64,000 nucleotides of DNA from Symbiodinium natans (Eukaryota > Sar > Dinophyceae > Suessiales > Symbiodiniaceae), in the NCBI GenBank assembly GCA_905221605.1, contig CAJNDS010000480.1:766939-830938 (forward strand), written 5' to 3'. The number at the start of each line of letters is the position of its first letter. Positions within the stretch are counted from its first letter, which is position 1. The notes under the pieces were generated by a model, which ran no database searches, was not told the origin of the DNA, and worked only from the letters and a program-made list of their open reading frames with translations. The position numbers and the translations under genes are program-made. Of the stretch, positions 1-64,000 are shown one piece after another.

Positions 1-148
1 TCAGAAGTCAGCGAAGGAAGTTGGCCCATGATGGTCAGCTTCAGAAGCACCAGGATGAGGATATGGCCTCCTGCATAAAGGAGAACGAGGAGCTGCGCGC
101 CTGCAATCGCGAGCTGACCCTCTCCATGCAGCAGTTCAAGGAAGAGAA
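1..148 (+). CDS. Gene A exon A1 (5' truncated): coiled coil
   Basis: Read in the frame starting at base 3, it encodes an acidic/basic heptad-rich helix (..IKENEELRACNRELTL..). It ends GAA followed by a GC donor (GCTTGG) at 149. The exon runs off the window start. Phase 2 at its end fits A2 exactly and gives EEK-NDQL across the junction. Confidence 0.6.
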
Positions 149-3100
149 GCTTGGTAGGCTCTTGGGACATTGTTTCTTTTTTCCCTTATGGGGCTTAAGA
201 GGGTCATATTGAGGAACCCTAAAGCCTAAACCCTAAACCCTAAACCCTAAGGGCCCTAGGAATGATCAGCTCCACGTCGACAACGGCAGCCTGTTGGAGA
301 GCGTGGCCCTCTTCGAGGGTGACCTGGGCAAGGTCGCCGACCGACATGCGCAGCTCATCGGGCACGTGAACAAGAAGCAAAAGATCCGCTACACCGTGAA
401 GCTCAAGGAACTACGATTTGCTTAGGTGCCCCCCTGAAAAAACACGGAAAAGTAGTCCTTTATATGGCTCTGGTAAGGAAGGATCTTTTCATTTTGGCCC
501 TTTTTAAGGAACTGCTTGTTCCTATGTATTTTGGGTTCTTAAACCCTAAACCCTACGCCCTAACCCTAAACCCGAAACCCTAAACCCTGAAACAAATCGT
601 CGAGGAGGAGTGTGCGCAGCTACGCTTGGACTTGAACAAGGCCCGCCACAAGCTGATGCAGCTGGAAGGCAGCCGCAGAAGCGATAGCCTGCACTTCGGC
701 TTATTGTTAGGGTTTTAGGGTTTAGGGTTTAGGGTTTAGGGTTTGGGGTTTGGGGTTTGGGGTTTGGGCTTTAGGGTTTCGGGTTTATGGTTACTAGGGG
801 TATTGAAGGAACTCAAGGGCTTATATAGGGGGGATATACGGTGCCCTATAGCAGTCTAGAATCCTTTTTACACGCGGGGGATACGAGGTATCCCATTGAA
901 TCCTTTTGAAAGGTTTCATAGGGGGACATAAGCCCCCCGTAAACCCTGTAAGCCCCGCAACACCCTCTAAGCCCTAGAAGCCCTGCAGACCTCGAAGCCC
1001 TCACCCCTAAACCCTAAACCCCAAACCCTAAACCCGAACCCCTAAACCCTAAACCCTCAACCTCGATGCCCTCCAACCTCAAGGTACGGAGCCCTCGCTT
1101 CCTTGGGCTACTCGCCCGTCCCCGCCATCACCTCGTCGCCGCAGCCGAAGCCGAGAGGACAGGACCAAAGCCCAGCGAGCCCCCCGCAGAAGCTTGGCTA
1201 ACGGCCCAGCCTTACTTAAGGAAGTAAACCCTAAACCCTATTATTGTTTAAGGAATATTCCTTAATTAAGGGGTATTGGAGTCCCTGGGGGTTTGGGGTT
1301 TAGGGTTAGGTCTAGGCTTTAGGGCCTCGGGTTTTGGGATCTGCGTTTGCGGGTTTGGGGTTTGGGGCAGGGTTTCGGATTTAGGGGCGTAGTAGATCGG
1401 CCTGTTTACTTATCTAGCTTTGTAGTCGAATAGTCTAGTATCAGGGTCTTAAGTACAGAGTATTGGTCACGAAGGCTCCTGTATTGCCATCCCTGGGATA
1501 AAAACCCTAGCTTTCCTAGAGAGAGAGTAGGTTCATACATAACGCGGGCTCCTCTGTCGGCTCCAATTATACTGTACTGGAACCCATTGGTAGCATATGG
1601 GGGATCCTCCAAATTAGGGTCCCTTTAGGGGTTACCATTCTCTGGCGGCCCCTATGATGTAGGGTACCCAGAAAGGGACCATGATTTTGAGAAAACCTGT
1701 ACAGTTTGGAGAGCTGACAATGACTGGGAGGCTTCCTAGGGCACATAGGCGAAGTGCTGCAGGCCACAGAACTTTACGTATGTTCAGCGTTGAGGCTTTG
1801 CCTAGAGTAATCCTTCACTTTAGAACATGGGGGGGGGATAAATCGACAGTGCTTTAGGACATAAGCCATCGAGTGTTGAGATTTTCTGAAGTCCTCCAGC
1901 TCGACTCGTATAGCCCCAGCCTTCTTAGCCTTACACCCGAGGTCCAACAAAGCCCTAAACACTGTAACCCTAAACCCTAGACCCTAAATCCCTAAACCCT
2001 AAGCTTTAAACCAAAAAAGCGAACCCTCACACTCAGAGAAAAAACCTTAGCTAACTCCCCTTCAAACCCTGAAACCCTTACTGTAGAAACTGCCCAACCC
2101 ACTTATAGGCCTCCCAAATGGTTGCCCTAAAACCTAAACCCTAAAACCCTAAAACCCTAAAACCCTAAAACCCTAAAACCCTAAAACCCTAAACTCTAAA
2201 CCCTAATCCTAAAACCCCAAACCCGAATTCCAAAGCCCTTACTAAACCCTACAAGCCCTAAACTCTAAAACCCCAAACCCCAAACCCCAAACCCCAAACC
2301 CCAAACCCCAAACCCCAAACCCCAAACCCCAAACCCCAAACCCCAAACCCCAAACCCCAAACCCCAACCCCAAACCCCCAACCCCAAACCCCAAACCCCA
2401 AACCCCAAACCCCAAACCCCAAACCCCAAACCCCAAACCCCAAACCCTAAACCCTAAACCCTAAACCCTAAACCCTAAACCCTAAACCCTAAACCCTAAA
2501 CCCTAAACCCTAAACCCGAAGCTGAGGCAGCTCCCGCCACCCACGCGCGTGAGCCCCAAAGGAGCTCCAGCCCGGCCCGAGGAGGCGCAACATCTCGGGA
2601 TCTTCGGGTTTAGGGTTTAGGGTTTAGGGTTTAGGGTTTAGGGTTTCGGAGGGTTCAGGGTGTAGGGTTTAGGGCTCAGGGTTCAGGATTTCGGAGGGTT
2701 TAGGGTGTAGGGCTTGGGGTTCAGGATTTGGGGTTCGTGGTTTGGATTAGGGTTTGGTGTTCAGGGTTTAGAGTTCTGGGTTCAGGGCTTAGGGGGTTTA
2801 GGGTTTGGCTGATCCTCCGATTTCATTCTTAAGGGGTGCCTTCATGCGCTAAACACCTCATGAGAGGCTTCGGCTTTTCGTTTGTTTTTTGGGATTCGGG
2901 GCATAGGGTGGAGGGTTAGGGTCCAGGGTTTTAGGATGTTAGGATGGTAGGGAGTTGGCAGGAGTTGTGGGTTCGGGTCTGGCCCCAGCCCCCCAGCCCC
3001 CCCGCCACCAACCCGCAAGTAGCCTTGTAACAACAAACTCAAAGGGTCCATGTACCTCTGTAGTAGATACTTGGGCCTTAAAGGGGTTCCTTTCTAGTAG

Positions 3101-6100
3101 CTTTAGGGGCCAAGTATATACTATATAGGTACATGGATCCTTAGGGAAAGGTCGCTGGGTAGCTTGACTACAAGCTAAGCCCGAAGCCCGACATGTAACT
3201 TAGTGGATGCTGATGCAGCTATTTACAAGCATAAATGTACAAACTACTCAATAGCCCACTAGGTATCCTTCTAGGTTTTTTGGGCAAAGCTGAAACCCAA
3301 CAAGACGTGGAAGTTGAAACCCGCTTGGCGGCCAAGGTCCCGGACACCTGACGTTTAGGGTTTAGGTTTATAGTTTATAGTTTAGGGTTTAGGGTTTAGG
3401 ATTGGGGTTCCTTTCGGCTTAGGCTTACATTCTTGTTTCCTCCGTTCGGCTTGTCTACGACGCTTCGAAGCTATCTTTGCTGCCTCTGGGTTGTGGGTAA
3501 TTTGGCTCAGGGTTCTTCTGCGGTTTTTTTGGGGGGTCTCCACTGCGATAGCCACCCTAAGCATTAAACCCTAACGTTTAGGGTTTAGGGTTTTGGGTTT
3601 AGGGCTTAGGGCTTAGGGCTTAGGGTTTAGGACTAAACCCAAGGCCTAAACCCCAAGCCACATCCTGCAAGCACAAGCCCGGAGGCTCAGAGGCGACTGC
3701 GACTTCAGGAGTGTGCTTTGGAGCGGGCCCCTGCCTCAGACGCCACTTCTCTTTCGATTGAAGGGCTTTAGGGCTTTAGGCATTGTAGGGTTTTTTAGGG
3801 TTTTTTTTAGGGCTTTTGGGGTTTTCAGGGTTTTCAGGGTTTTTAGGGTTTTTAGGGTTTAGAGGGTTTAGAGGGTTTGGAGGGTTTAGAGGGTTTAGCG
3901 GGTTTGTGAGTCTTGGGGCGGCTGCTTTACGTCCTTGTCTTCAAAAAGTGGGGGGGCGCTGGCTGGCCTCACTCAAGTTTTTTGTTCCGTAGCTTCGAAC
4001 CAAGAAGCCGAAGGACTCTTTAGGGTGTTGGGTTCAGGGTTAAGGATTTGGGGGTTTCGGTTTTTTGGGTGTAGGGTTTAAGATTTTGGGGGTTTCGGTT
4101 TTAGGGTTTGGGGTTTATGTTTTAGGGTTTAGAGCCTTTAGGGGTTAGTCAGGAATGGGAGACTCGCAACACGAAATTGACGTCGGACACATCCTGCACG
4201 GATCCTTACGGGTCTTGTTGAGCTGAGGGCCTTGATTGTGGGCGTCCGCCAAACAGCAACAAAGGGGTAAGTATTCTTGGGTTACTACAACAAGGATTCT
4301 CGTACGTCCGCCCCTTATGATTCAAGGAAGTTCTCAAGTAGGTCAGAAGCCCACCACCAGAACCAGAACTTGAACTTGCAACCTTTGCACCCTGAAGCCT
4401 AAAACCCTAGATATGCAAGGCCAAGCCGCCACACAGCCACAAAAGCCGGAGACGCCTTTGATCCATCGACCTCAACCCCCCTAAACTCTGCAAACCATAA
4501 GCCCGAAGCCCTGAGGCTTTGCGGGTGAGCCCCAGCCATCCCAAACACCCGGAAACCTGTCGACATCCTAAACCCGGTTAAACCGCCCTAAACACAAACA
4601 TCCCCCAAAAAGCCCACCTAAACCCTAAAGCCTAACCCTAAACCCTAAACCCTAAACCCTAAACCCTAAACCCTACACCCAGGTCAACTCTGATTTCCGG
4701 CACCTGCTCACCCTGGTGCAGCGCGTGATCGGCCGAAGCACTGACGAGCGCAAGGAGACGTCGGGTTCAACTGAAGGTTTAGGGTTTAGGGTTTAGGGTT
4801 TAGGGTTTAGGGTTTAGGGTTTAGGGTTTAGGGTTTAGGGCTGCTAACCCTAAGGGTCCATGTACCTATGTAGTCTATGCTTGGGCCTTAAAGGGGTTCC
4901 CATGTAGTATAGTAACTTTGGGGGCCCGAGTCGATGCCATATAGGTACATGGACCCAAGGGTAACACCTGGAACACCAGTGCTTTCAAAGCCTGAAACGG
5001 CTTCATGACCCTAAACCCTAAACCCTAAACCCTAAACCCTAAACCCTAAACCCTAAACCCTAAACCCTAAACCCTAAGGCCCTGTATGGGAGAACAGCCC
5101 CCTGCAGCCTGATTCAAGCTTTTCCAGGTTTCGGGTTTCGGCGAACACGGCAAATTCCCAGAAAATGGGATCTCCCCGCCCGAGTTCAGAAATCTAGCAT
5201 CGTCCCCCTTGTAAAAAGACAGGAGACGACAAAATGGAACTCCAACCCTAAACCCTCTTACTGGTTCTAGGAGAAAACGAGAGAATTCGGTTCTCCATGT
5301 AATCCCTACTTAAAGGCCTGCTGCTGCCCCCCATGGATCATCGAGTCATCCCAGAGGTCAAAACACATTTCAAGAGCTTTCGGGTTGAGGGTGTTAGGGT
5401 GTTAGGGTGTTAGGGTGTTAGGGTGTTAGGGTTTAGGGTTTGGGGTTTAGGGTTTAGGGTTTTAGGTTTAGGGTTTAGGGTGTAGGGTTGAGGGTGTTAG
5501 GGTTGAGGGTTGAGGGTTGAGGGTTTTAGTGTGTTAGCGTTTAGGGCGCTGGGCTTTGGGTTCAGATTCATCTAGCCCAGGCTGGGTGCGCGCACTTTAG
5601 CGTTTAGGGTTTAGGGTTTAGGGTTCCAACCTTGGGCCAGCTTAGGCTTTCGGAAGGTTGCTCTTTGCATCGCCAAATATCGTAGAGCAACAAGAAAAAA
5701 AGGGGTTTCTGAGGGAAAGCATCCCTAAACCCTAAACCCGAAGCCCTAAACCCGAAGCCCTAAACCCTAAACGCTAAACCCTAAACCCTAAACCCTAAAC
5801 CCTAAACCCTAAACCCTAAACCCTAAACCTTGCATGCCTGAGGAGATCAACTTCGCCGACTTGCTCCAAGACCTGCGACAGGTCATGGCAGCCCAGGCTC
5901 ACCAGAGCGTTGGCAGCCGGATGCTGTGCCCCTGTTAGGGTTTAGGGTTTAGGGTTTAGGGTTTAGGGTTTAGGGTTTAGGGTTTAGGGTTTAGGGTTTA
6001 GGGTTTAGGGTTTAGGGTTTAGGGGTTGAGGTTCAGGGGCCCCCAGGGCTCTTAGGTCTTCAATGAATGGGCTTGTTGAACTGCGTCTTGAAGGGCTTTA

Positions 6101-9100
6101 TCAGAACCAAAACAGTCCTATAAGGGGGGGTTGACCTTTCTTTAGGCTGTAGTGTCTCTTTGGCTTCACTGATTAGGGACATGTTTTTTTGCGTCATTTG
6201 TTCAATCGTCCCGACTCTACGAAGACGAAGAGAAGCCTTTTCAGATTTGCTGGTTGCGAGCCCGAGAACGACAGCCAGTCAAGTCCTGTGCCCCTCCAAG
6301 GAGTGGCCGCCTAAGCCCTAAACCCTAAACCCTAAACCCTAAACCCTAAACCCTAAACCCTAAACCCTAAACCCTAAACCCTAAACCCTAAACCCTAAAC
6401 CCTAAACCCATACGAACTAGGCCTAAGGGACCTTCAACCTATTCTAGAGACTAGGGCTACCCCTTCTTACAACATGCACCCATGGGGCTGTCGGCTTGCC
6501 GACCTCACGGAATGGAATTCCATGTCAAACTGTAGACCCCTAACCCCTATAGACCCCCAATCCCCCAACCCTTAAACCCCAAACCCTAAACCCTAAACCC
6601 CAAACCCCAAACCCTAAACCCTAAACCCCAAACCCTAAACCCTAAACCCTCAACCGCAGGGTGGCAACCACAGGTTGACTGAAAGAAACATACAGTGCAA
6701 GGAGGGAAGTGGAAGTCACTACCTTAAGGACCACATGAACCCCAAAAGGGGTTAGGGTTCATTTACACTCTAGTAGGGATTTAGGGTTTAGGGTTGAGGG
6801 TTGAGGGTTTAGGGTTTAGGGTTTAGGGTTTAGGGGACAGTAGTATTGGGTATATGGACCCAACTTTAGGGCTCATTTGGTCCTTAAGGTATGGGTCGCA
6901 TCCTTGGTGTGGATGCAGCTACGAATGATGCCCTAAGCAGCCCTGCACATCGCTGTCGCAGCCGGCACCCTGAAAAGATATAGGGGTTTCCGAGAACAAG
7001 GGACCCCCGATATAGACCCCCAACTTAGAAAGACTCCCTTAGAGTCAGGACCCCGATAAGGTACCCCGCTAATTTCGGCAACACCCATAGCGGTGCGCCA
7101 TCCTAGGACGGATGCCAGCTCTGTCAAGAAGGAGCCAAAGGAGGCGAAGGAGCCGTCGACACCACGAGCGCGAGATAGCTTGGCTTCGCCCCTGAGCCTC
7201 CGCCTGAGCTCACAGCCACCGGCGTCAGAGGAGCCACGTCCAGTGCAGGACCGGGAGTAGGCCCTTTTGTCCTTTTTTTAGGGTTGGGGTTCCCTTATAA
7301 TCCCCTTAAAACCAAGAAGGGCACCCTTTTTATTCCTATATTACTCCCGGGTCTAGTTGCCCTGTTTCTTACTGGCTCGTAAATCGGAAGTTTTGGGAAT
7401 TCGGTTACCTACATCGCAGGAACCCCGTTGTTTAGGGCTGAAGGTTCAAGGTCAAGGTCGACATCTAGCTGCATTTTGAGGCTTAGCCTAGGGTCCGTTG
7501 CAAGCAAAAGATCCAAAGCCTGTTTTTTGTATAGGTGACTCCTCCGGCGCCCTTTTTGTTGAAGGACTTAGGCTCACCTTAGCCACCAGAAAAAGTTCGC
7601 AGTATCGTCTTGGACTCCCAGGGCAGTTCGATGCTCCCTTTGGCCCCTGGCCTTCTTGCAAGGGTTCCCCGATCCAGGGGCCATAGTAAGGGGCCATGTA
7701 CCCGAACTCTAAACCCTAAGCCCTGAACCCCATACGCGGAACCCCAAACCCTAAACCCTAAACCCTAAACCCTAAACCCTAAACTACCCCTACAAAAGGA
7801 CAAGGAGAACCAGCTGAACGTCCAGAACCAGACTGAGGGCGAGATGGGCAGAGCCGCCACACCCGAGACTCACGAGGCGCTCCAAGTTGGGTTTTTGGGT
7901 GTTGAGGGTTTAGGGCTAGGGTTTAGGGTTTAGGGTTTAGGGTTTAGGGTTTAGGGTTTAGGGTTTAGGGGTTTAGGGGTTTAGGGGTTTAGGGGTTTAG
8001 GGGTTTAGGGGTTTAGGGGTTTAGGGGTTTAGGGGTTTAGGGGTTTAGGGGTTTAGGGGTTTAGGGGTTTAGGGGTTTAGGGTTTAGGGCTAGGGTGTTG
8101 AGGGTTTAGAGGTTTTCGGGCATTTTTCGGGCTTTGGTAATGTTGGGGTTTTACGTCTTTCCGCTTCAAGCTGATTGCAAGAAACCCTTCCTCTTAAGCC
8201 CCAAGCCCCAAACCCTAAACCCTACGGCCAAAAACCCCTGAAGCCCCTTAAGGCGGTGAGGAAGGGTGGCCCTAAACCCGAAACCCTAAACCCTGAAACC
8301 CTGAAGCCCCTTCAGGCGGTGAGGAAGGTGATGAAGCAGATCAACTTCGCCCTCAGCTTTGGTGCGCGCAAGCTCTACGGCCGCCCCATCCAAGATGCGC
8401 GCAGCTTCTTCGAAGCCTTGGACCGACCCTGAGCCTGCCATCAGGGGTTTAGGGTTTAGGGTTTAGGGTTTAGGGTTTGGGCGGGAAGTTAGGGTTTAGG
8501 GTTTTAGTCTTTCGGGCCTTTAGCGTTTTGGAGTTTTCGGATTTAGGGCCTTTGGGTTTAGGGATTGTGGCTTGGGGCTTTGAAATTACCCTTTACTCTC
8601 CCTCCCCCCCCTCAACGCTGATCAAGAAGGGCCTTTCACCCCGTGACTTTACGGTCACGGCCCATAAGACCAAAACCCTAAACCCGAAACCCTAAACCCG
8701 AAACCCTAAACCCTGAACCCTAAACCCTAAACCCTATAAACCCTAAACTCTAAACCCTAAACCCTACCCCCAAACCCTCGACCCGGACGCCGCCTCAGGA
8801 CACGGAAACGGCGCGCTGGAGCGCAAGGACATCGCACAGGGCTGCTCTGGCTCAGGGTTTAGGGTTTAGGGTTTAGGGTTTTGGGCTGCCGGAGTGGCCT
8901 TGGTCCGCTAAGCCCTTAAGCCCAACAAAAACAATTTCCCGAGAACCCTAAAAGCCCTAAACCCTAAAACCGTAAATTTCAACCCGTAAATCCTGAACCC
9001 TATACCACTGCCGCTTTTCCTAATATAGGGGTCGGAAGAATTACGAATAATACTCCCTTAGGGTCCCTATACATAACTATACTATGAAACCCCCCCTCCC

Positions 9101-10644
9101 CCCTCCCCCTCAAAAAACAACTATTCTAATTATTCGGGCTCCTACACTAGATGCCTGCCGTGCCCAGGCTTCAAGCGCCTCGACATCGTGCTGCCTGTGA
9201 ACACCTTGGAGCTGCTCGTGAAAACGGTTGACGCTGAGACGAATGCTTAGGGTTTAGGGTTTAGGGTTTAGGGTTTAGGGTTTAGGGTTTAGGGTTTAGT
9301 GTTTAGGGTTCAGGGTTCAGGGTTTCGGGTTTAGGGGTTCGGGTTTAGTTTTGGGGTTCGGGTGTAGGCGAATTGGAGTGAGAATTTGGGCTACAGGACG
9401 CAGCAAGCGGAAGCGGAAGGCTTAAGATGTTGGTGCTGTTGATGTTTTGCTTGGTTTGGTTGTTTGGTTGGTAAGTTGGCCCTAAACCCTCAAGCCGGCA
9501 CCTATATACACCCGTTGTTTGGTTGGTAAGTTGGCCCTAAACCCTCAAGCCGACACCTACACCCGAAACCCGAAACCTGTGACTCTGTCTCTGTCTCTGT
9601 CGATCCGTCTGCGGGTGTGCTTTCCCATTGACGCTGGGCCACAGACCTCAGCCGAGCCGATAACGGTACTTCCCCAAAATAGGGGTACCCGATCCATCCC
9701 TCAGATAGACTAGAATCCTTTGGGACGTCGCCCCTTATACTAACAGTCCTTAATGGGGATGATAGTACCCCTATTTATAATCCCGATGAAGGATGAACAT
9801 CCCAAAGAATCCCCCTGAAAAAATGAACCCCCCCCCCCCCCCCCAAAAGGGTACCCCTATGTTCGGAAACCCTCTAAACCCCTAAACCCAAAACCCTAGA
9901 CCCTAAACCCTAAACCCTAAGCCCTAAGCCCTAAACCCTACACCCTAAACCCTAAACCCTAAACCCTAAACCCTACCCATATGACCCGACCCAGCTACCA
10001 AGGATCAGGATGCCAATGGGCTCATGTCTGTGGAGGAGCTGCTCAAGGACTCTTAGGATTTGGTGTTTAGGTTTAAGGTTCAGGGTTTAGGGATTAGGGT
10101 TTAGGGCTTAGGGTTTAGGGTTTGCGAATAATCTAGTCCCCCAAATAGCAGGCTTCCCTTAAAGATAAGGGACCCCGATAAGGTACCCCCAATTTGAGAG
10201 AAACCCCCGAATTAGGGCTCGGGGTTTATAGGGTTTAGGGTTTCGGGCACCTGCTCCCTTTCTGTGCTTCGGGTTTTGCTGTTTGCTTTTTTGTGTGCTG
10301 CCCTGGACAAATGCTATAGAAATCCTAAAGCCCCCAAAGCCCGATACCTGAAAAAGAAGAAGGACACGCTAAATTAGAACGCCCCTAAACTCCAAAAATC
10401 CTGAAACCTAAAAGCCCTAAGCGCTAAAAACCCTAGGCCCTAAGCCCTTAGCCCTGAGCCCTGAAGCCCTAATCCCTTCCATATCAAACCCCGAACCTCA
10501 AACCCTCAAATCCTCAAACCCTAAACCCTAAAGACCCTATAACCCAATAAGCAGCCCAAGCAGGCACTGGAGCGCTCCGAGCGCCTGGCAGCAAAGAGTG
10601 AGGGCGTCTCGGTTCCTCCGCTTCCGCGCAAGCGGCTTTATTAG
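1..10644 (+). CDS. Gene A (5' partial): coiled-coil protein with KIF15/HMMR-like segment and C-terminal EF-hand pair, 14 exons
   Basis: Fourteen + strand exons (listed separately) join without a frame break into about 435 residues and a stop; the 5' end lies outside the window. The order is: heptad-rich coiled coil; a segment reading LIGHVNKKQKI..VKLKE, which resembles the conserved C-terminal coiled-coil motif of kinesin-12 (KIF15) and HMMR; a Ser/Pro/Lys-rich linker; another short helix; and two EF-hand loops. A role in microtubule or spindle scaffolding with calcium control is inference from these motifs. All 13 acceptors are AG followed by G. The best-phased donors are 7 GC, 5 GA and 1 GT, but they were chosen partly by phase, so some may be a few bases off. 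Introns run from about 110 to over 2,000 bp and are filled with telomere-type repeats. Exons A1-A5 and A6-A14 could be two genes, although the phases fit one. Confidence 0.6.
260..419 (+). CDS. Gene A exon A2: KIF15/HMMR-like coiled coil
   Basis: Begins after CCTAG followed by G. Encodes NDQLHVDNGSLLESV..., then the stretch LIGHVNKKQKI...VKLKE, the most recognisable part of the gene and similar to the C-terminal motif of KIF15 and HMMR coiled coils. The probable donor is GCTTAG at 420, since the frame meets TAG soon after. Upstream intron 1 is only about 111 bp and ends in CCCTAAA copies. Confidence 0.6.
605..690 (+). CDS. Gene A exon A3: coiled coil
   Basis: Encodes EECAQLRLDLNKARHKLMQL followed by EGSRRSDSL. 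The acceptor is GTCGAG followed by G, right after CCCTAAA repeats. The end is placed at a GC donor (690/691) that keeps the frame into A4; a second GC donor at 699 would not. Downstream the intron quickly becomes TTTAGGG repeats. Confidence 0.55.
705..790 (+). repeat. TTTAGGG array at 5' end of intron A3
   Basis: Pure TTTAGGG units followed by TTTGGGG variants, starting a few bases after exon A3. The matching CCCTAAA-orientation array of the same intron is at about 1000-1060, just before exon A4. Confidence 0.9.
1084..1191 (+). CDS. Gene A exon A4: Ser/Pro-rich linker
   Basis: Starts after TCAAG followed by G, downstream of CCCTAAA repeats. Encodes YGALASLGYSPVPAITSSPQ followed by PKPRGQDQSPASPPQ, a low-complexity basic Ser/Pro linker. 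The donor is GCTTGG at 1192, the same hexamer as intron 1. Another frame is open here, but only this one is in phase with both neighbours. Confidence 0.5.
2120..2515 (-). repeat. CCCTAAA/CCCCAAA array at 3' end of intron A4
   Basis: An array of about 400 bp made of homogeneous blocks: CCCTAAAA octamers, then about 24 copies of CCCCAAA (about 2274-2441), then about 11 pure CCCTAAA copies ending at exon A5. Blocks of one variant suggest local slippage or unequal exchange rather than fresh telomerase synthesis. Confidence 0.9.
2527..2584 (+). CDS. Gene A exon A5: Pro/Arg-rich linker
   Basis: Lies directly between a long CCCTAAA array (to 2515) and a TTTAGGG array (from 2608). Encodes QLPPPTRVSPKGAPARPEE in phase with A4. 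The end is uncertain: GC donor at 2585 (phase 0) or GA donor at 2599. Confidence 0.45.
2608..2815 (+). repeat. TTTAGGG array, degenerating, at 5' end of intron A5
   Basis: Five perfect TTTAGGG units directly after exon A5, decaying into GTTCAGGGTGTAGGG-like variants. Further G-orientation patches follow at 3355-3400, 3575-3640, 3770-3900 and 4020-4140. Between them is unique sequence with no recognisable gene. Confidence 0.85.
3044..3140. mobile_element. Short inverted-repeat element, family M1 copy 1
   Basis: Begins GGGTCCATGTACCT and ends with its near complement AGGTACATGGATCC. Internally it shares CTTGGGCCTTAAAGGGGTTCC with the copy at 4854-4956. It has no coding capacity, so it looks MITE-like and lies in an intron. 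Confidence 0.6.
4683..4772 (+). CDS. Gene A exon A6: helical segment
   Basis: The acceptor is CACCCAG followed by G, after seven CCCTAAA units. Encodes VNSDFRHLLTLVQRVIGRST followed by DERKETSGST. Two donors are possible: GA at 4773, which keeps phase 0 into A7, or GT at 4777, where the intron would begin exactly with GTTTAGGG, the telomeric repeat itself. Confidence 0.5.
4777..4848 (+). repeat. TTTAGGG array at 5' end of intron A6
   Basis: About ten perfect GTTTAGGG-phase units starting at the exon A6 boundary. The first GT could itself be the splice donor. Confidence 0.9.
4854..4956. mobile_element. Short inverted-repeat element, family M1 copy 2
   Basis: A 103-bp element whose ends are complementary: GGGTCCATGTACCT at the left and AGGTACATGGACCC at the right. 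It is the most intact of the four M1 copies and lies just after a TTTAGGG array. Confidence 0.65.
5010..5830. repeat. Telomeric arrays of intron A6, both orientations
   Basis: CCCTAAA array at 5010-5080. G-orientation block at about 5390-5560, including an 8-mer GGGTGTTA run. CCCTAAA array at 5725-5828, which ends at exon A7. The unique sequence between them (5090-5380, 5630-5720) shows no convincing exon. Confidence 0.85.
5843..5922 (+). CDS. Gene A exon A7: helical segment
   Basis: Flanked by CCCTAAA units up to 5828 and TTTAGGG units from 5935. Encodes EINFADLLQDLRQVMAAQAH followed by QSVGSR. The GC donor at 5923 gives phase 2, completed by the first G of A8. Confidence 0.5.
5935..6415. 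repeat. Telomeric arrays in intron A7
   Basis: Thirteen TTTAGGG units at 5935-6027 and about fourteen CCCTAAA units at 6312-6412 are complementary and could pair in the RNA. More C-orientation units follow at 6570-6655 and G-orientation units at 6775-6833. Confidence 0.9.
6984..7086. mobile_element. Short inverted-repeat element, family M3 copy 1
   Basis: Starts GGGTTTCCGAGAACAAGGGACC and ends AATTTCGGCAACACCC, which is roughly complementary. It shares the internal phrase CCCCGATAAGGTACCCC with the copies at 10126-10209 and 32084-32184. Non-coding; it ends about 20 bases before exon A8. Confidence 0.55.
7107..7254 (+). CDS. Gene A exon A8: Lys/Pro/Ser-rich linker
   Basis: The acceptor is TCCTAG followed by G. 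Encodes TDASSVKKEPKEAKEPSTPR, then an Arg/Ser/Leu/Pro-rich stretch ending PVQDR. The GA donor at 7255 keeps phase 0; a GT at 7257 is the alternative. It is probably a disordered linker. Confidence 0.45.
7488..7697. other. Unique stretch in intron A8, no supported gene
   Basis: Both strands are open for about 60-69 codons but neither translation has recognisable motifs, and splice phases A8 to A9 do not need it. Most likely ordinary intron sequence. Confidence 0.4.
7799..7885 (+). CDS. Gene A exon A9
   Basis: The acceptor is AAAAG followed by G, just after CCCTAAA units. Encodes DKENQLNVQNQTEGEMGRAA followed by TPETHEALQ. A canonical GT donor (GTTGGG) at 7886 leads within about 20 bases into TTTAGGG-type repeats. 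In phase with A8 and A10. Confidence 0.5.
7905..8100 (+). repeat. TTTAGGG then TTTAGGGG (8-mer) array, intron A9
   Basis: About seven heptamers are followed by about thirteen copies of an 8-mer with an extra G, then a return to the heptamer. It starts just after exon A9. Confidence 0.9.
8237..8328 (+). repeat. Direct duplication of exon A10 edge around CCCTAAA repeats
   Basis: The 29 bases at 8237-8265 and 8300-8328 (CCTGAAGCCCCTT then A/C, then AGGCGGTGAGGAAGG) differ at one position. They flank a short C-orientation telomeric patch. The second copy contains the acceptor and first codons of exon A10. Confidence 0.75.
8316..8424 (+). CDS. Gene A exon A10: start of EF-hand region
   Basis: Encodes AVRKVMKQINFALSFGARKL followed by YGRPIQDARSFFEALD; the last helix leads into the first EF-hand loop. 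The GA donor at 8425 leaves one base that completes Arg with A11. The 29 bases around the acceptor (8300-8328) are a near-copy of 8237-8265 upstream, with CCCTAAA repeats between them. Confidence 0.6.
8675..8770 (-). repeat. CCCTAAA/CCCGAAA array before exon A11
   Basis: Mixed CCCTAAA, CCCGAAA and CCCTGAA units ending shortly before exon A11. The complementary G-orientation unit pair at 8443-8478 lies at the other end of the same intron. Confidence 0.8.
8799..8840 (+). CDS. Gene A exon A11: EF-hand loop 1
   Basis: A 42-base micro-exon. With A10 it gives a 12-residue loop DRHGNGALERKD, with Asp1, Asn5, Gly6, Glu9 and Asp12 in EF-hand positions; His at position 3 is unusual and may weaken calcium binding. 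The GC donor at 8841 keeps phase. Confidence 0.6.
9168..9235 (+). CDS. Gene A exon A12: linker between EF-hands
   Basis: Encodes FKRLDIVLPVNTLELLVKTV followed by DA: the exit helix of EF-hand 1, the linker, and the entering helix of EF-hand 2. The GA donor at 9236 ends in phase 0; a GC donor at 9245, with an intron beginning GCTTAGGG, is an alternative that would add three residues inside the loop. Confidence 0.6.
9246..9340 (+). repeat. TTTAGGG array at 5' end of intron A12
   Basis: Seven near-perfect units starting within about ten bases of exon A12, then CAGGG and CGGG variants. Its partner is the CCCTAAA block at 9870-9975, before exon A13. Confidence 0.85.
9463..9565 (+). repeat. Local tandem duplication in intron A12
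   Basis: The segment beginning TGTTTGGTTGGTAAGTTGGC recurs about 54 bases later (from about 9517), with one substitution in AAGCCGGCACCTA versus AAGCCGACACCTA. Confidence 0.7.
9722..9803. mobile_element. Short inverted-repeat element, family M2 copy 1
   Basis: Starts GGGACGTCGCCCCTTATAC and ends GATGAACATCCC. It shares CTTATACTAACAGTCCTT with the copies at 18954-19037 and 27936-27998. Non-coding and intronic. Confidence 0.5.
10003..10047 (+). CDS. Gene A exon A13: EF-hand loop 2
   Basis: Encodes DQDANGLMSVEELLK. Asp1, Asp3, Asn5, Gly6, Ser9 and Glu12 match a canonical calcium-binding EF-hand loop. The acceptor is CCAAG followed by G. The GA donor at 10048 leads in phase into A14. This is the clearest domain signature in gene A. 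Confidence 0.65.
10126..10209. mobile_element. Short inverted-repeat element, family M3 copy 2
   Basis: Shares ATAAGGGACCCCGATAAGGTACCCCC-like sequence with the M3 copies at 6984 and 32084. The left end is diverged. Confidence 0.45.
10564..10644 (+). CDS. Gene A exon A14: C-terminus with stop
   Basis: Continues the EF-hand exit helix (ALERSERLAAK) and ends ...PPLPRKRLY, then TAG at 10642-10644. The short basic tail and in-frame stop suggest the true C-terminus, although a GC donor inside the exon cannot be ruled out. Confidence 0.5.
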   Translation, partial: ALERSERLAAKSEGVSVPPLPRKRLY

Positions 10645-12954
10645 GGATTAGGGTCTTGGGTTTTTAGGGTTTAGGTTTAGGGTTTTGGGTCTAGGATTTG
10701 TCCCGAGGGCTTGAGGGTTTTGAGGTTTGTTGTTGGGGGTTTAAGCCCTAAACCCTGCACCGTAAACCCTAAAACCCTTGAAGTTTTCGGGTTTGGGGTT
10801 CAGGGTTTCGGGTTTAGGTTTGTTTGGGGCAGAGCTTTCAGGCTTATAGGGTTTCAGTCTTAGAAATTGTCTGGTGAAATCCACGAATTTCAAGTTCACA
10901 GGCATCATGAGTAAGGTGGTTCGGGTGTAAGGGTTTCCCAGAAGTCGGGTGTTCAGGTTCAAGTACCAGGGCCGCGGCTACAGGCCCTGGAATGTTTTGG
11001 CGCCTTGGGGTAAATTAGGGTGTATAGGATGTAGGGCTTTACAGGGTTGAGGGTTGTTATGGTTAAGGGCTTTTCAGGGTTTAGGTTTTGGGGGGGTTCG
11101 ACGTTCGAAGGGTTTAGGGTAAATAGCGTTTGCAGGGTTTGTGTTTTAGCGTTTTTGTGCCTATAGGGTTTCGGGTTCGTAGGGTTCAGGGCAGTTTTTA
11201 AGGTTTAGGGAAATTGCTTTCAGCATGTAGACTGGCCCAAAAACCCATTGTCCTTGGTTTCAGAATCTTCGGGTGTCCCTGAAACCCTAAACCCTAAACC
11301 CTAAACCTTAACGCCTGCGGAGCGATGCGGCAAGACTGTGACTGTGGCTCCAGGAGAGCTTTGAAGTTCGATCCTTGCAGAGCCAACTAATCCCTAAGCC
11401 CCGAAAGCCCTCAAGACTTTAAACCCTAAACCTCTGCAAGCCCTATAGATCCTATGATTCCCTAGAAGCCCTGTAATCCCCTACAACCCCTCTAAACCCC
11501 CCCAAGGACACTATAGAACCCCTACAAACCCTATAAACCCCTCTAAACGCCTGCCAGCCCCAGAAACTGCCCCGGAAGGCTCCCTTACATTTCTGGGTAT
11601 CTGAGATTAAGAACTAACTTGTACTTGCCTCAGAACCAGCCCAGAAAATGAAAGAATATTCTTCCGTATACAGGCAATATCAAGACTTTTTTTTTTGAAG
11701 GGGAGGGCTCTCAAACAAATAGTAGAAATTTGGGCTTCGCGCGCTTCAAAGGGGTTTGCCGCTATTCAGTCGCAGCACTACTCGACGGGGTCTAGTATAG
11801 AGGGTTTTTTAGACCATAAGGTTTACAGGGCTGAGAGTTGGGTGCATAGGATTTAGGGTTTAATTATGGGGTTGGGTTTCTCGGGTTTTGGGGTTGCGTC
11901 TGGCTAGGAAAGATGGGTTCGCGGACCGTAAAGCCTTAACAATTCCTGAAGCCAAGTTTGCCGCATGTGTCGGCTTGTAAATTCAAGAGCCTGTTCTTTA
12001 CATATGGGTCGCAACTTGCACACTCAGATCTCACTGAGTTGCCATATTGTCTGGTTCGATTTGCAGTAGAACTGTCGTCAAGCAGCGCCCACAATTCACG
12101 CTGCATGCCTGTGCAAAATTCGTTCCTTAATTCGAGAACACATGCGCAAGGGCACCCGATCCCGGAAAATCAGGATCTCCTAGCTGCTGAGAATCCCGAA
12201 TTCAGCCTACTTGTGGTTAGACGATGTAGGATGTCTCAATCGCCTGCCTGCATCTATCAGCTGCTACTGTAGCACTGCACCGTGGTTCATCTTGCTTGTT
12301 CGGGAAGGTAAAACCTCGTGGCCCTACCCTCCCCAGTGCATTATATACATATAGCGCCTTGAAGGTTTGAAAGCGGGTCATGAGCCTTCCGAAGTAGGTT
12401 TGTTTGCTTAATTGTTTCAGGTATAAGGATACTGGTCTTCTCTCGATGCACACCCAAGCCCTAAAATCCTAAACCGTAAACAGCCTGGTAGGATTCATGG
12501 GGTATGCAGGGGCTTAGGGTTTTTGGCGGCCCCAGAAAGTTCGTCTGTCGTGATGATGAAGAAGAAGCCTGCCTGGACCTGCACTTTTTTTTGGGGGGGG
12601 GCGGGGGGTGGGCGGGGGGGTGGGCCGGGGGTGGGTGGGGGGTGGGCGGGGTGGGCGGGGTGGGTGGGGGGTTGGGAGGGGGGGAGGGGGGGGTTGTGGC
12701 CCAAACCCTCACCCCAATCTGAACCCTGAACCCTTTTTCAACCTACCTTGGCATGCCGCAGAGGTCCTAGCGAGATTCCGATCCTCTGAGATTTATTGCA
12801 GCGGCTTGCCTTATAAAGGGTTTAGGGGTGTGAAGCATCTTGCGGCAGAGTAAATTAGGGCATTAGGGTTTTTTCAGGAGTTGTAGGGCTTTCAGGGCCT
12901 TTAGGGTTTTCAGGGCCTTTGGGTTTTTGGGGTTTAGTTGTTTTTTTTCAAAAT
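10645..12954. other. Region without supported gene between genes A and B
   Basis: Holds decayed G-orientation telomeric patches (10650-11240, 11840-11900), C-orientation patches (11280-11310, 11370-11560) and unique sequence. A G-rich tract of about 110 bp lies at 12594-12702. Open frames at 11958-12272 (+) and 12217-12453 (-) have no recognisable motifs and I do not call them genes. Confidence 0.5.
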
Positions 12955-15104
12955 GGGGGACTGTGGGCGTGCACTTTCTCTGCCTTTTGTCGCTGTTGAA
13001 GAACCAAAAAAACCCAAGTGACAACAATATTTCTAGGCTCTCCAGTCCCACGGATAACAAAAAAACTAAAGAAGAACAATATTTCATGACTCTCCACCAA
13101 AACCGTACGGAAAATCCGTACGGAAAATCAAAAAAAACCCAAAAAACCAAAAGAACCAAAAAAACCAAAAAAAACAAAAGAACCAAAAAAACCAATATTT
13201 CAGGACTCTTCCAGCAGATGGCCTAATTTCGAAGAGTCCCTGAAAATTGTTTTTTTTGTTTTTTTTGTTTTTTTTTGGTTTTTTTGGTTTTTTGGTTTTC
13301 CGTACAGATTTGGTGGAAAGTCCTGAAATATTGTCGTTTCTTGGTTTTCCGTGAGAATGTTGTGGAGAATCCTGAAATATATTTGTTTGGCTTTCATGTT
13401 CTTTTTGCTAAATTTAGCTTTTTGTGTGTTTTTGTGCGTTTGTGGCTTTGTTGTGCTTTTCCGTACTGCCTGAGCCCCCCTTCTCTCTAAGAAAATTGTG
13501 CTTTTCTACGCTTCTCTTTGCAAATTGTACTTTTCTGTGCATCGTACACTTAAAGAGTACTGTATTTAATGGGTACATGAATAATTTAGTTTCATATTCA
13601 AGTAGCATGTAAAGAGCGTTTGAGCATTCTGCCCCCAAACCCCGCATTCCCATGCTCAGTGCTATAGCCTTTACTGGGTGGATGGTATGGTTCTTAGGAA
13701 TTTGTGCTTTTCAAGGCTTTTCTATGTAAATTGTACTTGTCAAAGCGAATAGTATATAAATGGTATTTCATTAGTACGTAATTGAATTAGTTTTCTGTAG
13801 TCAAGTACCATTTACTGAGCATTATGTCATATTCTGTGTATATTTAGTAAATCTTGTACTCACCCAATAATTGAGTATTCACTGACTGCTAGATTGGTCG
13901 AATCAACATGTAATGAGTACTGCATGGTTGAGCAATATTTTGCCTAGTAGAAGCAATATTTGTCTGGAAACAGGTTTGTTGCCTAGAGTTATTTGCTTAA
14001 ACAGTTGCTTTACTTATTTAGAGAGACTTTAAAACCCTCAAATCCAAACTTCACCAGAGGTTCTCCTGAAAAGCTTGCATTTCGGGGTGTTTTTTGCGTT
14101 TGTGAATTTACTTGTGCTATGACCTTTGTGAGGCAACAACTACTTTACTATGAGAATTGTGTATTTTAAAGCCTGTCTCTTTTCAGGCATCGCGCATCAG
14201 TAGTCTTTAACTAGTACTTCAGTAGCATTGGTTTCATTATTATGAAACTCAAGGTGTCTAGTGCGTATTGAGTTGTACAAAAAACAACCTTCTAAGTTGA
14301 ATTCATTTAGTCAATATTCAGCTATATACTAAGTGCTGCAGTAGTTAAACTCGCATAGGGCGAATGCTTTGTATAATATACATTCATGCATAAAAAACAA
14401 AGTACTTCAGCGGACTTTCCGTACGGCATTTGATTAATACTTTGCCTTGCGAAACTACAATTTATCCAATAAAACAACATTCTTTGCCATTCGAAAGAAC
14501 AAGCTGCCAAAATAAATTAACACATACAAACTACAAAGCCAGCATTGTCCTGTCAAGATTCAAAACATGGAGTAGCCCAAAGCTGGCTTATCGGAGCCTG
14601 TGAGGCGGGTGTCCCAATTGTCCCAATAGCTGTCCTTCATTTCCCGGTGCTCAAATATGCGATTTTAGGATTCGTTGTTCTGACGATACTAAGAAAAGCT
14701 GAAGCAAGGGTAGGTCGTTGGGAGGGGGACCGACACCGTTCCGACGATTGCACTTGATGGGTCGTGTCTCTGGCCCTTTGAGTTTTTGACCTGTTACTTG
14801 ACCAACATCATCGAAGTGAGTTCTCCGTCTTGTCCTCCTAGTTCACGAACTAAGCCAGGTATAGACTCACCCGGATATCTTGCCATAGCCCAACACACTG
14901 GGATACTCACTTAATCTGAAAAGCTGTTTCCATGTAGGCCTGGCATGAAGCATAGTAGCACTTCATGCATAGCATGTTCTCGCACAAATAATGAAAAGGC
15001 AGTTTCATAATTAAGATGAGAGAGATCATCACCTGAAGATTGAACGATAGTTATCAAGTACGAGAGAGTAAAAACACAAAAAAAGTGCACGCCCACAGTC
15101 CCCC
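12955..15104. mobile_element. AT-rich 2.15-kb element with 23-bp perfect terminal inverted repeats
   Basis: The 23 bases at 12955-12977 (starting GGGGGACTGTGGGCGTGC) are perfectly complementary to 15082-15104. The interior is markedly richer in A/T than its surroundings. It contains a nested palindrome (13024-13400) and degenerate repeats of a phrase like TTGTGCTTTTC...AAATTGTACTT (about 13494, 13705, 14157). No transposase-like frame is visible. It is best described as a non-autonomous DNA element, possibly mobilised in trans. I did not identify a target-site duplication. Confidence 0.6.
13024..13400. repeat. Nested palindrome in the AT-rich element
   Basis: The left arm has runs of AACCAAAAAAACC and the phrase CAATATTTCATGACTCTCCACC. 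The right arm has the complement (GGTGGAAAGTCCTGAAATATTG and TTTTTTTGGTTTTTTGG). The centre near 13200-13245 is itself a small hairpin, CAGGACTCTT...AAGAGTCCCTG. Confidence 0.75.
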
Positions 15105-15319
15105 GGACTCCAAAATTTTGGGGGGGGAGGGAGAGGGGGCGGGGGAGAGCGGGGGGGATTTAGGGCTTTTAGGGTTTTCAGGGTTTAGGGCTTTTGGGGT
15201 CTTGAGGGCTATTAGGGTTTAATCAGTGCTTAGAATCAGGCAATAGCCTTCAGGATTCGAAAAGCCTGGGGAAGGGCCCTGCAGACCGCAAACCCTACAA
15301 CGTCAGCAGTTTAGCTAAT

Positions 15320-15412
15320 ATTCCCCAGAACAAGAGGTTCAGGGTTTAGGGTTTAGGGTTTAGGGTTCAGGGTTTAGGGTTTAGGGTTTAGGGTTTAGGG
15401 TTTAGGGTCTGC
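15320..15412 (+). repeat. TTTAGGG array
   Basis: About ten TTTAGGG or TTCAGGG units. A short CCCTAAA patch follows at 15446-15462. Confidence 0.85.
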
Positions 15413-15482
15413 AAAATGCTGGCTAATTGGGGCCCCCCCCGTAAAGCCCTAAACCCTAAACCGTCGGGGGGGGAAGGGCCAG

Positions 15483-15528
15483 GACCCCCGCAAAGCCAAA
15501 GAAAGCACGGCATGACGCCGGGAAAGCA
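15483..15528 (+). CDS. Candidate exon, basic (Lys-rich)
   Basis: After GGGCCAG followed by G, one frame reads TPAKPKKARHDAGKA and the segment ends at GTTTAGGATTTAGGG, a possible GT donor made of telomeric repeat. It is too short to identify, and it is linked to gene B only by position and strand. Confidence 0.25.
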
Positions 15529-15785
15529 TGTTTAGGATTTAGGGTTTAGGGTTTAGGGTCTAGGGTGCTTACTAGGTCGGCCCTTGGGATATGTGTTGTT
15601 TTCCCTTCTTGCCTTCAAGAGGATTGTATTTAGGATTTCTGTCAGAGGGCTTTATAAGGGAGTCCTGGCTTGCTGTGTGGTCTGAACTCCGAACATGGCG
15701 CTTTGTCATTGCGTCTGCTGCTCACTGTGAGCAGTTGCTGTAAAGGCATGGGGCTAAACCCTAAACCCTAAACCCTAAACCCTGT

Positions 15786-15869
15786 ATGCGGGAGCTCGAA
15801 CTTGCCCTCAAAGCCAGAGAGGCGCATGAAACAGCCAGCCCTGAAGCCACAATGTCACGGTCGCACGAA
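15786..15869 (+). CDS. Candidate exon, coiled-coil-like
   Basis: Directly after a CCCTAAA array, one frame reads MRELELALKAREAHETASPE followed by ATMSRSHE, then GTATAAG (GT donor). Neither an acceptor of the AG-G type nor a start context is clear. Possibly the first coding exon of gene B. Confidence 0.3.
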
Positions 15870-16474
15870 GTATAAGTTGTCCAAAAACGCAGAGAACTTC
15901 TCACAGGAACCGCTGCAAGTGGCTCAAGTAGTTAGCACAGCAGACGCCCGCAGTGGCTGACCTAATTTGTGGCCACCCTGGAATCAGCCGAACCGGAAAA
16001 TTTCATCCGTTTTTTTTTTTTGGGGGGGGGGGGGTTCTTAAGCAAATAATAGACTATAGTAACAAGCAGTCAAAGCAACATCTGAGGTGAACATCAGCAT
16101 TGTGGCCAAGTCACGTGCAAGTGCGCCTGCGGTGGGAGTGTCGCCCTGGTGAGGATGCTTGCCGAACACCCGAGCCACCCGAGGCGGAAAACAACTGCAT
16201 ACCTTAGTAGCTGAGTGAGCAGGCTTTGCACTTTTTGGGATACTATAATCCCCTCTAGAACTGAAAGTGTACACTTTTTGCGGGGGCTTCTGAACTCAGC
16301 AACTCAGATACAGAACCAAGCCGGTCTTGTGAGTTTAAACCCTAAACCCTAAGGACGAAAGTTTCGACACTGTGTGAAGACAGTTGGGTGCCAGGGCCCA
16401 GTACAGGGTTTGGGGGCTGCGAGTTCATGATATTCTCAGAACTTGTTTTGGAATAGCCAACAGAGAGATCTTCC

Positions 16475-16538
16475 TTAAACTCTAAACCCTAAACCCTAAA
16501 CCCTAAACCCTAAACCCTAAACCCTAAACCCTAAACCC
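16475..16538 (-). repeat. CCCTAAA array
   Basis: About nine near-perfect units. The following 90 bases (16539-16630) are GC-richer and exon-like, but no frame stands out, and TTTAGGG units resume at 16680-16710, giving the same C/unique/G layout as the gene A exons. Confidence 0.85.
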
Positions 16539-17530
16539 ATGACGAGTTTCGAGTCGCACCAATCCGTGTTCGACCCCTCTTCCGATACGCGTCTTGATGC
16601 CCGAGGTAGAGGTGTTGCAACGCGTGTCGTTGTGATTAGGGTTTTGGGGGTTGGGCTTGAGGGTTGAGGCTTGAGGCTTGAGGGTTTAGGGTTTAGGGTT
16701 TAGGGTTTAGGGGATATTCCGCACACTTCTAAAAACCCATGTCTGGATTTGTAAACCAGGGCTTGTGTCGCTCCGACAGCCCTCTGAGGCAAGCAAACCC
16801 TTTCAACCCTATGTCACCCATGTCCCTAAACCCTAAACCCTAAACCCCTAAACCCTAAACCCTATGTCCCTAAACTGCCATCCCTGAATCCGAAGTTCCG
16901 TGGCCCCAGCAGTTGAACAGTTTAGGGTTTAGGGTTTAGGGTTTTGGGTTTAGGGTTTAGGGTTTGGGGTAGTATGTCCGCATTCTGAGTCTTTACTGAG
17001 CCCTCTCAAGCCTTATTCCTGATCCCCAAGTGGATACTCCTCGGAGTTTTCGTGATGTTTTCGCATGATTTCCTGCCTAGTCCGACAGACTAGCATGTAG
17101 GGAGTTCTTAGACTCCATGCCTGCACTATGGGTGCGCTCCATCTCTTTTTCGGATTGCGGTAGGGCACTCCACTAGTAGTAGGAGGACTTCAGGTCTTCT
17201 TAGTGTTCCAGCGGCATCAACTGGTATAGTCCCGTGCTTCGCCCACTTGCATTCCTGCTATACCAGACGTACCATTGTAGCTCGAGTCGACATGGCACGA
17301 TCCATGATATAGCATCATGCATGATGTAACCTCACTCAAGTCGCACTCCAGAAGCAAACGCGAGCCCTACTGTCCACCCCAACCCGAAAGCCCTAAAAGC
17401 CTAGACCCTGAACCTCGTTGAGCCCCCAAATCCTTGAACCCTAACCCCTCGACCTTGCTAGACTCCTACACCCTATAGCCCTAAGCCCTAAACCCTGAAC
17501 CTGGTCAAAACCCATCTACCCTGCCAACAG

Positions 17531-17601
17531 AGAGCCTGTGGCAGCCCATGGCGTCCACGGCCCACCTCCGGGGAACAGGACGGGGTCGGGGTACTTTGGG
17601 A
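17531..17601 (+). CDS. Weak candidate exon
   Basis: GC-rich segment after CCAACAG, between CCCTAAA-type units (17470-17500) and a G-orientation array (from 17714). One frame reads EPVAAHGVHGPPPGNRTGSG. There is no known motif and the acceptor lacks the usual G. Confidence 0.2.
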
Positions 17602-17713
17602 ACCTTTCGGGTTCAGGGCTTACTTTTTTGTTTTTTGTTTTAGGGTTCCTTTCAAGTACGGTTTCGGATTTAGAGGTTCAAGTAGTCCCAAATCTTAAGC
17701 CGAATCCTCTTCG

Positions 17714-17783
17714 GGTTTAGGGTTTAGGGTTTAGGGTTTAGGGTTTAGGGTTTAGGGTTTAGGGTTTAGAGTTTAGGGTTCAG
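17714..17783 (+). repeat. TTTAGGG array before a candidate exon
   Basis: Nine units ending GGGTTCAG, which serves as the acceptor of the next exon. This is one of the few arrays in G orientation upstream of an exon. Confidence 0.85.
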
Positions 17784-17847
17784 GAGCATGGACGCCTTGG
17801 CCTCACGCCTGGGACGTTTCGAGGCAGAGCTTGAGGCCCGTGTGCGG
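17784..17847 (+). CDS. Gene B exon B1: coiled coil
   Basis: The acceptor is TTCAG followed by G. Encodes SMDALASRLGRFEAELEARV followed by R, a clear amphipathic heptad pattern. A GA donor at 17848 comes just before an in-frame TAA. It ends in phase 0, matching B2. Confidence 0.45.
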
Positions 17848-20800
17848 GATTAAAAAAACATTCCTGATAAACAGAAATGTCGTCTGAAGGGTATCTATTC
17901 TTACTTCTCCAAGAGCTGAACTTTAAGCTTGTTGATTTTTTCTGATTTAGCTGGAATAATAAAGTGTAACCTTTTTTTCCCTTGGTTCTTGGAGAAGTAG
18001 GTACAAGGGCTTCGCATTTCGGGGCTTCAGGGTTTGGGGGTTTGAGGGCTTTAGAGTTGGGGGTCCAGGGTAAACCTGAAGAACATATATGTCTAACCCT
18101 TAATTACATACCCTAGACTGGCGATGGCTGTCGGGGCTTCTTCGGGGGTGTTCTCCCCTAGGTGTACCTCTTAATGAATAAGGATTAAAGGGCACCTTCA
18201 TGATTAGCCGTGGTATTCGGTCATCCTGCAGGGAAGTCAGGGGTTCTGGTTTCGTTTCTGAGGCCACGCGATGAACCATGCACCCATTCGCGACAAGGTC
18301 TGAAGGTTTATGGTGTAGAGTTTCGGGTTTTGGGTTTAGGGTTGTGGGCCGAATGCGCCCTAAGGCTCACAACCTGGGAGCCGAGATTCTTATTCGTCTG
18401 CCAACATCAGGTCATGACAGCTGCGTAATGAAAGGGAGCCAGTGTCAAGTCTCGATGTTGGTGCCAGAAATGTAGCCATGAATCCAGTACCGCTGAATGA
18501 TGGCCCAAAACGACCTTTCCTTGAAGACCTCAAGCCCTAAAGCCCTACAGCCCAAACGCCCTGAAACCCCAAAAAAAAACCCAAAACCCTAATTGCACCC
18601 TACACACTTAACCAGCACTTGTGGGACCCAAATGAACCTCTAACGTGGCAAGGAACCAGAGTAGGCCCTTATCCCCTTTTTGGGTGGGGTTTAGGTTCCC
18701 TTATAAGCTCCTTCAAACCATAAAAGACCCCAAGCCCGAAAGCCTAAACACTAAATCTTTAAGCCTTTTCTTCCTGATTGCGCTTGGGTCTGGTGGAATC
18801 TCTTGGTTTGTTTCGCGCGCGCAGGCACTACGGCATGAGGCAACGTGGGCAGGGTTTCGAGTATGGGTTTAGGGAGTTTTGGGTGTTGGGGGTTTAGGGC
18901 TTAGGGTTAGGGAGTTTAGGGTTTACGGGTTTAGGGTTTAGGAGTTTAGGGTTGGGATGTTCCCCCGTATACGAACAGTCCTTGATAGGGACTCTAGCAC
19001 CCTTATTCTAATCCGCAAGTAGAAGGGGGAACATGCCAAGCTTAGGGAGTTTAGGGGTTTAAGGTTTAGGGTTTAGGGTTTAGGGATTAGGGATTTCGGG
19101 GTTAGGGGTTTGAGGTTTAGGGCTTGGGGGTTTAGGGGCTGAGGGGGTTGAGGGATTTAAGGTTTAGGTCGCCGGAGTAGTCTGCAGCCTTGTTGGAGCA
19201 GCCAAAGGTTAACCGGCATTAACCTGTACTTCCCATCGAGTATTGGTAAGATGCTTGAAAGCAAGAAGTGAAGGGTAAATATGCCTTGAACCCCCATTCT
19301 TCGGTGTTCCGTGGAAGTGTACAGACGCCTTCCCAGATACCTGGCTGTGCTCTCCTGATATTCCCTTGCACCCTACACCCGGGTTTAGGGTTCAGGGTTT
19401 AGGGTTTAGGGTTCTTAACCCTTAGCCCTGCCCCCTGAACCCTACACCAACCGAAGGGCCCCGCGACAAGCATGGCAATGGTGTATACCCTATGTACCCT
19501 ATCATACCGCATACCCATTACAGTACTACTATCTGCTTAAGGACCCCGAAACATAGAAGTAATCTTCCTTGTACGGGGCAAGATAGGGCCATACCGCATA
19601 CCCAATACTACCTGTTAAAGAACGCACCCCAAAAGAAATACAACAATGTAAGACGCAAGCATTCTTCCTTAGAAGGGCAAGATAGGGCTCATTATTCTTG
19701 AGTATTTTGGGTGGGTGGTTCTTAAGCTAACAGCAGCTAGGGCCCAGAGCAGGCCCTTACTCCCGCTTTTTAGGGCTTTCCCTAAAGCCCTAAACCCTAA
19801 ACCCTAAGCCCTAAAGCCCTAAAGCCCTAAAGCCCTAAAGCCCTAAAGCCCTAAAGCCCTAAAGCCCCAAATGCCCTTCTTGTTGCTAGGTCACTCTTGA
19901 GTCTGGGTAGATGAAAACCCGAAAGCTCCTTCACAGCGCAGCGAGCAGCATGCTTGGATCGGCGTGCCGCTTTCTAACTAGGGTTTAGGGTTTCTGGTTT
20001 AGGGTTTAGGGTTTAGGGTTTAGGGTTTAGGGTTTATGGTTTAGGGTTTAGGGTTTACGGTTTAGGGTTTGCGTGCCGCTTTCTGTCGTCCATCTGGCAG
20101 AAGTTGCGGTTCAGGAGCATCAAGACCAACTCTGTGTGTTTCCCGTGATGCGGACATCTGCAATTTGAATTGCAGAGCTTTTCCAGCTCAAGTTGCAGCC
20201 CTAGCGGGAGCCAGAGCCAGGCCAGGTTCCCACCGGTACTAGCGCTTGCTCCTCCTTGCAACGGCTCTTCATGTTCAAGTCGCCGTTTGTTTAGCCACTT
20301 GGTATGATGAAAGCGTCGCTCTTGTATGAATGCGGCAAGCAGCCTTTCAATTCGGACATGCTCGCTGAAGTGTCTGTGATTTCTCATGTCAGGGAGTGGT
20401 TTAGGCTTTGGGGTAACTGTAAACGCTTGCGCGCGCCGCCTCGGCAGCCGGGCCGGCCAGGACAGGAAAGGAGGAGAGTGTTTCGCAAAAAAAGGGGGGG
20501 TTGGGGGGGGTTTGAGGCACTCCCCCTGTAGAAGCCACCGACAGGCGGGACCCTCCACGGCATCGGTTTGCAGCTCCTCCAAGCTATTGGGGGGGGGGTC
20601 CCACAGGCCGGGGGGGGGGGGGGGGGGGGGGGGTGGCGTCAGAAAATTTTGCATGGGGGGAAGGGTTGGGTTAGGGGGAAGGAGGCCCGATCCGGGTCTG
20701 CTTGTTCCACACGCTTCTCGGCAGGAAGCCGAGGCGAATTTAGGGTTTAGGATTTGGGATTGAGGTTTTTAGGGTGGGGGTTTAGGGGCTTCCGGACTTT

Positions 20801-23800
20801 AGGATTTTGGGTAAAGGGCTTTAGGGTTCAGGGTTTAGCGTTTAGGGGTTTTGGGGTGCAGCGGTTCAGGGTTTGGGGGTTGGGGATCCTGGGTGAACCA
20901 TTGTTCCATATGCAGTTTGCAGCGCTGGGGTGAGGTATGGGAGGAGCTAGAGCCCCTTCATACGATGATTCACCCCCCCCCCCCCCACCCAAACCCTAAA
21001 CCCTGAGCCCTAAACCCTGAACCCTGAACCCTGAACCCTGAACTCTGAACCCTGAACCCTGAACCCTGAACCCTAAACCCTGAACCCTAAACCCTAAGCC
21101 CTAAGCCCTAAACCCTGAACCCTGAACCCTAAACCCGAAACGCTAAACCCTTATATGGGATCCGGGAATCCGGCATTCGTGGACTGCAAATGGGACCAAG
21201 CAGGGAAGTAGCGTTTAGGGTTTAGGGTTTAGGGTTCAGGGTTTAGGGGGGCTGGCATTGGCAGTGTATGAGAGCCTGGCCGAACTGAACCCTGCACCTT
21301 ATATCCCTGGTCCTAAATGAGCCTGAAAACAGTAGGCTCCCAAACCCCTTAAACCCTAAACCCTAAACCCTAAACCTTAAACCCTAAACCCTAAACCGGC
21401 TTTGCAGGTCTTGCAACTCCACGGCCAGAGCCTTCCTCCACCGGAGTCTGCTCCCATCGCCCCGGGCAAGGCAAGGAAGTCGTTGGGGCTTGTTGTTTAG
21501 GGTTTAGGGTTTAGGTTTCAGGTTTCAGGTTTTAGGGTTTAAGGTTTAGGGTTACAGGTTATGGGTTCTATGGGGTATTGGGTGCATGGTTCGTGGTTTG
21601 CGGCTCAAGCCGAAACCCTACTCATCCCATCATAACTCGAGTTCCCTAAACCTTAAACCCTAAACGCTACACCCTAAACACCAATCCCTAAACCTCAAAC
21701 CCTAAACCCTAAACTCTCGGGCTCTTTGGGGCGCCCTTAAGGTAAGCCTTCACACGCGCCGTAGAGGAACTTCAGCATGGGCCACATCTCTAGCTCAATG
21801 GGACTGTAATGAGTCTCCCTAAGGTTTGGGGTTTAGGGTTCAGGGTTTAGGGTAATATAAAACTACCCCTCAGGGCCCATGAACCTCATTCTTATTTGGG
21901 CCCTAAAGTCCCTAAATAGGAGGTACATGAAGGCCCAAGTATTCCCTATTTAGGTACATGGACCCTTAGGGTCTCAATCCTCTAGGGTTTGGGGTTTAGG
22001 TTGGGTGTTGGGGTTTTGGGGGTTTTAGGGTCAGGGTTTAGGGTTTGAGGGCTTGAGGGCTTTAGGGATTCAGGGACTTTAGGGTTTAGAGTTTAGGGTC
22101 CTCAAGCCTGAAGCTCGGGGTTCAGGGCTTTGGGCTTTTGATTGCTGAAGCCCTAAACGGCTTCAGATATGGGTGGAACTCCCAGCCCTATGCGCCCTAA
22201 TCCTGACCATACAAGCAAACCCTAAACCCTAAATCCTAAACCCTAAACCCTAAACCCTAAAGCCCTAAGCATCTCAACCCTAAAACCTAAAAATCCCGGA
22301 GCCCTAAACTGCCCTAAGACCGACAGCTCTAGCACCCTCAAGCATGCAAACCCCAAACCCTCAATTGCCCTAAGCCCAAATCCAGAGCCGTCCCAAAAAA
22401 AGAGTACGAAGAACAGCAGCAGCTTCTTTCTGTAGCTATCGTCATAGAAAGCTTAACAGTGTCATTTCACCAATACTAATTATCTAGCAACAATAAGACA
22501 TGAAACGAGAATGATGTAAATCACCCTAAACCCTAAACCCCAAACCCTAAGCCCCAAACCCCAAACCCTGACCCCCAAACCCCAAACCCCAAACCCCAAA
22601 CCCCAAACCCCAAACCCCAAACCCCAAACCCCAAACCCCAAATCCTAACAGAAGGGTGCGCTGTGGGGCCTGCGTTTTTGAAACGCTCTTCGTTGAAGAT
22701 TCCGTTGTTTGAGGTTGGATGGGCGAAGTTAAGTAGTTGAACTATACTAAGGTTAGATGGGCGTGGTTGACTGTCATACGTTACTGGTTAGGTAAGGTTA
22801 ACTTGATTTCTTATGGTTCATTTTTATAGAGTTTTTTTTGTGTAGAGGACCCCCCCCCCCCGCCCCCCCACCCCCCCCACCCCCACCCCCCCCCCCACCC
22901 CCCCCCCCCCCCCCACACCCCCCCCCCCCCCCCCCCCCCCCCCTCCCCCCCCCCTCCCCTCGCCCAGGTGCCTGGATATAAAATCTTTAAAATTTAATTG
23001 GAACTCTATTGAAATTTTAAAGGTTTCAAGGTTTTAAAGCCTTTAAATTCCTTTAAAACCTTTAAAATTTAAATGGAAGTCCAATTAAATTTTAAAGGGC
23101 GCGGGCCCCCTTTAAAATCTTTAAAATCATTAAAATCTTCAAAATCTTTAAAATTTAATTGGACCTCCATTTAAATTTACATGGTTGTAAAGGTTTTAAA
23201 GCCTTTAAATTCCATTAAAACCTTTAAAATCTACTTGGGGAGGCCCTCAATTAAATTTTAAAGGGGCGGGCCCCCCCTTGAAAATCTTTAAAATCCTTGA
23301 ATTTACTTGGACCTCCATTTAAATTTAAATTGTTTTAAAGGTTTTAAAGCCTTTAAATTCCTTTATAAAATTTACTTGGGGAGGCCCTCAATTAAATTTT
23401 AAAGAGGGTGGGCCCCCTTTAAAATCTTTAAAACCTTTAAAATTTATTTGGACCTCCATTTAAATTTTCAAGGTTTTAAAGGTTTTGAAAGCCTTTAAAT
23501 TCCTTTAAAACCTTTAAAATTTAAATGGAGGTCCAATTAAATTTTAAAGATTTTAAAGATTTTAAAGGGGGCCCGTCCCCTTTAAAATTAAATTGGGGGC
23601 CTCCCCAAATAAATTTTACAGGTTTTAGAGGAATTTAAAGGCTTTAAAACCGTTAAAACCTTTTAAATTTAAATGGAGATTTTAAAGATTTTAAAGGGGG
23701 CCCCTCCCCTTTAAAATTTAATTGAGGGCCTCTCCAATTAAATCTTAAAGGTTTTAAAGGAAGTTAAAGGCTTTAAATTTTTATCCTGTGTATGCGCGCG

Positions 23801-26614
23801 TGCTTGTAAATATAGAGTATCCGGGATAAAGAGTGTCATGTGCATGCACACCTGCTTTATAAACACTTGTGCCCTGCAAAAACACTAAAAAAAACACAGG
23901 CCCCACAGCGCACCGCCCTCAATCCTAAACCCTAAACCCTAAACCAAGATGCAATTCAGCCTTACCAAACCCTAAACCCTAAACCCTAAACCCTAAACCG
24001 GGATGCAATCAGCCTTACCATATATAAACCCTAAAGCCCAAAGCCCAAAGCCTAAACCCTAAACCCTAAACCCTAAACCCTAAACCCTAAACCCTAAACC
24101 CTAAACCCTAAACCCTAAGCCAGGATGCAATTCAGCCTTGGGTCCGGCTCTTCGAGCGCGAGCTCGAGGCCGTGCGCCGCTGTGCGGAGAGCTACGAGGA
24201 GAGTGGCGTAGGGACCTTTGGGTTGCGGGGGGGTTTAGGGTTTAGGGTTTAGGGCTAGGGTTTAGGGTTTAGGGTTTAGGGTTTAGGGTTTAGGGTTTAG
24301 GGTTTAGGGTTTAGGGTTTAGGTTTAGGGTTTAGGGGTTAGGGGTTAGGGGTTTAGAGGGTGGAGGGTGTTTAGGGTGTTTTGGGTTTGGGGTTAAGCAG
24401 GTTTCGCCTAGGGTTGAGTGGCTTCTGTATTCCGGGCCTGCCTTGATCCCCCAAAGTACCCAGAATCATCACCTTTGGACCCCGCAAAACAACTGGGTCT
24501 ACGTGGCCCTTTGAGTTTCCAGGTATGCAAAGTTGCGGGGTAGGCTTCAGGGGGTAGGGTGGACCTTTTGGGAAGTAACGTTGGTGGATTTGTCATGGGT
24601 TCCCCTACTATACCCCTCTATACTACGCCCCCAGGTTCCCTCCGTAATTAAGGCTACTTAGGGCTAGTTAAGCCTAATGAAGGTTTTGTAAGGGGGGAAG
24701 CTAGGCTAGGTGGGGGGGGGGGTGTTATAGAGGGGGGCCGTAGGGAAACCCATGGTTTTGAGATTTTGGGCGTTTGAGGGTTGAGAGCAAACCTCGGGAA
24801 GTATAGTTCGGATCTCGGGAGATTTCGAGCCCGGCGAAAGAGTTTTGGGTGCATGCTACTTCGCTGCCTGGGTAAGAAGAGGGGGGTAGGGTGGGACGCG
24901 CCGGCCTGAGGGGCCACCAGCCTTTGCACACCCTAAACCCTAAACCCTAGCCCTAAACCCTAAACCCATGTTAGACCCCAAGAGCCTCATATGGACAGTT
25001 TCTCGAATTTGTAGCCCCCATTCGGTTCCCCCTTTTGTAAAGCGGAGCCTCAAGAACCCTTAACCCCAGTGCCCACGCAGTAAAAGCCCTAAACCCTAAA
25101 CCCTAAACCCTAAACCCTAAACCCTAAACCCTAAACCCTATACCCTATACCCTATACCTATACCCTATAAACTCTAAACCCAAATAGGAGACCTTGAGTC
25201 CGGCGATTGACGGTTCATGTGGAAGCCATCAACCTTTTGAGCACTGAACTGGAAGCCTCCCCCCTAGGGGTATCTGAAACGAGGTTTTAGGGTTTAGGGT
25301 TTAGGGTTTAGGGTTTAGGGTTTAGGGTTTAGGGCTAACCCTTTTGAGCACTGAACTTGAAGCCTCCGCCCTAGGGGGAAAAAACCGTTTAGGGTCTCGG
25401 GTTTAGGGTTTATCCCAAAGGGTCCATGTACCTAAATAAGGAATACTTGGGCCTTCAAGTACCTCCTATTTTGGGACTTTGGTACGGGACCCTTAGGGGC
25501 AGTGTTATGTTACCCTAAACCCTAAACCCTAAACCCTAAACCCTAAACCCTAAACCCTAAACCCCTAAACCCTAAACCCTAAACTCTAAACCCTAAACCT
25601 GCACCCTTAGAAATATACCTCCAAGCATCGAATACCTACAGCAGTAGGGAGGCTTGGGGATCCTTTGAGGCAGGCTGAGGGACCCGGAAGAGTGCCTGAT
25701 TACAGAGTTTAGGGTTTAGGGTTTTTGGTTTGGGGTTTAGGGTTTAGGGTTTCGGGTTTGGGGTTTGGGGTTTGGGGTTTAGGGTTTAGGAACCCAAAGC
25801 TTGCAGCTTCATGGCCCTTGACGCCTGCGGCTTCGAAAGCCCAGTAGGAGCCGCTGTCCATCCTCGACCATCGCGTGGCACGTTTGGAGAGCGTAGCCCA
25901 TGCCTCGGCTCGGCGGGCTGTGCTGGTGGATTCTCATTTATTTTAGGGTTTGGGGATTCGGGGTTAGGGGTTTAGGGTTTAGGGGGGTTGGGGTGGTGGG
26001 GGGGGGGGGGTGTGTGGGGGGGGGGGGGTGGGGGGGGGGGGTGGGGGGTGGGGGGGGGTGTGTCTGGGGGGGGGGGGGGGGGGGGGGGGGGTGTGTGTTT
26101 TTTTGTGGTTGCCAGACATCGCGGATGGTTCCAACGTGAGCCTGAGCTTCAGAAAGTCCTCGTCCTCTGTCCTTAAATCACCTAGGACCGATCTCCAAGA
26201 AGCAAGTGGCTGCCATTCTTCACTCTTCACCCTGCACCGCAAACACACGACCCCAAACAGCCTTTGCCCCCCCCCCCCCCCCCTTCCCCGCCCCTTCCTG
26301 CCAACAGCAGATGGGTAATGACCAACCAAAACCCGGTCCTCCTTTCTCTAGGTTGGCTTTCGGGGTATTTTATGTTTTCCTTATTTGGTTTTATAGGGGC
26401 CCCTGTATGCGTGTCTGCATGTGTATATAACTACTGTGTGTAGTATATAATAACATAATTGTCATTGCTAATTGCGATTATAATTGGTTACATATATATA
26501 TATATATATACATATATAGTCTTGAAGACGATGTAGTCCCACTCTGTGAACTCACCGACGACGAAGTAGGCAAAGAAACGATAATACTGGCCACGCAAGC
26601 TGAGCCTATAAATA

Positions 26615-26648
<34 letters not shown>

Positions 26649-29600
26649 TATATGTCTAATTGTGTGTGTGTGAAATCCCGGAGTTGCGGAGCTTCCTACA
26701 TCCCGACTCGCTAATCCTCCCGGAAACCCTGTAAACACCAATGCCCAAGACCCTCGAAAACCTAAGCTCATCAACCCTAGACCCCTAAACCGTACCCTAA
26801 ACTCCACCCCTAAAGCCTAAGCTCCTAAACCCAAAACCCTAAACCCTAAACTTCAAGAGGCGTTGCCAGAGTCCGGACGCGATCTGGATGAGCTGGTGCC
26901 GCCAAAGGGGGGACATCTGGTGGGTTTTCGGTCTAGGGTTTAGGGTTTAGGGTTTCATGCCATATTGGCAGTTCTCCAAACTAGGGTCCTACGTGCTTCT
27001 GATGAGGGAACCCTAGTTCCGAGCACTACCCATACAACTTGGGGGTTTTGGGCCTACATCCAGGGCTGAGGGCTTTTAATTCCAAACCCAAAGCCCTAGA
27101 CCGTAAACCCCAAAGCTACCCCCGCCCACCCGCCACCCCCCCCAAAAGGAAAAAATCACAGGACTTCGCATCCGAATACACTGAAAGCCTAACCTTGGAA
27201 CCCATGTCATCATGGCCAAAGTACATTTTTTGGGGGGTATTTGGGCTTGTGACGCTGGATGTCTTGCCGGCAGGAGGATTCAAGGAATGTCTAACCAGCC
27301 TGTGATATGTGGTGCTGGTGGGGGGGGGGGGGGGGGTGGAGAGCGCAGAAGCAATAAGGACGGGTTCTTAAACCTATACCTCCTATTACCACAATGGAAC
27401 GTATGACTCTGAGGGAACCTCAGAGAACCCTAAACCCTGAACCCTAAACCCTAAACCCTAAACCCTAAACCCTGAACCCTGAACCCTGAACCCTAAACCC
27501 TAAAGAGTAGTGAAACCGTGAACTCTCAACCCTGGAGGCGGAGCTGGTCTTGGAAGAGCTTCGGGCGTTGCAGCTGCAGGCCAACTTGCTGGTTAATCGG
27601 GACCCTTGTTTGCGATTCCCTCTATTCATGTATTTGTTTGTTTATTCATTCATTCATTTATCTTTTTATCATCTATTTATTTGTGTTTTTCCTATGGTGA
27701 GGGGGGGGGGGGCTCAATTCTCGGATGATATCGCTACCCCGAGGTGCCCAAAAAAAACGAACCTACAATTGGTTCAGGTAGGGTTTAGGTATTAGGGCCT
27801 ACACGTTTTGGGCCTGGGGATTCGGGGTTTGGGGTCGTGGAAGGTTTTGAGGAGTTAGCAGGGGGAGTTGGGAGGGTTGTAGTGTTGCAGGCTGTAGGGT
27901 TGTGGTCGTAGGGCTCAGGGTTTTGGGCATAGGTTGGGATGTTTCCCCTTATACTGACAGTCTTTGAAAGGGACTAGAACAGACGGGGGAACTTCCCCAG
28001 GCATAGGGTTTAGATGCAAGCTTCGGTCCTTACCCTTCGACTCGTACCGCTGGTGGGTTTAGGGTCTAGGGTTTAGGGTTTAGGGTTTAGGGTTTAGGGT
28101 TTAGGGTTTACGGCTGTTACCTGTAGCGCGAAACCCCAGAAACTGAAAGTCAGCACCGAAAAATCTCGGGTATGTACAACCCGCCCCCTACCCCCCCCCC
28201 AACCCACTTGTGCCCGAAACCCTAAACCCCAAACCCTGAACCCTCAACCCTCAACCCCAAACCCTAAACCCACTTTTCGGTGGTTTTGCGCGGGGGAAAG
28301 AGCATAACGCAAGCTTTCTGACGTACTCAGTGACTCCAATCCTCTCTTCAACCCAACGCCTAAAAACCCTTGGGGACATAAGCCCCAACTTCCCCAAAGG
28401 TTTAGGGTTTAGGGTTTAGGGGTTTACGGTTTAGGGTTTAGGGTTTAGGGTTTAGGGTTTAGGGTTTAGGGAAGGTTTTGTGTTCATGTCGTTGTTCAGG
28501 GTTTAACCCTCAAAGCCCTGCCAGAGAGTCTGGCAAACCTCTTACGTAGCATCTAGGAAGGCCTTTGGGGTACTTGGAGGTTCATGGCACTTACTAACCA
28601 ATTATAGCTGTACTTATCACCCTCTTATAAGCCCCCTAAGTGGCCTAATATGGTTATAAGTACATTTTCAAGTACAGTTATATTTGGTTAATAAGTAAGT
28701 ACCATGAAATTCCAAGTTTGTCATAGCTTCCCTTATGTAGTTTAAGAGGGCTATATTGAGGAAATGTGTTTCAGAGGGTTTTAAGGGCCCATCCCAGACA
28801 AGTAAAATTCATGCCTGCAAATAGCTTCAACTCATGCAGAGACTCATAGGTGCTTAATGGGAAGGTAACTTTTCCCACCGAACCCACCCATGAAGTGTCT
28901 AGCTCAATGCGTCTTTCTCTACGCAAGTGGCATTGGGCCCCCAAACCTACTTTTGTTGTAGGTAGTTACGGTATTACGTTGTTATTATAAACCCTCATAG
29001 GATTCTTAGGTAACCTACAAAACAGCAAGTTTTGTTTTGGGTCCTTGACTCTAAACCCTAAACCCCAAAACCCGACACCCGAACTTGCTGCCACAGCGAC
29101 AGGTGAATAGCTTGGCTGCCGCCGATCGGCCCACGGGCCGCATGCCGGACATCGATTGGGGTTCAGGGTCAGGGTTTAGGGTTTAGGGCTCAGGGTTTAG
29201 GGTTTAGGGCACTAGGGTCCCGAACCCCTGGATGCGAAACCCTAGAGCCTTCAACCTTGAACCAATACTTTTCGCATCATCGGTTTGCAAGTTTGGCTGA
29301 ACGGCATTGTTGCGAGCACTGGCTGCGGCAGCAACCCTGCAGAAACCATTCACAGTGCGTGGCTGATCGACTCGGCAGGTGGGCGTTCGGCCTTGGGTGA
29401 AGTTCTTGGAGCGATGCAAAACCTGTATGCTGACCATTGCTTGGATTCCTTTGATTGGAACAACTCCGACGCCCGCGGTGGATTTGCAAAGCGTGGATGG
29501 TTGATCCCACACAGCTGCACGGAATGCAGACTCTAAGACTCTAAGTTCAGTTCACCCTAAAACCTACACCCTAAGCCCTTAACCCTTAACCCTTAAACCC

Positions 29601-32373
29601 TAAATACCCTAAACCCTAAACCCTAACAGTCCACCGCGATGGAACTCTATTCGTAGCCGCACTGAGCTGAGCCCGTCCTTCCACATTTTGCGACATTTAC
29701 GACATTGAGCCGGAGCCCTAAACCCTAAACCCTAAACCCTAAACCCTGAACCCTGAACCCTGAACCCTGAACCCTAAACCCTAAACCCTAAACCCTAAAC
29801 CAGACAGGAAAGCCCCAGAACAGACTGAGGGTTACAGGATACCCGGCTCAGGGTGTCGGGGATGAAGGGGGGAGCGGCCAGGGGTGTTCGGGATTGCTGA
29901 GAGGTTGAGGTTTGAGGGTAGTGCTTAGGGTTTAGGGTTTAGGGTTTAGGGTTTAGGGTTTAGGCTTTAGGGTTTAGGGTTCAATCTTTAGGGTTTAGGG
30001 TTTATGGCGTAGGAGTATGAAGGTTTACTGCCTTAGGTGCGAAGACTTTGTTACTCTCAAGCATATACTGATATCCGGAGCCCTAATCCGGGAGCTTGCA
30101 TCATACGCCCATGACTAAACTACATGTGGCTTGTGGCAGAGCATGCATGGGCATGTATTCTTTTCAGAATCTGAAAATCAGAGGCCTCACAAAAATGCCT
30201 ATGTTGTGCAACAGAAACAGAGGCTATTCCACCTGGTATTCACGGCACAGGCACGTCATGTCCCACTCATTTCGGGGTGGGGGAGGGGGGGGGGGTGGGG
30301 GGGGTGGGGGTTGTTCTGTTTGTAAGGGTCATCCTTAGTAATCCTTGTCTGGCAGCTGTGTTGAGCTTTGTTGCAGCATGTGGGGGTTGGATCACCCTCG
30401 TGGTCCTCTTTGCTGATTTGTTGATGTTAACTGTTGCGTTGTTGATGTTAACTTGTAACATGCATGCCTGCAGCCGCTGAACACCTACACCTCAATACAC
30501 TAAATCCCCAAAGCTCACAACACCCCCAGAAGTCCTCAAAAGACCCTAAACCCTAAGCCCTAAACCCTCAACCCTAACACAACAAGCCCTATATCCTAAC
30601 CCCCCAAACCGTAAACCACTCAAATCCGCAGGAACATCTTCAGCCGCAGAGGGCTTTGGAAGATCGGGGCACCCAGCGCGCAGGCGCGCCCGCCCTTGTG
30701 CTGTGCAGGGGCTTTGGGTTTCGGGGTTCATACAAGGGTTTCATAGGGGTTGTGAGGGTTTAAATGCTTTAGGGCTTCGGGTGTAATCGCTGTTCTGAAT
30801 GGGGTTTAAGATGCTTTAGGGCTTCGTTGTTTTTTATCAGGGCTTTAATAGGGTTTATGAGGTTGAGTTTGGGTTTATAAGGGTTTCAGGGTTTAGGATT
30901 TATGGAAGGGGCTTTGGGACCTATAAGGACCCAGAGAGAAGGTTGTAAGTCTAACTGGTAGACTTAAGGGGTTGATGCTGTATGCCGCGGCAATGCATCA
31001 CTATTTGGGTTCACCGGGTTGCGGGCTTGTAGGGCAGGGCCTTTGGGGTTTAGGGTTCGCAGACTCCACCATGTCGTGTGTATCGGGAGTGTGGAGGTGT
31101 TTTGGGCCTCAGGGTGTTTAGGGTCTGTTGGCTTGCCGGTTGTCAATGTTTGGCGGTTTAGGGTTTAGGGTTTAGGGTTTAGAGTTCAGAGCTGATAGCC
31201 CTATGCCTTCAGGACGTGCTTTCAAGAGGGTCGGGATATGGGTTTAGGGTTCTTGTTTAGGGCGGGTCCTCCTTAGGTATTCCTAATACAGTCGAAGAAC
31301 TGTATCTACTCCCCACCCGAAAACATACCGCGAGCCCTGAATATCCCTGAATCATTTTCGGAAGCCAAGAATCCTAAACCCTAGCATATAGGGCGGGGCC
31401 CGAACACTAGAGCCACCTAAGTTCAAACCATAGGACCCGAATTCTGAGCCCCCTCAGCCCCTCAGCCCTAAGAGGCTCCTCGGAAAATGCTTCCGGTTTA
31501 ACTAGGGTTTTAGGGTTTAGAGTTTCGCTGTTGAGTTTAGGATTGAGGTTTTGGGGTTGAGGGCCGGTACGGCCCCCCAAACCGGTCCCAAAGCTCAGAT
31601 GATGTGCCGGCCACTCACAGCAAGCGGTCGCCTGTGAGCGCGGCTCTGAGCCTGGTTCCTGTAAATATTTGGTTGGCGAGACCGTGGTGAGTATGGGCTG
31701 TGGAAGCTGCCGAATTTGAGATTCTGGGGTGTACTGGTTATATGCTGGTGGTCTGAAAGCCCTGAACCCTAAACCCTAAACCCGAAACGGATGGTTTGAT
31801 GGCCTAGGGTTTGCTTGCCAGGGTTTTTCTTGTGCTCCTCGTCTACACGACGGACTCTTGCAAACTCTACACGAGCTGTAGTTTCATTCCGTCCAAGTCC
31901 TTCTTTCAACCCTAAACCCTAAAAAGGATGACCCTGTTCGGGTCACAGCGATAATATGACGCATACATGTGGGTGGTTTTCTAGCCTGGGCTCCTTTTTG
32001 GGCGCCCATCTAGTACGGCACCCTTTGAAAAAAGGACTTCCCAACAAGAACCCTGATTTTGAGAACTACCCCTGCACATATGAGGGTTTACGAAAATGAG
32101 GGACCCTTAATATAGACCGCCAAATAGTAGGATTCCTGTACAAGAAGGGCCCCAATAAGGTACCCCTAATTTCGGAAACCCCCAACCCTAAACCCTAAAC
32201 CCATATGTATCAGGGGTACCATTGAGCAGGGTTTAGGGTTTCGGGGTGGGGGGGAGGGTTTAGGGCTCAGGGTTTAGGGTTCAGGGTTTAGGGTTTAGGG
32301 TGTAGGGTGTTGCGGCGGCCCAGGCGCAGCTGTGGCACGAGTTGAAGCCTTCCAGCGCCTCGAGTCCATGAGT
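17784..32373 (+). CDS. Gene B (provisional): multi-exon coiled-coil protein, unidentified
   Basis: Eight short + strand exons (17784, 21408, 24136, 25848, 26860, 27538, 29103, 32324) are mutually phase-compatible, mostly phase 0 to phase 0, and mostly encode Leu/Glu/Arg heptad sequence. Seven of eight acceptors are AG followed by G. I recognise no family. Exons upstream (15.5-17.6 kb) and downstream of 32.4 kb are probable but unplaced, so start and end are unknown. Introns of up to 3.6 kb carry telomeric arrays, poly-G and TIR elements. Chance open exons in GC-rich islands could mimic part of this, so the model is tentative. Confidence 0.35.
18954..19037. mobile_element. Short inverted-repeat element, family M2 copy 2
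   Basis: Starts GGGATGTTCCCCCGTATAC and ends GGGGGAACATGCC, complementary over about 12 bases. Shares ACAGTCCTTGATAGGGACT with other copies. Confidence 0.6.
19790..19870 (-). repeat. CCCTAAA then CCCTAAAG (8-mer) array
   Basis: Two heptamers followed by about eight copies of the 8-mer AGCCCTAA, another homogeneous variant block. Confidence 0.9.
19962..20084 (+). repeat. TTTAGGG array flanked by 14-bp perfect direct repeats
   Basis: GCGTGCCGCTTTCT occurs at 19962-19975 and again at 20071-20084. The 95 bases between are almost entirely TTTAGGG units. It looks like an insertion with a target-site duplication, or a repaired break. Confidence 0.8.
20085..20600. other. Unique GC-rich stretch, possible exon(s), not resolved
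   Basis: The minus strand has a 199-codon open frame (20055-20654), but its ends are poly-Pro from a poly-G tract and telomeric repeat, and it shows no motif. The plus strand is also partly open. It may hold an exon of gene B or a separate gene; I cannot choose. Confidence 0.25.
20586..20632 (+). repeat. Poly-G tract
   Basis: Runs of G up to about 22 with few interruptions. Potential G-quadruplex, and prone to sequencing or assembly error. Confidence 0.85.
20990..21150 (-). repeat. CCCTGAA/CCCTAAA array
   Basis: About 22 units, mainly the CCCTGAA variant interspersed with CCCTAAA. Confidence 0.9.
21408..21470 (+). CDS. Gene B exon B2: Pro-rich segment
   Basis: The acceptor is TTTGCAG followed by G, after CCCTAAA units. 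Encodes VLQLHGQSLPPPESAPIAPG followed by K. The GC donor GCAAGG at 21471 gives phase 0. TTTAGGG units follow at 21496. Confidence 0.4.
21873..21965. mobile_element. Short inverted-repeat element, family M1 copy 3
   Basis: Ends GGGCCCATGAACCT and AGGTACATGGACCC. It is inverted relative to the copy at 25420-25492, with which it shares almost 60 bases at high identity. Confidence 0.6.
22504..22647 (-). repeat. CCCTAAA/CCCCAAA array
   Basis: Two CCCTAAA units followed by about fifteen CCCCAAA units. It ends directly at the left terminus of the element at 22654. Confidence 0.9.
22851..22964 (-). repeat. Poly-C tract
   Basis: About 110 bases almost entirely C, the complement of a poly-G tract; it may form quadruplex or i-motif structures. 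Confidence 0.9.
22980..23790. repeat. AT-rich foldback repeats
   Basis: Repeated CCTTTAAAATCTTTAAAATTT and AATTGGACCTCCATTTAAATTT phrases occur in one orientation up to about 23,540 and in the opposite orientation after it, interrupted by GGGCCCGCCCC-like GC patches. It can fold into a long hairpin. Confidence 0.8.
23948..24139 (+). repeat. Threefold duplication of a splice-acceptor edge within CCCTAAA arrays
   Basis: GATGCAATTCAGCCTT at 23948-23963, GATGCAATCAGCCTT at 24002-24016 and GATGCAATTCAGCCTT at 24124-24139. CCCTAAA runs separate them. The last copy contains the acceptor and first bases of exon B3. Confidence 0.8.
24136..24207 (+). CDS. Gene B exon B3: coiled coil
   Basis: Encodes PWVRLFERELEAVRRCAESY followed by EESG, strongly helical. 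GT donor (GTAGGG) at 24208. The acceptor is TTCAG followed by C, unlike the others, and it is duplicated twice upstream. TTTAGGG units follow from 24236. Confidence 0.45.
24236..24370 (+). repeat. TTTAGGG array downstream of exon B3
   Basis: About fifteen units with short deletions and a GGGGTTA variant run. Complementary to the CCCTAAA block at 24056-24118 on the other side of the exon. Confidence 0.9.
25085..25165 (-). repeat. CCCTAAA/CCCTATA array
   Basis: Eight CCCTAAA units followed by four CCCTATA variants. Confidence 0.85.
25231..25377 (+). repeat. TTTAGGG array flanked by about 40-bp direct repeats
   Basis: Positions 25231-25270 and 25336-25377 share AACCTTTTGAGCACTGAACT and AAGCCTCCCCCCTAGGGG with few differences. 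The interval between is mainly seven TTTAGGG units. This is another array with duplicated flanks. Confidence 0.75.
25420..25492. mobile_element. Short inverted-repeat element, family M1 copy 4
   Basis: Begins GGGTCCATGTACCTAAATAA and ends GGTACGGGACCC. In opposite orientation to the copy at 21873. Confidence 0.55.
25512..25600 (-). repeat. CCCTAAA array
   Basis: About twelve near-perfect units. Confidence 0.9.
25848..25916 (+). CDS. Gene B exon B4: coiled coil
   Basis: The acceptor is CAGTAG followed by G. Encodes EPLSILDHRVARLESVAHAS followed by ARR. A GC donor at 25917 is possible, or GT ten bases on. TTTGGGG/TTTAGGG units lie upstream (25706-25790) and downstream (25945-25982). Confidence 0.4.
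25982..26094 (+). repeat. Poly-G tract
   Basis: About 110 bases of G broken by single T bases. Follows TTTAGGG units without a break. Confidence 0.9.
26490..26690. repeat. TA and TG microsatellites
   Basis: (TA)n at about 26491-26515 and 26610-26653, then (TG)n at 26663-26672, with about 100 unique bases between them. Confidence 0.85.
26860..26919 (+). CDS. Gene B exon B5
   Basis: The acceptor is AAGAG followed by G, after CCCTAAA units. Encodes ALPESGRDLDELVPPKGGHL. The GT donor (GTGGGT) at 26920 gives phase 0, and TTTAGGG units follow at 26934. Confidence 0.4.
27423..27508 (-). repeat. CCCTAAA/CCCTGAA array before exon B6
   Basis: About eleven mixed units ending 30 bases before exon B6. 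Confidence 0.9.
27538..27591 (+). CDS. Gene B exon B6: coiled coil
   Basis: The acceptor is CTGGAG followed by G. Encodes AELVLEELRALQLQANLL, ideal leucine heptads. GT donor (GTTAAT) at 27592, phase 0. Confidence 0.5.
27936..27998. mobile_element. Short inverted-repeat element, family M2 copy 3
   Basis: GGGATGTTTCCCCTTATACT at the left, GGGGGAACTTCCCC at the right. Shares ACAGTCTTTGAAAGGGACT with the other M2 copies. Confidence 0.55.
28050..28475. repeat. Telomeric arrays, both orientations
   Basis: TTTAGGG units at 28057-28110, C-orientation units with CCCTCAA variants at 28218-28272, and TTTAGGG units at 28399-28470. The unique sequence between them contains no supported exon. Confidence 0.85.
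28573..28716. mobile_element. 144-bp hairpin element (family M4)
   Basis: The left arm CTTGGAGGTTCATGGCACTT... and the right arm (complement CTTGGAATTTCATGGTACTT...) pair over about 44 bases at roughly 80% identity around a TATAAGCCCCCTAAGTGGCC loop. Non-coding. Confidence 0.6.
29103..29160 (+). CDS. Gene B exon B7
   Basis: The acceptor is GCGACAG followed by G. Encodes VNSLAAADRPTGRMPDIDW plus one base. The GT donor at 29161 (GTTCAGGG) is itself telomere-like. Phase 1 is completed by exon B8. Confidence 0.4.
29285..29536 (+). CDS. Unassigned open frame, 83 codons
   Basis: Balanced amino-acid composition (for example AGGRSALGEVLGAMQNLYAD) and no low complexity, unlike most open frames nearby. 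The minus strand is also open here. I see no known motif and splice links to gene B are unclear, so it could be an exon or chance. Confidence 0.2.
   Translation: MQVWLNGIVASTGCGSNPAETIHSAWLIDSAGGRSALGEVLGAMQNLYADHCLDSFDWNNSDARGGFAKRGWLIPHSCTECRL
29711..29805 (-). repeat. CCCTAAA/CCCTGAA array
   Basis: About twelve units; G-orientation units follow at 29926-30005, with 120 unique bases between. Confidence 0.9.
30006..32080. other. Long stretch without a supported exon
   Basis: Contains a G-rich tract (30277-30310), weakly telomeric G- and C-orientation patches (30540-30620, 30720-30900, 31150-31180, 31760-31785) and otherwise unique sequence. Open frames on both strands are short and featureless. 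Confidence 0.4.
32084..32184. mobile_element. Short inverted-repeat element, family M3 copy 3
   Basis: GGGTTTACGAAAATGAGGGA at the left and TTTCGGAAACCCCC at the right, with the shared AATAAGGTACCCCTAATTTC phrase. Confidence 0.6.
32324..32373 (+). CDS. Gene B exon B8: coiled coil
   Basis: The acceptor is GCCCAG followed by G. In phase with B7 it encodes AAVARVEAFQRLESMS. The donor is uncertain (GC near 32374); the frame stays open to TGA at 32403. Confidence 0.4.
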
Positions 32374-32437
32374 GCGGGCGCGAGCGCCCGGGGCGGGGAT
32401 TCATGAGCTTGGGTGGCTCCTGAAATTATCGCGCCTT

Positions 32438-32439
<2 letters not shown>

Positions 32440-32512
<73 letters not shown>

Positions 32513-32525
32513 GGGGGGGGGGGGG
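32440..32525 (+). repeat. Poly-G tract
   Basis: More than 80 bases almost all G, with only one A and one T. Length is likely unreliable in assembly. Confidence 0.9.
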
Positions 32526-32554
32526 AATCCTCCAACTTCTCGCCCGGCTGTGAT

Positions 32555-32570
32555 CCATTTTTGGCTCAAG
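32555..32570 (+). other. Relict dinoflagellate spliced-leader sequence
   Basis: CCATTTTTGGCTCAAG matches the last 15 bases of the dinoflagellate spliced leader (CCATTTTGGCTCAAG) with one inserted T; the upstream leader bases are not preserved. Genomic relicts of this leader are known from retro-inserted, trans-spliced mRNAs. Retroposition in this region is therefore plausible, but the 2.1 kb to the intronless gene C is too long for a simple 5' UTR. Confidence 0.5.
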
Positions 32571-33063
32571 GAAAATGAGCCACTGTAACAGTGGCCAGAG
32601 TGCAGGGTTGAGGGCTACTTCGCTTTGCGGTTCTTCCTCTTGCTGCCTTGTCCCCTTAAACCAAGCATTAGAGGTTTGATCCGTTCAACTGGTGCCCCTC
32701 TAATCTTGATTGGCGACGCCGCGTAAGTGGGCAGGGGTAGAGCTGCGGGAAGAGCACGTGACTATTAGCTGGAAGTGTATCAGATAGTAGAAGCAGAAGG
32801 CAGTGTGCGCGTGAGGCTTGCAGCTGCGACTCTGTGACTTCCAAATCTGGGGTCGAAAAATCTAGGCAATTCTGGCTTCGTGTGTGTGTGGGCCTCCCCT
32901 GTAGTAGAGACCTCTAACCTTCACACTTGCCGCTTGGTTGGACCGTCAACCCTGGAGTCTCCCAACTTTTTGCGCCTGGCACCTTCAGCTTACGGTTGCC
33001 CGGAATTGCCAAGTGGGGGCAGGGCCAAAACCTGCTTGCCAAAGTTGATAAGCGAGTTGAAAG

Positions 33064-33190
33064 GGGTTGGTTCCGGAAGCCTTCGAAGCCCTTGAAGGGG
33101 CTTCGAAGGCTTCGAAGGGGGGCTTCAAGGGCTTGAAGGGCTTCGAAGCGGGGGGGGGGGCGAAGGGCGGCTTCAAGGGCTTCGAAGGTG
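33064..33190 (+). repeat. Degenerate GGCTTCGAAG minisatellite
   Basis: Short repeats of CTTCGAAGG and CTTCAAGGG. It translates as Gly/Phe/Lys/Glu repeats on one strand, a property of the repeat and not evidence of a gene. Confidence 0.8.
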
Positions 33191-34614
33191 AGGCGAGGGC
33201 GGGTCTGCGCCCCCAAACCCCCCCCCAGATTATTCCTTTTCAGGAAAGAGGATGCGCCCTAACTCTCGCTCTCATTCTTTTCTTCTCTACTTTTCGACTC
33301 GTCTTGTTGGCATGGCCGAGGATGAGTTTTGAAGCACTTGGAACTGCTTGAGAGCAGTAGTGAAGAAGTGCGTGTCAGAACTCTGAGGTTCTGTCTTGTT
33401 GCAACTCACTCCGTGTTCCTGCCACTTCGTTCGTTGCCGTTGGACGTGTAGGATGCGCCGACCTTGCTGACAGCCTCAGTCGAGGTTAATGACCCCTTTC
33501 TTCTGGGCTTCCCGGAATCTGCGCGCTGCTTCACTTCATGGTCGGCACGACCCACAACACCCTTGGAAGGGGACTCACACTGGCTGGCGTCTGCTTGAAG
33601 AATGCTGGCCCTGCTCCTGAAAAACTTTAGTGGCCACGACAAGCGTTCAGTCCTTCTCTCTTTCTGTCCGGGTGCTTCTGCGGCCCTGCTCTGTCTGAAG
33701 CACCGATATCTTTCATGCCTGCGTGTGAAGAAAAGATGCGTGCAGTTTCTTCTTGACGTGTGCTTCTAGGAACATTCGTAACGGACCAGTGCTGGGAGTG
33801 AACCCGCACAGTTTTCGTGACGTTGCGCCAGAAGGTTTATTCCTTACAGTCGTGTTGATGTTGTGGAAAGTCTTATCAACACATATCAAGACTGGGTGGC
33901 GAAGCTCCTTGCGCTCCAATGCAGTTTTGGGCGGGCTCCGGAGTCGGCTTCGGGTGGGCTTGGGCCTCGCGCTCTCCACGCGGTTTGGGGGGACTCCGCG
34001 TGGGCTCCGCTTCTTTGCGGAAGGGGTTCGGGGTTGCGATGACGGAATTCCTGAACTTGCGTAAGGTGACAGCTAGCCACTCTTCAACAAACATTGCGTT
34101 GTTGACTGCAAGTAACATGTGTTAATGTCATGAAGGAGGAGAGCACGCTGGAAAGGAACTTCCACTTCGCCTACTTACTTGCCATTCACGAGAACGTGCC
34201 TTTGGAAGTCAGACGTGCAAAACCTTTTTTCCCAAAGGCAGTACTGAACTGGGCCAATTCAGTGAAGGAGTTGGTGTGCGTGAGCTCGTCATGTGTTATG
34301 TGCCGTGCGGAGAAATCGGGCAGTGTTGTTTGCCAAGGTTCGCGTGTCTCCACCAGTGACCCCCAAAATGGATGTGTTTAGTAGGGATTTTGATCCATAG
34401 CCATTAAACAGAGTGTAGTTCATTCTGGTGAATGCAACTGACCGAAATTGAGATCTCGCAAAACTGTTTGAAAGCGCGATTTCCAGATTTCACTTTGCAA
34501 GATAATACTTCAGGGTTGTGTGTGTGTGTGTGTGTGTGTGCGTGCGCGTACAGGAGTATTTCTGCGAGTTATAAAGATCGTTTGCAAGTCCTCTTGGAGA
34601 AACCGTTTCAAGCA

Positions 34615-34640
34615 GTTTTTCATTTGTCTTCGACTTGCAG
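34615..34640 (+). promoter_or_regulatory. Possible trans-splicing acceptor of gene C
   Basis: TTTTTCATTTGTCTTCGACTTGCAG: a pyrimidine-rich tract and AG about 50 bases before the gene C start. Dinoflagellate mRNAs receive a spliced leader at such AG sites; its use here is inferred. Confidence 0.35.
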
Positions 34641-34688
34641 CTCAAGGGCCTTCCGAGAAGGTGAGCACGGTGAAACCATCGACCAGTC

Positions 34689-36077
34689 ATGGTGGAAGCC
34701 GATGTCATCATTGCTGGCGCCGGTGCTGCTGGCATGAACGCCGCATCCATCTTGCGCAAAGCTGGAAAGACGGTGGTGGTGCTGGAATCCCGCGGCCGTT
34801 TGGGTGGCCGAATCTTCAGTCACCAGCTGGAGTCAGGCACTCACGTGGAGCTGGGTGCACAGTGGCAGGCAGAAGCCGGGCATGATCGCTTGGACCAGTT
34901 GGTGAAGACTTATGGATACAGGAAGCTTGAGCACTTCAAGGCCGGCAAAGATGTGGTATGGAAGGATGGGCCAAAGCCGTCGCTCCAATCTCCGGGCAAC
35001 TCTGGGGTTGGATGCTTCTCTGGCCTCGACTTCATGATGAGATTTTGGCGTCTGAGTCGAATGACCAAGAGGATTTCGCTCAGCGGCTTTCAGCAAGGCC
35101 TTGAAGAGATTGACAATCGGAGTGTGGGTCATTACCTGGAGAAGAACTGCTGGACCAATGGCGCCAACACTCTAGCTCAGTCAATCATGAAGGGCGGTTT
35201 TTGCCGCGACCCAAAAGATATTTCAATCTATGCTGCTGGACACACCATGAAAACCTTTGGATCATTGGAACAGCAGGAGAAGGCAGAGACGTTCTTCTTT
35301 GATCAAGGGCTTCAAAACATATTTGCAAAGATGGCAGAGGAACTTCAGGATGGCGTTCAGCTCAACTCGCGTGTCGTGGAAGTAGATAGTGCTGGAGATA
35401 AGGTGGTGGTCAAAGCCAGCACCGGCGCGGTGTATACGGCCAAAGAGTTGATCTTGGCATTCCCTCCCCAACTTCTTGGGCGAATCCGTTTCCAGCCACC
35501 CCTGCCCAGCAATTACACTGAAGTGGCTTCCTCCATGGTGTTTGGCCAGGTGCTGAAACTCATCGCAGTTTTTCCCACGCCCTGGTGGCGTACTCGTGGT
35601 CTGACGGGTTCAGTGTCATCTCTTGGCAGTCGACCCCAAGCTCAAGGGCAAGAAGGTCAGGGCTTGGTGCTGGACGTGTCCGAAGTGGCGGATTTGAGCC
35701 ACTCCACGGGGAACGGCGTGCTGGCAGGCTTTGTTGTGGGCGCCCAAGCTCAAGAAGTGTGCGAGAGGCCCGCGGAGGAGCTGAAAAAGGGCTTTGCTGA
35801 CTTCCTTCGTGCATCTTACGGGTCACTCGAGGAAGAGATACAATCATTTCATTATCACAACTGGATTAGCGACGAAGACTCACTGGGTGCGTATATGTCT
35901 ACTCCTGGCCTGGGTCAATGGAAGAAGATGCCGGATGGCTTTTTCCCCAAGACCGGAAGGATTAGCTTTGCCGGGACAGAGTACGCTCACCACTGGCGCG
36001 GCTACATGGAGGGAGCTTTAGAGTCCGGGGAGCGGGCTGCTCATGCAGTGCTGTCTGCCTTGACCTCCAATTCTTAA
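34689..36077 (+). CDS. Gene C: FAD-dependent amine oxidase (flavin monoamine/polyamine oxidase family), intronless
   Basis: An uninterrupted 462-codon frame. The N-terminus VIIAGAGAAGMNAASILRKA has the GxGxxG dinucleotide-binding fold, followed by VVVLESRGRLGGR and ELGAQW, typical of the amine-oxidase FAD domain. The C-terminus ISFAGTEYAHHWRGYMEGAL followed by ESGERAA is the conserved motif that closes the FAD site. The length is normal for the family. It should oxidise an amine substrate with O2, releasing H2O2, but the substrate cannot be read from the sequence. The lack of introns, next to intron-rich neighbours, fits retroposition. A pyrimidine-rich stretch ending GACTTGCAG at 34640 is a plausible trans-splice acceptor, giving a 5' UTR of about 50 bases before the ATG. 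Confidence 0.88.
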   Translation: MVEADVIIAGAGAAGMNAASILRKAGKTVVVLESRGRLGGRIFSHQLESGTHVELGAQWQAEAGHDRLDQLVKTYGYRKLEHFKAGKDVVWKDGPKPSLQSPGNSGVGCFSGLDFMMRFWRLSRMTKRISLSGFQQGLEEIDNRSVGHYLEKNCWTNGANTLAQSIMKGGFCRDPKDISIYAAGHTMKTFGSLEQQEKAETFFFDQGLQNIFAKMAEELQDGVQLNSRVVEVDSAGDKVVVKASTGAVYTAKELILAFPPQLLGRIRFQPPLPSNYTEVASSMVFGQVLKLIAVFPTPWWRTRGLTGSVSSLGSRPQAQGQEGQGLVLDVSEVADLSHSTGNGVLAGFVVGAQAQEVCERPAEELKKGFADFLRASYGSLEEEIQSFHYHNWISDEDSLGAYMSTPGLGQWKKMPDGFFPKTGRISFAGTEYAHHWRGYMEGALESGERAAHAVLSALTSNS

Positions 36078-37475
36078 ACCTCTCGGCTGCGTCCTGGGCT
36101 CGAAGATGTCGCCTGTGGAGATGTTCGGTGTGGCCACAGGCGGGGTTAACAGATCCCTTTGCCGCTGCGTCAGTGAAAATTCTGCGTGGCAGTCCCACTC
36201 ATGCTTTCCGGCTGCGTCTTAGCCAGCTACCCTGGCGTCCGAGGGCCGTGACAAACCTTGGCATTTGATGGCGGGCGCACAAGAAGTTTTACTTCATGGA
36301 GCTTCATGGTGCTTTGATTTGTGATAGGCCTTCTCGGGGTAATGACATTCAGTCCATTCTGCTTTTGTTTGCTGTTGGGGTTGTCCATGTGGCGTTATGA
36401 CGTTCAAGTCAGTGCACTCTTGTTTCCCGGGGGGTTCTGATTCGGCGCAAGTGCATACAATAGTGCTCAGTTATTTGGGCTTTCGTTTGTTGATGTCGTT
36501 TCCTGTGGGGAACAGAATTCTTTCCGCTTTTGTTACTATGCCGCTTCGCTTCACTAACGGGATGGTGAACCTTGAGTTCGCTGCGCTTCAATCCGCCAAG
36601 GGGGAGTAACTTTCAGTTCAAGGTGCTTTGGTTGAAGGAATTCCAATATTCCCTTCGCTTCATGTTTGTTTACTGATTGGGTTTCCTGGGGGAGCAAATC
36701 GTGTTCCGTTCATTGCGCTGTTGTTTATTGCGTGAGGTGGTTGACAATGCAAATGCCATGGGCCATTTTCATTGCGCGTTCTGTTTGCTGGCAGGGTCAA
36801 CATTCAGTTGACTGGACTTAGGTTTGACAGTCGTTTTTGCGGCAGGGCGCTAGCAAGTGTTTCGCCAGTTTTGATGGCCTGAAGGGATTTGGTATGTTCA
36901 CTCACATGTTTCGGGGAATTACCAGCTTCAGCTCATAGTCCGAGCACCCTGAGCCCGGGACCCTTGATAGTCCGCCACCCCAGAAACGGCATGAGCAGTT
37001 CCGCAGTCTACGCCACGGCCACCTACCTAGTAGGTTCCATTGAGCCTACAGTCCCCTGAGCCCTATCCCGAATTCATGTTGCGAATTCTCAATTAGAGAG
37101 GCGAACTAATTCCTCCGAGCCTCCAACATGCCCCCCTTCCAGTTTTATCTTGCTGTCGACAGTAGCGTACAGCAAGGCAAGCCGAAGCTTGCTAGTTTCA
37201 ATCCTAATCATCCCACTAGCTGGTTTCCTTCCATGTTGAACATCCGTACATCTCATGTGTCTTGAATTTTTTTGAATTGCAGCATGAAGGATGCTCGAGT
37301 GGGAACGCAGTCTGCTTCCTCTTCGGCCTCCAGCTTCTTGACCAGAATGTGAAGTAGAAGGCAGGCATTAGAATGAGCAGGTAGGCCGCTGAGAGCCTCC
37401 GCCCTTGTTGATGTCGACTTGTCGGGACTTAGGGGCCGCTAACGCAGCTTCTTGAGCCGGAGCGAACAGATCCCC
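36078..37475. other. Intergenic region C-D with diverged repeats
   Basis: Several passages resemble each other loosely (TTGTTTGCTGTTGGGGTT, TTGTTGATGTCGTTTCCTGT, TTGTTTACTGATTGGGTTTC near 36,365, 36,487 and 36,666), suggesting an old tandem repeat. No open frame with motifs. Confidence 0.4.
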
Positions 37476-37479
37476 AAAC

Positions 37480-37573
37480 CCCAAACCCCAAACCCTAAGC
37501 CCTAAGCCCTAAGCCCTAAGCCCTAAGCCCTAAGCCCTAAGCCCTAAGCCCTAAGCCCTAAACCCTAAACCAT
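37480..37573 (-). repeat. CCCTAAG variant array, last telomeric array of the left half
   Basis: Two CCCCAAA units, about nine CCCTAAG units and two CCCTAAA units. Right of this point, multi-copy free-standing telomeric arrays essentially stop. Confidence 0.9.
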
Positions 37574-37698
37574 CCAAAATCTAAACCGAGCTTCCCATGA
37601 TCCTTTGGGTCTAGTCGGTAAATGCGAACAGAATTTGCATCACTGACGTGCATCCCTGCCTTGGGGCAGCCTCTGCCTCTGAAAAAGCAGAGCCGGAG

Positions 37699-39301
37699 AT
37701 GCTAACCGGGAGATATCTCCTCTCAGCGCTTCATGGCTGGCGAAGCTTTTTCTCCTTTTCCTGGCAAGCGCTCCCAGATTCATCTGTGGAGTTTTGCCGA
37801 GCGCATTTGCTGGAGAATGACGGCTGCTGCCTGGATGAGCAATGCGACCCATCTGTGGTGCAACGGAACGTCAGGCGACCCGGGGCCTCCTGGGAGTGTA
37901 TTGCTGCCCAGGGCTGCCTCTCAGAACCAGGTTTTCGAGGGGATGATATGCTGTCAATTCCTGCAGATCCTGTTTGTGATTGTCGCATCCTCTTCCTCCA
38001 TGGAGGTAGTTGGTACCATGGCTCCCCAAACAGCACCGGGTATGCTGCGCTGGCGTCCAAGCTGGCAGCCAGGACCCGCTGCGTCGTCATGATGCCAGAC
38101 TTCGCATTGTTGCCAGTCGGCAACTTCGACTCCATGCTCAAGGCATCGGTGGAGGCCCTCCAGTGGCTAGGCAATCATGTTCTGGAAGAGTGCGAGGCCA
38201 AACCTCCCGTGCGGCTTTATGTGGCTTGGCACAGGAAGTTGGCAAATTTTCCCGAGAAACAAAGCCAGAGCAAGAGCGCTTTCCAAAAAACAAGTAGACT
38301 AGAGGCCTGTCTTTGTGAGGTTGGTGGAGACTCCAGCGGCGCCACCACGGCGCTTAGCCTGATCCTTCACTTGGGGCAGCAGCCGGACCTGATTCCAAGG
38401 GCCTGCCAGCTCGAGGGGGGCTTCCTGTGGAGCCCATGGACCAACCTGTGCCTTGGCTCCAAGAAGGTATGCCGCCCACATCCGCCCACTCTGCTCAGGC
38501 AAGATTGTCAGCCATTGTCAGCCGCATTGAGCGAAGCTGAGGCTGTGTGACACGCCGGACTACTTCACCAATGCTTACTCCATGATCTTCAACTCATCCT
38601 CTGATGCATCATCTTCAGAACATCGGGGAGATATCTTGTTCAAGAGCCCGCCAGCCATGAATATGGCTGAGTTCCGCGACGTAGCTTTGCAGTATGTGGG
38701 TGGGCAGAGGGGTTTGCTGGTAGACCCAATTGCCTCACCTTTCCACGCAGACGCCAGCCTTCTTGCAACAGTGCCACCGCTATATTTCCTTGTGGGTTCG
38801 GAAGAGACCTTGCTCGGAGACAGTGTCATTCTGGCTCAGAAGGCTGCCGCATATGGTGCGCCTATTGTTGTTGATGTTTACCACAACATGTGGCATGATT
38901 TCCCGATGTACTCTGAAGGCTGTGGTTCCGGCAGAGAGCTTTGGCTAGCAAAGAAGGCTTGGGAGAATACGGCTGAGTTCATCCAATCAGCGCAGGGAAC
39001 GCAAGGTTCGAATGGGTGGCCTCTCCTACGATACGTCTATGATGAGTCGCCGCAGGGCAGGAACGCGTGGTTTGCACCACACCAGCCACTCAGGCTACCT
39101 CACGGTCAGCTCCAGTCTGTTTCAGGGACTCCATTAAGTCTTTCATCTTTCCTTTATGGCGTGGTCGTCGGAGTGGTCCTTGCAAGTTGCATTTATGCAG
39201 CTGTGCAGTCCGCACTCAACAGACAGCAACAGCTTCGACAAAGCCAGCGAGCTGTGCCAGTAAGACTTGAGATGACGACCAGACGCGACTTCAACCAGTG
39301 A
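37699..39301 (+). CDS. Gene D: alpha/beta hydrolase (hormone-sensitive-lipase-like), C-terminal membrane anchor, two introns
   Basis: Exons 37699-38223, 38320-38466 and about 38537-39301 give about 478 residues. RILFLHGGSWYHGSP holds the HGG oxyanion-hole motif. Joining exons 1 and 2 places GGDSSGATTAL, the GxSxG nucleophile elbow of the HSL family, directly after the strand RLYV. PPLYFLVGSEETLLGDS probably carries the acid, and HNMWHDFPMY the catalytic His. A hydrophobic segment (SSFLYGVVVGVVLASCIYAA) near the C-terminus predicts a tail anchor, with a short cytosolic tail of Gln/Arg. Likely an esterase or lipase on an internal membrane; the substrate is unknown. Intron 1 (38224-38319) starts GCTTGG, the same donor hexamer as in gene A, and is a multiple of three, so it reads through in frame. 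Intron 2 is GT-AG (38467-38536) or GA-AG-G (38463-38541). The start could be further upstream through another exon. Confidence 0.8.
38224..38319 (+). other. GC-AG intron inside gene D
   Basis: 96 bases, donor GCTTGG, acceptor TGTGAG followed by G. If retained it inserts 32 residues between the core strand and the nucleophile elbow without a stop, which would probably inactivate the enzyme. Confidence 0.6.
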
Positions 39302-40172
39302 AGACAAGCTCTTTGACTTCTTTGGCTTCTTTGACTTGTTTCTTTCCCATCAGCAGCTTTCAGGGCTGATTTTCGTGCAGTGCTGATCTGCCTGCCATAG
39401 GCCTCGGACCGCACCATGCTGCTCCGTGCTGAGCATTCTTGCCGACCGCAAAAGTCTGCACGTTTTCTCCTGAAGCCCACCTAGACAATCCTAGACACAT
39501 GCAACTCGTGTTTCCAGCGAAGTCCGTGAAGGACCCGTCTTTGAGAGAGTAGAGTGACTGGTCTTGCCTCAGCCATGCAAGTAATTAGAAATCAGTCATA
39601 ATCAGTCCATCGCTGGACTTGCACTTCTGGTTCACAACTAAAGGTGGAGTTCATTGATGGTGGTTTGACTGCGTTGCGTTCGAGGTTCTGTGCACGATGA
39701 AGCCTTGTTGACACACTGTGCTCTCATGCGGAAAGCAACCGTACACCTAGACGGCGTCATGGATGGAAGCATGTTGACATCCTCTTCAGATGGAACGTAC
39801 AGCCGTAGTCGAGAACGGCAATGCGGCTTGGTAGCAAAAATGTTCGGGGTCAATATCCCAGTTATCCTCGCGCTTGGCAGCGGCTGCACTGCTTTTGCAA
39901 CCCTTCTCAAACACTTCATGGAACGGATGCGCTGTTTTGGGCAATGCAACCTGAGTTTCTTCGTGGTTCGTGGTGCATGCGACCAAAAATAGCATCCCAA
40001 TCCGCTGGGTCCATGTCGATGACACCTCCGATGATTTTCCAACCCTTAGCCATATTCTTAGACGGGCCTGCCATTTTACTTCTAACAACACAATAATCAT
40101 ATTCTCCATATGATATTATCCATCCTTGTCCAGTTTAGAATCCTCCTCCACCTTATACAATGTATACAATTC
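39302..40172. other. Intergenic region D to repeats
   Basis: Unique sequence; overlapping open frames on both strands at 39638-40109 show no motif. Probably 3' flank of gene D. Confidence 0.4.
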
Positions 40173-41106
40173 GATTGTAGGGGGGTTGGGGGTTCGGGCG
40201 AGCGTAAAAGAAGCACCGCGCCGCGAAGCCGCAAAGCGTCATAAACGAGACAAGCGTCTCAAGCGTCTCAAGCGTCACAGGCGTCACAGGCGTTTCAAAC
40301 TTTGACAGGCTCAGAGGCTTTTAAGCTTCGCGCGCGTCCTCATGCGCCTCAGGCGTCTCAAGCGTGTGAAGCGTCCCAAAGCGTCTCAAGCGCCTCAGGC
40401 GTCTCAAGCGTCTCAAGCGCCTCAAGCGTCTCAAGCGCCTCAAGCGTTTCAAGCGCCTCAAGCGTCTCAAGCGTCTCAAGCGTCTCAAGCGTCAAGCGCC
40501 TCAAGCGCCTCAAGCGTCTCAAGCGTCTCGAGCATCTCAACTTATTGCTCCTACTCAACACCGCAAGTTTCGGAAATGAGTGCTTCATCTTGAAATTTAG
40601 GGTTTAGGGTCGCTCAAAAGACCCCAAATTTCAAAAACATGCTCCCAATTGTACCTGTACACCATACAAAACATGCGCGCCAGATACACTCATGTTTATT
40701 CATTCAACACCGCAAGTTTCGGAAATGAGTGCTTCATCTTGAAATTTAGGGTTGAGCGTCGCTCAAAAGACCCCAAGCAGCAAAAACATGCTTCTAAGTG
40801 TACCTGTACACTATACAAAACATGAGCGCCACATACAAGCATGTTTCATTCACTCAACACCGCAAGTTTCGGAAATGAGTGCTTCATCTTGAAATTTAGG
40901 GTTTAGAGTCGCTCAAAGGACCCCATGCTCCCAATTGTACCTGTACACCATACAAAACATGCGCGCCAGATACACTCATGTTTATTCATGCAACACCGCA
41001 GGTTTCGGAAATGAGTGCTTCATCTTGAAATTTAGGGTTTAGGGTCGCTCAAAGGACCCCTAGCGGCAAAAACATGCTTCCAAGTGTACCTGTACACTAT
41101 ACAAAA
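40173..41106 (+). repeat. Left copy of a near-identical duplication (offset 22,894 bp)
   Basis: From GATTGTAGGGGGGTTGGG onward, this segment matches 63067-64000 base for base as far as I compared, except T at 40320 against G at 63214. The second copy runs off the window, so the full length is unknown. Confidence 0.9.
40250..40545 (+). repeat. 9-bp minisatellite (AAGCGTCTC/AAGCGCCTC)
   Basis: About 30 copies. Because the unit is 9 bp, all frames stay open and encode RLK, SVSSA or QASQAP repeats and a minus-strand Leu/Glu/Thr repeat. These frames are artefacts of the repeat. Confidence 0.9.
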
Positions 41107-42430
41107 CATGCGCGCCAGATACACTCCTGCTTATCCATTCAACACCGCAAGTTTCGTTTCATCTTGAAATTTAGGGTTGAGCGTCGCTCAAAAAACCCCA
41201 AGCAGCAAAAACATGCTTCTAAGTGTACCTGTACACTTTACAAAACATGAGCGCCACATACAAGCATGTTTCATTCACTCAGCACCGCAAGTTTCGGAAA
41301 TGAGTGCTTCATCTTGACATTTAGGGTTTAGGGTCGCTCAAAAGACCCCAAACATCAAAAACATGCTCCCAATTGTACCTGTACACCATACAAAATATGC
41401 GCGCCAGATACACTCCTGCTTATTCATTCAACACCGCAAGTTTCGGAAATGAGTGCTTCATCTTGAAATTTAGGGTTGAGCGTCGCTCAAAAGACCCCAA
41501 GCGGCAAAAAACATGCTTCTAAGTGTACCTGTACACTATACAAAACATGAGCGCCACATACAAGCATGTTTCGTTCACTCAACACCGCAAGTTTCTGAAA
41601 TGAGTGCTTCATCTTGAAATTTAGGGTTTAGGGTCGCTCAAAAGACCCCAAGCGGCAAAAACATGCTTCCAAGTGTACCTGTACACTATACAAAACATGC
41701 GCGCCAGATACACTCATGTTTATTCATTCAACACCGCAGGTTTCGGAAATGAGTGCTTCATCTTGAAATTTAGGGTTTAGGGTCCATCAAAGGACCCCAA
41801 GCGGCAAAAGCATGCTTCCAAGTCTACCTGTACACTATAAAACATGCGCGCCAAATACACTCCTGCTTATTCATTCAACACCGCAAGTTTCGGAAATGAG
41901 TGCTTCATCTTGAAATTTAGGGTTGAGCGTCGCTCAAAAGATCCCAAGCAGCAAAATCATGCTTCTAAGTGTACCTGTACACTATAACGAAACATGAGCG
42001 CCACATACAAGCATGTTTCATTCACTCAACACCGCAAGTTTCGGAAATGAGTGCTTCATCTTGAAATTTAGGGTTGAGCGTCGTCAAAGGACCCCTAGCG
42101 GCAAAAACATGCTTCCAAGTGTACCTGTACACTATACAAAACATGCGCACCAGATACTCAACACCGCAAGTTTCGGAAATGAGTGCTTCATCTTGAAATT
42201 TAGGGTTGAGCGTCGCTCAAAAGACCCCAAGCAGCAAAACATGCTTCTAAGTGTACCTGTACACTATACAAAACATGAGCGCCACATACAAGCATGTTTC
42301 GTTCACTCCCGCAAGTTTCGGAAATGAGTGCTTCATCTTGAAATTTAGGGTTTAGCGTCGCTCAAAAGACCCCAAGCGGCAAAAACATGCTCCCAATTGT
42401 ACCTGTACACCATACAAAACATGCGCGCCA
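40556..42430 (+). repeat. 149-bp satellite, about 13 copies
   Basis: Each unit starts near CAACACCGCAAGTTTCGGAA, then GAGTGCTTCATCTTGAAATT, a TTTAGGG doublet, GTCGCTCAAAAGACCCC, and TGTACCTGTACAC. Starts fall at about 40556, 40705, 40854, 40990, 41139, 41279, 41428, 41578, 41727, 41876, 42026, 42158 and 42304. Two subtypes (GCGCGCCAGATACACT and GAGCGCCACATACAAG) tend to alternate, so the higher-order unit is about 298 bp. Confidence 0.9.
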
Positions 42431-42459
42431 GATACGCTCGTGTTTATTCATAATGAGAT

Positions 42460-42830
42460 TTTGTGCTTCAGATGACGATAGAACAGTTGAAGGGGTCAAC
42501 CCCCCCCCACGCCCTCCAAAAAATCAGTTCCTAATAATGTTTTGTGTTTTAGCAGACGATAGAACAATTCAAGGGGTCAACGCTTTCCCCCCCACCCCCC
42601 CCCCAAAAGAAAAAAACAACAAAATCCTAATACTGTTTTGTGTTTTAGCAGACGATAGAACAATTCAAGGGCTCAACCTGAGGTTTTGTGTTTTAGATGA
42701 CGAGAGAACAATTGAAGGGGTCACCTCCCCCCCCCCCCCCCCCCAAAAAAAAAAAAAAAAAGTTCCTGAAAAGGTTTTGTGTTTAGCAGACGATCGAACA
42801 ATTCAAGGGGTCAACCCCCGCCCCGCCTGC
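42460..42830 (+). repeat. Degenerate tandem repeat with poly-C
   Basis: Five copies of a TTTTGTGTTTTAGCAGACGA...GAACAATTCAAGGGGTCAAC unit, separated by poly-C and poly-A runs. It begins where the 149-bp satellite stops. Confidence 0.8.
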
Positions 42831-42899
42831 CCCCCTACCTCCCCTCCTCACCTCCCCTGTGAAATTTGCTCCCCCCCCCCGCCCCCCCAACCCAAAACG

Positions 42900-43205
42900 C
42901 CTCAAGTGAAACCCTGAATCTTGAACCCTAAATCAAGTCCCTATGGTTCAGATCAAGACTGCCTGAGCTCAATCTCAATCCCCGCCCTTCTTTGGCCTTT
43001 TCTTTTTGTCATGTCGCTGGCAGTCCTCAAAGCGCTCGAACGATGTATCTTTGTGTTGAGCTTCGAAGACTTGAAAGGAACCGGCGTCTGAGCAACAGCA
43101 GCTCTGCGACGCAGACTGTGAGCCCTCCGTGCGCAAGAAAACAGAACTTGAACTACGGACATTTGCGAGAATTCTGGTCAATGCTTAACAAACGGATTGG
43201 CGTTG
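42900..43205. other. Short unique island between satellites
   Basis: About 300 bases of non-repetitive sequence, open on both strands for about 70 codons but without recognisable motifs. It could be a buried gene remnant. Confidence 0.25.
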
Positions 43206-43214
43206 ATCAATCTC

Positions 43215-43740
43215 CATCGTTTCACGCGCAGCACAAGCGTCTCGAGTACTGTCGCAAGCACCTCAAGCGTGCCCAAACGCCTCCAGCGATTCCAGCGCAT
43301 CAAGCCCGACGCGTCTACAGCGCCTCAAGCGTCTCCAGCGTCTCAAGCGCCTCAAGCGTTTCAAGCATCCCAAAGCGTCTCCAGCGCCTCAAGCGCCTCA
43401 AGCGTCTCGAGCGTCTCAAGCGCCCCAAGCGTCTTTGGCGCATCAAGCGTCTCAAGCGTCTCAAGCGTCTCAAGCGCCTCAAGCGTTTCAAGCGCCTCAA
43501 GCGTCTCAAGCGCCTCAAGCGTCTCAAGCGCCTCACGCGTCTCAAGCGTCTCAAGCGCCTCAAGCGACGCAAGAGCTAAAAGCGTCTCAAGCGTCTCAAG
43601 CGTCTGAAAGACAACGTTTCCTTTAGGCTTTGACGCTGCGAGGCTGTCAGACTTTCAGGCTTTCATGCTTTCTGGCTGCAAGCGTCTCCAGCGCTCAAGC
43701 GCCTCAGGCGTCTCAAGCGTCTCAAGCGTCTCAGCGACAA
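43215..43740 (+). repeat. Second block of the 9-bp AAGCGTCTC minisatellite
   Basis: Same unit as at 40250, about 45 copies with a break at 43625-43680, then GAGGCTTTGAGGCTTTG repeats to 43815. Confidence 0.9.
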
Positions 43741-43959
43741 CGTTTGAGAAGCTTTGAGGCTTTGAGGCTTTGAAGCTTCAGACCAGCTGAGAGGCTTTGA
43801 GGCTTTGAGGCTTCGAACCTTCCCGACCCCTGCTCCCCCTACCCTCTGGTAATGGTCATGGCGATGGACGGTAAACACAAATGACGGTAGGACTAAACAT
43901 AGACTGTTTATGGATCAGAAGGGACGATCTCACCATCACGTCACCAAAACCCTCCTCCA

Positions 43960-44306
43960 CCACATCCTCCTCCTCATCATCGTCATCATAGTGTATTCAT
44001 CGTCATCTTCAGGGTATTCCTCGTCATCGTTATTGTCATCCTCATCATCCTCATCCTCGTCCTCATCCTCATCCTCTTCATCATCATGATCATCACCATC
44101 ATCACCTTCATCACCATCATCACCATCATGACCTTCACCCTCACCACCACCACCACCACCACCACCACCACCACCACCACCACCACCACCACCACCACCA
44201 CCACCACCACCACCACCACCACCACCACCACCACCACCACCCCCACCACCCCCACCACCACCACCACCACCACCACCACCACCACCACCACCACCACCAC
44301 CACCAC
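43960..44306 (+). repeat. TCA/TCC then CAC trinucleotide repeat
   Basis: Imperfect (TCATCC)n to 44142, then about 54 CAC/ACC triplets to 44306. Open frames here are homopolymers. Confidence 0.95.
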
Positions 44307-45499
44307 GACTCAAACCTTCGATCAGCCCGAGATCGTCCGTCGCCAGGAGTTGTGGCACACGGCCGCCTGCCCTGACAGGGAAGGGTGGACGGGCTTTCAA
44401 GGTGCAGCGCCCTCGCTGGATTCTTCAGGGATATGTTGGGATGTTTTGGGCTGAGATCTCTGAGCTTCGTGGGTCGGGAAGCTTCTCCGGAGCTTCCTTG
44501 GTTTGGGGATGTTTTGGGGCAGGGACGTGTGCGTAGAGTGATGGTCGGGGCGGGTGCAGCGCAGAACCCCCCAAAGCCGCGAGCCCTCGAACTGCAACCC
44601 ATAAACACCGCAAGCTGCGAGCCCTGGAATCCTAGAACCCCACAAAAAGCCCCAAACTCTGACATCCTTGAACCCATGGCGTCCAAAAAGCACCCCAATT
44701 AAGGCCTTAAACCCTAAACCCGAAACTCCAAACATCTCCAAACGCTGCAGGGCGGAAAGCTTGCTTACGCCGGCAGCTCGGAGTTCGGCGGTCTGCTTTG
44801 GGGTCTCGGGGGGGGGTGGGCGGGGTTTGCGGGCGTAGTTGGTTCCGTAGTCGGGCCGTGTTTAACGGAGGTGTTTTTTGCTGCTTCGGGCCTTGAGGGC
44901 TCGGCCTGCTCGGGGCGTGCGCAAGGGTTCCCGGGTTTGGGTGTGTTTGGTTCTCGGATGATGGGATCGAGGGTGAAGTCTAGCCAGGCGGGTACGTGGG
45001 CTGCGGGTCCGGCAGCGCCACCGACACCCGGAGTCCAGCCTAAAGGCCACCCCGCACCCGACGAACTCGACAGGGAGAACACATGTTTTCCCGGCCCCTC
45101 TTGGCCGAGGCATCGAGGTTCGACGCTCCGGTGAGGTGCCCCTCTTTGACTCGTAGCTCTGAGAGGGGATGCGCGCCTTGAGAGGCAACTGAATCTGCTC
45201 CACCTCTTCTGAAGTTAAGCCACTCCGCTGAATTTCAGTGAGATCTCTTGTTTTGCACCTGGCTCGAAGGAGACGGTTCCCGAAGTGTTTAGGGCTTGAC
45301 AAACACAGACGCGCTCGCTGCACCACTTGCGAGCCATAGGTCAGTGGGCTCGAATTGACAGCTTCGCTTCGAGGTTTCTTTCTTGCGAGATCAGTCGATG
45401 CCCTCCGGGGAGTTGCGGAATATTGCAAACATAGATCAGGGCCTTCACGGAAGGCGACAGGAACCGATGTTTCACCCTTGCCAAGCAGACTGAGCCGCC
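44307..45499. other. Region upstream of gene E, no supported gene
   Basis: Unique, GC-rich, with one small CCCTAAACCCGAAA patch at 44707. Large overlapping open frames on both strands (to 216 codons on minus, 44862-45512) reflect GC content and carry no motif. It may include 5' exons or the promoter of gene E. Confidence 0.4.
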
Positions 45500-45550
45500 A
45501 TGGAAATCCCATGCTCTTTCAAGTGCAAGCTGAGCTCCGAGCTCATGAAG
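45500..45550 (+). CDS. Gene E exon E1: U-box N-terminus
   Basis: Encodes MEIPCSFKCKLSSELMK, the start of a U-box. The GC donor at 45551 is followed by CT-rich intron sequence. Confidence 0.6.
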
Positions 45551-48500
45551 GCCCCTTATTCAGCCTCTCTCTCTCTCTCTCCCTCCCTCCTCTCTCCTCT
45601 CTCTCTCTCTCTGTCTCTGTCTCTCTCTGTCTCTCCCTCTGTGCTCTCGGCTACTCTTCTTGTCAGTCGAGTTGACGGATCTGTAGAATCTGTAGAGTCA
45701 CAGAGAGAGAGAGAGAGAGAGAGAGAGGAGTTTCCACGCGTGCGGGAGAGAGAGAGAGAGGAGTTTCCATGCCTCGAACCTCCGAGAGAGTCTGTGCATT
45801 CCTGGTCATGGGCTCCTGTTGGATTCGAAGACTTCTGATGGATGCAGGATCCGGTCACCGTGGATGCGGAAGAACCCGAAGGCATCGGGCCTCACGCTGG
45901 CGCTCTTCTCTCTTTGTCCCTCTTTCTGCCCTTTGCTCCCCACCTCCATGGTACATCTCCTTTGTTATCCCGCTGTTCGTTTAACTCTCTCTCTCTCTCT
46001 CTTTCTCCCTGCCTCTCTCCCTCCCGTCTCTGTACCATGCACTCTACGTCTATCTCTTGCATGCGTTGACGCTTGTTTACAACTTCTGTTTTTCTCCTGG
46101 TTTCTTTTCCCTCGCAGATCCCGGAGCCTTTGAATGCTTCCATTGTCCGTGCACGATGTTCCGCTCCCTTCCCGGGGAACGCCCCCCCTGCTTTGCGGTG
46201 CAGTATAGCTATGCTGCCTGCTGCACGAGGCTGCAACACCTACGAGCGCGTGGAGATCGAGAGGCCGCAGCGATCTTCGCCTGTCCTCTCACTCTCAGCG
46301 GTCTCAGCTCGCCTTCAGAAGTCTCCACCACCCCAGGCTTTCCTTCCTGCTCGGACGCTGGCGCCAGGTGGCTCGAGACGACCACTGAGCCGAGGGATCC
46401 CTATAGCAACATCCCGCTCCGGAGCCTCGGCTGCAGGCATAAAGCCCTCCTCAAGGCCTTCCACCACCAACTCTGCAGAAAGCCCACGCAGGGTGCCTAA
46501 GTGCGGCTCAGGAGCAAAGACCTCCGAGAAAATACGAACCTTCGCGAAGGGATCCGGGAGTGGAGTGCGCAGAATGCCGAGCACGTGAAGCAGATGGCCG
46601 ACCTTCAAAGGTGCCGGGGCTTGAGAGCCGTAAAGGCCTTCAAAAATTCGCTTCCGCAAGGATCCGAAAGCGCTGCGTAAAGAGCCCTATAAGCCGGAGA
46701 GCCACCCCCCCGGCGCAGTTCCCACATGCGCAGGCAGCTCCGCGACGCGCAGCTGGCGCTGGAGACGGCCCGCAAGCACGTCCCAAAGCGGTTCGTGTGC
46801 GGCCTCTCGAAGCAGGCGTGGTGCTCCCTCTTGGAGATGCAAGCCTGATTTTGGTGGTAGCAGCGCTCAGTCTGCGAAGCAGTTTCTGTTAGAGCAGCGT
46901 CCGGGAGGTGATGAAGCGGCCGATCCGTGCAAGAGACGAGAATCTCTACGACGAGACGGCCTTCCAAGAGTATGTGCGATTAAGCGAGACTTCCGGACAG
47001 CTGGTGTCCCCGGTGACGGAGAAGCCCATGGAACCAGGCGGGTTTACCCCGTTTCAAGTTGCAAGCCTGCAAAGGAAGCCCCCAGATCACCACACGGTAC
47101 ACGAAGCTCAACAACTATCGAAGCCCGCAGAAGCATGCAGAAGCAACAGGCCCTCATCACATCCGATGTGTCTTTTGTGTGTGTGTGTGTGTGTGCGTGC
47201 GCGAAGGCTATGACCATGAAGCCGAGTTGGAGGAGGAGATCAGGCCCGAATGGAGTATGTGCTTGTGCCGATTTTTTTTTAGTGGGCTCGAAGCTCTTGA
47301 AATCCAGGCTGTTGCAGCAGCAGGCGGTTTCTGAAGGAGAACTTCCCAGCAAAGGAGCCGGCTTGGAGGCAGAGTGTCGTGAAGACTGCAGACGACGCTC
47401 CAGCCGAGTGGCCAGCCTTGATGAGCACGAGGTTGATGAGCCCCAGGCACTTACTCTTTTTTTTCCCCCTCTGTCACTGTCTCTCTCTCACCTCTCTCTC
47501 TCTCTCTCTCTCTCTGTTTTTCTTTGGAACTTCGGGCGGTGAGTCAAGCCCCGCCTTCTGAGCCCGAGCTGATGCAGGACATTTGCGAAGCAGGCAGCGA
47601 TGACGGAGGCGGCGTTTCACGGCTCCGTCTCGTTCGAAGAGGGCTCGGAGATCAAGACCGTAGTGAGCTTTCCCGGGCAGTACCAGGAGGACTGGCAGTG
47701 CCTCGTGCGGAGATCGGTGAAGCGCAGCGCCTTCGAGAAGGATGCAACGGAGGATCCTGGCCAGCCCTGCCGGCACTACGTCTCAGGCAGCACCGCCTGT
47801 GTGTTTTTGCCTCAGGGGAGCAAGTTCTTTGGGGGCCACGTGCCCAACGAGGATGGCACTTCGGACGTGTGTTGGTGCCAGGACTGGCGAAATTTTAGCG
47901 AGGTCAGACGACGCCACCCCAAAATAGCGGAATTAACGACCCGACCTGAAAAATCAACTTGTTGAGGTCTAACAAATCCGTTTTGATGTTTCCGGGTGCT
48001 CCAAACAGGTATGGGTTTCAAGCGTAAAATTTGGCCTATATATCTACAAATCGTGCTTGTTTCCATATGCCATATGCCAAATTGCCAACATTCCCCACGA
48101 GAACTTGAAATAAGAGCAAACCGCTCGAAAGAGACTAGAGAACTTGAGAAACAAGTGCCAAACCGCTCGAAATGGACTAGAGCACTGGCGAAACAAGAGC
48201 AAACCGCTCAAAAGGGACTAGAGAGCTTGCAAAGCAAGAGCGCACCACTGGAAAGAGACGAGGGAACTTGAGAAACAAGAGCAAATTGTTCGAAAAGGAC
48301 TAGAGAATCTGAGAACAAAAGCCGGCCGCTCGAACGGGACTAAACCGCCCGAAAGGGACTAGATAGTTTGAGAAACACAAGAGAGCAAGCCGAGTACAGA
48401 ACCTGAGAAAAAAGAGCAAACCTCGCCCAAGGGCTAGAGAACTTGAGAAACCAGAGCAAACCGCTCCAAAGGGACCAAAGAACTTGAGAAACAAGAGCAA

Positions 48501-51500
48501 ACCGCTCGAAAGAGACTTCGAAAGAGACCGTGAGAGAAACAAGAACAAAGAGACGGGAGAACTTGAGAAACAAGAGCACGCCGCTCGAAAGGGATGAGAC
48601 AACTTGAGAAACAAGAGCAAAGTGTTCGAAAGGGACTAGAGAACTTGAGGATCAAGAGCAAACCTCTCGAAAGGGGGACTAGAAAATTGGAGAAAGAAGG
48701 GCAAACCGCTCGAAAGGGATTACCGGACTTGAAAAACAAGGCCAAAGCACTCGAAAGAGATTAGAGAACTTGAGAAACAAGAGGAAATCGCTCGAAAGGG
48801 GTTCGAGAACCTGGGAAACAAGAGCAAACAGCTCGAAAGAGACTAGAGAACTTGAGAAACCAGAGCAAACCGCTCGAAATGGACTAGAGAGCTTGAGAAG
48901 CAAGAGCAAACCGCTCGAAAGGGATCAGGACTTTTAGAACCACGAGCAAACTGCCCGAAAGGGACTTGAGAACAAACGAGAGCAAACGAATCGAAGGGGA
49001 TTAGAGAAATTGAGAAACAAGGGCGAACTACTTGACAGGGACTAGAGCTTGCGAAACAAGAGCAAATTGCTCGAAAGGGCTAGAGAACTAGAGAAACAAG
49101 AGCAAGCCGCTCGAGAGGCCGCTCGAACTTCAGAAGCAAGAGCAAAGCGCTCGAAAGGGATTACCGGACTTGAAGAACAAGGGCAAAGCACTCGAAAGAG
49201 ATTAGAGAACTTGAGAAACAAGGGCAAGCCGCTCGAAAGGCATTAGAGAACTTGAGAAACTCTAGCAAACTGCTCGAAAGGGACTCGAGTACTTGAGAAA
49301 AAAGAGCCAACAGCTCGAAAGCTTGAGAAACAAGAGCAAACCCTCTGAAAGGAATTAGGGAACTTTAGGAACGGGAGCAAGCCGCTCGAAAGGGATTAGA
49401 GAACTTGAGAAGCAAGAGCAAACCGCTCGAAAGGGATCCGGGCACGTGAGCAACAAGGGCAAACCACTCGAAAGGGACTAGAGAACTTGAGAAACAAGAA
49501 CAAACCCCTCGACACTGACTAGAGAACTTGAGAAACAAGAGCAAACCGGTCGAAAGGCAGTTGGGGACTTGAGAAACAAGAGCGAACCGCTCGAAAGGGA
49601 CTCGAGAACTAGAAAAACAAGAACAAACCGCTCGAAAGGGATTAAAGAGCTTGAGAAGCAAGAGCAAACCACTCGAAAGGGGTTAGATGACTTGAGAAGC
49701 AAGAGCAACTTGAGACACAAGAGCAGACGGCTCGAAAAGGACTAGATAACTTGGGAAACAAGAGCAAAGTGCTCCCAAGGGACCAGAGAACTTGAGAAAC
49801 AAGAGCAAACCGCTCGAAAGGGACTGGGGATTTGAGATTCGGAGAAACAAGAACAAACCGCTCATAAGGGACTCCAGAACTTGAGAGACAGGAGCAAACC
49901 GCTCGAAAGGCATTAGAGAACTTGAGCACCAAGAGCAAACCGCTCGAAAAGCACTAGAAGCCATAAAAACAAGACCAAACAGACCACACCGCTTGGGGGG
50001 GGCTAGGGGGCTTGCGAAACAAGAGCAAAGCGCTCGAGAAACAAGAGCAAACCGCTCCAAAGGGACCAGCGAACTTGAGACCCAAGCCGCTCGAAAGGCA
50101 TTAGAGAAATTGAGAAATAAAAGCAAACCGGTCGTAAGGGACTTGAGAACTTGATAAACAAGAGCAAACCGCGCGAAACGGTCTGGAGAACTAGAGAAAC
50201 GCGCGCAAACCGCCCGAAAGGGGTTAGAAACAAGAGCGAGGCACTCGCACGGGACTGCGGAACTTCAGAAAGAGCGAACCGCTCGAAAGGGATTAGAGAA
50301 CCTGAGCAACCAGAGCTGCCAGAGCCAACAGGTCGAACACTATTAGAGAACTGAGAAACAATCGCAAACCGCTCGGAAGGGACTAGAGAACTTGAGAATC
50401 AAGAGCAAACCGCAGGACTTGAGAAACAAGAGGGAAGCACTCGAAAGGGATTACAGAACTTGAGAAACAGGACCAAACCGTTCAACAGGGACTAGAGCAT
50501 TTGAGAAACAAGAGCAAACCGCTCGAAAGGGACTCGAGGACTTGAGAATCAAGAGCAAACCGCTCGAAAGGGACAAGAGGACTTGAGAAACAAGAGCGAA
50601 GCACTCGAAAGGGATTAGAGTGGTTAGAGAACCTGAGGAACACGAGCGAACCGCTCGAAAGGGATTAGAGAGCTTGAGAAACAAGAGCAAGCCGCTCGAA
50701 AGGGACTAAAGAATGTGAGAAACAAGAGCAAGAAGCTCGAGAGGGTCACAAGAGCAAACCGCTCGAAAGGGACTGGAGGACCTGCGGAACAAGAGCAAAC
50801 TGTTCGAGCAAGGGACTAGAGAACTTGAGAACCAAGGGCAAACGTTCAACAGGGACTGGAGAACTAGAGAAACAAAAGCAAACCGCTCGAAAGGGATTCG
50901 AGAACTTAAGAAACCAGAGCAAACAGCTCCACAGGGACTAGAGGACTTGAGAAACAAGAGCAAACCGTTCGAAGGAGGCTAGAGAACCTGGGGAACAAGC
51001 AAGCCGCTTGAAAGGGACTAGAGTTGAGGAACAAGAGCAAAACTCTCGAAAGGGATTAGAAAGGGACTAGAGGACCTGAGAAGCAAGAGCGAAGCACTCG
51101 AACGCGACTAGAGGATTTGAGAAACAAGAGCAAGCCGCTCGAAAAAGGCATCAGAGAGCTTGAGCGCCAAGAGCAACCCGCTTAAAAGGGATTAGAGACT
51201 GTGAGCAACAAGAGCAAGCCGCTCGAAATTGACACAAACCGCTCGAAAGGCAGTAGGGAATTTGAGCAACAAGAGCAAACCGCTGGAAAGGGACTCGAGA
51301 ACGTGAGAAACAGGAGCAAGCCGCCGAAAGGGACTAGAGAACGTGAGAAACGCAAACCTCTAGAAAAGGGCTAGAGAACTTGAGAAACAAGAGCATACCG
51401 GTCGAAAGGGACTCGAGAACTTGAGAAACAAGAGCAATGCCCTCGAATGGGAGTAGAGGGCTTGAAAAAACAAGAGCAAGCCGCTCGAAGGGACTAGAGA

Positions 51501-54500
51501 ACTTGAGAAACAAGAGCAAACCGTTCGAAAGGGGTGAGAGAATTTGAGAAACAAGAGCAAACCGTTCCACAGGGACTAGAGGACTTGAGAAACAAGAGCA
51601 AACCGCTCGAAGAGGACTCGAGAACTTGAGGAGCAAGGGCAAAGGGCTCGAAAGGGACTAGAGAACTTGAGTTACAAGAGTAAGCCGCTCGAACGGGACA
51701 GGAACTTGAGAAACAAGAGCAAACCGCTCGCAAAGGACCAGGAGGACTTCAGAAACAACAGCAAACCGCCAGAGCACTTGAGAAACAAGAGCAAACCGCT
51801 CGAAAGGGACTAGAGAACTAGAGAAGCAAGGACAAACCGCTCCAAGGGGGCTAGAGATCTTGAAAAACAAGAGCATACCGCTCGAGAGGGGTTGGAAAAA
51901 TTGAATCACAAGAGCAAACCGCTCGAAAGGGATTGGAGAACTAGAGAAACCAGAACAAACCGCTCGACGAGGGAGTAGAGAACTTGAGAAGCAAGTGTCA
52001 AGAGCAAACCACTCGAGAGGGACTAGAGAACTTGAGAAACAAGAGCAAACCGCTCGAAAGGGACTAGCAACAAATGAAACACAAGAGCAAACCCCTCGAA
52101 AAGGACTGGAGAAGTAGAGAAACAAGAGCAAAGGGCTTGAAAGGGCTTAGAGAACTTGAGAAACCAGAGCAAACCGCTCGAAAGGGACTAGAGAACTTGA
52201 GGAGCAAGGGCAAAGGGCTCGAAAGGGACTAGAGAACTTGAAACAAGAACAACCCGCTCGAGAGGCACTAGAGAACTTGAGAAACAGGAGCAAACCGCTC
52301 GAAGGCACTAGAGAACTAGAGAAACAAGAACAAACCGCTCGAAAGGGACTAGAGAACTCGAGAAACAAGAGCAAACGGCTCGACAGGGATTAGAGAACTA
52401 GAGCAAGAAGAGCAAGCCGCTCGAAAAGGACTTGAGAACTAGAGAAACGAGAGCAAACCGCTCGATAGGGAGTGAGAGGCAAGAGCAAACCGCGCGAAAA
52501 GGTCTAGCGGACTTGAGAAGCAAGAGCAAACCGCTCGAATGGGATTAGGGAACTAGGGAAACCACAGCAAAATGCTCGAAAGGGATTAGAGGATTTGCGA
52601 AACTAGAGCGAACCATTTGAAAGGGAACCGAGAACGTGAGAAACAAGAGCGAACCGCTCGAAAAGGATTTCAGAACTTGAGAAACAAAACCAAACCGCTC
52701 GAAACGCACTAGAGAACTTGAGAAACAAGAGCAAGCCGCTCGAAAGGGACTGCAGGACTTGAGAAACAAAAGCAATCCGCTTCAAGGGGGCTAGAGAATT
52801 TATAACAAGAATAAAGCGGTCGAAAGGGATTGGAACACTTGAGAAACAAGTGCGAACAGCTCGAAAGGGTTTAGAAACAAGAGCCAAACCATTCGAAAGG
52901 GACTAGAGGACTTGAGAAGCAAGGGCAAACTGCTCGAAAGGGGCGAGAGAACTTGAAAGGCAAGAGCAAACCGCTCGAAAGGGATTAGAGAACTTGAGAA
53001 ACAAGAGCAAACCGCCCGAAAAGGACCAGCAAACCTGAGAAACAAGAGCAAAACGCTCGAAAGGGTGTAGAGAACTTGAGAAACAACAGCAAACCGCTCG
53101 AAAGGGGCTAGAGAGCTTGAGAAACGAGAGCAAGCAGCTCGAACGGGACTAGAAAATTTGAGTAACAACAGCAAACTGCTCGAAAGGGGCGAGAGAACTT
53201 GAGAAGCAAGTTCGAGAGAACTTGAGAAGCAAGAGCAAACCGCTTGAAAGGGAAGCGACTAGAGACTTGGAGAAACAAGAGCAAATTGCTCCAAAGGCTC
53301 AAGAAAACTGTAGACACAAGAGCAATCCGCTCCAAACCGCTTGAAAGGGGTTAGAGAACTTGAGCAACAAGAGCAAGCCGCCGAAAGGGATTGGAGAACC
53401 TGAGAAATAAGAGCAAACCGCACGAAAAGGATTCGAGAAGTCGAACCGCTCCAAAGGGATTAGAGAACTTGAGACACACAAGCAAACTGCTCGAAAGGGG
53501 CTAGAGGACTTGAGAAACCAGAGCAAATCGCTGATTAGCGAGCTTGAGAAACAAGATCAAACCGCTCGAAAGGGTTTAGAGAACTTGAGAAAAGGGACTA
53601 GAGAGCTTAAGCCGCTGGAAAGGGACTGGAGAACGTGAGAGACAAGAGCAAACCGCTCGAAAAGGTCCAGCGGACTTGAGAAACAAGAGCAAACCGCACG
53701 AAAGGGACTAGGGAACTTGAGAAACAATAGCAAAGCGCTCAAAGGGATTAGAGAACTTGGGAAACATGAACAAACAGCTGAACAACAAAAGCAAACCGCC
53801 TGAAATGGACTAGAAAACTCGAGAAACAAAAGCGAACCGTTCGAAAAGGATTAGCAAGCTTGAGAAACAAGCGCGATCTGCTTGAAAGGGAAGAACCTGA
53901 GAAACAAGAGCAAGGCGCTCGGAGGCCACTTGGGAGGCCAGGGGTGGGGAAGCTTGGGAGACCCCGGGCAGGGAATCCAAAATCAGTTTGTTGAGGCCAA
54001 ACAAATCCCTTTTGATGGTTTCTGACAAGCAAGTATGGGTTTCAACTCTAAATTTAGGCCTTTATGTATTATTTCTTTTTGTTCGAAAGATCAAGGATCT
54101 ACACGTCGCATATTTCCTAGGCAGAGTTAAGGGAAATTAGCGGCCTGACACTTAGGATGCGACCCCACCTGACCTGGGCTTATTTCCATATGCCAAACTG
54201 TTATTGTTCCCTCAGCAGGATCTGTACGAGAAGAAGCAGTCCTTCGGCTGCCGGTGGTTCGAGGAGTGGCGCCTCCGTCTGCAGACCGCGGTGGAGAGAA
54301 AGCACACCCTGGTGGTGGTGTACAAGGCAGGCCAGAAAGGCGTCGGACGAGTGGGTCTGGCGTGGCCTCCTCGGATCGAATGCAGCGCGGCCAGGCGGGG
54401 GGACGCCGGGCTGGGCGTCTCGCAGCGCGGCGAGGTGGCCTGGCTCCTCCGCCACGGCTTGGCTTTTGAGGAGGAGGACATCGACGACTACCGGAGAAGG

Positions 54501-54755
54501 CTGGCGGCGGACATCAAGCTCGAGCTGAAGGAGTTGCAGAGCCCGCTGCCCTCCTTGCGTGCGTCTTGGCCGATCTTTGTCAGCTCTTTCTGCCGTCCCG
54601 AGAATTTTAAGAAGGCCTTCGTTCCGTTTCCGCAAGCGGAGCATGCTGAGGACATGCAGCCGCAGTTCATGGCCCACCTCGACCTGGAACTAGACGGCCT
54701 CAGAGAACCTCGCTTCTTCAGGGGACCGGGGGTGGGGGGGTGGGCATTCTGCTAA
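45500..54755 (+). CDS. Gene E: protein with U-box-like modules and a conserved unknown C-terminal region, multi-exon
   Basis: Exons E1-E4 join as a U-box: IPCSFKCKLSSELMK, DPVTVDA, CNTYERVEIEEWL, DPYSNIPL. This follows the family pattern (IP..F.C.IS..LM.DPV....G.TYER..IE.WL...DP.SN.PL). Exon E6 carries the later part of a second, similar module. U-box domains bind E2 enzymes, so a ubiquitin-ligase role is likely; the target is unknown. E9 and E10 join in phase across a 6.3-kb intron and encode a region I do not recognise (CWCQDWRNFSE, then DLYEKKQSFGCRWFEEWRLR). The start ATG at 45500 sits in GCCGCCATGG. E7-E8 are weak, and whether E1-E6 and E9-E10 are one gene is inferred from strand and spacing. 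Confidence 0.5.
45567..45760. repeat. (CT)n and (GA)n tracts in intron E1
   Basis: CT-rich tract at 45567-45645 and GA-rich tracts at 45700-45762. They are complementary, so the intron could fold on itself. Confidence 0.9.
45848..45881 (+). CDS. Gene E exon E2: U-box segment
   Basis: Micro-exon after GATGCAG followed by G. Encodes DPVTVDAEEPE plus one base; DPVT is the core U-box motif. The GC donor at 45882 keeps phase into E3, at the cost of about five extra residues in the loop. Confidence 0.55.
46230..46260 (+). CDS. Gene E exon E3: U-box TYER motif
   Basis: 31-base micro-exon encoding CNTYERVEI, the U-box TYER signature. The GA donor at 46261 gives phase 2, completed as Glu at the start of E4. 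Confidence 0.6.
46368..46421 (+). CDS. Gene E exon E4: U-box C-terminal part
   Basis: The acceptor is GCCAG followed by G. Encodes WLETTTEPRDPYSNIPL; with E3 it reads IEEWL...DP.SN.PL. The GA donor at 46422 would give phase 2 into E5. Confidence 0.6.
46744..46797 (+). CDS. Gene E exon E5: helix
   Basis: The acceptor is ATGCGCAG followed by G. Encodes QLRDAQLALETARKHVP. Its incoming phase fits E4; its outgoing phase does not fit E6, so an exon or a donor is still missing. Confidence 0.4.
46908..47037 (+). CDS. Gene E exon E6: second U-box-like module
   Basis: Encodes VMKRPIRARDENLYDETAFQ followed by EYVRLSETSGQLVSPVTEKP. The pattern VM..P...RDE..YD..A...Y...(S)PVT..PM matches the later two thirds of a U-box. 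The GC donor is at 47038. Confidence 0.55.
47085..47132 (+). CDS. Gene E candidate exon E7
   Basis: After CCCCCAG one frame reads ITTRYTKLNNYRSPQK. It has plausible composition but no motif. A (GT)n microsatellite follows at 47175-47195. Confidence 0.25.
47338..47431 (+). CDS. Gene E candidate exon E8
   Basis: One frame reads ENFPAKEPAWRQSVVKTADD followed by APAEWPALMSTR before a possible GT donor (GTTGATG). Helical; unrecognised. CT-rich tract at 47465-47516 follows. Confidence 0.25.
47594..47902 (+). CDS. Gene E exon E9: unknown domain
   Basis: Encodes AAMTEAAFHGSVSFEEGSEI..., then PGQYQEDWQCLV, FLPQGSKFFGGHVPNEDGTS and CWCQDWRNFSE. The balanced composition and phase 0 join to E10 (GT donor at 47903) support it as coding. 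I do not recognise the domain. Confidence 0.5.
47950..54064 (+). repeat. Direct repeats bounding the intronic satellite
   Basis: 47950-48038 and 53979-54064 share AAATCAACTTGTTGAGG, ACAAATCC(G/C)TTTTGATG and TATGGGTTTCAA at roughly 75-80% identity, and both sides also contain TTTCCATATGCCAAA. The satellite lies between, as if inserted in or duplicated with this intron sequence. Confidence 0.7.
48095..53925 (+). repeat. 42-bp satellite, about 139 copies, inside intron E9
   Basis: The consensus is close to GGGACTAGAGAACTTGAGAA followed by ACAAGAGCAAACCGCTCGAAA (41-43 bp). Copies are diverged, some with GATTAG for GACTAG. On the minus strand, the many long open frames rich in Ser/Phe/Val/Leu with a 14-residue period are read-through of the satellite and not genes. 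Confidence 0.9.
54219..54755 (+). CDS. Gene E exon E10: unknown C-terminal domain with stop
   Basis: The acceptor is CTCAGCAG followed by G. Encodes DLYEKKQSFGCRWFEEWRLR, then VERKHTLVVVYKAGQKGVGR, a mixed alpha/beta region, an acidic helix (AFEEEDIDDYRRRLAADIKL), and ends GPGVGGWAFC with TAA at 54753-54755. Unrecognised but clearly coding in style. Confidence 0.55.
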   Translation, partial: DLYEKKQSFGCRWFEEWRLRLQTAVERKHTLVVVYKAGQKGVGRVGLAWPPRIECSAARRGDAGLGVSQRGEVAWLLRHGLAFEEEDIDDYRRRLAADIKLELKELQSPLPSLRASWPIFVSSFCRPENFKKAFVPFPQAEHAEDMQPQFMAHLDLELDGLREPRFFRGPGVGGWAFC

Positions 54756-55560
54756 AAGGAATGAAGCTGAACCGCAAGCCTCGGCCCTACACCCCCTCAA
54801 CACTGGAGCGTGAGAGACCCAGGATCGCATAGCAGATGATTCCCACGCTTTGGACGACCAGGGGTCGCTCCACAGGCATCATAAGTGAAGCCCAAACATC
54901 GGACTCGGAGCTAGATCGGAGCTTGTTTGGGTTCATTATTTTAAGGGGCTGCGCCCATGGGCGGGCAGCGCACTCAGAAGCCCGGGGCGAGCAGTTTCTA
55001 AGCATGTTGAGGCCCCTAAACTCCCTTAAAATCTCTAAGCGTTAAGTTTCTAAGCATTTTCAGGCCCCTAAACTCCCTTCAAATCTCTAAGCGTTTGAGG
55101 CTCCTAGACTCCCTTAACGTTTCTAAGCACTTTATAAGGCCCCTAAACTCCCTTTTTCCTAGCCCCGGGCTTAGACACGTCGCTTATGCCCGCCCTTTGG
55201 GGGGCATCATGCTCCTGATGCGCCCCCGGGGTCCCGCCCCGGGAGCCGCTGATGCTCCTGATGCGCGCCTGGGGGTCCCGGGCTGGACCCGCTGATGCTC
55301 ATGATGCGCGCCCTCTGGGGGCCTCCGTGGCGACGCAAAAAACCACGAAAAAAACAACCGTTCACCGGCGGCACGCGGGGGTCGGCGGCACTGGCGTCCG
55401 GCCTAATTCTGCTTCGCAGAAGGCCAGAGGCCAGCAAGGCTATTCCCGGGACGACCCAGGTTAAAAGGTCCGCATTTGCTCGGTCCTTTGGGGACCTCGC
55501 GCTGCCCGATTTAAAGGCTGACGCCGCTGCCGCCGACCCCCGAGGTAAGTGCCGTGGGCT
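54756..55560. repeat. Intergenic stretch with small tandem repeats
   Basis: A unit of about 53 bp, TTCTAAGCATTTTCAGGCCC and CTAAACTCCC, is repeated three to four times at 54998-55160. A unit with GCTGATGCTCCTGATGCGCG and CGGGGTCCCG is repeated about three times at 55190-55320. The rest is GC-rich without a gene. Confidence 0.7.
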
Positions 55561-56950
55561 TTGCACGGGGGGGGGCGGGTTTGGGGGGGGGGGGGGGGTG
55601 CGGCTGGGGGGGGGGGGGGGGGTAGGGAAACGGCTCCAAAAACGCGTGGGCGTTTGGCCACTTCCAAACAGGGGGGCTGGGTGGGGGGGGGGGGTAGGGA
55701 AACGGCTCCCAAAACGCGTGGTTCCACCCACTTTGGCCTTCCAAAAAGGTTGTTTTTTGTCGCTCCGGGGAGGGGTAGGGAGGGCGGGAGGGAGGAGGGG
55801 AGGGGGGGCGGTTGGGGCGGGGGGGGGGGGGGGAGGGGCGTCGGGGAAACGGCTTTAAAAAACGCGTGGTTCCACCGCCAAAGTGGAGGGGGGGGGGGGG
55901 GGCGGGGGGGGGGGGGTTCGGGGGGGGGGGGAGGGGCGGCTGGGGGGGGGGGGTAGGGAAACAGCTCCAAAACGCGTGGTTCCACCCGTTTCGTTTGGCC
56001 GCTTCGGTTGTTTTTGTTCTGGCTCGGGTGGAGGGGAGGGGCGGGGGGGGGGGGGCGGGGGGGGGGGGGGGGGGGCGGCTAGGGAGGGGGCGTGGTGAGG
56101 GGGGGGGGTGGGGGGGGGGGGTTGGGGGGGGGGGGGAGGGGCGGCGGGGGCGGGGGGTAGGGAACTGGTTCCACCCACTTGGCCGCCCTTCCAACACACC
56201 ATGGTTGTTTTTTTCTGGGGGGGGGGGGGGGGGGGGGAGTGGGGGTCGGGAAACGAAAAACACGTGGTTGGGTTTTTCGAGGGGAGGGAGGGGGAGGGGC
56301 GGCTGGGGGGGGGGGGGTAGGGAAAACGGCTCCCAAAACGGTGGGGGGAGGGGAGGGAGGGGTTGGGGGGGCCGGAGGGGCGGTTGGGGGGGGGGGGGGA
56401 GGGAAACGGCTCCCAAAACATGTGGTTCGGGGGGGTAGGGAAACGGCTCCCAAAACGCGTGGTTCCACCTTCCAAAACACCAAATTGGTTGTTTATTTCT
56501 GGCTCGGGTGGAGGGAGGGGAGAGAGGGGGGGGGAGGGGCGGCCTGAGGGGGGTTAGGGAAACGGCTCCCAATTCCACCACTTGACCACCTTCCAGGGTC
56601 TTTTTCTGGCTCGGGTGGAGGGGAGAGGGGCGGGGTTGGGGGGGGGGGGGGAGGGGCGGCTGGGGGGGGGTAGGGAAACGGCTCCCAAAACACGTGGTCC
56701 ACCCGCCAAATGTTTTCTTGGGTAGGGTGGAGGGGAGGGAGGGGGGGGGGGGGGCGGGTTGGGGGGGGCTCCCAAAACGCGCCCATGTGGGGGGTGGGGG
56801 GGGGAGGGGCGGGGGGGGGGGGGGGGGGGGTAGGGAAACGGCTCCCAAAACGCGTGGTTCCATCTGTTTGGTTGCCACCAAATTGGTTGGTTTTTCTGGC
56901 TCGGGTGGAGGGGAGGGAGGGGGCGGGGTTGGGAAATGGGTCTACGCGCG
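55560..56950 (+). repeat. G-rich tandem repeat, about 13 copies
   Basis: Each unit has a poly-G stretch, then TAGGGAAACGGCTCCCAAAA, CGCGTGGTTCCACC and often GGTTGTTTTTCTGGCTCGGG before the next G run. Unit lengths vary (about 40-170 bp). The minus strand reads as long poly-Pro frames (for example 456 codons) that I reject as genes. Very high G-quadruplex potential. Confidence 0.9.
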
Positions 56951-56989
56951 GGTCCGTCCACGTAGGAAGCAAGCCGCGCGGGTCCATGG

Positions 56990-57815
56990 GGAAGGCCACT
57001 AGCGGGTCCAGCGGGCAAGGTACGAGTCCAGCTTCTTGACGCCGACAAAGGGGGTCGGCGGATATGTGTAAGATCCAATCCTGCACGACCCTCTCCGAAA
57101 CTCTCTGTGGAGGCTCAGCGTGCTGTTCTCCGCGTTGGATGAGCTGAACGACGTGTTGGTGGCCACCTTGGGCAGTTGGAGGACGGACTGTATAGCTGGG
57201 TGTTGAGCATTCCTTTCCGGCTTCAACACTTCGTGATTCTGGCGTTGCCTTGTCTTTACTCTTGTCTTTGGCTGGCACAAACATGGTAAATCGTGCAGTG
57301 GAGGGACTGACATGTTTATGATTTATGCCAGCGTAGACCCCACATTGACCCGACAAACAGCGAAAGCGCATAGCAGTCCAAGCTCAACATACCCAGTCCA
57401 AAATGCGCACGACACTGGTGGGAGTTGCACCCCAAAAGACACGAAGCGCACGGGACTGGCGGAAAGACGAGTCGCAGCCCAGTGGCGGGAGAACGATTGC
57501 CATCTTGAGAACATCCCATAAAGTCCCCAAGGCTCTCAGAAGGCCGGGATGTCGAGACCACACCAAGGATCCCCGAATAGTGTGGCCATTGAACGCCAAG
57601 ATAAGGCTGGGACTGTCGACTTCCAACCAGCAGTCGCGGAGAATGTGCCATGCACCACAGCGGGAGCCGTGGAACCCCCGGGCATGCCTGCCGCGCATGC
57701 CTCGCGCCATCACTCACCGAATCCATGTATACTTATAATACACTTAACGTAATGGGGGAAAAAGCTAGGAAGCTGCGGGTCTCAGCCCCACGCCCTCCGC
57801 TGTGTTGTCTCAAGT
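56990..57815. other. Region upstream of gene F, not resolved
   Basis: Unique sequence, with open frames on the minus strand (56999-57313, 57316-57726) and weaker ones on plus. No motif found. May hold the 5' exons or promoter of gene F. Confidence 0.3.
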
Positions 57816-57820
57816 GCGAG

Positions 57821-57960
57821 GGCGCCGTTTCTGGTGGTCTTCGGTGCCGAGAGCGTCGGCAAGTCCTCGCTGCTGCAGCGCCTGAGCCTGCTACCCTTCT
57901 TCCCGACCGACAAAAGCCGCTGCACGAGGATGCCTGTGCGGCTGGAGATCCGACGGACGG
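57821..57960 (+). CDS. Gene F exon F1: GTPase G1/G2
   Basis: The acceptor is GTGCGAG followed by G. Encodes APFLVVFGAESVGKSSLLQR, then LPFFPTDKSRCTRMPVRLEI. The 3' end is approximate; the frame stays open past 58000, with several GC donors near 57957-57978. Confidence 0.65.
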
Positions 57961-60900
57961 CGACGCCTCATCCAGCGGCCTGGCGTGCAGGGAGAAATCC
58001 CTCTCGTAGACCCGCCCTCATCGTGCACTAGCTTCCGGGATTTTCGGGGTCCTCGAGGCCACGATGCAGGTGTGGAATGTCGTGGAGCAGAAGTGGGACG
58101 GTCCGGCGCGGAGCATCTCCCTGGAAGTCAGCGAGTCCCAAATCCACGGGGAGATGAACAAGCTTGTGGAGGAGGCGGCTGGCGGCGGCGAGTTTTGCCT
58201 TGACAAAGAAATCCACATCAAAGCCAGCTCCACGACCTTGCCGCCGATGAACTTAGTGGACCTACCAGGCTTGGTTCAGGCCGATGCCGCCCTGGCCACG
58301 CAGACACAGCAGCTGCTGCAGAGGTACACGCAGGATTCGCAAGAGCAGGACATCTTCCTTGCCATCGTCCCAGCTTCGGAGGCACCTGCGAACTGGGCGG
58401 TCATGCAGCTGATCAAGGACAGACACCTCGAGGAGCGCACCATCGGGGTCATCACCAAGTTCGACAGGCTCCGCTCTGCAAAGCCACGTAGGAGTGAATA
58501 AATGCCTTTTGACCCAGTGACCTATTGCGAGCAAGGCTTGGCGAAGATGAGCACGAAGATCTATTTCCAATTCTTCGGGGAGAGCAGGTGAAGGGTCTCG
58601 TGCCATTGTCACAGCATGGCTCCGTGGCTGCCAGTGGAGGGAAGGGGGCTTCGCACGGCAGTCAAAAGGGGTTGGGCTTCAGTTGAAAGCTTCGCTTCCA
58701 ACATGCGAAATTCACCGAAGAAGTGGTTAACCCAGGCTTCGTCGCGGTGGCGAACGTGACCAAGAAGCGAGAGCCTGGCGAGAGCTTCACGGAATGGATG
58801 GCGCGCAAGGCGCAGCTGGAGAAGGACAAGTTCGCCATCGACTTGGAGATGAAACCATTCGTGGAGAAGCAGCAAGCCACCATCGGGGCGGTTGTCCACA
58901 GCATCAGCCGGGGCTACAGCTGGCACGTTGCCCACAACTGGCTGCCCCTCACGGCCAAGCGCCTGCTCGCCGTGTGGTTCGCCTGCAGCCGAGCATGCCT
59001 TTCGGAATTATGCCCCTCTCGCTCTCGCTCTCCCTCTCCCTCCCTCCCTCCCTCCCTCTCTCTCTCTCTCTTTGTCGCTCTCTGTCTCTCTCGTTTCCCG
59101 AAGCCCAAGTGCCCGAGGTGGACTGGCTGCTGTGAGGAGCCCGCCGAGCATCACGAATGTAGAAGCCGTGACTATACTGGAGGGGGAGAGCCTTGAGCTA
59201 GGTGGGGACTAGACACAGCTTTCGTCCTTCTCCGCCCGACACTGAGCAGATTTTTCAATTCTCCTCGGCCCTCTGCCTCTTGGGAAGCGAGAGGAGCTCC
59301 TGAAGATGGGGCTCCCCTTCGCCAGCGGGCAGCTGGAAGGAGCCGGGGCTGAGATTCTACGGAAAGCGTTGGGATTGAGCAGGACCCTTTTCAAGGTACC
59401 CTTAGTAGATGGGTTGTTTTAGGGTCTAAGAGAGGCTATACTAGTAGTTGGGTCCAGGGAGAGCCTCCAGTTTCGGGGTTGCACATCGCGTTCTGCGGGG
59501 TGCTGTCTGCCTGGTTCGGCAGCCTGACCGGCCGAGCCCTACAGCACTGGAGACAAGCCCCGAGCTCCCAGTGTGAGCCGTGCACAGTTGGAGATGGCGA
59601 AAGCTGCGAGTCGCAGCACGGTGGCTCTGAAAGGCATGGTGGACAGGCGTAATGACAGCATACTGTGACAGTGCAAGGTGACAACATGTGACAACGATGC
59701 CAACGGTACACGTTGAAGCGCGTGCGCGAGGCCGCCCGTAGTTCAGTTGTGTTTTGATTGTCTTCGCTTGCGAGCGAGCTGCGAACTCGCCGTCGTTTTC
59801 TGAGGGGTGTGCGGGCGTGCGCAAAGCGAGGTGAGTGAGTTCATGCAGTTGTTCTCGCTTTTTCCAGCGATTCGGACAGATGCTTCTGGGTTTCGGAACC
59901 CCGTCCGAAGCGGGTCCCCAAACTCATCCCGAACTCGTCTGAACTCGCACGAAGCGTGTGGCGAGTGCAGATCCGTGAACTCGTCGGAAGCACACTCCAC
60001 TCGCGTGTTCAGGACCTGCTTGCCTTGAAGCACAGCCCCCAAACTCACTCGGAAGTTGTATGCAAGACTCACAGAAAGCATGTCCATATGCTTGACCGAA
60101 GCTGGCTTATACGAAAGATGAAGCCACGCAGGGCTTCAGCATCACTCTGAGAGCATCTGAGCACACTCACAACACGGGGTCTTCTGCCCCAGATGTGTTT
60201 CTTCGCAGCCTTGAAGCCCAGGAGCCGCCCTGGCGAAGTTCAAGGATGCCGCGACCCGCGAGCTGAAGCGCCGGCTTGGTTTCGTTGTCAAGCGGGCCCA
60301 CGAGCTGTTCTGGAGCGCCGCCGCGAAGCCCGTCCAGGATAGCCCGGTAAGCGAGAGAATGGGGGAGCGCGCAGCCCTACGGCTTGAACTCGCCAGCTTC
60401 TTTCAGGGCTTGGGGTGAGGAGTCTGTGCAGGGCCTTGGGTGCTTTTGGGGGTGGTGCTTGGAGGCTGGGCTTGCGCTGACATGATCTGAAGCTCTATGC
60501 AGGATTATCTCAAGAAGCAGCTGGAAGCCCTTGCGTGCCAAGAAGTGAAGCTGCTGGACCGCCAGGCAAGTTCTCGTTGCTCCTGGCGTCAACTGGGGCA
60601 TTTGCATGATTCCTTCGCTCGTTTAAAGCAGAGCCCCTTCCCTATCGACCCCCCTTGCGCTGCGCGAAGTGCAGGAGCTTCCGACGTTCTTCGAGACGGC
60701 GTGCGAGGACATCGTGGCGAAGTTGCCGCCGCTGGAGACCTTCGCCTCCGGTCTCCTGGAAGAGGCGCTGGCGGCTTTGGGGCCGCAGGAGGAGGACGCC
60801 TTTCGGCTGGAGCGCCTGCCGTGCCTCGTCGAGGACCCAAAGCACCGCACCGCCCCCTTGCTCGTCCTTCTCCGCCCTTTCCCCTGGCTCCTCCTTCCAC

Positions 60901-61655
60901 CCCCTTAAATTTCCTTTGCTCACAGGAGCTGCAGAAGAAGCTGAGGGAAGCGCAGCCGCGCCTGGACGTGGAGAAGGCCAGAGACGGCATTTCCAAGGTC
61001 CTGAGATCCGCTTTCTTCGAGCAGAAGCACTTGAAGATGGAGGCGGGCCAGGATAAGACGGTGAAGGTCTCCTTCGATGCCGAGATGCTCGCCGCGAGGT
61101 TCGATGGTGCTCTGGTGAGTGCCTTCGAAGGCTTTGGCTCGGAGAAGCAGATCGAAGTCGATGCTCGGCTTGTCGTGGCTTGTTGCATATATCAAGGTAA
61201 GGTGTACGCTAAGCAGAGCATATAGGGTTTCATGCACTTGTCTTGCTCGCCGCCGGCCTCGCCCGCCCCAGGAGGTGATCTCTCCTGCCTTGGAGGCCAC
61301 GCAGTCCGTGCCGGAGGCCTGCTTGGAGCTGCGCCGGCAGGTCTTCGCACGCATGGAGAAGTGCGCGGAAGCACTGGAGAAGCTCGTGAAGACCAGGGCA
61401 TCACTCGCGGAGTCCCTGGATTCCTCCAGCAAGGCCCTGGAGCCAAGGTCCAAAGTCTTGCAGCAGTGGCTCCTAGGAGAGGCCGTGCCCCTAGTGTGCG
61501 GAGCGATCTCGGGCGACAGCCCAAGCGACCAGAGCTTCCGGTCCCCTGCTTGCAACTTCGTCACCTCCGTGCTGAGCGACATGGTGGAGATTCTGGCGCA
61601 GACGGCGTCGGAGGAGTTCGATGTGGCGGCATGGCATGGACCGCTTATTAGTAGA
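57821..61655 (+). CDS. Gene F: dynamin-superfamily GTPase, about ten exons
   Basis: FLVVFGAESVGKSSLLQRLS contains the P-loop GAESVGKSS, the dynamin-type G1 (usually GxxSxGKSS). CTRMPVRLEIRR provides the G2 Thr. MNLVDLPGLVQ is the DLPG G3 box and GVITKFDRL the TKxD G4 box. GFVAVANVTKKRE fits the strand after G4. The later exons are mainly alpha-helical, as expected for the stalk. Dynamin-family proteins polymerise on membranes and use GTP for fission or remodelling; the target membrane is unknown. Splicing is GT or GC (for example GCAAGT at 60566) to AG-G. The exact 5' start and the last exon end are not settled; the downstream kelch region may be part of the same transcript. Confidence 0.7.
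58070..58487 (+). CDS. Gene F exon F2: GTPase G3/G4
   Basis: The acceptor is ATGCAG followed by G. Encodes VWNVVEQKWDGPARSISLEV ... MNLVDLPGLVQADAALATQT ... GVITKFDRLRSAKP. Holds the DLPG and TKFD nucleotide-binding motifs. Possible GT donor at 58488. Confidence 0.75.
58536..58587 (+). CDS. Gene F exon F3
   Basis: Small exon LGEDEHEDLFPILRGEQ with a GT donor (GTGAAG) at 58588. It fills the expected position between G4 and the next strand. Confidence 0.45.
58736..58970 (+). CDS. Gene F exon F4: end of GTPase domain and start of stalk
   Basis: The acceptor is AACCCAG followed by G. Encodes GFVAVANVTKKREPGESFTE, then MARKAQLEKDKFAIDLEMKP and a helical stretch ending PLTAKRLL. The 3' end is approximate; a CT-rich intron tract follows at 59018-59094. 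Confidence 0.65.
59288..59395 (+). CDS. Gene F exon F5: stalk helix
   Basis: Encodes REELLKMGLPFASGQLEGAG followed by AEILRKALGLSRTLFK with a GT donor (GTACCC). The acceptor is GGGAAG followed by C, less typical. Confidence 0.45.
59396..60221. other. Long intron of gene F
   Basis: Unique sequence with loosely repeated GAACTCG(C/T)..GAAGC(G/A) phrases around 59,880-60,060. Open frames on both strands lack motifs. Confidence 0.45.
60222..60346 (+). CDS. Gene F exon F6: stalk helix
   Basis: The acceptor is GCCCAG followed by G. Encodes ALAKFKDAATRELKRRLGFV followed by VKRAHELFWSAAAKPVQDSP, with a consensus GT donor (GTAAGC). Confidence 0.6.
60503..60565 (+). CDS. Gene F exon F7: stalk helix
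   Basis: The acceptor is TATGCAG followed by G. Encodes DYLKKQLEALACQEVKLLDR followed by Q. The GC donor (GCAAGT) is the best-formed GC site in the window. Confidence 0.65.
60675..60838 (+). CDS. Gene F exon F8: stalk helix
   Basis: The acceptor is AGTGCAG followed by G. Encodes ELPTFFETACEDIVAKLPPL ... GLLEEALAALGPQEEDAFRL ... LPCLVED. The 3' end is approximate. Confidence 0.55.
60925..61114 (+). CDS. Gene F exon F9: stalk helix
   Basis: The acceptor is GCTCACAG followed by G. Encodes ELQKKLREAQPRLDVEKARD ... KTVKVSFDAEMLAARFDGAL, with a consensus GT donor (GTGAGTG). Phase 0 at both ends. Confidence 0.65.
61272..61655 (+). CDS. Gene F exon F10: helical C-terminal region
   Basis: The acceptor is GCCCCAG followed by G. 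Encodes EVISPALEATQSVPEACLEL ... ALEKLVKTRASLAESLDSSS ... VTSVLSDMVEILAQTASEEF. The frame stays open to 61934, but composition changes near 61655, so the end is approximate and a stop was not identified. Confidence 0.6.
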
Positions 61656-61821
61656 AAGGCTTTTTTCTTTTGGGAGGCGTGGACAAAGGGCGGAGCGCAG
61701 ATTGCTGCACCACTTTCCTCGCTTGGGTTTTCGAGTTCCCGGCTTGACCTTGTTTCGTTTAGATCTTTTAGAAAATTGCATTGGGAGGAGGAGATAAGTA
61801 GGGGGGGGGCCCGGATCCGAG

Positions 61822-62733
61822 GACCTCTGCCCTCCGATGTCCGCAACGTGCTGTGCAACGGCCGCCGCTTTGGATGGGAAGATTTACGTGATGGGCGGCG
61901 TGGAGACCGGAGGGCGCACGGTGCAGGTCTTTGACACGGCGAGCAGCTCCTGGGGCCAAGGGCCCACCCTCAGCTGCGACAGAGAGTTGGCTGCAGCCGC
62001 CGTGGTCGGAGATCGCATCTACGTGACGGGAGGAGTGGGCAACGGCGGCGCCCTGAGCTCCATGGAGAGCTGGAGCCCCGGGAGCGGCGAGGAGGGCTGG
62101 AGCGAGGGCCCGGACTCGGGAAAGGGGAGGAGTGGCCACGCTGCCGTGGGGCTCGAGGGCAAGCTCGTGCTGCTGGGAGGCTCCGACGGCAGGAATTTCC
62201 TCAACTCCGTGCAGAGCTTCGACCCAAGCACCCAGCAATGGCAGGAGCTGCGGCCCCTGCACGAGCGGCGAAATGGTGTGGCGGCCGCGGCACTTGGCGG
62301 CAAAATCTACGCCGTGGGCGGCCACGACCGCTATTCCATTTTCTCCTCCGTCGAGGTCTTCGATCCGGCGAATGGCAGCTGGGGCTTTGGGCCGAGCCTG
62401 GGCCAAGCCAGGTGCTCCCACAAGGCGGCGGCGCTCTCGGATGGGCGCCTCTACGTTCTGGGGGGCGACTTTTCCGAGGCCCTGCGCTCCACTGAGGTCT
62501 TCGACCCCAGCAGGGGCTGCTGGGCCAAGGGCCCCGAGCTGAAACACCCGAGAAAGATGTTTACCGCCGCGGCCTGGGACGGGGCTCTTTATGTGCTGGG
62601 GGGTGACGGCTTCTCCGAGAGCCAGAAGTCCGTGGAGGTGCTCCCGAACGCGGAGATGCGGCTGAAGAAGGCCCAGGCCGCGGTCGCGACTCGGCGCCTC
62701 GAAGAGGCCTCCGATTGGGTGGTCCGCGGATAA
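61822..62733 (+). CDS. Gene G: kelch-repeat beta-propeller, six repeats (possibly 3' exon of gene F)
   Basis: Six kelch motifs of about 48 residues run from start to end. Typical cores are AAALDGKIYVMGG, AAVVGDRIYVTGG, AVGLEGKLVLLGG, AAALGGKIYAVGG, AAALSDGRLYVLGG and AAAWDGALYVLGG, each followed by a VxxFDP-like strand and a conserved Trp in most repeats. This predicts a six-bladed propeller for protein binding. After the last blade, a short helix (MRLKKAQAAVATRRLEEAS) leads to the stop at 62731-62733. The first ATG is at 61837, but the frame is open upstream to GATCCGAG followed by G (61820/61822). That looks like an acceptor, and the read DLCPPMSATCC resembles the tail of a preceding kelch blade. 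So an upstream exon is likely. Confidence 0.85.
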   Translation, partial: DLCPPMSATCCATAAALDGKIYVMGGVETGGRTVQVFDTASSSWGQGPTLSCDRELAAAAVVGDRIYVTGGVGNGGALSSMESWSPGSGEEGWSEGPDSGKGRSGHAAVGLEGKLVLLGGSDGRNFLNSVQSFDPSTQQWQELRPLHERRNGVAAAALGGKIYAVGGHDRYSIFSSVEVFDPANGSWGFGPSLGQARCSHKAAALSDGRLYVLGGDFSEALRSTEVFDPSRGCWAKGPELKHPRKMFTAAAWDGALYVLGGDGFSESQKSVEVLPNAEMRLKKAQAAVATRRLEEASDWVVRG

Positions 62734-63066
62734 TTCTAATCATTCCAAGAAGGACAGCGACAGTCTTCGAAGTATCGCTTTGCATTCGTGGGTCCGTGCC
62801 GAAGGGGCTAGCAATCTGGCGGTGAAACGCCCCGGAGTCCGGCGTCTGTTGCTCACTTGCAGTTGTCGTCCTCGAAGAGGTCAGGCTTCAAGCTGCAAAA
62901 GGGCGGTGCCTTTCAGAGCCTGCGTGCGGTTTCCTCTTGTGGGATCTTTCAACTGTCAGGCCGACAATGGTGAGTGAAGACGACCCGTCTCCCAATTCCC
63001 GATAAATGTATAATAATGATGGGGAAAATGATAGTGATGCTGATATTTGGAACGGTAATGGTAATG
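62734..63066. other. 3' flank of gene G
   Basis: Unique sequence, with AT-rich TGATAATG-like text at 63005-63065. No gene or terminator signal recognised. Confidence 0.5.
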
Positions 63067-64000
63067 GATTGTAGGGGGGTTGGGGGTTCGGGCGAGCGTA
63101 AAAGAAGCACCGCGCCGCGAAGCCGCAAAGCGTCATAAACGAGACAAGCGTCTCAAGCGTCTCAAGCGTCACAGGCGTCACAGGCGTTTCAAACTTTGAC
63201 AGGCTCAGAGGCTGTTAAGCTTCGCGCGCGTCCTCATGCGCCTCAGGCGTCTCAAGCGTGTGAAGCGTCCCAAAGCGTCTCAAGCGCCTCAGGCGTCTCA
63301 AGCGTCTCAAGCGCCTCAAGCGTCTCAAGCGCCTCAAGCGTTTCAAGCGCCTCAAGCGTCTCAAGCGTCTCAAGCGTCTCAAGCGTCAAGCGCCTCAAGC
63401 GCCTCAAGCGTCTCAAGCGTCTCGAGCATCTCAACTTATTGCTCCTACTCAACACCGCAAGTTTCGGAAATGAGTGCTTCATCTTGAAATTTAGGGTTTA
63501 GGGTCGCTCAAAAGACCCCAAATTTCAAAAACATGCTCCCAATTGTACCTGTACACCATACAAAACATGCGCGCCAGATACACTCATGTTTATTCATTCA
63601 ACACCGCAAGTTTCGGAAATGAGTGCTTCATCTTGAAATTTAGGGTTGAGCGTCGCTCAAAAGACCCCAAGCAGCAAAAACATGCTTCTAAGTGTACCTG
63701 TACACTATACAAAACATGAGCGCCACATACAAGCATGTTTCATTCACTCAACACCGCAAGTTTCGGAAATGAGTGCTTCATCTTGAAATTTAGGGTTTAG
63801 AGTCGCTCAAAGGACCCCATGCTCCCAATTGTACCTGTACACCATACAAAACATGCGCGCCAGATACACTCATGTTTATTCATGCAACACCGCAGGTTTC
63901 GGAAATGAGTGCTTCATCTTGAAATTTAGGGTTTAGGGTCGCTCAAAGGACCCCTAGCGGCAAAAACATGCTTCCAAGTGTACCTGTACACTATACAAAA
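63067..64000 (+). repeat. Right copy of the duplication: 9-bp minisatellite followed by 149-bp satellite
   Basis: Matches 40173-41106 (offset 22,894). Contains the 9-bp AAGCGTCTC block (63140-63440) and the first four or so units of the 149-bp satellite. Cut off by the window end. Confidence 0.9.

Follow-up and report, generated by a model that had tools for sequence, protein, structure and literature searches.

Telomeric repeat arrays in the introns of a Symbiodinium natans gene, referred to here as gene A, showed a real orientation bias relative to the splice sites. Of the 33 introns, 24 had a TTTAGGG array (G array) no farther than 70 nt from the donor and 2 had a CCCTAAA array (C array) there; at the acceptor, with a limit of 50 nt, 20 had a C array and 5 a G array, in agreement with an original prediction that placed the G strand near donors and the C strand near acceptors. 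The exon sandwich that it described, with opposite-strand arrays on the two sides, was likewise found: 17 of the 32 internal exons were preceded by a C array at no more than 50 nt and followed by a G array at no more than 70 nt. The orientation was a bias, not a rule.

Exons and telomeric arrays in the window

S. natans is a free-living dinoflagellate. The mapped span of gene A comprised 10 kb upstream of the window (the whole 64,000-nt stretch of DNA analysed) and the first 10.6 kb of the window itself. Residues 138 to 1073 of the S. natans GenBank protein P0001 mapped exactly to 34 exons separated by 33 introns, matching the coding islands letter for letter. With the HMMR_C (E = 3.8e-14) and EF-hand_7 (E = 1.7e-7) matches of hand-spliced gene A peptides, this mapping confirmed that the islands are exons, as had been proposed. 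Exons of a second gene, gene B (17.8 to 32.4 kb), were placed through homologues. Twenty matches to PF00005, mostly in long open frames, were discarded, and a scan of a viral collection gave no match.

Gene A features, from the start of the window to the last mapped exon (exons by P0001 mapping):
17..145, +, exon, first inside the window; exact P0001 mapping, HMMR_C; preceding intron array-free
214..252, -, CCCTAAA array, 7 nt before acceptor, intron 146-259
260..407, +, exon, HMMR_C match
537..593, -, CCCTAAA array, 11 nt before acceptor, intron 408-604
605..690, +, exon, HMMR_C match
710..792, +, TTTAGGG array, 19 nt inside donor, intron 691-1083
998..1063, -, CCCTAAA array, 20 nt before acceptor, intron 691-1083
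1084..1188, +, exon
2124..2522, -, CCCTAAA/CCCCAAA array, 4 nt before acceptor, intron 1189-2526
2527..2584, +, exon
2602..2809, +, TTTAGGG array, 17 nt inside donor, intron 2585-3684
3685..3726, +, exon
4615..4681, -, CCCTAAA array, 1 nt before acceptor, intron 3727-4682
4683..4754, +, exon
4772..4843, +, TTTAGGG array, 17 nt inside donor, intron 4755-5842
5720..5832, -, CCCTAAA array, 10 nt before acceptor, intron 4755-5842
5843..5919, +, exon
5933..6028, +, TTTAGGG array, 13 nt inside donor, intron 5920-7106, whose last array is also G
7107..7248, +, exon
7704..7786, -, CCCTAAA array, 12 nt before acceptor, intron 7249-7798
7799..7876, +, exon
7899..8114, +, TTTAGGG array, 22 nt inside donor, intron 7877-8315
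8269..8300, -, CCCTAAA array, 15 nt before acceptor, intron 7877-8315
8316..8424, +, exon (EF-hand), EF-hand_7 match
8443..8507, +, TTTAGGG array, 18 nt inside donor, intron 8425-8798
8669..8771, -, CCCTAAA array, 27 nt before acceptor, intron 8425-8798
8799..8840, +, exon (EF-hand loop), EF-hand_7 match
8849..8887, +, TTTAGGG array, 8 nt inside donor, intron 8841-9167
9168..9229, +, exon (EF-hand), EF-hand_7 match
9244..9348, +, TTTAGGG array, 14 nt inside donor, intron 9230-10002
9876..9978, -, CCCTAAA array, 24 nt before acceptor, intron 9230-10002
10003..10047, +, exon (EF-hand loop), EF-hand_7 match
10065..10126, +, TTTAGGG array, 17 nt inside donor, intron 10048-10563
10512..10535, -, CCCTAAA array, 28 nt before acceptor, intron 10048-10563
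10564..10641, +, exon, last mapped

Gene B exon cores:
17788..17850, +, tblastn P0016, E 0.005; exception, G array immediately upstream
21408..21450, +, by eye from P0016 residues VLQLQGP plus gene finder, not among the tblastn matches listed; C array 9 nt before
24139..24201, +, tblastn P0016, E 2.7e-5; C array upstream, G array downstream
25848..25898, +, tblastn P0016/P0017, E 0.006/0.004; exception, G array upstream
26860..26895, +, tblastn P0016, E 0.03; C array upstream, G array downstream
27538..27591, +, tblastn P0005, E 0.016; C array upstream
32323..32391, +, tblastn P0016, E 0.011; exception, G array upstream

Positions 1 to 32,400 contained 105 arrays of at least 20 bp (53 TTTAGGG and 52 CCCTAAA; 7,563 bp in total), and the remainder of the window contained 3. 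Exact three-unit 21-mers numbered 487, whereas 20 first-order Markov resamplings each yielded none. In gene A, arrays occupied 31 of the 33 introns and accounted for 6,479 of 17,759 intron bases; with more than one-third of a gene's intron sequence telomeric, care is needed in repeat masking, gene modelling, and telomere counts. TTTAGGG is the telomere unit reported for dinoflagellates in PMC11453091. The telomeric-repeat 21-mer occurred in more than 2.3 million copies in the S. natans genome, and arrays were found internal to contigs. As non-terminal arrays of the species' telomere unit, these are interstitial telomeric sequences.

Array orientation around splice sites

Among the 31 array-bearing introns of gene A, the first array past the donor was TTTAGGG in 25 and the last before the acceptor was CCCTAAA in 21, and the combined first-plus-last orientation score was reached by 0 of 20,000 permutations. 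The 23 introns with at least two arrays comprised 15 in G..C order, none in C..G order, and 8 with the same strand at both ends; 13 of the 31 carried arrays of a single strand only. The introns did not, as had been suggested, begin with TTTAGGG: the median array start lay 17 nt past the donor, after the donor stretch, and the first G array came 3 to 66 nt from the donor in 24 of 25 introns and 292 nt away in one. Arrays beside splice sites were more perfect than interior arrays (0.70 versus 0.45; length-matched p = 9e-5), which may mean upkeep instead of plain decay. The exon-side half of the arrays was also the more perfect one (0.77 versus 0.63; p = 0.012, n = 42), with an effect for C arrays (p = 0.006) and none for G arrays (p = 0.34).

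In gene B, the expected strand was found at 10 of 12 intron ends. The exons at 17,788, 25,848, and 32,323, each with a G array upstream, are probably the three exceptions already singled out in the original prediction. Among 40 kinesin exons, the bias was weak: 13 of 20 were oriented as expected with a limit of 150 bp (p = 0.13), and 14 of 24 when the limit was widened to 300 bp (p = 0.27). Counterexamples included L061, where a C array followed a kinesin exon located with the gene finder, and L015, where G arrays lay ahead of the first exon.

When exons were ignored, array order was only mildly non-random (CG, 39; GC, 38; GG, 31; CC, 24); the orientation signal sits in exon-size C..G gaps. 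Genome-wide, gaps of 80 to 110 bp were C..G in 83,227 cases and G..C in 35,412, and the sign was reversed for gaps of 0 to 20 bp, with 3,981 G-C junctions versus 1,357 C-G junctions. The mean exon length of S. natans is given as 106 bp in PMC10666404. On scaffold C1, C..G gaps were coding-like and G..C gaps less so (58 versus 39 places, one string per listed place; p = 9e-8).

Intron borders and bodies

Gene A introns had the G(T/C/A) donor and AG|G acceptor that form the Symbiodiniaceae intron signature: donors were GA in 16, GC in 15, and GT in 2, with AG|G acceptors in all 33, the donor set and AG being imposed by the mapping, which left exactly one such choice at 31 of 32 junctions. The donor stretch before the array consisted of G and then A or C; at positions +5 and +6, C and T were frequent. 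By eye, array-free introns of the L016 kinesin gene opened with a similar stretch. In 24 of the 33 introns, the donor dinucleotide recurred as the opening two bases of the following exon. The border direct repeats of the 33 introns totalled 130 nt; shuffling the acceptors gave a mean of 96.2 nt, and none of 5,000 shuffles reached the observed sum. In all, 27 introns had border repeats of at least 3 nt with AG|G counted, in keeping with the 3 to 5 nt used as an introner criterion. Such repeats are, however, reported for dinoflagellate introns generally (PMC7789003) and so do not tie the arrays to insertion. No single common body of the kind expected of an introner family was found in a small sample of array-masked introns, in which a number of palindromic elements, each about 100 bp long, were shared, and apart from the donor signal the intron profile revealed no tip that was clearly shared.

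Possible origins of the oriented arrays

The arrays may be the ends of inserted introner-like units with head-to-head telomeric repeats, a tentative reading given slightly less than an even chance. On the intron side, the repeated unit would start with (TTTAGGG)n and finish with (CCCTAAA)n just inside the splice signals, and introner-like insertions with these inverted ends would create or enlarge introns. The G..C orientation would arise if telomerase, or a copying process, added telomere repeats to each of the two 3' ends at a break or on an inserted element; the extended ends would then be joined through filler. The sandwich around exons would be a by-product, with no need for an RNA function. 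The bias at both intron ends implies that a cause acting at a single splice site would be insufficient. The genome-wide excess of tight G-C junctions and its reversal at exon size, the border direct repeats, and the coding-like C..G gaps on scaffold C1 also count in favour of this reading. In mammals, telomeric arrays have been inferred to be inserted when breaks are repaired, sometimes with the involvement of telomerase (PMC2246262). Several observations count against insertion: the lack of a common body, the variable donor-to-G distance, the 13 one-strand introns, the greater perfection of splice-site arrays, the weak kinesin bias, and the L061 and L015 cases. If the insertion reading is true, a new kind of DNA joins the intron builders and intron gain becomes linked to telomere maintenance. 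This origin is testable, as the arrays are easily counted and oriented and other Symbiodinium genomes exist.

The original prediction suggested that the two strands could pair in the pre-mRNA and join the donor and acceptor of one intron, an idea resembling a proposal for Amoebophrya hairpin introners; selection for such UUUAGGG/CCCUAAA pairing could keep the arrays, but this is unlikely. The strands are complementary, the splice-site arrays are the most perfect, and 13 of 33 introns had both arrays placed as expected (up to 70 nt from the donor and up to 50 nt from the acceptor); the introner rule of PMC7789003/PMC10666404 puts inverted repeats within 30 nt. Nevertheless, variant repeats from opposite ends of the same intron were no better matched than shuffled ones (0.115 versus 0.112; p = 0.44, n = 15), the lengths of the two arrays gave no support (p = 0.52, n = 15), and the one-strand introns cannot pair internally. 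In ViennaRNA folds of 28 intron-exon-intron windows, in which G-quadruplexes were not modelled, predicted array pairing was 1,122 across the exon versus 481 + 382 inside the introns; cross-exon pairing was favoured in 11 windows, intra-intron pairing in 11, and neither in 6. In this model, intra-intron pairing is no better supported than cross-exon pairing, which would favour skipping or circles.

It is similarly unlikely that insertions were strand-random and that splicing selection retained only harmless ones. This would follow from the repeat's own letters: the C strand lacks AG and supplies CTAAA near the acceptor, whereas the G strand (TTTAG|GG) there would be a decoy acceptor, and the acceptor was followed by G in all 33 mapped introns (the AG itself being imposed by mapping). 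However, the donor side was at least as biased, though a C array there is no decoy, and G arrays did occur near 5 acceptors; avoidance of decoy AGs as the sole cause is ruled out by the donor-side bias. A rather improbable reading, judged as a whole, makes the repeats an active, maintained intron architecture, in which splice-site arrays would be renewed in the preferred orientation by telomerase or recombination and would contribute to intron definition or to the healing of breaks at exon edges; it would give the telomere repeat a second, intron-wide use. The inverted ends and border repeats could also stem from a cut-and-paste introner family of the classical type, in which the terminal inverted repeats were telomeric units by chance and slippage later expanded them, but this is distinctly improbable given that neither a shared body nor a clear shared tip was found. 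An assembly artefact or misplaced telomere reads might be suspected because the genome is rich in repeats and its assembly combines long and short reads; this is extremely improbable, as the arrays are flanked by intact exons of a published gene within a scaffold of 948 kb, and a single gene A array reaches into an exon, by 1 bp.

As suspected earlier, the pattern appears undescribed: no report was found in the open-access literature searched, and none of the matches listed there concerned intronic telomeric arrays of this orientation, a scope outside which lies Roy et al. 2023, reportedly on dinoflagellate introners. Head-to-head telomere fusion sites also read G strand then C strand, as S. 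natans introns do, but the S. natans pattern recurs many times in one gene, usually with filler between. Dinoflagellate introners (PMC7789003 for Amoebophrya, PMC10666404 for Prorocentrum and relatives) have inverted repeats near both ends and, like the S. natans introns, short border direct repeats and non-GT donors; unlike them, S. natans has inverted ends that are telomeric tandem arrays of about 20 to 400 bp, present in many introns whatever the body and often at one end only. Mammalian interstitial telomeric sequences are short internal arrays of similar length, described in PMC2246262 as single arrays that did not come from telomere fusion, whereas the S. natans 21-mer exceeds 2.3 million copies and the arrays of two genes are intronic and exon-oriented.

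Exons between the telomeric arrays

Arrays of at least 20 bp numbered 105 in the left 32.4 kb of the window versus 3 in the remainder, and their distribution was patchy: among six 10-kb stretches outside the window, two of them adjoining it, L009 and L014 held 40 and 23 arrays, respectively, and the other four held 0 or 1 each. The window spans bases 766,939 to 830,938 of the 948,170-bp contig C480, in a genome of 759,417,921 bases taken as that of the free-living dinoflagellate S. natans. In this genome, the two strands had 1,184,385 and 1,185,204 exact copies of the 21-mer CCCTAAACCCTAAACCCTAAA, versus 33 and 41 of the reversed pattern.

The original prediction took the islands between arrays for exons, and domain matches from spliced islands, together with a protein mapping, support that reading. 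An HMMR_C match (E = 3.8e-14) came from three hand-spliced islands, and an EF-hand pair (E = 1.7e-7) from hand-spliced islands spanning four exons. Residues 138 to 1073 of the S. natans protein P0001 (“Tdh [Symbiodinium natans]”) were identical, letter for letter, to 34 exons of this gene (gene A), which run from the upstream 10 kb into the first 10.6 kb of the window; earlier residues are encoded further upstream. With acceptors restricted to AG and donors to GT, GC, or GA, 31 of 32 junctions had a single solution; a small exon identified later divides the other. A second protein, P0003 (755 amino acids), which comes from a relative, aligned with the same exons in the same order; its source contig is only 2,562 bp long and thus probably a transcript. 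Species-wide, 83.0% of S. natans gene models have transcript support, according to PMC10666404. In gene B (17.8 to 32.4 kb), seven exon cores were placed through homologues with E-values of 3e-5 to 0.03: five by tblastn of the Durusdinium trenchii protein P0016, one by protein P0005, and one by eye.

The published P0001 model (region L009, 1-1200) joins an NAD-epimerase-like N terminus to the HMMR_C/EF-hand protein; since the relatives P0002 and P0003 do not have the epimerase part, the model may fuse two genes.

Array orientation in genes A and B and genome-wide

Telomeric arrays made up 6,479 of the 17,759 intron bases of gene A and occurred in 31 of its 33 introns, with 43 arrays on the TTTAGGG strand (G arrays) and 35 on the CCCTAAA strand (C arrays). 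The predicted orientation, G at donors and C at acceptors, was recovered: the first array was G in 25 of the 31 introns and the last was C in 21, a strand score reached by 0 of 20,000 permutations. Among the 23 introns with at least two arrays, the order was G..C in 15, C..G in none, and same-strand in 8 (within-intron pair test, p = 0.00015). A G array lay within 70 nt of the donor in 24 of 33 introns and a C array in 2; a C array lay within 50 nt of the acceptor in 20 and a G array in 5; and 13 introns had the expected strand at both ends within these limits. The median distance from the donor to the start of the G array was 17 nt (25 introns), and that from the end of the C array to the acceptor was 12 nt (21 introns). 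The six stretches between gene B cores opened with G in all cases and closed with C in four. In two of these stretches, however, 455 and 463 nt separate the exon core from the first array, and further exons may be hidden there.

The donors of gene A (window and L009) were GA in 16 introns, GC in 15, and GT in 2 (n = 33), versus published species-wide values for S. natans of 18.4%, 58%, and 23.6%, and GA donors look to be in excess in this array-rich gene.

Kinesin exons were chosen without regard to arrays. From 98 profile matches, obtained from 122 scored candidates of 218, 40 short matches with 300-bp flanks on each side were hand-picked (20 by E-value among isolated matches of <140 bp and 20 from the mixed rest, kinesin loci L015 to L020 being left out). 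A few of the 40 contain stop codons and could be non-exonic. An array lay within 300 bp of 16 of the 40. The nearest arrays within 150 bp had the expected strand in 13 of 20 cases (p = 0.13; upstream C, 7 versus 4; downstream G, 6 versus 3), and those within 300 bp had it in 14 of 24 (p = 0.27). The bias is in the same direction and weak, and gene A is a strong example. Kinesin introns in L017 and L019 had a CCCTAAA array about 30 nt upstream of the acceptor; the L019 intron had no TTTAGGG array at its donor.

Genome-wide, counted as start positions, so that long arrays were counted several times, C..G exceeded G..C at gaps of 80 to 110 bp (83,227 versus 35,412), and the order was reversed at gaps of 0 to 20 bp (G..C, 3,981; C..G, 1,357). 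On scaffold C1 (3,396,986 bp), the stretch past the first two units was more coding-like in C..G gaps than in G..C gaps (p = 9e-8; 58 versus 39 places, every one listed being used), with GC contents of 61% and 50%, respectively. In the window, L009, and L014 combined, the coding scores of 36 C..G gaps of 60 to 160 bp exceeded those of 43 others (p = 9e-8).

The original prediction suggested that oriented intron arrays may be undescribed, and no report of introns lined in this way was found among the open-access matches listed on dinoflagellate introners, interstitial telomeric repeats, and break repair; “telomer” and “introner” have zero occurrences in the main text of the S. natans genome paper (PMC8045281). 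Introners have been published for 4% of Symbiodinium genes (PMC11114475). Telomeric arrays could partly satisfy the introner-calling rule as worded in PMC10666404, and because the counts may rest on that rule, some published Symbiodinium introners may be telomeric arrays counted unrecognized.

Intron bodies and the cause of the orientation

Border direct repeats of gene A introns summed to 130 nt versus 96.2 expected (0 of 5,000 as high); introners likewise have such repeats in excess. After array masking, sampled introns had no common body, and all that they shared was several palindromic elements, each roughly 100 bp long and present in kinesin introns too; the arrays thus do not merely represent the termini of a single transposon.

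Palindromic elements of about 100 bp (several families) in introns
3,036-3,146, window
4,846-4,956, window
6,978-7,077, window
18,958-19,040, window
21,893-21,972, window
25,418-25,480, window
28,578-28,708, window
32,078-32,174, window
L017, L018, L021, and L032, S. natans stretches outside the window

In L021, such an element, judged by eye, splits a TTTAGGG array at a TA, and landing inside arrays could explain some same-strand neighbors.

Of three causes that could orient the arrays, the insertion of units whose telomeric ends are head-to-head fits best, because tight G-C junctions are in excess and the bias is two-sided. Selection against decoy splice signals could also orient arrays; however, it would act on the acceptor side, and the donor side is equally biased. 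Pairing of arrays in RNA, kept by selection, is not favored: 13 of the 31 array-bearing gene A introns have one strand only, variant units at the two ends of an intron matched no better than shuffled ones (p = 0.44, n = 15), and folding predicted at least as much pairing across exons (1,122) as within introns (863), in windows reaching at most 600 nt to either side and with a model without G-quadruplexes. These predictions and counts do not favor the original proposal that pairing could join the donor and acceptor of one intron. Array perfection was 0.70 for the expected strand near splice sites (n = 44), 0.74 for the wrong strand there (n = 5), and 0.45 in intron interiors (n = 29), and expected-strand arrays were more perfect than all others after length matching (p = 9e-5). 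Arrays near splice sites, on either strand, are younger or better kept than interior ones, which keeps a functional reading alive and cuts across the argument for insertion.

Other repeats and an open frame

A gene B intron (22,979-23,784) contains a 141-bp tandem repeat that is palindromic and built of CTTTAAAAT-like units. A degenerate satellite of about 6 kb with a unit near CTCGAAAGGGACTAGAGAACTTGAGAAACAAGAGCAAACCG (48,005-53,930) seems to be contained in a single intron of a gene whose open frames are found near 47,573-47,900 and 54,211-54,750. A near-identical duplication (40,170-42,440 and 63,060-64,000, running on into the outside stretch L010) contains AAGCGTCTC-type repeats and then units of roughly 150 bp, every one of which includes one or two telomeric units (CTTGAAATTTAGGGTTTAGGGTCGCTCAAA). 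A long open frame without interruptions (34,683-36,077) resembles amine oxidase; roughly 2 kb upstream of it is a stretch similar to the dinoflagellate spliced leader, CCATTTTTGGCTCAAG (32,557-32,572), and the gene may derive from an mRNA copied back into DNA.
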